DNA of 34,431 nt from positions 1 to 34,431 of the forward strand of contig JAFQPR010000016.1 of assembly GCA_017411605.1 (NCBI GenBank). The letters are read 5' to 3'. The translations under genes and the position numbers were made by a program. This DNA comes from Clostridia bacterium (GTDB taxonomy: Bacteria; Bacillota; Clostridia; Oscillospirales; CAG-272). The notes beneath the pieces were generated by a model. It did no database searches and was not told where the DNA came from. It worked only from the letters and a program-made list of their open reading frames with translations. Of the stretch, positions 1-34,431 are shown in pieces (within the stretch, counting starts at the first letter, position 1; each line of letters opens with the position of its first letter).

Positions 1-238
1 CACTTTTAATAAAAAGATTTCCTAATCCGATAGAACCAATCAAAGGTACCAATATTAAAACAGCAAAGAATACCATCAGTGTTTTAGGAAACTTTGTTTT
101 ATCCTTTCGATATGCGATAACTTGTGCAATCCAAAATTTAATAATGAAAAACGAAAGAACTGCCAAGGCGATTGCACCAATTGCATATATCACGTTCATA
201 ACAGTGTTAAATGGACTGTCAAATGTATAAATTTCCAT
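1..238 (-). CDS. Truncated two-helix membrane protein, unknown function
   Basis: The reverse strand reads without a stop from an ATG at 238 to the window edge (79 codons), so the C-terminus is missing. The start is supported by AAAGGAG eight bases upstream. The peptide begins MEIYTFDSPF and has two hydrophobic stretches, about residues 14-37 (VIYAIGAIALAVLSFFII) and 53-72 (TLMVFFAVLILVPLIG), separated by a short basic segment (AYRKDKTKFPKT). This suggests a small integral membrane protein with the basic loop in the cytoplasm. I do not recognise the family. It lies 137 bp downstream of the Fic gene on the same strand and may be co-transcribed with it. The two look like an accessory or mobile-element fragment, but no integrase or conjugation gene is visible to prove that. 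Confidence 0.6.
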   Translation of the reverse strand, partial: MEIYTFDSPFNTVMNVIYAIGAIALAVLSFFIIKFWIAQVIAYRKDKTKFPKTLMVFFAVLILVPLIGSIGLGNLFIKS

Positions 239-375
239 AAAATTGGCTCCTTTCTTAAAGACTATCACGATTTCAGGGAACAGGATAAGGAGTGGGGTAA
301 AATTGCCGTCACGCCAATTTTTCACATTCTCCGAGCGTTTCGCAAAGAGGGAAACCCCTTGTAATGATTATGTGT

Positions 376-1293
376 TTAATCGTTGAAAGGTATATCAAAA
401 TACCTTAACAATGCCCGATAAGTGTCTTGCCCGTCAAGGCAGGTTTCGATAAGAAACCCTTGCTCGCTGATCCATTCCTTCAAGCCGCGATAATAAAACA
501 TTTTTTTGCTATCTTCGATGATGAAAGGAACGATATTAAAGCGTAGGCATTCCTTAAAGGCGATCAACCTACCAACTCTGCCGTTACCGTCCTGAAATGG
601 ATGGATTTTTTCAAAATCGTGATGAAATCTTATAATATCACGAATGTCAACGTCAGACTTTGCCGAATATGTTTCAAGGAGTTTTTTTATTTCTCCCGTA
701 ACCCTAGCCGGCGGTGTTGTTTCCATGCCGCCTACAACGTTAGGTCGGGCTTTATACTCGCCAACGTTGAACCAAGATAAATAAGAATCCCTTGTGCCGT
801 TTTTCAAGATTTTATGCAATGCTTTAATAATATCTTCTGTAAGCGGTTTTTCAGCGCAGTCGATTACATAATCAATGGCACGGAAGTGATTTGCTGTTTC
901 GATAATATCATCAACGGGAACGCCTTCTTCCGCACCGATTGTGTTTGTTTCGAAAATCAGACGCGTTTGATCTTCTGAAAGCCTGCTGCCTTCAATTCTG
1001 TTGGAGTTATAGGTCAGTCGCACTTGCGTTTCGTGATAAATACAGCCGCTGATTTTAGCGTTTTTTTCTTCTCTCAGCGCTTGCAGTAGCGCATTGTCGC
1101 ATATCTCGGTAAATATATCTTCCTTCCTGCAACCAAAGAATTCGCATAGTCTAAGAATAACATTATCTGCAAGCTTTTCTCCTTTGCCTATTTTAGCAAT
1201 TGTGCGTGAAGATATTCCAAGCTCTTTCGTAAGTTCGGACTTTTTCAGGTTCTTTGCTTTGAGTAGATTGTTTAAGCCGACGTAAGAATACAT
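376..1293 (-). CDS. HTH-Fic protein, putative self-inhibited AMP-transferase
   Basis: This 305-residue protein joins an N-terminal Cro/CI-type helix-turn-helix (about 5-60, with ELTKELGISSRTIAKIGKGE) to a Fic domain. The Fic core HPFQDGNGRVGR lies at 231-242 and matches HPFx(D/E)GNGRxxR, giving the catalytic His231 and the phosphate-binding Asn and Arg. An SNRIEG stretch at 97-102 matches the (S/T)xxxE(G/N) inhibitory helix. Because it precedes the Fic motif, this is a class II arrangement in which Glu101 would block ATP. Fic proteins usually transfer AMP to a hydroxyl of a target protein; the target here is unknown. The start is set by AGGAGG six bases upstream. An extended -10 promoter and three AAGTAAAG half-sites lie upstream, which fits autoregulation through the HTH. 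No separate antitoxin is adjacent, as expected if inhibition is built in. Confidence 0.92.
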   Translation of the reverse strand: MYSYVGLNNLLKAKNLKKSELTKELGISSRTIAKIGKGEKLADNVILRLCEFFGCRKEDIFTEICDNALLQALREEKNAKISGCIYHETQVRLTYNSNRIEGSRLSEDQTRLIFETNTIGAEEGVPVDDIIETANHFRAIDYVIDCAEKPLTEDIIKALHKILKNGTRDSYLSWFNVGEYKARPNVVGGMETTPPARVTGEIKKLLETYSAKSDVDIRDIIRFHHDFEKIHPFQDGNGRVGRLIAFKECLRFNIVPFIIEDSKKMFYYRGLKEWISEQGFLIETCLDGQDTYRALLRYFDIPFND

Positions 1294-1309
1294 ATCGCAC
1301 CTCCTTTTT

Positions 1310-1379
1310 CTTTACTTATTATATCACGATTACGAACAAAAGTAAAGATATTGTTTGAAAATATTCACTAGAAGTAAAG
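1310..1379. promoter_or_regulatory. Candidate operator: three AAGTAAAG half-sites
   Basis: CTTTACTT at 1310-1317 is the exact inverse of AAGTAAAG at 1340-1347, and a third AAGTAAAG lies at 1372-1379, 32 bp (about three helical turns) further out. The first pair brackets the -10 and overlaps the -35 of the HTH-Fic promoter. That is where an autorepressor would bind; binding is inferred. Confidence 0.45.
1318..1346 (-). promoter_or_regulatory. Promoter of the HTH-Fic gene
   Basis: On the minus strand a TTTACT -35 (1341-1346) and TATAAT -10 (1318-1323) are separated by 17 bp. A TG one base before the -10 makes it an extended -10. The AGGAGG ribosome site and the ATG follow directly. Confidence 0.75.
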
Positions 1380-1383
1380 AAAA

Positions 1384-1591
1384 AAATTAAAACCTCTAAA
1401 AACGAGATATGTATCGGGAATTTGCTGTGCGTGGGAAAACGGTTCTGAACGTTCCCCTGAATACTACTGTGTACTTATTGCTCCGCACGAAGCAAGATAC
1501 CCCGATTGCCGAGTGGCTCACGATTTCTTCGTGCCTGCGGTATGCGAACTATACCTAGATTCCGCTTTTTTACTAAAAATATAAAAACATC
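1384..1591. other. Gene-free stretch with short hairpins
   Basis: No gene is supported here. Three hairpins are visible: GGGAA/TTCCC with inner GTTC/GAAC at about 1433-1457, CACGAAG (1486-1492) with CTTCGTG (1527-1533), and GGTAT/ATACC at 1539-1555. One plus-strand frame stays open to about 1582 and reads protein-like (APHEARYPDCRVAHDFF), but it has no start codon with a ribosome site. It could be a gene remnant or a structured RNA. Confidence 0.3.
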
Positions 1592-1620
1592 TTGAAAAAC
1601 GAAACATTTTGTGATAGAAT
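1592..1620 (+). promoter_or_regulatory. Promoter upstream of tRNA-Arg
   Basis: TTGAAA (1592-1597), a 17-bp spacer ending TGTGA and TAGAAT (1615-1620) form a good sigma-A promoter with a TG extension. Transcription would begin near 1627 and reach tRNA-Arg after a leader of about 75 nt that contains the partial tRNA duplicate. Confidence 0.6.
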
Positions 1621-1666
1621 ATTAACCGTGAGTCATAAAAGCGATAAAATGCTATGTGATACTAGT

Positions 1667-1681
1667 CTGCATAGTTAAATG
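1667..1681 (+). repeat. Partial duplicate of the tRNA-Arg 5' end
   Basis: CTGCATAGTTAAATG at 1667-1681 is repeated exactly at 1705-1719, where it is positions 3-17 of tRNA-Arg. The copies are 38 bp apart and the upstream one is not followed by the rest of a tRNA. It could be a slippage duplication or a recombination scar. Confidence 0.7.
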
Positions 1682-1702
1682 TAGAAATCTATAAAAAAAT
1701 AA

Positions 1703-1777
1703 GCCTGCATAGTTAAATGGATATAATAAGCCCCTCCTAAGGGTTAGTTACAGGTTCGATTCCTGTTGCGGGTGCCA
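1703..1777 (+). tRNA. tRNA-Arg (anticodon CCU)
   Basis: A 75-nt cloverleaf with encoded CCA can be folded. The acceptor stem GCCTGCA pairs with TGCGGGT (two G-U wobbles), the D stem GTTA with TAAT, and the anticodon stem AGCCC with GGGTT around the loop CTCCTAA. The T stem is ACAGG/CCTGT with loop TTCGATT. The discriminator is G. It reads AGG codons. A terminator hairpin follows three bases later. Confidence 0.92.
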
Positions 1778-1779
1778 TA

Positions 1780-1814
1780 AAAATAAGGTCTGCCTTTACG
1801 GTAGACCTTATTTT
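1780..1814. terminator. Terminator after tRNA-Arg, probably bidirectional
   Basis: A 15-bp stem with one G-U pair (1780-1794 with 1800-1814) surrounds a TTTAC loop. A-rich and T-rich flanks let it work on both strands, so it could also end the metallophosphoesterase transcript from the right. Confidence 0.75.
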
Positions 1815-1834
1815 ATAGCATTCGTCAGAATCCA

Positions 1835-1949
1835 CCTGCTCCGAGTCAAAGACTTGGAATCAGGTTCGCATACTCCGCCCGAAGAGCGACAAGCTCCTTG
1901 GCGGGCGCAGGGCGAGAGTATCTTCGACAAAGGCAAAGTTCCTTTTTTT
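1835..1949. ncRNA. Structured intergenic segment, possible small RNA or scar
   Basis: Two nested hairpins are visible. The first pairs CCTG (1835-1838) with CAGG (1861-1864) and, inside, CCGAGTC with GACTTGG around AAA. The second pairs ATACTC (1870-1875) with GAGTAT (1916-1921), enclosing CGCC/GGCG and GAGC/GCTC. A run of seven T follows at 1943-1949, as in a plus-strand terminator. No coding region fits. RNA identity is inferred from folding only. Confidence 0.3.
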
Positions 1950-2006
1950 AGCTATAATTAAGAGCTTGCCTAAACGATGCAGCATCCATATTTTTTCATC
2001 ACTTCA

Positions 2007-2930
2007 TCACTGAATAAGATATTCCACCGTATCCGATACGGACTCACTTACCTCAAAAACTCCGTTTTTAGCATTGTAGGTATTGTCCGTCGTGACGTGA
2101 TAGGTGAGTATCTTGTCATCGTATATCTCGAGCACTTGATATCCCCAAGCCCACTTGAAGTCATAGATGTTGAACTCCCAGCCGTAGTCCATCTTGATGC
2201 CGCAGTAGCCGTATCCGCCGATATCAACGAGCCGCTTGCCGCCAAATGCCGCGCCGAGGTCTATCACCTCGCTGTGATGAGTGTGTCCGCGGAAGAGAAA
2301 AACTATATCTCCGTTATCCTTAATTATATCACGCAGAGTCGGAGATACTGTCGGATTATCGTCCGCACGCGCATCTATATGATGAGCGCAGATGAATATT
2401 TTTCGTCCGCGATACTTCTCGAGACACGCTATAATAAACTCCTCGTTTATCATAGTAAGATCCGAGCCCGATGCCGCTCTTGCGGGATAGTCGCAGAAGG
2501 TATCTGCCATAATGAAGACCGCATCTCCGACCTCGCAAACGAACTCTCTGTCAGTACCGAAGATATTACGCCATTCATCGTTCGGATAGCTATCGTGATT
2601 CCCGGGAAGAACGTAATAGTTACAGGGAAGTCTGTCGAGGCATTCTTTTCTGAATTGCATACAGTAATTTATAGGAAGATTTCTGAAATCATAGTCATCG
2701 ATGGAAAGATCACCGAGCACTAACACCGCATCCAGCTGCTTGCGCTCGTTCTCGCGAATTATATCCTCGTATATCTTTTCGACCTTTTCTCTCTGTGTCA
2801 TACCGAAGGTCCTGCCTGCTGCGGCAGAGGTGTTGGAGTCGGGATATTTCTTTTTCAGCTCGGAGTACGTAAGCTCGGTCGTGTAATGCATGTCCGAAAC
2901 CAAAAGAATTCTTTTCTTTAGAGCGCTCAT
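2007..2930 (-). CDS. Calcineurin-like metallophosphoesterase
   Basis: A 307-residue member of the dinuclear-metal phosphoesterase superfamily. Metal-ligand motifs appear in order: SDMH (Asp13, His15), LGDLS (Asp74), PGNHD (Asn111, His112, Asp113), CAHH (183-184) and RGHTHH (His216, His218). There is no signal peptide, so it should be cytoplasmic; the substrate cannot be read from the sequence. The frame extends 20 codons further upstream to 2990, but I reject that start: the first codons there lie on the -35 and -10 boxes, whereas the ATG at 2930 has GAGG six bases before it. It is a single-gene unit with its own promoter, convergent with tRNA-Arg. Confidence 0.88.
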   Translation of the reverse strand: MSALKKRILLVSDMHYTTELTYSELKKKYPDSNTSAAAGRTFGMTQREKVEKIYEDIIRENERKQLDAVLVLGDLSIDDYDFRNLPINYCMQFRKECLDRLPCNYYVLPGNHDSYPNDEWRNIFGTDREFVCEVGDAVFIMADTFCDYPARAASGSDLTMINEEFIIACLEKYRGRKIFICAHHIDARADDNPTVSPTLRDIIKDNGDIVFLFRGHTHHSEVIDLGAAFGGKRLVDIGGYGYCGIKMDYGWEFNIYDFKWAWGYQVLEIYDDKILTYHVTTDNTYNAKNGVFEVSESVSDTVEYLIQ

Positions 2931-2958
2931 ATAAAACCTCGCAAAGCTTGATATGGAA

Positions 2959-2987
2959 ATGATAACACATTTTTTTCGTATTGTCAA
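2959..2987 (-). promoter_or_regulatory. Promoter of the metallophosphoesterase gene
   Basis: Minus-strand TTGACA (2982-2987) and TATCAT (2959-2964) are 17 bp apart with a TG extension (TGTTATCAT). The position fixes the downstream start codon at 2930. Confidence 0.8.
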
Positions 2988-3102
2988 CATTGCGCTTTTT
3001 AAAAAAATATAGCATTTATTACGCGTTTAATTCATATTGTTAAACAGAAAAAACGCACTCGAAGAATAAGGAATAATCTCGGGAAATGACACCCGTAAAA
3101 AT

Positions 3103-3117
3103 GCAACCGACGGTTGC
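3103..3117. promoter_or_regulatory. Palindromic operator candidate for the XRE operon
   Basis: GCAACCG-A-CGGTTGC is a perfect 7+1+7 palindrome ending one base before the -35 of the following promoter. An odd-length palindrome in this place is typical of a Cro/CI-type dimer site, so autoregulation by the first gene of the operon is the likely reading. Confidence 0.6.
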
Positions 3118-3146
3118 TTGACTTATTTCGGGATTTGTATTACAAT
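3118..3146 (+). promoter_or_regulatory. Promoter of the XRE/repeat-protein operon
   Basis: TTGACT (3118-3123), a 17-bp spacer and TACAAT (3141-3146). The transcript would have a leader of about 75 nt before the AGGAGG at 3214-3219. Confidence 0.75.
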
Positions 3147-3226
3147 ATAGTCAGAAGGACGAAGCGCAACGTCTTTAAATGAATAAATAAGCAAGCTTGC
3201 AAATTAAACGGTCAGGAGGTGAATAT

Positions 3227-3691
3227 ATGATAGATTTCGTTAAGGTCGGCATGAGAATAGCAGAGCATAGAAAAAGACTCGGCTTAAGTCAGGAAGAGCT
3301 GGCAGATAAGCTTTACGTGACGCGTCAGGCGCTCTCAAAGTGGGAAAACGGAACGAGCGTTCCGTCGCTGGACACTCTCTCACAGATAAGTAAGCTCTTT
3401 TCGGTATCATTTGAGGAGCTTCTCGGGCTATTCGATAAGGAAAAGCTCGACGTCGACGAAAACGATATCTTCCGCGGTCACGACAGAAGCTTTATACTAA
3501 GCAAGATCGTGTCGGGCGAGGTCAAGGTCAAAATACACGACGTACTCTATCAGATGTCACCTGCTGAACGTATGTACATATTAAAGCATCTAAAGGAAGG
3601 AAAGCTTAAAGCAAGCCCGCGTGAGCTATGGGTAAAGCTTACCCCTTCGGAACAGAAGTATTTGGGAGGAACAATTTATGAAATTTATTAA
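3227..3691 (+). CDS. XRE-family transcriptional regulator
   Basis: A 154-residue DNA-binding protein. The Cro/CI helix-turn-helix covers about 7-62, with SQEELADKL and TRQALSKWENG as the two central helices. The C-terminal half (75-154) is not a known ligand domain to my eye; it contains YQMSPAERMYILKHLKEGK and KLTPSEQKYLGG, which echo the P-x-S start of the repeats in the next protein. The ATG at 3227 is chosen because AGGAGGTG lies seven bases upstream; an in-frame ATG at 3197 has no such site. The last 14 bases overlap the next gene, so the two are translationally coupled. The palindrome at 3103-3117 suggests negative autoregulation. Confidence 0.85.
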   Translation: MIDFVKVGMRIAEHRKRLGLSQEELADKLYVTRQALSKWENGTSVPSLDTLSQISKLFSVSFEELLGLFDKEKLDVDENDIFRGHDRSFILSKIVSGEVKVKIHDVLYQMSPAERMYILKHLKEGKLKASPRELWVKLTPSEQKYLGGTIYEIY

Positions 3692-4370
3692 AGTCATAAT
3701 TGACGGAAAAGAATATTATCAGCGTATAGACGATGCTGAGGAAATAATAATAGAAGAGGACGAGGGAGAAAAGCCCGAGCCCGAGGTAGTGGATGCGAAG
3801 ATAGAGGACGGAGAAGAACCCACGGCAGGTGAAAAATTCAAAAGAGATACGCAGGAATTTTTTGAGAAGGTTGGAAACGGAGCGAAGGACCTCGGTCAGA
3901 AAATAGTTGACGGAGCGAAAACCCTCGGCGCAAAAATCAAAGAGGGAACAGAGCGCCTTTTCAATAAGGATAAATCAACGGATCCCGAGTCCACGGAAGC
4001 AAAGCTTTTGCGCTTGCTCCCCTATATGAGCAAGGAAGATACGCACGAGGTCTGCTTGAAGCTTCTTGAAAATAAGGATTTCCTCGCAGGCGTTAATATC
4101 TCAAGCGTAATGCCTTTTCTTTCCGCGGCAGACTGTGATGCTATTTTTGAAAAATGCATCGAGATCAATAACAAAAATTACGATATAGCAACCGCGATTC
4201 CGTACGTCAGCGTTGAGTGTCTTAGCAGAATAGTTGATAACTATATCGCGGGAAAATATCCCGACCTCGTAATTGACGACCTTTATCCGTTTCTCGGAGA
4301 TGCCGAAATCAAAAGAATCTTTTATCATATAATCAAAACGGGTGACAAAAAGGATACGCCCGAGGAATAA
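3678..4370 (+). CDS. Unknown protein with amphipathic segment and four C-terminal repeats
   Basis: A 230-residue protein I do not recognise. Residues 1-17 are strand-like (MKFIKVIIDGKEYYQRI) and 18-50 are very acidic. Residues 54-95 form an amphipathic region with an 11-residue rhythm (GNGAKDLGQKI, VDGAKTLGAKI). From 113 on there are four tandem units, each opening with a hydrophobic-P-aromatic/M-S/G motif: LLPYMS (113), VMPFLS (144), AIPYVS (173) and LYPFLG (202). Their spacing is 31, 29 and 29 residues, which suggests a small helical-repeat scaffold. There is no signal peptide or membrane helix. GGAGG precedes the start, inside the XRE gene. The tight coupling suggests it works with, or is sensed by, that regulator; this is inference. 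Confidence 0.7.
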   Translation: MKFIKVIIDGKEYYQRIDDAEEIIIEEDEGEKPEPEVVDAKIEDGEEPTAGEKFKRDTQEFFEKVGNGAKDLGQKIVDGAKTLGAKIKEGTERLFNKDKSTDPESTEAKLLRLLPYMSKEDTHEVCLKLLENKDFLAGVNISSVMPFLSAADCDAIFEKCIEINNKNYDIATAIPYVSVECLSRIVDNYIAGKYPDLVIDDLYPFLGDAEIKRIFYHIIKTGDKKDTPEE

Positions 4371-4411
4371 AAATCTAGACTCTGCAGATAATATAATTAC
4401 CAAACGGTAGT

Positions 4412-4455
4412 ATGCGTGTTAAGTTTTGACCGAAAAGGTTGGACTTAACACGCAT
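4412..4455. terminator. Long inverted repeat, possible terminator
   Basis: ATGCGTGTTAAGT (4412-4424) pairs perfectly with its inverse at 4443-4455, with a further ACC/GGT pairing inside. It lies 41 bp after the repeat-protein gene and before the small hypothetical gene. The T-tract after it is weak, so it may be an attenuator or repeat rather than a simple terminator. Confidence 0.5.
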
Positions 4456-4498
4456 TGTTATTAAATGCTGTTTGCCAGGAATTATGTGAGGAAAAAGT

Positions 4499-4882
4499 AT
4501 GCAGAACAAAAATGAAAACGCAAAAAACGATGCGATAGAACAGGGAATAAACAACAGAGAATACGGCGCGGAATACGGTATTGATACGACCGTTGAATAT
4601 CCCGATATGCCAAACGGGATGAGAACGGATAAGGGCGGTAGCTTTGCAGGTGACCCCTCAGAGATGCGTAAGGCTCCGGGCTATAACGGATCTGTTCCCG
4701 GTGTAAATACCCCCGAGATAAGCCTTCCCGGAGCGAATAAGCGCGATGACGTGTCAATTCCCGCATTCAATCCGCCCGTACCGAACAGAGCGTGGACAGA
4801 GATGAGAAAAAACTTGAAATTTGAAATGATGTCCGAGGCAGAGAAGCGCGATCTTTACGGAAATAAAAAAGAAAACTTTTGA
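4499..4882 (+). CDS. Small hydrophilic hypothetical protein
   Basis: A 127-residue protein with no recognised domain. It is rich in Asn, Gly, Pro and charged residues, contains PGYNGSVPGVNTPEISLPGA and ends in a helical segment (RAWTEMRKNLKFEMMSEAEK), so most of it is probably disordered. No cysteine pairs, signal peptide or membrane helix are seen. The ATG follows GAGG by seven bases, which supports translation. A terminator at 4947-5000 follows. Its closeness to the XRE/repeat-protein operon suggests partial read-through past the inverted repeat at 4412-4455, but a link in function is not shown. Confidence 0.6.
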   Translation: MQNKNENAKNDAIEQGINNREYGAEYGIDTTVEYPDMPNGMRTDKGGSFAGDPSEMRKAPGYNGSVPGVNTPEISLPGANKRDDVSIPAFNPPVPNRAWTEMRKNLKFEMMSEAEKRDLYGNKKENF

Positions 4883-4946
4883 GTATAATCTTAGGAAATA
4901 AGCTAATAACCCCGAAAATGTAAACAAAAATTAGAATTATGAGGCA

Positions 4947-5000
4947 AAAAGCAGGGATAAGCAAACAAAATGAAATGCTAATCTCTGCTTTTATTTTTTT
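4947..5000 (+). terminator. Rho-independent terminator
   Basis: AAAAGCAGGGATAAGCA (4947-4963) pairs with the segment at 4976-4992 (two imperfect positions) and is followed by a run of seven T at 4994-5000. It closes the small hypothetical gene. Confidence 0.8.
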
Positions 5001-5044
5001 GCGAAAATATGCTTAATGCTTATCTTTTTTATTGTCACCGTATT

Positions 5045-5054
5045 GAAACGTTTC
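5045..5054. promoter_or_regulatory. LacI-type operator candidate
   Basis: GAAACGTTTC is a perfect palindrome with the central CG and AAACGTTT core common in LacI/PurR-family sites. It lies about 63 bp upstream of the -35 of the esterase promoter. It lacks the extra spacer bases of a catabolite cre site, so a sugar-responsive LacI regulator is the better guess. Confidence 0.35.
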
Positions 5055-5116
5055 GAAGTGCTGAATGTGAGTTTATCACCGTTATAAATATATTTTAAAT
5101 AAAAATTTAAAATCTC

Positions 5117-5145
5117 TTGAATTTTTTGTTCAAATGTTTTATAAT
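5117..5145 (+). promoter_or_regulatory. Promoter of the esterase-aspS unit
   Basis: TTGAAT (5117-5122), a 17-bp spacer and TATAAT (5140-5145). The esterase start follows 39 bp later. Confidence 0.75.
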
Positions 5146-5184
5146 ATATTTTATGGATTATTATTCCCAAAAAGGGGTGACTGA

Positions 5185-5997
5185 ATGAAGCACGAAAGAA
5201 TATATTTAAATGAAAATGACGATAGAGTATACATAGATACATACGTTTCAAATAATTCTAATAAACGTTCCGCTATGCTTGTTATTCCGGGCGGCGGGTA
5301 TTGGAGTGTTTGTACTGATAGAGAAGGCGAGCCTATTGCTCTTGACTTCTTTGCAAAGGGGTATAACTGTTTCGTTTTGAATTACAGAGTAGGACGTGAC
5401 GGTGACGTATATCCATCTCAGCTCCTCGATGCAGGCTCGGCGATGATCTATATAAGAGAGCACGCGAACGAGCTTGGTATTGATCCCGAGCGAGTGTTTG
5501 CAGTTGGTTTTTCCGCGGGCGGTCACCTTTGCGGAAGCCTTGCGTCAATGTACGCATATCCGGAGGTAAAGGAAGCCTTTGGGGATAAGTATATTATGGT
5601 CAAGCCTACGGGTGTTATTCTTTCATATCCCGTAACCGTTGCAAATGAGTTTGCGCACGAGGGCTCGTTTAGAAATCTTCTCCGCAAGCCGCTTGCCGAT
5701 TTTACTGAGGAGGAGATAAAACGTTTCTCTCTTGACCGCGCGGTAAACTCCGAAACATCGCCGATGTTTATCTGGCATACCGCAGAAGATGAGGTAGTTC
5801 CTGTAGCAGGATCGCTTCAGCTCGGTATAGCTTTGACTCTTGCGGGGGTGCCGTATAAGCTTTCTATCTATCCCTACGGTCCGCACGGACTTGCGCTCTC
5901 GAATGAAAAAACAGATTGTGGAAATCCCAACTTCCTTCAGCCTTTGGCAGAGAGCTGGACGAGTGAGGCGGATGCTTGGATGAAAACGATTAAATAA
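5185..5997 (+). CDS. Alpha/beta hydrolase, acetyl-xylan-esterase-like
   Basis: A 270-residue serine hydrolase of the acetyl-esterase/xylanase-associated group (Aes-like). The oxyanion-hole stretch IPGGGYW is at 34-40. The nucleophile elbow GFSAGG gives Ser110, and the acid and base of the triad fit Asp202 (TAEDEVVP) and His234 (YGPHGLAL). The length is typical of the small, single-domain cytoplasmic members, and no signal peptide is present. Relatives remove acetyl groups from sugars or xylo-oligosaccharides. That would fit the GH43 lipoprotein elsewhere in the window, but the substrate is inferred. The start has GGGGTGA eight bases upstream. It appears co-transcribed with the AspRS gene 37 bp downstream. 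A LacI-type palindrome upstream hints at sugar control. Confidence 0.85.
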   Translation: MKHERIYLNENDDRVYIDTYVSNNSNKRSAMLVIPGGGYWSVCTDREGEPIALDFFAKGYNCFVLNYRVGRDGDVYPSQLLDAGSAMIYIREHANELGIDPERVFAVGFSAGGHLCGSLASMYAYPEVKEAFGDKYIMVKPTGVILSYPVTVANEFAHEGSFRNLLRKPLADFTEEEIKRFSLDRAVNSETSPMFIWHTAEDEVVPVAGSLQLGIALTLAGVPYKLSIYPYGPHGLALSNEKTDCGNPNFLQPLAESWTSEADAWMKTIK

Positions 5998-6034
5998 GTA
6001 AAAAATAAAACATATATTCCGAAAGGACGAAAAA

Positions 6035-7321
6035 ATGGAAAGAACCTACATTAAGGACATCACTCCGGGTGTCCGTAAAATCTCCGGTTTTGTTGAAAAT
6101 TTCCGCAACAAAAAGAACATGGCGTTTATCGTTGTAAAGGATATAACGGGTAAACTCCAGGTAACGGTAATTAAGGAGGAGCATCCCGAGATGATCGAGC
6201 TTCTTGATAAGCTCACCATTCACTCGGTAGTTACCTTCGAGGGTGAGGTAGTTGCAAGCGAGTACGTTAAGCTCGGCGGCAAGGAAATGTATCCCACCTC
6301 TATGAAGATCGAGTCAATCGCAGAAGCGCTTCCAATTAAGGAAGACTCCGATATCGACGTAAAGATGGATTACCGTTGGATCGACCTTCGCCGTGAAAAG
6401 AATCAGCTTATGCTCGAGGTGCAGACAACTCTTACTGCGGCTCTGCGTGAGTTCCTTCTCTCGAAGAATTTCGTTGAGATACATACTCCTAAGCTCATCG
6501 CGGCAGCAAGTGAGTCGGGCTCCGACGTTTTCGAGGTTAAATATTTTGATACAAAAGCATACCTCGCTCAGTCACCTCAGTTCTACAAGCAGATGGCAAT
6601 GGCATCAGGTCTTGAGAGAATCTTTGAAACGGGTCCAGTATTCAGAGCAGAGAAGTCTTATACCAATAAGCACGCAACCGAGTTCACGGGATTTGACCTT
6701 GAGTTCTCCTATATTGATAGCTTTGAGGACGTAATGAAGATGGAGGAGGAGCTTCTCGCCTTCGCATTCGCAAAGGTTGCAGAGAAGCACGGCGAGCGCG
6801 TTAAAGAGCTCTTCGGTCTTGACGTTATCGTTCCCACGCTTCCTTTCCCGAGAATGAAGCTTGCTGACGTATATGCCGAGCTTGAGGAAAGATACGGATA
6901 CAAAGTGCCCGACGAGCTTAAGGGCGACCTTACAACCGAGGCAGAGAGAATGACGAAGCAGCTCTGCGCCGATAAATTCGGTCACGAATTCCTCTTCATC
7001 ACCGACTATGATGCTAAGGAAAGAGCATTCTACCATATGAGAGATGAAAATGGCGTTCCTCAGGGCTACGACCTTATCTGGCGCGGTGTTGAGATCACCA
7101 CGGGCGCTCAGCGTGAGCATAGATATGACGTACTCAGCGCTCAGGCAGCAGAAAAGGGACTTGCAGAGGACGTTAAGTTCTATCTCGAGTTCTTCAAGTA
7201 CGGATGCCCCCCTCACGGCGGCTTCGGTCTTGGTATAGACAGACTTACGATGCTCTTCTGTGATATGTCCATTAAGGAAGTGGAGTTCCTCTTTAGAGGG
7301 CCTAACCGTCTTACTCCATAA
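6035..7321 (+). CDS. aspS: Aspartyl-tRNA synthetase, archaeal type (AspS2)
   Basis: A 428-residue class II synthetase. It has an N-terminal OB-fold anticodon domain (about 10-100) and a catalytic core with motif 1 EIHTPKL (148-154), motif 2 around FRAEKSY (203-209) and motif 3 GFGLGIDR (396-403), ending FRGPNRLTP. It lacks the large insertion of the usual bacterial AspRS (near 590 residues), so it is the short archaeal/eukaryotic genre. Bacterial members often charge both tRNA-Asp and tRNA-Asn, the latter repaired by GatCAB. The anticodon-domain Trp that marks discriminating archaeal enzymes seems replaced (GFVENF at 18-23), which favours a non-discriminating enzyme, but this rests on alignment by eye. 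AAAGGA precedes the start. It follows the esterase gene, and two hairpin repeats follow its stop codon. Confidence 0.9.
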   Translation: MERTYIKDITPGVRKISGFVENFRNKKNMAFIVVKDITGKLQVTVIKEEHPEMIELLDKLTIHSVVTFEGEVVASEYVKLGGKEMYPTSMKIESIAEALPIKEDSDIDVKMDYRWIDLRREKNQLMLEVQTTLTAALREFLLSKNFVEIHTPKLIAAASESGSDVFEVKYFDTKAYLAQSPQFYKQMAMASGLERIFETGPVFRAEKSYTNKHATEFTGFDLEFSYIDSFEDVMKMEEELLAFAFAKVAEKHGERVKELFGLDVIVPTLPFPRMKLADVYAELEERYGYKVPDELKGDLTTEAERMTKQLCADKFGHEFLFITDYDAKERAFYHMRDENGVPQGYDLIWRGVEITTGAQREHRYDVLSAQAAEKGLAEDVKFYLEFFKYGCPPHGGFGLGIDRLTMLFCDMSIKEVEFLFRGPNRLTP

Positions 7322-7322
7322 T

Positions 7323-7544
7323 TTTTGTGTAAATTGCCGTTTTCTCACACTCGACGTAGGTAACTACGCCTTCGGTGAGAAGAACGACAATTTCCCCTAA
7401 AAATTCTCTCGCTCAAAATACAGCGCGAAGAGAGAATGAGATCAAATGTTTTGTGTAAATTGCCGTTTTCTCACACTCGACGCAGGTAACTTATGCCTTC
7501 GGTGAGAAGAACGACAATTTCCCCTAAAAATTCTCTCGCTCAAA
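7323..7544 (+). repeat. Two direct copies of a conserved-loop hairpin repeat
   Basis: This stretch between aspS and the isomerase gene holds no other feature. Copies lie at 7323-7417 and 7449-7544, nearly identical, with one extra base in the second. Each folds as a long stem (ATTGCCGTTTTCTCAC against GTGAGAAGAACGACAAT) around a loop at 7349-7374 and 7475-7501. The loop has ACTCGACGTAGGTAACT (one change in copy 2), two or three variable bases, then GCCTTCG. In copy 1 the loop also holds a small CGTAG/CTACG hairpin. The same loop recurs five times at 23591-24157 on different stems. No T-run follows, so these are not ordinary terminators. Confidence 0.85.
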
Positions 7545-7621
7545 TACCACGCAAACAAAACGAGAACGGTTATTTTGTTTTAAAGCCGTATCAAAATAAA
7601 ACAATAAAAAGGAAAAGACCA

Positions 7622-8260
7622 ATGAAAATTGCACTTATAAACGAAAACAGCCAGGCAGCTAAAAATGCCCTTATTTGCGACACTCTGAAAAAGGTAGTTG
7701 AGCCTCTTGGTCACGAGGTGCATAACTACGGTATGTATTCCGCGGATGACGCTGAGCAGCTCACCTACGTTCAGATCGGTATTCTCGCGGCAACTCTTCT
7801 CAACTCGGGCGCTTGCGATCTCGTTATTACGGGATGCGGCACAGGTGAGGGCGCAATGCTCGCGTGCAACTCCTTCCCCGGAGTTCTTTGCGGTCACGTA
7901 GTTGACCCTACCGATGCCTATCAGTTTACTCAGGTTAATAACGGTAACGCAATAGCAATGCCTTTCGCAAAAGGCTGGGGCTGGGGCTGCGAGCTCAACC
8001 TTCAGTACGTATTCGAGAAGCTCTTCGTATCCGAGTGGGGACTCGGTTACCCGAGAGAAAGAGCAGTTCCTGAGCAGAGAAACAAAAGAATACTTGACGA
8101 GGTCAAGAAGGTAACTCATACCGATATTTGCTACATTCTTGAAAATCTTGACAGAGAGCTTGTTCTCGGCGCGCTCGGAACAAAGAATTTCAAGGACCTC
8201 TTCTTCGCTAACTGCAAAGACGAAAGAATTGCAGAGTGTGTAAAGAAAATACTTGCATAA
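7622..8260 (+). CDS. RpiB/LacA/LacB-family sugar-phosphate isomerase
   Basis: A 212-residue cytoplasmic protein of the ribose-5-phosphate isomerase B / galactose-6-phosphate isomerase family. The N-terminus MKIALINENSQAAKN and the loop VITGCGTGEGAMLACN (about 69-84) match the family's active-site Cys-Gly-Thr-Gly region; the usual GTGIG is GTGEG here. It is longer than classic RpiB (about 150 residues), with an extra C-terminal segment of about 60 residues (from ERAVPEQRNK). The exact aldose/ketose phosphate is therefore uncertain. The start at 7622 has AAGGA at the right spacing. The frame stays open further upstream, but only into the hairpin repeat, so the earlier start is rejected. No sugar transporter or kinase is adjacent. 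Confidence 0.8.
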   Translation: MKIALINENSQAAKNALICDTLKKVVEPLGHEVHNYGMYSADDAEQLTYVQIGILAATLLNSGACDLVITGCGTGEGAMLACNSFPGVLCGHVVDPTDAYQFTQVNNGNAIAMPFAKGWGWGCELNLQYVFEKLFVSEWGLGYPRERAVPEQRNKRILDEVKKVTHTDICYILENLDRELVLGALGTKNFKDLFFANCKDERIAECVKKILA

Positions 8261-8271
8261 GTAAATAATAG

Positions 8272-8301
8272 TTGACAATATTGACGTTTTTTAACTTTAA
8301 T
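8272..8301 (+). promoter_or_regulatory. Possible promoter of the PAP2 gene
   Basis: TTGACA (8272-8277) and TTTAAT (8296-8301) are 18 bp apart. A TCGTAC/GTACGA inverted repeat at 8336-8355 lies between this promoter and the ribosome site and could be a leader hairpin or operator. Confidence 0.45.
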
Positions 8302-8379
8302 CACTCAAAAATTCCGTACTGTCATACAAAATTATTCGTACTGAATTCTGTACGAGCATAAAACCGAAAGGAATATTTT

Positions 8380-9354
8380 ATGCAGATACTCTACTTTTTT
8401 GAAAAGATCAGAAATCCGATCTTTGACTTTTTCTTCTCAACTATAACGTATCTCGGCGATGAGCTTGCCTTAATGCTTATAGCAATAATCCTTTTCTGGT
8501 GTGTAAATAAGCGTTCGGGATATTATATGCTCGTTTCGGGCTTCTTCGGCATCATAGTCAATCAGGTAATGAAGCTTGCTTGCAAGGTTCCGCGCCCTTG
8601 GGTAAAGGACCCGAGCTTCACGATAGTTGAATCGGCAAGGGAAGCGGCAACGGGATATTCTTTCCCGTCGGGACACACTCAGAATGCCGTTACAGTGTTT
8701 GGCTCGCTCTTACTTATAGGTAAGAAAAGATGGTTCAAAATAACCTGCGCTGTTATCGCTACCCTAGTGGGCGTGTCAAGAATGTACCTCGGCGTGCATA
8801 CGTTTTGGGACGTTATCGCGGCGGCAGGCTGCGCTGTCGTTATTCTTCTTTTGCTTGAGGACCTTTTCAAGACGGAAGAAGCGTTCCATAAGTGGATGCC
8901 TTACCTCTCCGTAGCTCTGACGCTTGGAAGTATAGGATTCTTCCTTTATGCCTGCGTGTTTACTCCCGACAGCGTAGATGCGAACGTAATTTCGGCAAGG
9001 AAGAACTCGATGACTCTTCTCGGCTGCTCTGCGGGACTTCTTCTCGTCTATCCGCTTGACAGATTTGTTATCAAGTTTGAAAACAAGTCCTCGTGGTACT
9101 GCCATGTGATAAAGGTAGTTCTCGGCTTTGTTATCGTTCTTCTCATTAAGGAGCTTGTAAAGATTCCTCTTACCGCGCTTCTCGGTCAGTACGAGCGTCC
9201 CGTTCGTTACTTCCTTATCATCGCCTTTGGCGGCGCGCTCTGGCCTTATATGTTCAGATTCATCAATAAGATTAAAATTCCCGCGCTTGACAGATTCGGC
9301 GAAAAGGTAAAAGGTTTCTTCACAAAGAAAGAGAAAAAGAGTAAAAAAGCGTAA
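8380..9354 (+). CDS. PAP2-family membrane phosphatase
   Basis: A 324-residue integral membrane protein with the three phosphatase motifs of the type 2 phosphatidic acid phosphatase family. These are Lys65-x6-Arg72-Pro73 (KLACKVPRP), PSGH (96-99) and SRxYLGVHxxxD (133-144, with His140 and Asp144 completing the site). Hydrophobic segments lie at about 27-42, 51-66, 105-115, 121-135, 143-158, 172-192 and further on; the region after 160 is an added membrane half seen in the longer members of the family. The tail is lysine-rich (KKEKKSKKA). Relatives dephosphorylate undecaprenyl pyrophosphate or lipid phosphates on the outer face; which lipid is used here is unknown. AAAGGA precedes the start, and a terminator at 9389-9431 follows. 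Confidence 0.9.
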   Translation: MQILYFFEKIRNPIFDFFFSTITYLGDELALMLIAIILFWCVNKRSGYYMLVSGFFGIIVNQVMKLACKVPRPWVKDPSFTIVESAREAATGYSFPSGHTQNAVTVFGSLLLIGKKRWFKITCAVIATLVGVSRMYLGVHTFWDVIAAAGCAVVILLLLEDLFKTEEAFHKWMPYLSVALTLGSIGFFLYACVFTPDSVDANVISARKNSMTLLGCSAGLLLVYPLDRFVIKFENKSSWYCHVIKVVLGFVIVLLIKELVKIPLTALLGQYERPVRYFLIIAFGGALWPYMFRFINKIKIPALDRFGEKVKGFFTKKEKKSKKA

Positions 9355-9388
9355 TTTCCCGTTTTTTTCAAAAACAAATCGCAATAAT

Positions 9389-9431
9389 ACAGGTAAAGAT
9401 ACCGATTTTGTGTGTCTTTGCCTGTTTTTTT
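9389..9431 (+). terminator. Terminator after the PAP2 gene
   Basis: ACAGGTAAAGA pairs with TCTTTGCCTGT (one G-U) and is followed by seven T. It separates the PAP2 gene from the housekeeping cluster. Confidence 0.85.
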
Positions 9432-9449
9432 AAAATTTTTTTAAAAGTA

Positions 9450-9478
9450 TTTACTTTTTTAAATATTTGTGGTATACT
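9450..9478 (+). promoter_or_regulatory. Promoter of the nrdR-rsgA cluster
   Basis: TTTACT (9450-9455), a 17-bp spacer and TATACT (9473-9478) lie in a very AT-rich stretch 40 bp before nrdR. No comparably strong promoter was noticed between here and 19257, so it may drive the whole cluster. Confidence 0.7.
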
Positions 9479-9518
9479 TTTATAAGTATTTAAATAAGAA
9501 AGGCAAATTTGCACAGAA

Positions 9519-10007
9519 ATGAAATGTCCCGTATGTAATTTTTCGGATTCAAGAGTTCTTGATTCGCGTCCTATAGATGACGGCACCAGTATAAAACGCC
9601 GCCGCGAGTGTCCCGGATGCGGTAAACGCTTCACAACCTATGAGGTAGTTGATACCGTTCCGATCACCGTAATTAAAAGAAGCGGCAAAAACGAGTTTTT
9701 TGATAAGCATAAGCTTATGCTCGGAATAGAGCGCGCCTGCCAAAAGCGCCCCGTTAACGCGGAGGAGATCGCGACCTCGGTCGAGCAGGATCTTCAGAAC
9801 TCGATAATCACCGAGATATCAAGTAAGGATATCGGAGAGATGGTGCTTGCCCGCTTGCGCGACGTGGACATCGTTTCGTACATAAGATTTGCCAGTGTAT
9901 ACCGCGAATTCGTTGATATAGATTCGTTTATGGCGGAGATAAAGAGCCTAAGCAAATCCAAGAAAAAGGCTCCGAAAAACAGTTCCGACGGAGGTAAAAA
10001 TGATTAA
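9519..10007 (+). CDS. nrdR: Transcriptional repressor NrdR
   Basis: A 162-residue repressor of ribonucleotide reductase genes. It senses ATP/dATP through an ATP-cone (about 49-139, starting PITVIKRSGKNEFFD) and binds DNA with an N-terminal zinc ribbon formed by Cys3, Cys6, Cys31 and Cys34. Length and domain order match the family, plus a basic tail (SKSKKKAPKNSS). The start is fixed because the zinc ribbon begins at residue 3. The ribosome site is odd: the nearest AGG is about 15 bases upstream, so initiation may be weak or use an A-rich leader. No NrdR box is visible at its own promoter, so control of this cluster by NrdR is not indicated. It overlaps yicC by 8 bp. Confidence 0.95.
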   Translation: MKCPVCNFSDSRVLDSRPIDDGTSIKRRRECPGCGKRFTTYEVVDTVPITVIKRSGKNEFFDKHKLMLGIERACQKRPVNAEEIATSVEQDLQNSIITEISSKDIGEMVLARLRDVDIVSYIRFASVYREFVDIDSFMAEIKSLSKSKKKAPKNSSDGGKND

Positions 10008-10887
10008 AAGCATGACTGCCTTTGGCAGAGCAAAGCTCGAGGGCGAGTTGCGTGATATAACAGTTGAGATGAAGAGTGTCAACTCAAGGTTTTTTGATTG
10101 CACTGTAAAGCTCCCGAGAAGCTTGTCATACCTTGAAGAGCGGGTGAAGACGCACGTTCAGAAGAACGGAATATCGAGAGGTAAGGTTGACGTCTATATA
10201 ACCGTTGATAATCACGGCTCCGACGTTGGAAGCATAACTGTGGATTTTGCCTTTGCCGAGAAGTATATAGAGGCGCTTTACGCACTTCGCGATAAATTTG
10301 CTCTCACCGACGATATCAGCGTTATGACGGTTGCGAGGAATCCCGAGGTCTTCACCTATGAGAAGCCCGAGGAGGATGCCGAGCGCGAGTGGGAGATACT
10401 CAGCTCAGTTCTCGACGAAGCGATCGCGAGCCACGCATCTATGCGAGAGGCTGAGGGAAAGAAGGCGGAGCTTGATATCACGGCGAAGGTAGAGCATATA
10501 AGAGAGCTCGCCGAAAAGGTCGAGAGGATATCCGCTGAGGATACCGTCGGCTACCGTGATAAGCTTGAGGAAAGACTTCGCAAGATCCTCGCGGATAACA
10601 GTATTGCTATTGATGAGAATAGGCTGCTTACCGAGTGCGCTCTATGGGCAGATAAGATCGCTATTGACGAGGAGCTTGTCCGTTTGAGATCTCACTTCGG
10701 CGCGTTTTATGATATACTTTCTCTCCCCGAGCCGTCGGGAAGAAAGCTCGATTTCCTTATCCAGGAGCTCAACCGTGAAACGAACACGATAGGCTCGAAG
10801 GCGAATAACGCAAGAATTGCGAGAATAGTAGTTGATATGAAGGGCGAGATTGAGAAGATACGAGAGCAAGTCCAGAATATAGAATAA
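10000..10887 (+). CDS. yicC: YicC/YloC-family endoribonuclease
   Basis: A 295-residue protein of the YicC family. The signature start [12 protein letters not shown] and [16 protein letters not shown] (about 27-42) are present, as is the C-terminal domain ending in [17 protein letters not shown] (250-266). Family members cleave RNA and take part in RNA turnover; they are usually about 290 residues, so this copy is complete. GGAGG lies inside the end of nrdR and the genes overlap by 8 bp, giving translational coupling. In Bacillus-type clusters the homologue (yloC) also heads the remA-gmk-rpoZ group, as here apart from gmk. Confidence 0.92.
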
Positions 10888-10901
10888 CGGAGGCAGATAT
10901 T

Positions 10902-11189
10902 ATGAAATTCATCAACATTGGCTTTGGAAATATGGTTTCTGCGGGACGTATAGTTGCAATAGCGAGCCCCGATTCCGCCCCTATCAAGCGTCTTGTTCAG
11001 GATGCAAAGGAAGAGAACAGGGTTATCGACGTATCCTGCGGAAGAAGAACCCGTTCCGTTATAATAACCGACTCCGAGCACGTTATTCTTTCTGCCATCC
11101 AGGCGGAAACTATAACGAACCGTCTTGCAAATGATCTTGCGAACGATCTTGCGGATGATACCGCGGATGAGGACGAGGAAGAGGAATAA
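10902..11189 (+). CDS. remA: Extracellular matrix regulator RemA (DUF370)
   Basis: A 95-residue DNA-binding protein. The core [30 protein letters not shown] and [17 protein letters not shown] covers residues 1-68 and matches RemA. RemA activates biofilm-matrix and osmoprotection genes in Bacillus by forming ring-like DNA-wrapping oligomers. This copy ends in an unusual acidic tail (about 76-95: [20 protein letters not shown]) written by short imperfect DNA repeats. GGAGG precedes the start. It lies 14 bp after yicC. Normally gmk would follow; here rpoZ follows directly. Confidence 0.93.
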
Positions 11190-11234
11190 CTCCTCGCTTT
11201 GATTTTGATTAATTATTGAAATGGAGATATAAAA

Positions 11235-11498
11235 ATGATTTATCCTACAATTGATGAACTTACACACGGCGATTTCAACCGTTACGAGCTCGTAATAGGC
11301 GTTGCAAAGTGCGCCCGCATCGTAACCGATGAGTACGTTGCAATGAGAGCTAAGGCTCAGAAGATGATCGATAACAGAGAAACGGAGAAGCCGCTTTCGG
11401 CTCTTATCGATTCCGAGTATAAGGATCAGAAGGCTGTTAAGATTGCGATAGCAAAGCTCAGCAGCGGAAGATTCAAGATGGTTCACCCCGAAGAATAA
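11235..11498 (+). CDS. rpoZ: RNA polymerase omega subunit
   Basis: An 87-residue omega subunit with the family start MIYPTIDELTHGDFNRYELV and the conserved VAKCARIVTDEY helix, where most members have AAKRARQ. The middle and C-terminus (EYKDQKAVKIAIAKLSSGRF) are helical, as expected. It helps assemble beta-prime into RNA polymerase. GGAG lies nine bases before the ATG. The gap after remA is 45 bp and holds only a weak GAGGA/TCCTC hairpin over the remA stop codon. priA follows 23 bp later. Confidence 0.88.
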   Translation: MIYPTIDELTHGDFNRYELVIGVAKCARIVTDEYVAMRAKAQKMIDNRETEKPLSALIDSEYKDQKAVKIAIAKLSSGRFKMVHPEE

Positions 11499-11521
11499 TT
11501 CACCGTATGAGGTGATACGGA

Positions 11522-13765
11522 ATGTTTTGTGAAGTATATTTATTGGATGTACCGTATCATTTGGACCGCCCGTTCGACTATGAGTGCCGAGACGGGGCGG
11601 TAACCGGAGCCTTGGTAAAGGTTCCCTTCGGAAAGGCAGATAAGCTGCGCATAGGTATCGTTACAAAAGTCAAGGATTCCTCTGACAGCGAAAAAATCAA
11701 GCCCGTGCATTCGTCACTGGATGGGCGTCTACGCCTGACCGAGGAAATGTGCGGGTTATGCTTATTTTTAAAGGAGCATACTCTCTGTACCTTTGGAGAA
11801 GCCGTAAAAAGCATACTTCCGCCGGGCGCGCTTTCCGATAAGCTTAACGAGAGCTTCAGGAAAACCGTGTCATTAGCCAAGCCGAGAGAGGAGATAGCGA
11901 CTGTTTTGACTCTCACGGGACGCGCGGGAGTGAAAAGCGAAGGTCAGAGAAGCATTCTTCGTTATCTTTTGGATATCGGGAGCGCAGATGCGGAGCTGGT
12001 GCGCGCTCTTCCGGGGGTTACGTCGGCAAATATATCCGCGCTTCGTGAGAAGGGATTGATATCCGTCACGGAGAGTGAAAATATAAGAAATCCTTACGCT
12101 GCTTATGCTAAAGAAAGGGATACTGCCGAAATCGTGCTCAGCAGAGCGCAGACCGAAGCTTATCACACTATTGAAGGACTCTATCTTGAGGATAAGGCGA
12201 GGTGCGCGCTCCTTCACGGAGTAACGGGCAGCGGAAAGACCAAAATAATATTAAAGGCGATAGACAGGTGCATTGCCGACGGAAAAAACGTCATTATGAT
12301 GGTTCCCGAGATATCGCTGACACCGCAAACCGTAAGCATATTCTGCAAGCGCTACGGCGAGCGTGTTGCCGTAATTCATTCCTCGCTCTCCGCGGGTGAG
12401 AGAATGGATGCGTGGAAAAGAATAAAAAGAGGGGACGTTGACCTGGTTATAGGTACGCGCTCGGCTGTTTTTGCGCCTCTTTCCGATATCGGTATGATAG
12501 TTATCGACGAGGAGCATGAGCATACCTATAAATCCGAGAGCGATCCGAAGTATCACGCGCGCGACGTCGCGTCGTATATATGCGGTAAAAATAATGCGCT
12601 CCTTCTGCTTGCGTCGGCAACTCCGTCGCTTGAGAGCTACTATAAGGCAACGCGCGGCACGTATACACTCGTACCGCTCAAGGAGAGATACGGCGGCGTA
12701 AAGCTTCCCGATGCCGTTATAGTGGATATGCGCGAGGAGCTGAGGCTCGGAAATACCTCGCCGCTCAGCGCAAGACTTGTAAAAGCCTTAGGCTCGGTAT
12801 ACGAGAACGAGGAGCAGGCTATACTGTTTCTTAACAGACGCGGATATAACAGTCAGGTAAGCTGCAAATCCTGCGGAGAGGTCGTGACCTGTCCGAGATG
12901 CTCGGTATCATTGACCTATCATTCAAACGCGGAGGGCGGAAAAATGCTCTGTCATCTCTGTGGATTTACCTCGGGCGTCGCTCGCGTGTGCGAGAGTTGC
13001 GGGGGTGACAATCTGTCATTTCTCGGTTACGGAACGCAGAAGGTGGAGGCGGAAATATCTAAATATCTTTCGGATATGAAGCTTATGCGAATGGATGCGG
13101 ACACAACGTCGGGAAAGCTCGCATACGATAGAATGCTCGAGGATTTCAGAGCCGCAAAGGCAGATATCTTACTCGGCACGCAGATGGTTGCCAAGGGACA
13201 CGATTTCCCGAAGGTTACGCTCGTCGGCGTTATACTTGCCGATACCTCGCTCTTTGTCAGCGACTTCAGAGCGAGCGAGAGAACCTTCTCTCTGCTCACT
13301 CAGGTAATCGGCAGAGCGGGAAGAAGCGCCAAGGACGGTATTGCCGTCATTCAGACGTACGCGCCGAAAAATGAAATAATAAGGCTCGCCTGCCTTCAGG
13401 ACTATGAGAAGTTCTACGAAGGTGAGATAGAGCTAAGACGTGAGCTGACGTACCCGCCCTTCTGCAATCTCGTGACCTTGACCGTTACGGGAGAGAACGA
13501 GAGGGATGTTATGACGGAGGCGAAGAGGGCATCCGATATGCTTCTTGAAAGAATAAAGGATGACGGAGGCAAGAATCCGTTTATCGTATTCGGCCCGTTT
13601 GAAGCGAGCGTATACAGAGTTAATGAAAAATTCAGAATGCGAATGGTAGTAAAATGCCGCCTTAATGCTTCAAGCAGAGCTATCCTTTCGTCTGTGCTTG
13701 CCGATTTTTCAAAAACCGCGCGTACTGTGACGCTTTCCGTAGATCTCGACCCGCTGACGGTTTGA
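11522..13765 (+). CDS. priA: Primosomal protein N' (PriA helicase)
   Basis: A 747-residue superfamily 2 helicase that recognises stalled forks and reloads the replisome. The N-terminal DNA-binding part (YLLDVPYHLDRPFDYE) precedes a Walker A GVTGSGKT (233-240) and a Walker B VIDEEHEH. Four CxxC pairs bind two zinc ions: Cys448/451, 457/460, 477/480 and 490/493. Helicase motifs V/VI follow (LLGTQMVAKGHDFPKVTLVG, LTQVIGRAGR). The length is normal. The start has AGGTGAT nine bases upstream, and 23 bp separate it from rpoZ. coaBC, often found between rpoZ and priA in Firmicutes, is absent. Confidence 0.96.
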   Translation: MFCEVYLLDVPYHLDRPFDYECRDGAVTGALVKVPFGKADKLRIGIVTKVKDSSDSEKIKPVHSSLDGRLRLTEEMCGLCLFLKEHTLCTFGEAVKSILPPGALSDKLNESFRKTVSLAKPREEIATVLTLTGRAGVKSEGQRSILRYLLDIGSADAELVRALPGVTSANISALREKGLISVTESENIRNPYAAYAKERDTAEIVLSRAQTEAYHTIEGLYLEDKARCALLHGVTGSGKTKIILKAIDRCIADGKNVIMMVPEISLTPQTVSIFCKRYGERVAVIHSSLSAGERMDAWKRIKRGDVDLVIGTRSAVFAPLSDIGMIVIDEEHEHTYKSESDPKYHARDVASYICGKNNALLLLASATPSLESYYKATRGTYTLVPLKERYGGVKLPDAVIVDMREELRLGNTSPLSARLVKALGSVYENEEQAILFLNRRGYNSQVSCKSCGEVVTCPRCSVSLTYHSNAEGGKMLCHLCGFTSGVARVCESCGGDNLSFLGYGTQKVEAEISKYLSDMKLMRMDADTTSGKLAYDRMLEDFRAAKADILLGTQMVAKGHDFPKVTLVGVILADTSLFVSDFRASERTFSLLTQVIGRAGRSAKDGIAVIQTYAPKNEIIRLACLQDYEKFYEGEIELRRELTYPPFCNLVTLTVTGENERDVMTEAKRASDMLLERIKDDGGKNPFIVFGPFEASVYRVNEKFRMRMVVKCRLNASSRAILSSVLADFSKTARTVTLSVDLDPLTV

Positions 13766-13812
13766 TCAAACGAGTAACTAATATAGATGCATAAAACATA
13801 AGAGGAATAAAA

Positions 13813-14271
13813 ATGGCAAAATTAAAAATAGTAAAATTCGGTGACGAAACCTTGAGAAAGGTATGCCGCCCGGTAGATGAAATCACTCCGAAAATAACAA
13901 GACTTCTCGACGATATGATAGAAACGATGAGAGCCGCGAACGGCTGCGGACTTGCCGCGCCCCAGGTAGGCGTTCTCAGACGTATAGCCGTCATTGAGGT
14001 TGAGGAGGGCGTTGTATACGAGCTTATCAACCCCAAGATAATCGCATATTCGGGCGAGCAGAAGGAAACCGAGGGCTGCCTTTCAAATCCCGGAAAATGG
14101 GGAATCACCAAGCGCCCCGCAGCGGTTACCGTAAGAGCGCTTAACAGATACGGTAAGGAATACGAGCTTAACGGAAAGGATCTTCTCGCGAGAGCGATAT
14201 GCCACGAGTGCGATCACCTCGACGGTAAGCTTTATACCGACGTGCAGATAAAAAGCGTTGAAGAGGATTAA
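13813..14271 (+). CDS. def: Peptide deformylase
   Basis: A 152-residue metalloenzyme that removes the formyl group from new polypeptides. All three motifs are present: GCGLAAPQVG, EGCLS with the metal-binding Cys, and HECDHLDG with two His ligands and the catalytic Glu. It forms a functional pair with fmt, which starts two bases after its stop codon: one adds the formyl group, the other removes it. GAGGA precedes the start. A 47-bp gap separates it from priA with no clear terminator. Confidence 0.96.
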   Translation: MAKLKIVKFGDETLRKVCRPVDEITPKITRLLDDMIETMRAANGCGLAAPQVGVLRRIAVIEVEEGVVYELINPKIIAYSGEQKETEGCLSNPGKWGITKRPAAVTVRALNRYGKEYELNGKDLLARAICHECDHLDGKLYTDVQIKSVEED

Positions 14272-14273
14272 GA

Positions 14274-15206
14274 ATGAAAATACTTTATATGGGGACTCCC
14301 GAAATATCGGCTACCGTTTTAAGTAAACTGATAGATGACGGTCACGATATCGTTGCCGTCGTGACCCGTGAGGACAAGGTGAGAGGCAGAGGCAACGTAT
14401 TGACTCCTACCGCGACCAAGGTAGTTGCTCTTGATAACGGTATACCCGTTTACGAGCCGAAAACGCTCCGTGACGAAGCCTTTTCCGAGCTGCTTCATAA
14501 TATTGATCCCGATATAATTGTCGTCGTAGCCTTCGGTAAGATACTTCCGCTCTCGGTGCTTGAATACCCGAAGCACGGATGCGTGAATCTTCACGTATCG
14601 CTTCTCCCGAAATACAGGGGCGCCGCTCCTATGCAGAGAGCCATTATGGCGGGAGATGAAGAAACGGGAGTTACCGTTATGTATATGAACGAGGGACTTG
14701 ATACGGGAGATATTATATCCGTTGAAAAATTCCCGATAGAGCCTACCGATAATTTTGAAAATATTCACGATAAGTCCGCAGTAATAGGCGGAACGTTGCT
14801 TTCAAAAACTCTCTTTGACATTGAGGCGGGACGCGCAAAACGTATACCTCAGGATGAGGCTCTTGCGACCTATGCAGCAAAGATAGAGAGGGAAGATTGT
14901 AAAATAGACTTTACAAAATCGGCAAAAGAACTCGATGCAACTATCAGAGGAGTCACTCCTATTCCGGGTGCTTTTGCATATCTTAACGGTAAAATGCTTA
15001 AAATAACCAAAGCTGCCGTCGGCAACGCTTGCGGTGCTCCGGGTGAGGTTCTTTCGACCGACGGAAACGGAGAGGGAAGCTTTACCGTGGCTTGCGGCGA
15101 GGGCTCGCTTACCGTTCTCGGCGTCATTCCCGAGGGAAAGGGAAGAATGAGCGCGGGTGACTTTGTACGTGGCAGAAAAATAGCAAAAGGAGATATACTC
15201 GGCTAA
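14274..15206 (+). CDS. fmt: Methionyl-tRNA formyltransferase
   Basis: A 310-residue enzyme that formylates initiator Met-tRNA using 10-formyl-THF. The N-terminal Rossmann domain opens MKILYMGTPEISATVL, and the catalytic stretch HVSLLPKYRGAAPMQRAI is clear, with the Asn and His of the active site in NLHVSLLP. The C-terminal OB-like tRNA-binding domain follows (from about 205). The length matches the family. Its stop codon shares a base with the next start codon (TAATG), so it is coupled to the zinc metallopeptidase. Confidence 0.96.
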   Translation: MKILYMGTPEISATVLSKLIDDGHDIVAVVTREDKVRGRGNVLTPTATKVVALDNGIPVYEPKTLRDEAFSELLHNIDPDIIVVVAFGKILPLSVLEYPKHGCVNLHVSLLPKYRGAAPMQRAIMAGDEETGVTVMYMNEGLDTGDIISVEKFPIEPTDNFENIHDKSAVIGGTLLSKTLFDIEAGRAKRIPQDEALATYAAKIEREDCKIDFTKSAKELDATIRGVTPIPGAFAYLNGKMLKITKAAVGNACGAPGEVLSTDGNGEGSFTVACGEGSLTVLGVIPEGKGRMSAGDFVRGRKIAKGDILG

Positions 15207-15922
15207 TGTACTATGAACTGATTATTTATCCGCTTTTCATCGTGGCGATACTGTTCTCGCTTTATGCGCAGATAAAGATATCGAGTACGTATAGAAAGTA
15301 TTCGAAGTTTTATACCCGCGCGGGTAGAAACGCGACCGACATTGCGAAAATGATGCTTTCCGATGCAGGCGTTTACGACGTATTTATTGGTAGAGTAAGA
15401 GGAAATCTTACGGACCATTTTGATCCTAGGAGCAATACTCTTGCTCTGTCCGATACAACTTATGCATCCACCTCTGCCGCGGCAATCGGAGTTGCTGCTC
15501 ACGAGGCAGGCCACGCAATTCAGCACGCGGAAGGTTATTTCCCGATAAAGCTTCGCGGAGCTCTTGTACCCGTTACGAGCTTTGCATCCAGAATGTCCTG
15601 GATATTCATAATGCTCGGAATTCTTATCACGGGGTTTGCGTATGAAGCTTCATTCGGATATTATATTCTCCTTGCGGGTGTTGGACTTTTTGCGGTAACG
15701 ACTCTTTTCCAGCTCGTAACCTTGCCTTGCGAATTTAACGCGTCCAAAAGGGCAATAACCGCAATAAGAGCATCGGGACTTTATTCGGATGATGAAATTC
15801 ACGCGGCAAAGGCGGTGCTTACCGCTGCCGCAATGACGTATATTGCCGCAACCTTTGCGTCTGCGGTTCAGCTTCTCAGACTTCTTCTTATAGTTACGGG
15901 AAGAAATAACAGAAGACGTTAA
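15206..15922 (+). CDS. Zinc metallopeptidase, YugP-type membrane protein
   Basis: A 238-residue membrane protein of the Zn_peptidase_2 (YugP) family. An N-terminal helix (about 4-22) is followed by a soluble part with HEAGH at 99-103, the zinc-binding and catalytic motif. Then come two hydrophobic segments (about 132-148 and 150-171) and a last one (about 203-232). Family members carry a metallopeptidase-like active site, but their substrates are largely unknown. It starts on the last base of the fmt stop codon. A member of this family between fmt and rsmB is an arrangement I associate with Clostridia rather than Bacillus. Three bases separate it from rsmB. Confidence 0.85.
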   Translation: MYYELIIYPLFIVAILFSLYAQIKISSTYRKYSKFYTRAGRNATDIAKMMLSDAGVYDVFIGRVRGNLTDHFDPRSNTLALSDTTYASTSAAAIGVAAHEAGHAIQHAEGYFPIKLRGALVPVTSFASRMSWIFIMLGILITGFAYEASFGYYILLAGVGLFAVTTLFQLVTLPCEFNASKRAITAIRASGLYSDDEIHAAKAVLTAAAMTYIAATFASAVQLLRLLLIVTGRNNRRR

Positions 15923-15925
15923 GCG

Positions 15926-17239
15926 ATGAGTGCAAATTTAAGAAAAATAACCCTCGAGCTTATTCGCAGCTATGAGGAAGAGGGGAGATACGTCAATCTG
16001 CTTCTGTCAACTTCTAAGGTAAAGGCGCTCTCGGCTGATGAAAAAGCCATAGTAACCTCGCTTTTATATACAACGGTTGAAAAAAAGCTGACGTATGACT
16101 ATTTTATATCCGCTTTTGCGAAAAGGCAGATTTCCGACGTAGACCCTTACGTCAGAGACGTGCTGAGACTCGGACTCTGCCAGATAATAGATATGGATAG
16201 CGTGCCCGATTTTGCGGCAGTAAACGAAACGGTTAAGCTTGCGCGCCACGGCGGAGAGAGAGGCTTTATCAATGCGATACTTCGACGCGCTGTGAAAGAG
16301 AAGGATAATCTTCCTTATCCCGACAAAAAGAAGAATCATCTTCGTTATCTTTCGGTATATCATTCCGTGCCATTGGCAACGGTAAAGTATTTCGCTTCTC
16401 TTTTCGGTGAGGAGGAATGCGAGAAGCTCCTTTCTGCTTTTTCTTCCAAAGACGGATTTTCGATAACCGTAAACGAGAGAAAAATATCACGCGAGGAGCT
16501 TCTTCGAAAGCTCGCTGACTTCAGCGCCGAAAAGTCAAGGTATTCTTCAAATGGCATAAGCTTCAAAAAGAGCCTACCGCCGAAAACTCTTACGGGATTT
16601 GACACGGGTGACTTCTTTGTTCAGGACGAAGCGAGCAGAATTGCGTCAGCGGCGCTTGATGCAAGGACGGGGGAAACGGTTATAGACGTTTGTTCTGCTC
16701 CGGGTGGAAAGGCTCTTGCCGCCGCAATACGAGTAGGCGATGCGGGCGAGGTTTACGCCTTCGACCTTCACGAAAGCAAGCTGTCGCTTATAGAAGAGAG
16801 CAAAAAACGCCTCGGACTTACGAATATAAAAATAGGTACGCGTGACGCAACAGAGCCCGATGAGTCGTTATTCGGTAAGGCTGAGCGAGTAATCTGCGAC
16901 GTTCCTTGCTCGGGACTCGGTGTTTTTGCTAAAAAGCCCGATCTCAGATATAAAGACCTTGCCGCCCTTGATACGCTTCCGCCGTTGCAGTACGCGATAC
17001 TTGAAGCATCGTCGGGATATCTTAAGCTCGGCGGTGTGTTGGTTTATTCCACCTGCACCATAAATCCCGAGGAAAACGAAAAAATTACCGATAAATTTAT
17101 ATCTCTGCACCCCGAGTTTACTTATGAGGGATTCTCTGTCGGAGAGCTCTCTGCGAGCGAGGGTAAAATAACTCTTTTGCCGCATAAGCACGGAACCGAC
17201 GGATTTTACATAGCAAAATTGAGGAAAAACAATGACTGA
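15926..17239 (+). CDS. rsmB: 16S rRNA m5C967 methyltransferase RsmB
   Basis: A 437-residue SAM-dependent RNA methyltransferase. The N-terminal NusB-like RNA-binding domain is at about 1-130. The catalytic domain has the SAM motif DVCSAPGGK from residue 254. Cys328 (DVPCSGLG) and Cys377 (YSTCTINPEEN) are the pair used for release and attack at C5 of the cytosine. No strong ribosome site precedes the ATG, only a three-base gap from the upstream stop, so translation probably depends on coupling. Its end overlaps rlmN by 8 bp. Confidence 0.94.
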   Translation: MSANLRKITLELIRSYEEEGRYVNLLLSTSKVKALSADEKAIVTSLLYTTVEKKLTYDYFISAFAKRQISDVDPYVRDVLRLGLCQIIDMDSVPDFAAVNETVKLARHGGERGFINAILRRAVKEKDNLPYPDKKKNHLRYLSVYHSVPLATVKYFASLFGEEECEKLLSAFSSKDGFSITVNERKISREELLRKLADFSAEKSRYSSNGISFKKSLPPKTLTGFDTGDFFVQDEASRIASAALDARTGETVIDVCSAPGGKALAAAIRVGDAGEVYAFDLHESKLSLIEESKKRLGLTNIKIGTRDATEPDESLFGKAERVICDVPCSGLGVFAKKPDLRYKDLAALDTLPPLQYAILEASSGYLKLGGVLVYSTCTINPEENEKITDKFISLHPEFTYEGFSVGELSASEGKITLLPHKHGTDGFYIAKLRKNND

Positions 17240-18293
17240 AAAAATAGACTTGGCTTCAATGACCAAAAGCGAGCTTTGTGACTATTTTGGGTCGATAGGC
17301 GAGCCGAAATTCAGAGCGGAGCAGGTTTTCAACTGGATAAGCCGCGGAGCCTCATTTGATGAAATGACAAACCTTTCAAAGGCTCTTCGCGGTAAGCTCT
17401 CGGAAAACTGCATTGATACCTTGCCGAAGGTTGAGCAGAAGCTTGTATCAAAGCTTGACGGCACTATAAAATATTTGTTCAAGCTTTATGACGGCGCTTG
17501 CATCGAGAGTGTTTTTATGAAGTATAATCACGGAAATACTCTTTGCATTTCGAGTCAGGTAGGATGCCGTATGGGATGCAAATTCTGCGCTTCGACAATA
17601 GGCGGCAGAGTTCGCGATCTTTTGCCGTCGGAGCTGCTCGGGCAAGTCATAGCCGCCGAGAAGGATAGCGGCGAGCGCATATCCAATATCGTTATGATGG
17701 GCATTGGCGAGCCGCTGGATAACTATGACAATGTAATAAAATTTTTAAAGCTGGTGAACGCCGAGGGCGGTCTTAATATAGGCTACCGCCATATTTCGCT
17801 TTCCACCTGCGGTGTCGTTCCGGGGATACTTAAGCTTGCCGAGGAGGAATTCCCCTTGACGCTTTCTATATCTCTTCACGCCGCAAATGATGAGAAGCGC
17901 TCGGAGATAATGCCGGTCAATAATAAATGGAAGATAGCCGAGCTGCTCTCCGCTTGCGTTGCATACTATAAAAAGACGGGAAGAAGAATATCCTTCGAAT
18001 ACACTTTGATATCGGGTAAAAACGATAGCGAAGCGGATGCGGCAGAGCTTGGAAAGCTCCTGAAAGCCGCTTTCCGAGGAACGGGCGCACCGATTCACGT
18101 CAATCTTATCCGCGTGAACGAGGTTGCGGAAACAGGCTTCAAAAAGGGAAGCGAGGCTTCGATAAAGCTCTTTGCGGAAAAGCTCTCCGAGTTTGGCATA
18201 GTTGCTACTCTCAGACGCCGACTCGGCTCGGACGTAAACGCCGCTTGCGGTCAGCTTCGCCGATCGTCCTTGCAAAATAAGCCTTCAAATTGA
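17232..18293 (+). CDS. rlmN: 23S rRNA/tRNA m2A methyltransferase RlmN
   Basis: A 353-residue radical SAM enzyme that makes 2-methyladenosine at 23S A2503 and tRNA position 37. The iron-sulfur motif CRMGCKFC (Cys112, Cys116, Cys119) is typical. Cys339 near the C-terminus (NAACGQLRR) is the mechanistic cysteine. GIGEPLDNYDN and LSISLHAAND are other family hallmarks. It is coupled to rsmB by an 8-bp overlap. In Bacillus, prpC-prkC would follow; here rsgA follows after 19 bp. Confidence 0.96.
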   Translation: MTEKIDLASMTKSELCDYFGSIGEPKFRAEQVFNWISRGASFDEMTNLSKALRGKLSENCIDTLPKVEQKLVSKLDGTIKYLFKLYDGACIESVFMKYNHGNTLCISSQVGCRMGCKFCASTIGGRVRDLLPSELLGQVIAAEKDSGERISNIVMMGIGEPLDNYDNVIKFLKLVNAEGGLNIGYRHISLSTCGVVPGILKLAEEEFPLTLSISLHAANDEKRSEIMPVNNKWKIAELLSACVAYYKKTGRRISFEYTLISGKNDSEADAAELGKLLKAAFRGTGAPIHVNLIRVNEVAETGFKKGSEASIKLFAEKLSEFGIVATLRRRLGSDVNAACGQLRRSSLQNKPSN

Positions 18294-18312
18294 AAGAAAA
18301 AGAGGAAACACC

Positions 18313-19257
18313 TTGATAATTGAAAAGCTTGGAAAGGTAATAAAGGGTCTTGGCGGACTCTATAACGTAAGAGTAGAGAATGACTCGGGTGAGGTAGAAA
18401 TATATACCTGCCGCGCGAAGGGTACGCTTCATAAAAATGAAGAAAAGCTCTATATCGGCGATAACGTTCGTATAACTATAGACGATGAAACACCGGACGG
18501 TATCGTAATATCCGACGTTTGTGAAAGAAAAAATTCTCTTATCCGTCCGCCTATGGCAAATCTTGATTATCTGTTTATAGTTTTTGCCGCGAAAAAGCCG
18601 ATGCCCGTGCTTGAGGTAGTCGATAAGCTTATCGCAATAGCGATACATAACAGTATTAAGCCCGTAGTCATAGTGACAAAGCAGGACCTCGGGGATAACC
18701 TCGCCAAAGAATACGCCGAGATATACGAGCGCGCGGGAATAGACACCTTCGTTACCTCGTCCGAAAGTAAAGAGGGCGTCGCCGAACTTTCAGAATACAT
18801 AAAGAGTAATATAGCGTCGGGCGCTACGTCTGCATTTGCAGGCGCATCGGGTGTCGGAAAATCAACGCTTATGAACGCGCTTTTTCCCGAGCTCGAGCTT
18901 ATGACGTCCGAGATATCCAAGAAAATAGAACGAGGCAGGCACACGACCCGCCACGTTGAAATATTTGATATAAACGGAAAGGGTGAGAGCGCAGGCTTCC
19001 TTGCGGATACACCTGGATTCTCGCTCGTTGATTTTGCGAGATTTGATTTCTTCTCTGTCGAAGACCTTCCGTCAACCTTCCCCGATATACTTCCGTTCGC
19101 TGTCGGCTGCACGTATGCGGACTGCGCCCACGTAGGCGAGGGAATTGCCGATTGCGCCGTGGCTCGCGCCGCTGCCGAAGGTAAGATAGCGGAAACAAGA
19201 CTCGAGTCATACCGAAGTATATACCGAATACTAAAAGAGAAGAAGAATCAATATTGA
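18313..19257 (+). CDS. rsgA: Ribosome small-subunit GTPase RsgA, TTG start
   Basis: A 314-residue circularly permuted GTPase for late 30S maturation. An N-terminal OB-fold (about 1-70) precedes the G domain in the order VTKQDL (G4), GASGVGKST (G1, from 177) and DTPGF (G3). A C-terminal zinc site follows in GCTYADCAHVGEGIADC (Cys, Cys, His, Cys). The start codon is TTG at 18313: GAGG lies seven bases upstream and the OB-fold begins right after (MIIEKLGKVIKGLGGLYNV). It is the last gene of the cluster, followed by a strong terminator. The usual neighbours rpe and thiN are not present. Confidence 0.95.
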   Translation: MIIEKLGKVIKGLGGLYNVRVENDSGEVEIYTCRAKGTLHKNEEKLYIGDNVRITIDDETPDGIVISDVCERKNSLIRPPMANLDYLFIVFAAKKPMPVLEVVDKLIAIAIHNSIKPVVIVTKQDLGDNLAKEYAEIYERAGIDTFVTSSESKEGVAELSEYIKSNIASGATSAFAGASGVGKSTLMNALFPELELMTSEISKKIERGRHTTRHVEIFDINGKGESAGFLADTPGFSLVDFARFDFFSVEDLPSTFPDILPFAVGCTYADCAHVGEGIADCAVARAAAEGKIAETRLESYRSIYRILKEKKNQY

Positions 19258-19302
19258 TCTGCACGTTTAATACTAAATACAATTATTATAAACAGTAAGA
19301 AT

Positions 19303-19343
19303 GAGGCTTACCGCCGCAAAAAGCATTGGTAAGCCTCGTTTTT
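19303..19343. terminator. Strong terminator at the end of the rsgA cluster
   Basis: A perfect 10-bp stem GAGGCTTACC/GGTAAGCCTC (19303-19312 with 19328-19337) is followed by a T-run at 19339-19343. It sits between convergent rsgA and the GH43 gene and may serve both strands, though the T-run favours the plus strand. Confidence 0.9.
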
Positions 19344-19384
19344 AATATTTATTTGATTAGTAATAAATAGGAAGATTTTGAATG

Positions 19385-22255
19385 TTATTCTTCAATGATA
19401 CCTTCATTTGAAACAGTCTTCCACGTGGAAACGGTTATATACTTCGTGCCTTCGATAAAGCTGTTTTCCATTCGTGCTTCATCGTATTCCTTCATTTGAA
19501 CGAACGCAGCAGTGAATTTGAAGCTGTCAGCATCAAGACCGATAAGAGATTTATCGATAGCTATTTCGATAACGTATCCGGTATTATTATTTCTGTCAAA
19601 GTCCTCGCTCGGAGCTGAGGTGATTATCTCACCGTCGACCCTGACGTTTGCGCTTATCATTCCCGGGAGCGCTGTCGCTGTCCATTCGTTACCCTGCGCA
19701 TTGGGAACGTAAGTTCCGAGTCGCAGTTCACCGTCAGCTATCGGATTTATTCTTATAGAATAGCAGCCCTCGGCAAGATCTGTCTGATCCTTGTTGCAAA
19801 TGTAAAGCTCTACTGCGGTGCTTCTGCCCTGGGGCTTCGATGAATGATAAAACAGGTTTTTATCCTTTACCTCAAATGCAAAATAAACGTATTTGTCACC
19901 GATATAGGTATAAACGTCAGCGCTTCGCTCTCCGTATTTTTCAACGTCTACCGCCTCACCCGTTGTTTTATCAACTTCAGTTCCTTGAATATGAACGGAA
20001 GTGCATAGGTCGCGGAGCTCTTCACTGAGTGTGCCGTCAATCTTTATAAGCTCATCGCCCACACCTGGGGTGGTGTCAATCTTCATTTCGTTATAGGGAA
20101 GGAAAGGCTTTTCCTTGCTCGTTCCGAATACGCTGTAAACACCCTCGTGATTTCCGAGAAGCATAATTTCGCTGATGCGGCAGCTCTCAGCTCTGTCCGT
20201 AGGATTCACGGTTATCTTTATTGAGTTTATCTCAAGCTTTGCAAACTCCGCGATAGCAGCGCCGCCGGGACGGAGCTGATTAACCTTTGTTTCACCCTTT
20301 GCCAAAAGATACGACGTAGGAATAAGGTGATCGTCGAAATTGAACCCGATATCTTCAATATATGCTGTGCCGTAGTAGTATTTTCCTGCGATAGCTTTCC
20401 GATAAGTAACCTCGATCCTTTCGATATTATCAAAGCTGTGAACATAATCGTAGGAATTGTAAATAAGTATCGCGCGGGCCGTCACGTAGTCGTCAAATTC
20501 AAAGCTGAGAACGGTGCGCTCGGTAAACTCGAACTCTGAGCTTCCATCGTTTTCGCGCAGGGTTATAAGTCCGTCCGTAAGCGTTTTTGCATTACCGACA
20601 GAACCGTCGCTTTCGATAGTGAACGTCGCGCCGTCTATAAGGTTTTCATACTCCGAGGATGCTTTTGGCAGCGGCTGAATATCCTTCGAGGGACCGTTGG
20701 CTCTCATAATATAGTCGCCGTTGTCATTGTATACCCACCTAACCTCAGCCATGCCGAAATAACGTCTGATATAAGTAGTATCCGAGTTTATAGTATACGT
20801 ATGATAGCCGATAAAGAGCTCTCCGTCCGCCTCAAAGAAGCAATGGTGTCCCGAGGAATGAATATCCCAGAGCTCACCGGGAGTTATAACGAAGCCGCCG
20901 TCATCGGGCTGCAGCTTAGTGAATGGACCGAGAGGACTGTCACCGATAGCTTGGATAACGGAGTAGAGCTTGTCGTTAGTGTCGCCTATTGAAAGCGTGA
21001 GGTAATACTTACCGTTATCTATTCCGTCGTCGGTTTTATCCTTATAATAAAGGAAGGGACCCTCGTCAATTTTGTTAGTGGTAGTGAAGTTCAGAGCCTC
21101 GGTTTTATCTATGGTAGTATAACCGTAGGCAGAAAGAGGAGTTGTGGTAGAATAATCGGGGCTGACCCAGTCCTTCATCTTAACGCCCCATGCGTCGTTT
21201 GATTTATCCGCGGTCCTATTACGCACCATATAGAGGTATTTGTCCCCGCTTACGGGGTCAATGTAAGGCGATGCATCGATAAAGCCGCGTCTATCCTTAT
21301 AAAGATCACCGTATGAATGGTCTGCGTAAAGTCCAAGTCCCTTGAGCTTCTCGATTTCAAAGCAGGTAGTGGAGGCGTCTATCTGATCGCCGTTTGCGTT
21401 AGTACCGGAGAAATGAGTGTAAGGACCGGTTATTTCTTTACTGAAGGCTATGGCAAGGCGGAACATTCCGCTAGAGTCCTTTGCGCTGAATGCAAGAACG
21501 TAAAGCCCTTTTCCCCCTTCGTTCTCAGAGCCTAAATAGTAGCTCCAATCTGCATCCGCGTCGTATGAGATCTGAGGTGCCCATAAGTTTTCAACGCCGA
21601 AGAAATCCTCGGGCGGCGTATATATCTTTCCAAGATATCCCCAGGTCGTAAAGTTTTTCGTACGCCAAAGCTCGAAATACTTTCCGCTTGTAGTTCCCGT
21701 AACGTAAAACCAACCGCCATCAGCCTCCTCTCGGTAGTAAACCGTGGGGTCGCCGAGACCTATATCATAATCGTTAGCATAAAAAAGCTTGGAATTGTAT
21801 TTACTCGAGCCCTTATCCGAGTAATCAAAATGAGGAATATCCGTGTCCTCAAGATAAATTGATTCTTCCTCGGGGGGCTCTGTATTATCGGTGTCATCGC
21901 TGCTGTCGTTGTTATCATTATTATTGCTATTATCGTTGTTATTGTCATTGCCGTCATCATCCTCGGTGACGCCGCTATTATCTCCGCTGCCAGAGTTGCC
22001 GCTATCCGAGCTGTTTTCGCCGTCATCATCGGAAACGCCACCTGAGCCCGAGCTACCGCCGTTTTCATCGGGCTTTGGATTCTTGTTCGAAGAATCATCC
22101 TTATTATTTGCGTTATCTTTGCCGCCTTCGGTTGAAACGTCACCGTTATCACCCGAATCGGGATTTAAAGCATCGAGAAGCTTGCATCCCGTGAAAGAGA
22201 GGATAAGCGCAAACGCAAGCGCAAGTATAAAAATTATCTTGAAATGTTTTTTCAT
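19385..22255 (-). CDS. Secreted GH43-type glycoside hydrolase lipoprotein
   Basis: A 956-residue surface enzyme. A signal peptide (1-23) ends in FTGC, making Cys24 the likely lipidated residue. Residues 32-132 form a Ser/Asn/Asp/Gly-rich acidic linker. The five-bladed GH43-like domain (about 135-530) shows the base Asp169 (GLGDP), WAPQI at 225-229, Asp327 (IDASPYID), the acid Glu398 (DEGPF) and His470-471 (SGHHCFF). A beta-rich discoidin-like region (about 535-715) and a CBM9/DOMON-like C-terminal domain (about 750-956, starting KIDGTLSEELRD) follow. GH43 enzymes remove arabinose or xylose from plant polysaccharides; the exact linkage cannot be read. AGAGG precedes the start. No transporter or regulator for sugars is adjacent. 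Confidence 0.85.
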   Translation of the reverse strand: MKKHFKIIFILALAFALILSFTGCKLLDALNPDSGDNGDVSTEGGKDNANNKDDSSNKNPKPDENGGSSGSGGVSDDDGENSSDSGNSGSGDNSGVTEDDDGNDNNNDNSNNNDNNDSSDDTDNTEPPEEESIYLEDTDIPHFDYSDKGSSKYNSKLFYANDYDIGLGDPTVYYREEADGGWFYVTGTTSGKYFELWRTKNFTTWGYLGKIYTPPEDFFGVENLWAPQISYDADADWSYYLGSENEGGKGLYVLAFSAKDSSGMFRLAIAFSKEITGPYTHFSGTNANGDQIDASTTCFEIEKLKGLGLYADHSYGDLYKDRRGFIDASPYIDPVSGDKYLYMVRNRTADKSNDAWGVKMKDWVSPDYSTTTPLSAYGYTTIDKTEALNFTTTNKIDEGPFLYYKDKTDDGIDNGKYYLTLSIGDTNDKLYSVIQAIGDSPLGPFTKLQPDDGGFVITPGELWDIHSSGHHCFFEADGELFIGYHTYTINSDTTYIRRYFGMAEVRWVYNDNGDYIMRANGPSKDIQPLPKASSEYENLIDGATFTIESDGSVGNAKTLTDGLITLRENDGSSEFEFTERTVLSFEFDDYVTARAILIYNSYDYVHSFDNIERIEVTYRKAIAGKYYYGTAYIEDIGFNFDDHLIPTSYLLAKGETKVNQLRPGGAAIAEFAKLEINSIKITVNPTDRAESCRISEIMLLGNHEGVYSVFGTSKEKPFLPYNEMKIDTTPGVGDELIKIDGTLSEELRDLCTSVHIQGTEVDKTTGEAVDVEKYGERSADVYTYIGDKYVYFAFEVKDKNLFYHSSKPQGRSTAVELYICNKDQTDLAEGCYSIRINPIADGELRLGTYVPNAQGNEWTATALPGMISANVRVDGEIITSAPSEDFDRNNNTGYVIEIAIDKSLIGLDADSFKFTAAFVQMKEYDEARMENSFIEGTKYITVSTWKTVSNEGIIEE

Positions 22256-22294
22256 TGGATACCTCTATAAATTTTTAATATAGATTATAAAATA

Positions 22295-22323
22295 ATTATA
22301 ACACATTATATGGCTTTTTTCAA
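22295..22323 (-). promoter_or_regulatory. Promoter of the GH43 lipoprotein gene
   Basis: Minus-strand TTGAAA (22318-22323) and TATAAT (22295-22300) are 17 bp apart, with a TG extended -10 (TGTTATAAT). Confidence 0.8.
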
Positions 22324-22381
22324 CCTAAAAAGTTGTTTTTAATAAACGAAGAAAAAAACAAAAGAAAATTTTAAAAAACTA

Positions 22382-22410
22382 TTGACAAATGAAAAACTAT
22401 TTGATATAAT
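22382..22410 (+). promoter_or_regulatory. Promoter of rplJ-rplL
   Basis: Consensus TTGACA (22382-22387), a 17-bp spacer and TATAAT (22405-22410), as expected for a highly expressed ribosomal-protein operon. Confidence 0.9.
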
Positions 22411-22418
22411 ACCATAGG

Positions 22419-22555
22419 TATCCTAAGACAGCAGGTTCCGGTAAAAGCAAAAGCTTTCCTGCCGAGGTGACAACGATAGCATAAATATGATATTTGTTCG
22501 TCCTTTCTCGGCTTGCGTTATGCGCTTTTGTCGGAAGGGATTTTTTGTTTTAAAA
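22419..22555 (+). ncRNA. L10 leader (ribosomal-protein autoregulatory RNA)
   Basis: The leader between promoter and rplJ contains CCTAAGACAGCAGGT, later CCTGCCGAGGTGACAAC, and a distal T-rich hairpin (GCTTTTGTCGGAAGGGATT then TTTTTG). These are the recognisable parts of the L10 leader, which binds the L10/L12 complex and stops expression of its own operon. The exact ends are approximate. Confidence 0.8.
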
Positions 22556-22572
22556 TTTATGGAGGTAGAATA

Positions 22573-23097
22573 ATGCCAAGCAATAAGATTCTTGAAGAAA
22601 AGAAACAAGTCGTAGAATCACTTGCCGCAAAGCTTAAGACAGCTGTATCAGGCGTGCTTGTGAAATACGAAGGCATTAAGGTAGCTGAAGATACAGAACT
22701 TCGTAACGCTCTCCGTAAGGCAGGCGTTGAGTATACTGTTATGAAGAATACTCTTACCGGCAAGGCTTGCGATCTCGCAGGTTACGGTGATATGAAGCAG
22801 TACCTTAGTGGTATGACTGCTATTGCAGTAAGCCAGGATGATCCTATCGCTCCCGCAAAGATTATGAAGGAGTATGCAGATAAGATCGAGTGCTTTGAAA
22901 TCAAGGCAGGCTTTGTAGATGGCGGTGTAATCGATCAGGCAGGCGTTGAGTCCCTCGCAGCAACACCTTCTAAGGAAGTTCTCGTTGCAAAGATGATGGG
23001 CAGCCTTATGTCCTCTCTTTACGGATTCGCTTACGTACTTCAGGGCAAGATCGACAAGGAAAATGGCGACGGTGCCGAAGCTCCTGCAGAAGCTTAA
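22573..23097 (+). CDS. rplJ: Ribosomal protein L10
   Basis: A 174-residue protein that anchors L7/L12 dimers to the ribosomal stalk base. The N-terminal rRNA-binding domain starts MPSNKILEEKKQVVESLAAK. The C-terminal helix that holds the L12 dimers is followed by a short acidic/Ala tail (GDGAEAPAEA). The start at 22573 has GGAGGT eight bases upstream; an in-frame ATG at 22513 falls inside the L10 leader and is rejected. The gene is autoregulated through the leader and followed by rplL after 59 bp. Confidence 0.96.
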   Translation: MPSNKILEEKKQVVESLAAKLKTAVSGVLVKYEGIKVAEDTELRNALRKAGVEYTVMKNTLTGKACDLAGYGDMKQYLSGMTAIAVSQDDPIAPAKIMKEYADKIECFEIKAGFVDGGVIDQAGVESLAATPSKEVLVAKMMGSLMSSLYGFAYVLQGKIDKENGDGAEAPAEA

Positions 23098-23156
23098 TTA
23101 CTGCAAACAACTATTAATTGTATAAAATTTTGTTTAAATAATTGGAGGAATCTAAA

Positions 23157-23531
23157 ATGAATGAAAAGTCTACTCAGATCCTTGAACTTGTAAAGGGTCT
23201 TACAATTCTTGAACTCGCAGATCTCGTTAAAGCACTTGAGGAGGAATTCGGCGTATCCGCAGCTCCCGTAGCAGTTGCAGCAGCTCCCGGCGCAGCTCCC
23301 GCAGCAGCAGTTGAGGAGAAGACTGAGTTCGACGTAGTTCTTAAGTCTGCAGGCGCTAACAAGCTCGCAGTTATCAAGGTAGCTCGTGAGATCACCGGTC
23401 TTGGTCTTAAGGATGCTAAGGACCTCGTTGAGGCAGCTCCCAAGACTATCAAGGAAGCAGTTTCCAAGGAAGATGCTGATAAGATCGCTGAACAGCTTAA
23501 GGCTGCTGGCGCAGAAGTTGAAATTAAGTAA
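23157..23531 (+). CDS. rplL: Ribosomal protein L7/L12
   Basis: A 124-residue stalk protein that recruits translation GTPases. It has the N-terminal dimerisation domain (1-33), an Ala/Pro-rich hinge ([20 protein letters not shown]) and a C-terminal factor-binding domain with [20 protein letters not shown] and [14 protein letters not shown]. The start at 23157 has GGAGG nine bases upstream; an ATG five codons earlier overlaps that ribosome site and is rejected. Codon use is strongly biased, as expected for high expression. A terminator follows at 23553-23590, then the hairpin array. Confidence 0.97.
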
Positions 23532-23552
23532 TTTTCTATCTTCTAAAATTTT

Positions 23553-23590
23553 GAGTGTGGCAACCTGCGCGCCACACTCTTTCTTTTTTG
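23553..23590 (+). terminator. Terminator of rplJ-rplL
   Basis: GAGTGTGGC pairs exactly with GCCACACTC around a ten-base loop and is followed by a T-rich tract. Confidence 0.9.
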
Positions 23591-24157
23591 GCTTTCATAT
23601 TTTGGCATAATCTTTTCCTCGCTCCCACTCGACGTAGGTAACTACGCCTTCGGGTCACGATGAAAACATTCTGCTCAAAATCTGTTCGCCAAAACTCTCT
23701 ATCGGGCTTTTGTATTTCTGTATAAATCTTCGTTCGCTCCCACTCGACGTAGGTAACTTTCGCCTTCGGGTCGCGAGCAAAGATTTCTTCTAGAAATCCA
23801 TTCGCCAAAACTCTCAATCGAACTTTAGTATTTTGGTATGAACTTTCGTTCCACTCGACGTAGGTAACTTTCGGCTCTGGGTCACGATGAAAACATTCTG
23901 CTCAAAATCTGTTGCCAAAACTCTCAATCGAACTTTAGTATTTTGGTATGAACTTTCGCTCCCACTCGACGTAGGTAACTTTCGCCTTCGGGTCGCGAGC
24001 AAAGATTTCTTCTGGAAATCCATTCGCCAAAACTCTCAATCGAACTTTAGTATTTTGGTATGAACTTTCGTTCCGCTCGACGTAGGTTACTTTTGCCTTC
24101 GGGTCACGATAAAAACATTCTACTCAAAATCTGTTTTACCCAAACTCTTTATTTGGC
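23591..24157 (+). repeat. Tandem array of five conserved-loop hairpin repeats
   Basis: This gene-free stretch holds five copies whose loops lie at 23627-23652, 23742-23768, 23853-23879, 23964-23990 and 24075-24101. The spacings are 115, 111, 111 and 111 bp. Loops share ACTCGACGTAGGTAACT, two or three variable bases, then GCCTTCG with few changes. Two unit types alternate: copies 1, 3 and 5 continue GGGTCACGAT then A-rich, and copies 2 and 4 continue GGGTCGCGAGCAAAGATTTC. Each has an upstream partner for stem pairing (such as AAATCTTCGTTCGCTCCC before copy 2). Minus-strand reading frames across the array are repeat artefacts. The same loop occurs at 7323-7544. Confidence 0.85.
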
Positions 24158-24209
24158 AAATGCGCGGGGAAATGTAAATTATAGTTTTCATAAACTGCAT
24201 AAAGATAAT

Positions 24210-24272
24210 AAAAATGACACTTTTTCGTGCAATATAAAATGATTGCACCGTATAGAAAAAAGTGTCATTTTT
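24210..24272. terminator. Long imperfect hairpin, bidirectional terminator
   Basis: AAAAATGACACTTTTT (24210-24225) pairs exactly with 24257-24272, and GTGCAAT pairs with ATTGCAC inside. It lies between the hairpin array and the convergent DUF4416 gene, with A-rich and T-rich flanks on both sides. Confidence 0.8.
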
Positions 24273-24281
24273 ATTTATTGA

Positions 24282-24827
24282 TTATGGTTGTTGATTTTCT
24301 GTTTTTCTCTGCTCAAGATATCTTTTTCTCACGGTTGTGAGGAAGGTCTGAACCCGCTCTGATTGATAATCGCGGTAGGTCCACGGCAGCTTCTGCCAAG
24401 CGCCTCTTGCGTAATAAAGCGTAAGCTCCGTGTAGATTCCGTCCTTCAAGGGGATTCTGAATCCTGTCTTTTTTGTGGTCGCGAGAAGAAGTCTTCCGTG
24501 ACTTAGGAATCCGGGGTCGAGATTGACCTTGCGGTTTCCGTCGATACTGAAATCGGCTTCGACCGAGTTTGTGAAGGTTTTGATATCTGCTTGCATCGTA
24601 GGGTCAACAAGACGCTCAAAGCTGACTATTCTACGGCGTGCCTCGCCGCCGAGCTCTTCGTCATAATAGCTCGAAAACTCGTTCGTGAATGAAAATTCTT
24701 CCGTCATAAAATCGGCAGGTCCGAATTTATCTGTCATGATCTTCAAAGCGCGCTCGAAATTCTCATCCGTGTTATAAATAAAGCCGATGATCAGCTTTTC
24801 ATTTTCAAAATCTAAAGCAGCTCCCAT
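24282..24827 (-). CDS. DUF4416 family protein
   Basis: A 181-residue conserved protein of unknown function. The layout fits DUF4416: an N-terminal KLIIGFIYN strand, FGPADFMTEEFSF, then YYDEELGGEARRRIVSFERL, a central NLDPGFLSHGRLLLATTK and the C-terminal LPWTYRDYQSERV. It is cytoplasmic, with no signal peptide. The start at 24827 is chosen because AAGGA lies six bases upstream; an earlier in-frame ATG at 24878 overlaps the end of cysK and lacks a site. It lies 43 bp after cysK on the same strand and is probably co-transcribed with it. A terminator follows. Confidence 0.82.
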   Translation of the reverse strand: MGAALDFENEKLIIGFIYNTDENFERALKIMTDKFGPADFMTEEFSFTNEFSSYYDEELGGEARRRIVSFERLVDPTMQADIKTFTNSVEADFSIDGNRKVNLDPGFLSHGRLLLATTKKTGFRIPLKDGIYTELTLYYARGAWQKLPWTYRDYQSERVQTFLTTVRKRYLEQRKTENQQP

Positions 24828-24870
24828 AGTTATTCCTTTATATATATTAATGAAGAAAATATTTATTCGG

Positions 24871-25800
24871 TCAGTCAAATAGGTCTGTGCTGAGATATCG
24901 GTCTATTCCGTCGGGGAAAACCGTAACTATGTCAAGACCTTGGCTTGATTCCCGTCTTGCAACAGTGAGCAAAGCGGAAAGCGCCGCTCCCGAGGAAATA
25001 CCTATTCCAAGTCCGAGGGTTGCTCCCGATTCCTTTGTCATTTTGTATGCATCGGCATCGGTAACGCGGATGACCTCGTCGTAAATATCGGTGTTCAGCA
25101 CCTTGGGAATGAAGTTTGCGCCGATACCCTGTATCTTGTGAGGAGCGGCATTTCCGCCCGAGAGAAGGGGAGAGCCGTCGGGCTCTACCGCTATAACCTT
25201 CGTGTTTTTGGAAATACCCTTGAGATACTCCCCGATACCCGAAAGCGTACCGCCCGTACCTACCGTTGCTATGAAAATATCGGGGCATTTGCCAAGATCG
25301 GATACGATCTCGGGACCCGTTGATTTAATATGCGAAATTTTGTTGTTAACGTTATCAAACTGCGAGGGAATAAAAGAGTTCGGTATTTCAGATTTTAGCT
25401 CGTTTGCGCGGTCAATAGAGCCCTTCATACCGAGCGCTGCGGGAGTGAGAACGACCTCTGCGCCATACGCCGCCATAAGGATACGGCGCTCTCTTGACAT
25501 ACTGTCAGGCATAACGATTATAGACGAATAACCGCGGGATGCGGCAATAGCGGCAATAGCTATGCCCGTGTTTCCCGAAGTTGGCTCGATTATTGTTCCG
25601 CCGGGGCGAAGCTCGCCGCTTTTTTCCGCGGCGTTTATCATCTCAAGCGCCGCTCTTGCCTTAATGCTTCCCGTGGGGTTAAAGAGCTCGACCTTTGCGT
25701 ACAACCTACACTGTAAATTATATTTTACTTCGAGCTTTTTCAGGCGCAAAAGAGGTGTTTTGCCGATAAGCTCATCGATGCTTTCGAAAATTTTACTCAT
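24871..25800 (-). CDS. cysK: Cysteine synthase (O-acetylserine sulfhydrylase)
   Basis: A 309-residue PLP enzyme that makes cysteine from O-acetylserine and sulfide. The PLP-binding Lys47 lies in NPTGSIKARAA, where most members have SxKDR. The substrate loop TSGNTG is at 74-79 and the phosphate-cradle GTGGT at 181-185. The family start SIDELIGKTPLLRL is present. The related cystathionine beta-synthase and threonine deaminase families are less likely given length and motifs. AAAAGGA precedes the start. No T-box or S-box leader fits in the 107-bp gap upstream. DUF4416 follows on the same strand. Confidence 0.92.
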   Translation of the reverse strand: MSKIFESIDELIGKTPLLRLKKLEVKYNLQCRLYAKVELFNPTGSIKARAALEMINAAEKSGELRPGGTIIEPTSGNTGIAIAAIAASRGYSSIIVMPDSMSRERRILMAAYGAEVVLTPAALGMKGSIDRANELKSEIPNSFIPSQFDNVNNKISHIKSTGPEIVSDLGKCPDIFIATVGTGGTLSGIGEYLKGISKNTKVIAVEPDGSPLLSGGNAAPHKIQGIGANFIPKVLNTDIYDEVIRVTDADAYKMTKESGATLGLGIGISSGAALSALLTVARRESSQGLDIVTVFPDGIDRYLSTDLFD

Positions 25801-25834
25801 AAATTTCCTTTTAAACTTATAATATTAATTCAAA

Positions 25835-25862
25835 GGCTGCCGCAAAAAAATATACGGCAGCC
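25835..25862. terminator. Hairpin between the 989-residue protein gene and cysK
   Basis: GGCTGCCG pairs exactly with CGGCAGCC around a 12-base A-rich loop. Read on the minus strand it follows the large gene by 45 bp; its T-tract is short, so termination may be partial. Confidence 0.6.
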
Positions 25863-25907
25863 AATGCTTTATGTTGTCTTTGGGGCTATGCTCCGAATTT
25901 GTTAAAA

Positions 25908-28877
25908 TCAGTCTGCCTTGCTATCCGATGATGAGGAAGCGACATCACCCGTCGAAGCGGGAGCGGGGAGGGCAGAGCTATCGGTTGAGGGAACGGGTTT
26001 TGCATCGTTTGTGAAATTTAAATCACCGTCATCTCCGCCTTTTGCGCGCTTAGCACCATCTTCGGCTTTGTGCTTTTCGCTTTCCTCGACGAAGGCGTCT
26101 ATTTCCTCGAGCCTTTTTTCATGCTCTTCCTCGGCAATGCGGTTTCTTTCATCGATTTTAGCCTGCTTGGCATCGCGTTTAGCCTCGAGCCTTGCATCCT
26201 CTTCGGCTCTGAGCTTTTCGCTCTCCTCGATAAAGGTATCTATCTCGTCGAGCCTCTTCTCGTGCTCTTCTTCCGCAATGCGATCCTTTTCGTCGCGCTT
26301 GGCATCGCGTTTTGCGCGCTTAGCATCGCGTTTAGCCTGCTTAGCATCGCGCTTTTCCTGCTTTTCAGCCTCAAGGCGAGCTAATGCGCGGCGCATCTTG
26401 TCAAGCTCCTCGTTACGCACCATTCCAACAGGGGCAACGTCCTCGCGGATATAATCCGACTGAACCTCGCTGATAATGCTCTGATCTGTAACGTATTTGC
26501 TGAATGGCCAGAAGGACTTCTTGTAGCTTACTATGCTGCGAGTAGGCATACCGAAATGAACGATTTCCTTGAATTTGCAGGTTGCCTTGTCGTATGACTC
26601 ATAGTAAGTAAGGCTTTTTGAGACAAGCTCGGTAGTGGAGTCTTTTCTGTTAATAGGAGTCTTGATAGAATATTTAGCTCCGCGGTATTTGCAAAGGTAA
26701 ATATATCTGTCATTATACTCGGAAATGGCAGAAACGTCATGCGCGAGCTTGTGAAGATTCTTGCCGTAAAGGTCGGTGGTATAGAGCGAGTATCCGAGAC
26801 CTGACTCATTGTCATCGGTAGGACCGAGATAATCGCGCTTGAGATAATAGATCTTCTCGTCATCGATAATGATGCGTGAAAGATCGTCAACGTCTGAAGC
26901 AATGCGGGTATCACCCGTACCGTCGCTTCTTACGACCTTAAGGTCGCCGTTGGTAGCGATATAATAAATATAACCGTTGAGCATCTTAACGAGCTTCTCG
27001 AATCTTGATGCTACGAGCATATTCTTCGAGCCGTCCATGCTGACCTTCATAAGGCAGGTATTTACGCCCTCGCCGTTGATATAATAGAGCCAACCCGAGC
27101 TGTATGTGCATATTCTACCGGGGTTTTCCATTATCTCGCATCTGTCCGTACCGTCGAGGTTAGCGGAATAAAGTCGTTTATCATGCTCTGTACCTACGAT
27201 ATAGAATACCTTATTACCGTGCGTGGTATAGAAAGCGCTGATATTTTCATCGATAAGATGAGGCTCCGCGGTCTTGATATCGATGGAATAGATATCCATA
27301 TTATACATATTGGGAACTCTGAGCGAGTAAATGATCTTACCGTCCTTAACGTCGTGAATAACGCAGTTGGAGTCGAGGATTTCGGTGCTCTCCTCGGTTT
27401 CGATATCGTAAACGCGGAAGGAGGGGAACTGGCAACCGTGCTCGACGGTCGTATAGAATATCTTATCGTCGTAGTAGTCCATAATGTCAACTACCTCGGG
27501 TAGAATTACCTTCGAGGTAACGTTGTCCATATCGACGAGAACTATCGAGTAGTTGTTTGCTCTGTTAATGCTCGGGCTCGATGTCTTTTTCTTTTTCTTC
27601 TTTTTGCCGAAGCAACCGGGCTTAACCGTTTCTTCTCTGAGCTTTTTACGGATGAAGAACTTAGTCTTGTCCGAAGAATAGAAGACGGGCTTCGGATGGC
27701 GGTTAACGTAGTCACCCGAGGGAGCTTCGTCAAGAATCTTAACGTTAGCCGAATAATCGAGGCTGGTCGTATCGTAGCAGCAGATGCTTACGTCGTTTCT
27801 TATGAAGAATATTCTGCTACCGAAGCTGTGTATGATATCCGACACCATAGTAAGCGCGGGCGCGCCCGAGGGCGTACCGTTGAATATCTCATAGAGGGAC
27901 ATCGTACGAGGAGAAGCGGGCGCGGGATTTTCCGCATCAAACGTATAAGCCGCATCGCGTCTGACAACGTAGAATTTGCCGGCCATTTCGGCAAGCTCGT
28001 CATTGAACTTGAATATCATCGAGTTATCGTCGATGTACTTATCGGAATCCTTATATCCGTGAATAGCGCAGAAAAGGTGGAGCGCATTGTCGATATTACC
28101 GTAGCGGAGAAGAGCCATAGCCTTTCTGTACGTCTTCTCGGCATCTATACCGACCTTGCGTATCTTAGCCGCGAGCTTTGCGTCCTTAAGCTCCTTAGCC
28201 TTCTGATAGCCGGGAATGTCCTCAATATTAGAGGTAGCCTTAACGTTATTTATCTTTTCAACGAACACAGCGAATGTGCGCTCGAGATCGGCAACGATAT
28301 GAGGATCGGCACCGAAGCGCTTTGCGAGCATGATATCCTTTGAGAGCGTTCTGAGAATAGACTCGCGCTTCTCAACGATAGCGTGCGTAATGGTTGAATA
28401 GAGATCAACGTACTCGAAAAGATCCGAGATATCGTCGCTCTTATAGTTATCGATTATCTCAACCTCAAGAACGTCAAGACCCTCGATCTTCTTTGTAACG
28501 GGGATAGCGACGCATCTGAAATGAAGCAGATATGTAATAGGATCTGCAGAGAACTTGATCTTGCAAGCCTCTGCGATTGAATCGAGCGTAGGAATGGAAA
28601 GGTTAGCGTTAAGGGCAAACTCTCTCCAATTATAATCGCTGCAGAAGTTATCAAAGTATATAATACCCGCGCCGGAGGAGGTAACAGCGTCAGCTATTCT
28701 TCTGTCATCTTCAGTTTGTTTCTGCTCGTGCTTAGCGAAGTCGAGCGGTCTTAAAATTCTCGTAGGAACGGCGTTACCGCAGGAATGGCAGGTAACAGCC
28801 CTTGCATCCTCTGCGTAATCAAGCACCGCAGGGCAGTAAGGACATACTCCCGAGAGAATCAGTTTATTTTCATTCAT
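25908..28877 (-). CDS. Zinc-ribbon / DUF5050-like / coiled-coil protein
   Basis: A 989-residue protein of unknown function. A zinc ribbon sits at the N-terminus (Cys12, Cys15, Cys30, Cys33). An alpha-helical part (about 45-290) follows, with a short CxIHGYKDSDKYID repeat-like motif. A basic loop with seven Lys in a row lies near 427. From about 440 to 790 it is built of beta-propeller-like strands with repeated YYI/YIYY and LDGTD/MDGSK turns, as in DUF5050 proteins. Residues about 828-935 are a charged coiled coil with a 47-residue tandem repeat (RIAEEEHEKRL twice), and the last 50 are Ser/Asp/Pro-rich. There is no signal peptide or membrane helix, so it is probably intracellular. GAGGAGG precedes the start, and it has its own strong promoter. 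Confidence 0.7.
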   Translation of the reverse strand: MNENKLILSGVCPYCPAVLDYAEDARAVTCHSCGNAVPTRILRPLDFAKHEQKQTEDDRRIADAVTSSGAGIIYFDNFCSDYNWREFALNANLSIPTLDSIAEACKIKFSADPITYLLHFRCVAIPVTKKIEGLDVLEVEIIDNYKSDDISDLFEYVDLYSTITHAIVEKRESILRTLSKDIMLAKRFGADPHIVADLERTFAVFVEKINNVKATSNIEDIPGYQKAKELKDAKLAAKIRKVGIDAEKTYRKAMALLRYGNIDNALHLFCAIHGYKDSDKYIDDNSMIFKFNDELAEMAGKFYVVRRDAAYTFDAENPAPASPRTMSLYEIFNGTPSGAPALTMVSDIIHSFGSRIFFIRNDVSICCYDTTSLDYSANVKILDEAPSGDYVNRHPKPVFYSSDKTKFFIRKKLREETVKPGCFGKKKKKKKTSSPSINRANNYSIVLVDMDNVTSKVILPEVVDIMDYYDDKIFYTTVEHGCQFPSFRVYDIETEESTEILDSNCVIHDVKDGKIIYSLRVPNMYNMDIYSIDIKTAEPHLIDENISAFYTTHGNKVFYIVGTEHDKRLYSANLDGTDRCEIMENPGRICTYSSGWLYYINGEGVNTCLMKVSMDGSKNMLVASRFEKLVKMLNGYIYYIATNGDLKVVRSDGTGDTRIASDVDDLSRIIIDDEKIYYLKRDYLGPTDDNESGLGYSLYTTDLYGKNLHKLAHDVSAISEYNDRYIYLCKYRGAKYSIKTPINRKDSTTELVSKSLTYYESYDKATCKFKEIVHFGMPTRSIVSYKKSFWPFSKYVTDQSIISEVQSDYIREDVAPVGMVRNEELDKMRRALARLEAEKQEKRDAKQAKRDAKRAKRDAKRDEKDRIAEEEHEKRLDEIDTFIEESEKLRAEEDARLEAKRDAKQAKIDERNRIAEEEHEKRLEEIDAFVEESEKHKAEDGAKRAKGGDDGDLNFTNDAKPVPSTDSSALPAPASTGDVASSSSDSKAD

Positions 28878-28988
28878 TGGATATTCCTCCTCAAAAGAAT
28901 GGAATTGATATATAAATCAGGCCGATGCAAGCGGAAAAGGTCGAAAATTCCAATCCGAATGCACGCAACAATACACCTATTATCCATA

Positions 28989-29017
28989 ATTATAACATTA
29001 TTATTATTTAATGTCAA
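28989..29017 (-). promoter_or_regulatory. Promoter of the 989-residue protein gene
   Basis: Minus-strand TTGACA (29012-29017), a 17-bp spacer and TATAAT (28989-28994): full consensus. The gene-free stretch 28878-29333 holds this promoter, a possible plus-strand TTGACA/TATATA pair at 29025-29053 and the nfn promoter. Confidence 0.85.
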
Positions 29018-29108
29018 GTTATGTTTGACAAAAAATTATAAATTTTATATATATAATAATAGTTTTTGCGAAGATATAGAGTAAAATGACCCCATAGGAG
29101 AAATAAGA

Positions 29109-29201
29109 ATTATGCAAAAAACGCAAAAATCAACAAAAACCGAGCAAAAAAATTGCATTACCGTGAAAAACGGATAAAAAAGTGATAGATTATGCAAAAA
29201 A
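29109..29201 (+). repeat. Direct repeat upstream of the nfn operon
   Basis: ATTATGCAAAAAA occurs at 29109-29121 and again at 29189-29201, exactly 80 bp apart, with a small CCGT/ACGG hairpin between them. They lie upstream of the nfn promoter and could be regulator sites. Confidence 0.4.
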
Positions 29202-29264
29202 AATGTTATATAGTAAATTGAAGCGCGAAAATCTCTGTATAAGCGCGTTTTGAATAAAAAAGAC

Positions 29265-29293
29265 TTGAAATGCAAAAAGAAATGTGTTATACT
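29265..29293 (+). promoter_or_regulatory. Promoter of the nfnA-nfnB operon
   Basis: TTGAAA (29265-29270), a 17-bp spacer and TATACT (29288-29293) with a TG extended -10 (TGTTATACT). The ATG follows 40 bp later. Confidence 0.8.
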
Positions 29294-29333
29294 TTCAAAT
29301 ATATAATTTTCGGGAAGCAAGGAAAAAAGAAAA

Positions 29334-30197
29334 ATGTATAAAATTCTTGAAAAACGTGAGCTGAACGCCACGGTGACAATGATGAATATTGAAGCTCCCC
29401 TCGTTGCTAAGCACGCAGAGCCGGGGCAGTTTATAATTTTGAGAGCCGATGAGGAGGGGGAGAGAATTCCTCTTACGATCGCGGACTATGACAGAGAGCG
29501 CGGAACGGTTAAAATAATCTTTCAGACGGTAGGCGCATCTACCCTTCGTCTTTCGAAGAAGAACGTCGGAGATACCGTAGCGAGCTTTGCGGGGCCGCTC
29601 GGCGTTCCCACCGAAACCGAGGGACTGAAAAACGTTTGTATCGTTGGCGGAGGTGTCGGCTGCGCCATTGCTCTTCCGATAGCGGCAAAGCTTCACGAAG
29701 CGGGCTGCAAGGTAACGTCTGTTATTGGCTTCAGAAGCCGTGACCTCGTCATCCTCGAGGATGAGTTCTGTGCGGCATCGGATAAGCTTTACGTTATGAC
29801 GGATGACGGAAGCTACGGCAGAGAGGGAAACGTATGCGTTCCCCTGAAGGAAATGCTTGACGGCGGCGAGAAATTCGATAAGATAATAACTATCGGACCT
29901 CTCGTTATGATGAAGTTTGTAACCTTGACGGCAAAGGAGAGCGGCACGCCCTGCGTCGTATCTATGAACCCTATAATGATAGACGGAACGGGAATGTGCG
30001 GCGGCTGCAGATTAACTCTCAACAGGGACGGAAAGAAAGTAACCAAGTTCGCGTGCGTTGACGGGCCTGAGTTCAACGGATACGAGGTTGACTTTGACGA
30101 GGCTATACAGAGGTCGGGAATGTACCGCGCCTTTGAGCGCCACGCATACGAGCGCGAGTGCAATCTCTTAAAGAAGGAGAGCAGCAATGGCAATTAA
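29334..30197 (+). CDS. nfnA: NfnA-type FAD/NAD-binding ferredoxin reductase subunit
   Basis: A 287-residue cytoplasmic flavoprotein. The FAD-binding beta-barrel (about 1-95, with RIPLTIADYD and GPLGVPTE) is followed by a nucleotide-binding domain (GGGVGCAIALPIA). A C-terminal [2Fe-2S] site uses Cys222, Cys225 and Cys241 (MCGGC and FACVDGPEF). With the next gene it forms the NfnAB pair, which can couple NADH, ferredoxin and NADP by flavin-based bifurcation. The same fold serves sulfide dehydrogenase and the electron subunit of dihydroorotate dehydrogenase, so the reaction is inferred from the pairing. It overlaps the next gene by 11 bp. AAGGA is 12 bases before the ATG. Confidence 0.85.
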   Translation: MYKILEKRELNATVTMMNIEAPLVAKHAEPGQFIILRADEEGERIPLTIADYDRERGTVKIIFQTVGASTLRLSKKNVGDTVASFAGPLGVPTETEGLKNVCIVGGGVGCAIALPIAAKLHEAGCKVTSVIGFRSRDLVILEDEFCAASDKLYVMTDDGSYGREGNVCVPLKEMLDGGEKFDKIITIGPLVMMKFVTLTAKESGTPCVVSMNPIMIDGTGMCGGCRLTLNRDGKKVTKFACVDGPEFNGYEVDFDEAIQRSGMYRAFERHAYERECNLLKKESSNGN

Positions 30198-31608
30198 TAA
30201 AAATGAAAGGCAGCCGATGCCAACGAGAGACCCCGAGGTAAGGAGTCACGATTTTCTTGAGGTAGCCGAGGGCTATACGGAAGAGATGGCTCTTGCCGAG
30301 GCAGCAAGATGCTTAGGGTGCAAAAATATGCCCTGCGTCAGCGGCTGTCCTGTAAACATTCATATCCCCGAATTTATAGCAAAGCTTAAGGAGCTTGACT
30401 TCGAAGGCGCATACCGTGTCATAAATAAGTCTTCAAGTCTGCCCGCGGTATGCGGCAGAGTATGCCCTCAGGAAACCCAGTGTGAGGCTAAGTGTATACG
30501 CGGCATTAAGGGTGAGCCCGTAGCTATCGGAAGACTCGAAAGATTCGTTGCCGATTGGCATAACGAGCATAATACCGAAACCGCAGAGAAGCCGGAGTCA
30601 AACGGAATGCGCGTAGCTATCATAGGCTCGGGACCTTCGGGACTTGCGGCTGCAGGCGATCTTGCGAGAGCGGGATACGCGGTAACCGTCTTTGAAGCGT
30701 TGCATACGGAGGGGGGCGTGTTAGTTTATGGCATACCCGAGTTCAGACTTCCAAAGAGAATAGTTAAGACCGAGGTCGAGAGTCTTAAGGCTCTCGGAGT
30801 CGAGTTCTTGACGAATATCGTAATTGGAAAAACTCTCACGGTATCGGAGCTCTTCGGGATGGGCTATCGCGCTGTTTATATTGGCACGGGTGCGGGTCTT
30901 CCGAGCTTTATGGGCATTCCGGGCGAGTCGCTTTGCGGCGTATATTCCGCCAATGAGTTCTTAACGAGATGTAACCTTATGAAAGCATATGACAGTGAAA
31001 CCACAACTCCCGTAATGAAGGGCGGTAAAGTTGCCGTTGTCGGTGGCGGAAACGTCGCTATGGATGCGGCGCGTGTTGCGCTTCGCCTCGGTGCAGATAA
31101 GGTTTATATCGTCTACCGCAGATCTATGGATGAGCTTCCCGCGAGAAGGGAAGAGGTGGAGCACGCTATGGAAGAGGGTATTGAGTTTATGCTCCTCTCA
31201 AATCCTACCGAAATTATAGGATACAATAATCCCGACGATAAACGCGACCCGAAGAACGGCTTTGTTACGGGTATCAAGTGCGTCAAAATGGAGCTCGGCG
31301 AGCCCGACGAGCGCGGCAGACGCTCACCGAAGCCTATCGCGGATAGCGAGTTTACGCTTGACGTGGATACCGTTATTATGTCTATCGGAACGTCGCCTAA
31401 CCCTCTTATCAAGTCTACCACCGAAGGACTTGACGTGAATGCGAGAGGCGGTATTATAGTTGACGGCGCAACGGGTAAGACCTCGCTTGACGGTGTCTAT
31501 GCAGGCGGCGACGCGGTCACGGGCGCGGCAACAGTTATCTCCGCTATGGGCGCAGGTAAGCTCGCCGCAAAAGCCATTGATGAATACTTAAAATCCTCGG
31601 ATATGTAA
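30187..31608 (+). CDS. nfnB: NfnB / GltA-type NADPH oxidoreductase subunit
   Basis: A 473-residue flavoprotein. Residues about 1-120 hold the cysteine-rich N-domain for two [4Fe-4S] clusters (CLGCKNMPCVSGCPVN and CGRVCPQETQCEAKC). An FAD-binding Rossmann motif follows (VAIIGSGPSGLAAAGDLARA), then a second one for NADPH (VAVVGGGNVAMDAARVA). Many annotations name this family glutamate synthase small subunit (GltA). Here no glutamate synthase large subunit is present, and the fused-frame neighbour is NfnA, so NfnB is preferred. GGAG precedes the start inside nfnA. A strong terminator follows. Confidence 0.86.
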   Translation: MAINKNERQPMPTRDPEVRSHDFLEVAEGYTEEMALAEAARCLGCKNMPCVSGCPVNIHIPEFIAKLKELDFEGAYRVINKSSSLPAVCGRVCPQETQCEAKCIRGIKGEPVAIGRLERFVADWHNEHNTETAEKPESNGMRVAIIGSGPSGLAAAGDLARAGYAVTVFEALHTEGGVLVYGIPEFRLPKRIVKTEVESLKALGVEFLTNIVIGKTLTVSELFGMGYRAVYIGTGAGLPSFMGIPGESLCGVYSANEFLTRCNLMKAYDSETTTPVMKGGKVAVVGGGNVAMDAARVALRLGADKVYIVYRRSMDELPARREEVEHAMEEGIEFMLLSNPTEIIGYNNPDDKRDPKNGFVTGIKCVKMELGEPDERGRRSPKPIADSEFTLDVDTVIMSIGTSPNPLIKSTTEGLDVNARGGIIVDGATGKTSLDGVYAGGDAVTGAATVISAMGAGKLAAKAIDEYLKSSDM

Positions 31609-31620
31609 ACAATCATATAA

Positions 31621-31667
31621 AAAAAGCAGATTTGTTCGTTTTTGTTTGAACTGAATCTGCTTTTTTT
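31621..31667. terminator. Bidirectional terminator between nfnB and the HTH gene
   Basis: AAAAAGCAGATT pairs exactly with AATCTGCTTTTT, with an inner GTTC/GAAC pairing, and has T-runs on both strands. It ends both convergent genes. Confidence 0.9.
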
Positions 31668-31668
31668 A

Positions 31669-31965
31669 TTATTCAGAATTTGCATCATTTAAACAACTGA
31701 CAAGCTTGATAACTATCTCTCTTTGATCATTTGATAGCGGGGTGATATCCAGCATTATTTTTTCATCGTTAGACAGAAGATAATCGGTGCTGACGTGAAA
31801 AATGTTTGACATTTCAACAATATTGCCGACAGATGGCATGGATAGTGACATTTCCCATGAGTTTACGGCGCTTCTGGAAATACCGAGTCTTTTTGCGAGA
31901 TAGGTCTGTGTATATCCTGACTTGTCGCGCAGATAGCGTATTTTATCTCCGATATTGTGAATCAT
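31669..31965 (-). CDS. Small XRE-family regulator
   Basis: A 98-residue Cro/CI-type DNA-binding protein. The helix-turn-helix covers about 5-62 (KIRYLRDKSGYTQTYLAKRL, then GISRSAVNSWE), with NIFHVSTDYLLSND as the usual last helix. The last 30 residues are a short helix and could support dimerisation. The start at 31965 has GGGGGT six bases upstream; an in-frame ATG at 32046 would place the protein start within the operator region and is rejected. It is divergent from the BspA-like gene, with three TATCA/TGATA repeats between them, so it probably controls that gene and itself. Confidence 0.82.
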   Translation of the reverse strand: MIHNIGDKIRYLRDKSGYTQTYLAKRLGISRSAVNSWEMSLSMPSVGNIVEMSNIFHVSTDYLLSNDEKIMLDITPLSNDQREIVIKLVSCLNDANSE

Positions 31966-32004
31966 TTGCTTACCCCCATGATTTGGTTTATTTATATTGT
32001 ATAT

Positions 32005-32072
32005 TATCACGAATGATTTTGCCCTATCATTAATGATAATTAACACTTGACAAAATTGATAATAAGTGATAG
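32005..32072. promoter_or_regulatory. Three operator-like TATCA-n4-TGATA repeats
   Basis: TATCATTAATGATA at 32025-32038 is a perfect 14-bp palindrome. A weaker copy, TATCACGAATGAT, is at 32005-32017. A third, TGATAATAAGTGATAG, lies at about 32057-32072 in the opposite sense and covers the spacer and -10 of the BspA promoter. They fit a repressor encoded by the small XRE gene; binding is inferred. Confidence 0.55.
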
Positions 32073-32075
32073 AAT
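32047..32075 (+). promoter_or_regulatory. Promoter of the BspA-like gene
   Basis: TTGACA (32047-32052), a 17-bp spacer and TAGAAT (32070-32075). The start codon follows 40 bp later. Confidence 0.8.
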
Positions 32076-32115
32076 ATATTTATCTTTTAAAAAAATCTTT
32101 TAAGGAGATTGAAAA

Positions 32116-34431
32116 ATGAAAAAGAGAATTATCAGTTTGATAGTGACATTATGTCTTTTGTTCTCATTTGTTCCCATGGCGATTTTTGCCGAAGATATCG
32201 GTGAAACCAACCTTGCGAGCAATGAAAGTGTTACCCCGATAGCGGGTGACTGGAGCTATGAGGCATGCGACGGCGGCGTAACCCTTACCGAGTATAACGG
32301 TAATTCGGGCGACGTATACGTTCCGGCAAAGCTCACCGTAGAAGGTGAGGAGCTTGCCGTAGTAAAGCTCGGAGCATCTCTCTTCGAGAATAACGATGCT
32401 GTAAACAGCGTAACGCTTGCGGCAGGCATTCTCGAGATAGCAGATCGCGCATTCTACGATTGCGATAACCTCGTTTGCGTACTTCTTCCCGAGTCGCTTA
32501 CGGTTATTGGCGAGTCTGCGTTCTATTCCTGCGATAGCTTCAATTCCGTTATTCTTTACGATAATATCGAGAGCATCGGAGCTGATGCCTTTGGCGATTG
32601 TCAGAAGCTCACCGTATGGTGCAACGAGGGAACTGTTGGATATAATTATGCTGTATCAAACGGAATTTCCTACGAGATACTCAACCCTGCCGTCTCTCCC
32701 GAAACGGTAGTTCTTGACGGTATCACCTATTACATACAGAACGGTGAAGCATACGCTATCGACGCGGATGACTCTCTTACCTCTGCAGTCATCCCCGCAT
32801 ACGTAAACGGCTACCCCGTAACCGAGCTTCGTGAGATATTCAACGAGCATAAGAATATCGAGAGCGTTACGCTTCCCAGCACTTTAACTAAAATAAGCGA
32901 CCATGCATTTTACTTTGCAACGAAGCTTGAAAGTGTTAATCTTTCCGAAGCTGTAACTGAGATTGGCGATAGCGCTTTTGCAGGATGCTCGAAACTTTCT
33001 GTAATTAATCTTCCCGAGGGATTGACGTCAATCGGCAGCCTCGCGTTCCATAGCTGCTCCGCTCTTACGAGCATTGCGCTTCCGTCCACTCTTAAGAGCA
33101 TTGGAAACTACGCCTTTGCTTACTGTGACGGTTTGTCGCTCGTTACCGTTCCCGACGGTGTAACGACCATTCCCTCGAATGCATTCTACGATTGCGTAAA
33201 TCTTATCCGCGTAGTTCTTCCCGAAGCGGTAACTACTATCGGTTCAAATGCGTTCTACGGCTGCTCAGGTCTTGAGAATATCGTTATTCCCGCAAGCGTT
33301 AGCAGAATGTATACCGATTCCTTCTCCGCTAGCACGATTCTTGCGGTATATGAGGGCTCTTATGCTCATAATTTTGCCGATGCAAACGAGCTTTCTTATG
33401 CTATATATGACGGTATTAATCTCCCCGGCACTTACGTTGTTAACGGCATAACCTATATCATCCACGATGATAAGGCTATCGCGGTAGACTGTGATAAATC
33501 TCTCACCGAGGTTACGATTCCCGCGAGCGTTGGCGGATATCCCGTAGTCGAGCTTCGTGAAACCTTCAAGGACGCAAAGAAGCTTACGAAGGTAACGCTC
33601 CCCGAGGGACTCGAGATTATCGGAAACCACGCATTCTATTTTGCAACAAAACTTACCGAGGTAAAAGTTCCTTCCACCCTCAAATCGGTAGGGAACTCTG
33701 CTTTTGCAGGCTGCTCAAGACTCTCGGCTATCACTCTCCCGCAAGGACTTACGTCGATAGGCAGCCTTGCATTCCATAGCTGCTCGGGTCTTACCGCTAT
33801 CAATCTTCCCGATTCACTTGCGAAACTTGATTCCTACGCCTTTGCATATTGCGACGGCTTGACCTCAGTTGCAATTCCCGCAGGTATAACCGCTGTTCCT
33901 AACAATGCCTTTTATGATTGTACCAACCTTTCCGAGGTAACTCTTCCCGAGGGACTCAAATCAATAGGCTCAAACGCCTTCTACGGATGCAGAAAGCTTA
34001 TTAATATTGTTATCCCCGAAGGTCTTACCTCTATGCGTACCGATTCCTTCTCATCTGTCACTATTATGACGGTTTATGAGAACTCTTACGCGCATACCTT
34101 CGCAACCGAGCACCGACTTCCGATTTCAATCTTTAACGGCTCCGTATCAACCGATACCTACGTTATCGGCGGCGTAACCTACTTCGTGGCAAACGGAGAG
34201 GCAATAGCAATAGGCGCGGATAAAACTCTTACCGAGATAGAGGTAGTAAGCGAAGTAAACGGCTGCCCCGTAACAGCGCTTAATGAAACCTTCAAGGATT
34301 GCACGAAACTTACCAAGGTAACCCTTCCCGAAACGCTTACTTCGATAGGCAACTATGCGTTCTATCAATGCAACAATCTTACCTCGGTGAATATCCCCGA
34401 GTCGGTAACTAAGATAGGCAGCTATGCGTTC
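32116..34431 (+). CDS. BspA-like leucine-rich-repeat surface protein (partial)
   Basis: The frame is open for 772 codons to the window edge, so the C-terminus is missing. A signal peptide (1-25, MKKRIISLIVTLCLLFSF, cleavage after IFA) is followed by many LRR_5 units of about 23 residues of the form LPxxLTxIGxxAFxxCxxLxxV. These are typical of the BspA family of surface adhesins. From about residue 200 the protein is built of 242-residue modules. Each opens with a G-I/V-TY-x4-N/D-x-A-x-AI-x3-D stretch and a NGYPV/GGYPV segment, then nine or so LRR units. Openings lie at codons near 32725, 33451 and 34177, 726 bp apart each time. GGAGAT precedes the start. Attachment (anchor motif or docking domain) would lie beyond the edge. 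Confidence 0.88.
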   Translation, partial: MKKRIISLIVTLCLLFSFVPMAIFAEDIGETNLASNESVTPIAGDWSYEACDGGVTLTEYNGNSGDVYVPAKLTVEGEELAVVKLGASLFENNDAVNSVTLAAGILEIADRAFYDCDNLVCVLLPESLTVIGESAFYSCDSFNSVILYDNIESIGADAFGDCQKLTVWCNEGTVGYNYAVSNGISYEILNPAVSPETVVLDGITYYIQNGEAYAIDADDSLTSAVIPAYVNGYPVTELREIFNEHKNIESVTLPSTLTKISDHAFYFATKLESVNLSEAVTEIGDSAFAGCSKLSVINLPEGLTSIGSLAFHSCSALTSIALPSTLKSIGNYAFAYCDGLSLVTVPDGVTTIPSNAFYDCVNLIRVVLPEAVTTIGSNAFYGCSGLENIVIPASVSRMYTDSFSASTILAVYEGSYAHNFADANELSYAIYDGINLPGTYVVNGITYIIHDDKAIAVDCDKSLTEVTIPASVGGYPVVELRETFKDAKKLTKVTLPEGLEIIGNHAFYFATKLTEVKVPSTLKSVGNSAFAGCSRLSAITLPQGLTSIGSLAFHSCSGLTAINLPDSLAKLDSYAFAYCDGLTSVAIPAGITAVPNNAFYDCTNLSEVTLPEGLKSIGSNAFYGCRKLINIVIPEGLTSMRTDSFSSVTIMTVYENSYAHTFATEHRLPISIFNGSVSTDTYVIGGVTYFVANGEAIAIGADKTLTEIEVVSEVNGCPVTALNETFKDCTKLTKVTLPETLTSIGNYAFYQCNNLTSVNIPESVTKIGSYAF

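Follow-up and report, generated by a model that had tools for sequence, protein, structure and literature searches.

Palindromic repeats of bacteria are, as a rule, recognised by sequence and scattered placement. The attC sites of integrons stand behind a gene and carry R boxes of the consensus RYYYAAC ... GTTRRRY. REP, BIME and REPIN sequences, together with RAYT transposases, are outlined in PMC2817692 and PMC3116915 as short palindromic repeats interspersed between genes in many copies, and the outline of attC in PMC2727003 is that of an imperfect one-strand hairpin with extrahelical bases, in which structure is kept over sequence and the bottom strand is active. For the L17 downstream element and the STAXI motif, the account in PMC2864571 uses G-U pairs or tetraloops to argue which strand or nucleic acid folds, and the stem-loop sequence families of bacterial genomes appear in the summary description of PMC2267715 as repeated intergenic sequences with a common fold.

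The repeat reported here, found in a Clostridia bacterium and one of a large family in gut bacteria, is an interspersed, non-coding, structure-conserved element of about 100-130 nt. It shares with REP, BIME and REPIN sequences the many palindromic copies between genes, a species-wise turnover and possibly a copy number associated with a Y1-type transposase, but it is longer, conserves an internal loop instead of stem letters, forms head-to-tail arrays, is locked to stop codons (to our knowledge, no known REP feature) and showed no copy-flanked Y1 gene among 12 loci. All ten of the ten multi-copy groups run head to tail, unlike the alternating or inverted neighbours of BIMEs and REPINs. The likeness to attC, as far as the outline above goes, lies in the imperfect one-strand hairpin, the extrahelical bases, a sequence that varies on a kept structure and the position behind a gene; the differences are the lack of R boxes, a conserved part that is apical and not basal, and hosts that are ordinary core genes and not cassettes. 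R boxes occurred in none of 138 copies, an absence equal to chance expectation since shuffled copies give 0.3, and an integron attC identified by R boxes was rejected as a candidate. As with the L17 downstream element and STAXI, the strand question is argued through G-U pairs or tetraloops; within the account of PMC2864571, the former accompanies a single gene and has both G-U pairs and GNRA loops on the strand depicted, and STAXI is a pseudoknot near DNA-binding genes, unlike this element. The resemblance to stem-loop sequence families, a repeated intergenic sequence with a common fold, is drawn from their description, and neither stop-codon anchoring nor an antisense wobble bias figures in that summary description.

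The family keeps its fold and not its letters, with clean compensatory changes, one orientation and a short distance past stop codons, and at one gene pair related species differ in whether the site is occupied. It can thus be asked which strand is read and whether the cell tolerates such repeats as parasites or uses them as parts of its gene ends. A stop-codon-anchored element would also give access to the question of how repeats find harmless positions in a compact genome.

Copies in the analysed window

The window is the whole stretch of DNA analysed, 34,431 nt of contig JAFQPR010000016.1. The sequence ACTCGACGTAGGTAACT occurs in it seven times at up to three mismatches, always on the plus strand, against 0.06 occurrences expected (0 of 100 shuffles reached seven); five occurrences are exact, one has one mismatch and one has two. 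The seven equally oriented repeats described in the first-pass annotation are therefore real, and the GCCTTCG said to follow the core is present in six of them, being replaced by GGCTCTG at 23853. As also described, the arms match each other in the good copies and the stems at 7.3 kb are unlike those at 23.6-24.1 kb; as a set of seven hairpins the description is sound for the good copies, and those at 23825, 23935 and 24047 are weak. Gene-strand fold energies range from -28.0 to -17.7 kcal/mol.

Copies 1 and 2 lie behind the gene for aspartate--tRNA(Asn) ligase (aspS, 6035..7321, plus strand; NF003483, 420 bits, cut-off 353), whose TAA stop codon at 7319-7321 is inside the basal arm of copy 1, so that the reported placement behind aspS is exact. 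Copy 1 (7316..7410) has its core on the plus strand and folds better on the minus strand; model R1 gives 104.8 bits, and model R2 gives 94.7 bits on the minus strand (-25.7 kcal/mol on the gene strand, -34.7 on the antisense strand). Copy 2 (7442..7537, minus strand; R2 71.1 bits; -22.1 gene, -24.8 antisense) adjoins it at 126-127 nt with 98% identity over the repeated blocks. The placement behind the gene for 50S ribosomal protein L7/L12 (rplL, 23157..23531, plus strand; TIGR00855, 156 bits, cut-off 84.4; an L10_leader, RF00557, matches at 22404-22555) is looser, with a terminator-like hairpin and T-run, identified by eye on the plus strand at about 23552..23588, standing between gene and repeats. 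The five copies of this array are spaced at 111-115 nt. Copy 3 (23594..23687) scores 72.9 bits with R1 and 66.5 bits with R2 on the minus strand (-25.9 gene, -36.2 antisense), and copy 4 (23709..23803), also on the minus strand, scores 68.5 and 51.0 bits (-28.0 gene, -28.7 antisense). The remaining three have no assigned strand and fold better on the gene strand: copy 5 (23825..23914; R1 30.9 bits; -17.7 gene, -11.2 antisense), decayed and bearing the GGCTCTG, the weak copy 6 (23935..24025; 43.3 bits; -21.2 and -19.7) and the decayed copy 7 (24047..24136; 33.8 bits; -18.7 and -15.5). Identity of 98% and the regular 111-115 nt spacing indicate that the copies within each place are tandem duplicates. 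After the array, a repeat search found a perfect 19-nt inverted repeat (24207..24275, no assigned strand), terminator-like by eye. Rfam had no match at the elements, either in the window at the gathering cut-off or at 12 relative loci at E <=1.

Spread, fold and placement of the family

Of 60 genomes sampled from the genus, 52 contain matches to the family, with a maximum of 52 in one genome. The genome search with a covariance model proposed in the first-pass annotation thus returned many copies with compensating stem changes, which argues against mere local duplication, and that candidate was rejected. Several of the counts below come from a 65-element set (68 matches minus three reverse-strand shadows), a 138-copy set (100 loci giving 168 matches, of which 150 were aligned before shadows and identical copies were removed) and a 133-copy set (100 loci, 141 matches, 133 kept); for three genomes chosen for few contigs (G005, G023 and G031), the 40 stretches fetched hold part of their copies.

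Across the family an AT-rich basal helix and two bulges persist, together with an internal loop, which reads CTC…TTCG along the gene strand and is nearly invariant as CGAAG / CGAG along the antisense strand. In an antisense-strand alignment of 36 copies chosen for regular architecture (A5), 33 of 42 pairs changed on both sides, in 288 cells, and 88.7% of cells paired against 41-48% in slid controls (0 of 500 shuffles). RNAalifold on a first, mixed alignment had returned six pairs and zero covariation because the arms were misaligned; the consensus structure was set by hand after that run. At one position a favoured wobble pair outnumbers Watson-Crick pairs, 73 to 40 of 133 copies. Conservation of the fold under changing letters suggests that it is recognised by some component of the cell. 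The picture of a constant loop on changing stems holds for the stems; beyond the copies with an exact core the inner stem and tetraloop vary too, and the loop looked constant because copies had been selected by it. A fixed apical loop as the conserved part was accordingly rejected, and its being the recognised part is not supported, since it is the internal loop and bulges that are fixed.

The orientation seen in the window extends far outside it, as 45 of 49 groups share the strand of the upstream gene. The element starts within 12 nt of the upstream stop codon in 27 of 45 groups (3.6 expected), and at the opposite end of convergent gaps, taken as a control, the count was 1 of 22 against 1.7 expected. 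NCBIfam scans, which covered 40 of the 44 upstream proteins, point to no clear common function of the host genes; they include core enzymes and factors (IMP dehydrogenase twice, Tsf, IF-2, triose-phosphate isomerase, PFOR, glutamate dehydrogenase, FGAM synthase and NrdD) as well as regulators, transporters and unnamed proteins. Pairing of the outer stem into the last codons was weak over 63 loci, the observed value being reached in 19 of 5000 permutations with Watson-Crick pairs and in 361 of 5000 when wobble was allowed. Clear at pgk only, where GAC/GTC in three species and GAT/ATC in three others were seen by eye, it was rejected as a general rule.

The pgk and aspS loci were drawn from the best 30 of 57 and the best 30 of 60 genomes with a match, respectively. 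Among the former, the pgk-tpiA gap holds an element in 16 of 29 readable species and lacks it in 12. The fold covaries in place at this site. Of the 16 filled loci, 12 contributed one copy each, the first in 11 cases and the second in one; these 12 pair at 88.4% with 29 of 42 pairs doubly changed, against 68.7% and 17.8 pairs in shuffles.

The folded strand

The first-pass annotation placed the hairpin on the plus, that is the gene, strand. Most of the stem evidence favours the opposite one. With RNAfold the antisense strand is stabler in 120 of 138 copies and the gene strand in 17 (means -34.3 and -28.1 kcal/mol), and with DNA parameters the division is 120 to 18; these energies are independent of the alignment structure, but the copies came via model R1. 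In other families of the order the antisense energy was lower in 11 of 11 loci, the margin ranging from 0.4 kcal/mol up to 21.2 (L246) and 24.6 (L243). Read on the antisense strand, 133 copies hold 386 G.T cells against 138 A.C cells, or 254 against 132 once two wobble-rich columns are removed, and by copies the balance is 84 against 19; on the gene strand A.C cells exceed G.T cells (204 to 120) even with a model trained on that strand, the alignments of the 138- and 133-copy sets being fitted to a structure and biased towards it. The wobble pairs suggest that the selected fold belongs to the strand opposite the host gene.

The case for the antisense strand is strong but contested. Among 69 four-base apical loops in copies picked up by means other than the exact core, 20 are GNRA on the gene strand, as against no GNRA and two UNCG on the antisense strand, which argues for the annotated strand because GNRA stabilises gene-strand RNA; inheritance alone could account for the GTAA loops, which make up 14 of the 20. 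In the window just four of the seven copies fold better on the antisense strand, as do four of six of the second aspS type. Sigma-70-like promoters into the elements from the antisense side showed no excess in 49 flanks (7.71 against 7.47 shuffled), and pgk-tpiA looks like an operon for which the antisense strand serves as template, leaving an antisense RNA without obvious source.

Candidate readers, movers and origins

We tentatively favour, at somewhat below even probability, the reading that an antisense-strand hairpin is recognised by a putative trans-acting protein, kept in place and rarely copied to gene ends. The selected object would be a long hairpin of one strand, with a basal AT-rich helix and a middle helix, each carrying one bulged base and the latter also the favoured wobble pair, and at the top the nearly invariant internal loop followed by a small apical hairpin with free letters; it may fold as template-strand single-stranded DNA or as antisense RNA. 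The putative protein would read the internal loop and bulges, and this use would hold existing copies in place. New ones would come from tandem duplication on the spot and, rarely, from copying to the ends of other genes; a Y1-type enzyme may assist. It is possible, but rather unlikely, that the gene strand instead acts in the mRNA, as a 3' untranslated or intercistronic hairpin that serves as a protein-binding site, a barrier to 3' exonucleases or a point of processing between co-transcribed genes. The orientation with the upstream gene, the start 0-12 nt past its stop, the occurrence within pgk-tpiA and in the gap that separates aspS from the next gene, the terminator-like hairpins seen by eye after 10 or more of the 28 class A groups, the GNRA loops and a gene-strand fold still stable at its mean are all consistent with such an element, yet its A.C excess is the opposite of what selection on that RNA would give, and the rplL array lies past a terminator-like hairpin. 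In class B groups, mostly of G005, a terminator-like hairpin lies within the fold, so that a terminated message would lack the 3' arm. A role as 3' transcript-end signal, one of the options of the first-pass annotation, is unlikely, since T-runs at -4 to +22 of the model end (4 of 65 elements) are at background (6.3% of windows), the rplL repeats come after a terminator-like hairpin of that gene and many copies precede one. Ordinary intrinsic terminators, alike through a common ancestor, would fit the gene-end location, the gene-strand orientation and the terminators that adjoin some elements, but with these T-runs, separate terminator-like hairpins before, inside or after the element, and a conserved internal loop, bulges and basal helix that are not terminator features, this origin is hardly credible.

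Movement in trans of a REP-like single-stranded DNA element by a Y1 transposase, of IS200/IS605 or RAYT type, is possible but improbable. It would fit the interspersed copies, the species-wise presence or absence at one site and the one-strand hairpin with extrahelical bases. The Y1 domain (PF01797) is present in 18 of 60 genomes, in 15 over the cut-off, and these 15 have more matches than the other 45 (median 21 against 9, p 0.011, kinship uncorrected), and the same holds among genomes at least 90% complete (median 20 in five with Y1 against 5 in 16 without, p 0.005, kinship again uncorrected). However, 14 genomes have at least 20 matches without Y1 over the cut-off, 13 of them less than 90% complete (the exception being G026), the fetched flanks of 12 Y1 loci gave no R2 match at E <=0.1 and one R1 match at E 0.56, and head-to-tail grouping is unlike BIMEs, while stop-codon anchoring is not known as a REP feature. 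We also hold it quite doubtful that the family is a mobile hairpin targeting stop codons, an attC analogue outside integrons, in which a putative enzyme would recognise the folded template-strand form by its internal loop and bulges, as single-stranded DNA or as antisense RNA copied back to DNA, and insert it in fixed orientation. Arms could also match without function if template switching in replication rewrote one from the other; such switching can create and maintain hairpin stems in the account given by PMC8794818, and the arms match the gene end at pgk. This quasi-palindrome correction is very unlikely, because it gives plain complementarity and neither fixed bulges nor a nearly invariant internal loop, leaves the wobble excess and the stop-codon placement unexplained, and offers no visible reason for telling G.T from A.C.

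Reverse transcriptase (PF00078; group II intron, retron or other) was rejected as mover, since the nine of 60 genomes that carry it do not have more matches (mean 8.9 against 17.3 in the rest, p 0.11). Carriage by phages or plasmids was rejected as well: the first copy as query gave no match, and of two pattern searches of viral_contigs one gave nothing and a looser one two stretches that, in our own reading, fold unlike the element. A class-wide search gave single matches in four genomes (E 1e-5 to 7e-5), and single matches were also obtained in the order families f10 and f20; both may be due to chance. Opposite-facing neighbour copies were seen at L275 and L268.

The seven window copies and the spread of the family

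The core motif occurs seven times in the window, always on the plus strand (0.06 expected by shuffling), with two copies directly 3' of the aspartate--tRNA(Asn) ligase gene (aspS) at 7.3 kb and five copies 3' of the L7/L12 gene (rplL) at 23.6-24.1 kb. Both sets are tandem duplicates, with 98% identity at the former and a spacing of 111 to 115 nt at the latter; in the rplL set of five, three copies form weak hairpins. GCCTTCG, described in the first-pass annotation as present in every copy, was found in six of the seven and is not intact in the copy at 23853. At the end of the window (32449-34371), blocks of 72-95 nt are repeated within a long open frame, in what we take to be the style of leucine-rich-repeat proteins.

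An exact search found the core at two further places in the own genome, and the exact pattern in 21 stretches of the named genome collection, all of them in metagenome-assembled genomes, 19 under the title Clostridia and 2 under Oscillospiraceae; the Clostridia ones come from ruminant guts according to their titles. A genome-wide search with a covariance model (R1) built on 11 copies revealed 54 matches in the own genome (E up to 0.1, reverse-strand shadows of strong copies and equal-scoring sets included), evidencing a real and large family with many copies beyond the window. Several of these lie at contig ends, which suggests that the repeat breaks the assembly; such copies were seen in contigs C16, C95, C99, C35 and C96, among others. 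Covariance-model matches were present in 52 of 60 sampled genomes of the genus (1 to 52 each, shadows counted), in 13 of 197 genomes of the order and in 5 of 291 genomes of the class, the own genome counted in the last two; the other four of the class have one weak match each. Four genomes from one genus of another family of the order contain 2 to 13 matches, and none occurs in the 12 genomes listed for the remaining genera of the own family. Based on these counts, the element has a patchy distribution and is strongest in its own genus of the CAG-272 lineage. Plasmid and phage collections held no DNA similar to the first window copy, and an Rfam search at the element gave no family match.

Among many loci the inner stem varies with compensation (GACGTAG, GGCGTAG, GCAATAG, GCTGTAT and others, each with a matching partner) and the tetraloop is variable as well. 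Hence, the copies and the family proposed in the first-pass annotation were confirmed; its constant loop, taken as the recognised part, was not, since the tetraloop changes across loci. Near-invariant instead are an internal loop (on the gene strand, which is the strand of the upstream host gene, it reads CTC ahead of the apical hairpin and TTCG behind it; the antisense strand has CGAAG and CGAG), the segment CGTTTTC / GAAGAACG with a bulged base, and an AT-rich basal helix with a second bulge. In a structure of 42 pairs on 36 regular copies, double-sided changes were observed in 33 pairs (288 cells), 88.7% of cells were paired compared to 41 to 48% with the partners slid, and none of 500 shuffles reached the observed covariation; a smaller count on 11 copies was in agreement. 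The hairpin family is real, large, structure-conserved and exactly placed.

Placement at gene ends and evolution in place

The placement analysis covered the window and 40 stretches taken from three genomes, with 65 copies falling into 49 groups. In 45 groups the element and the gene upstream share a strand, and in 27 of these the element starts at most 12 nt from the stop codon, compared to 3.6 expected with even placement in the gap; as a control, the opposite end of convergent gaps showed no such effect (1 of 22 vs 1.7 expected). The downstream gene may have either direction, a same-strand upstream gene being followed by a same-strand gene in 22 of the 49 groups and by an opposite one in 20. 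In class A (28 groups, start at -5 to +27 from the stop codon) a terminator-like hairpin was seen by eye after the element in at least 10 groups. Class B, nearly all from genome G005, includes 11 groups of composite elements, in which the 5' arm stands behind the stop as in class A and is followed by a terminator-like hairpin, the inner hairpin and the 3' arm (loci L154, L155, L157, L158, L163, L165, L166, L167, L172 and L177 of G005; L185 of G023); for several of them (L155, L163, L177, L185) RNAfold drew a three-way junction. In four species the element was also seen at genes whose ends are PFOR-like, one of these genes being named by NCBIfam.

Two sites were compared across orthologues. For aspS, followed in the window by a gene matching NF006753 (presumably RpiB-like), 30 orthologues were fetched, 29 readable and one a partial match; the covariance model placed the element directly behind the stop in the own genome only. 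A similar, second type of long hairpin with a similar internal loop was seen by eye behind the same TAA in six other species (L195, L198, L205, L208, L216 and L217, with L042 and L049 listed alongside), and the remaining orthologues have other or short spacers. For the pgk-tpiA gap, whose flanking genes match NF010569 and TIGR00419, 30 loci were compared and 29 could be read. A model match lies in 16 of them and a degraded remnant (by eye) in one; the other 12 have no model match, their gaps measuring 20 to 151 nt. Since several filled sites have the same short 3' junction and different stems, these sites look like a single old insertion that would then have evolved in place. In 12 copies from pgk-tpiA, pairing holds in 88.4% of cells (68.7% in shuffles) and 29 of 42 pairs show double-sided change (17.8 in shuffles). 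By eye, the outer stem at pgk reaches the last codons of the gene (GAC-GTC in three species, GAT-ATC in three), a reach that is weak over 63 loci. The pgk-tpiA copy of G031 (L265) is a chimera with arms not matching (by eye), as if its halves came from different versions of the element. In G065 (L258) the last pgk codons were copied along in tandem copies, which means that the entire hairpin lies within the duplicated unit.

The folded strand

Selection on a gene-strand RNA would give more G.U pairs than A.C mismatches on that strand. Over 138 copies, aligned with the gene-strand model, the gene strand showed 120 G.T vs 204 A.C cells, while the antisense strand showed 386 vs 138 over 133 copies (254 vs 132 minus two wobble-rich columns), 84 of these copies leaning to G.T on the antisense strand and 19 the opposite way. 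Among the 138 copies, RNAfold energy was lower on the antisense strand in 120 and on the gene strand in 17 (means of -34.3 and -28.1 kcal/mol), and DNA parameters favored them in 120 and 18, respectively. All 11 loci that belong to other families of the order were also lower in energy on the antisense strand, with a difference of 0.4 kcal/mol in one and above 20 kcal/mol in two, and this strand was better in four of the six hairpins of the second aspS type. Conversely, GNRA loops on the gene strand account for 20 of 69 four-base loops in copies picked without the exact core (antisense strand: GNRA 0, UNCG 2), and in the window the antisense strand gives the more stable fold for only four of seven copies. 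The stem evidence was ranked higher because it draws on many columns; it favors a selected fold on the antisense strand, a reading contested by the GNRA loops.

The folded strand may be DNA or RNA. At one column wobble pairs outnumber Watson-Crick pairs (73 vs 40, n = 133 copies), which is more usual for RNA; a flank scan gave no excess of promoters pointing into the elements, which together with their position inside gene pairs is easier to fit with DNA.

Candidate movers and known relatives

A Y1 transposase domain (PF01797) scored over the cut-off in 15 of the 60 genomes, with a median of 21 matches vs 9 in those without it (p 0.011) and, in genomes at least 90% complete, 20 vs 5 (p 0.005), in statistics that ignore kinship. 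Fourteen genomes with at least 20 matches show no Y1 over the cut-off, and for 13 of these the completeness is below 90%. Matches of R2, a second covariance model, were absent from the fetched flanks of 12 Y1 loci and of 8 reverse transcriptase loci, and R1 gave a single match (E 0.56) at the Y1 loci. Matches are more numerous with Y1, yet none of the 12 loci carries an R2 match; a trans-acting Y1 enzyme is thus a possible, putative mover. Reverse transcriptase was discarded in this role, as it occurs in 9 of 60 genomes with no link to copy number.

The element resembles in parts both REP elements (REP/RAYT, PMC2817692; REPINs, PMC3116915) and attC (strand choice, PMC2727003), but defining features tested for each were not found; attC boxes are missing from its copies, an absence that chance would also give. 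It works like a candidate protein-read hairpin of gene ends. Related literature covers stem-loop sequence families (PMC2267715), template switching and hairpins (PMC8794818) and candidate structured RNAs of human microbiomes, palindromic candidates among them (PMC8040213), and of bacteria (PMC2864571). Among the titles and abstract openings listed by literature searches none describes the family, which may be an unnamed entry in supplementary motif lists. Gut-1 RNA (RF01706), given as 'Human gut only' in PMC2864571, was matched just under the gathering score in two fetched loci, L112:83-155 (E 1.1e-6) and L124:1874-1945 (E 2.8e-6).
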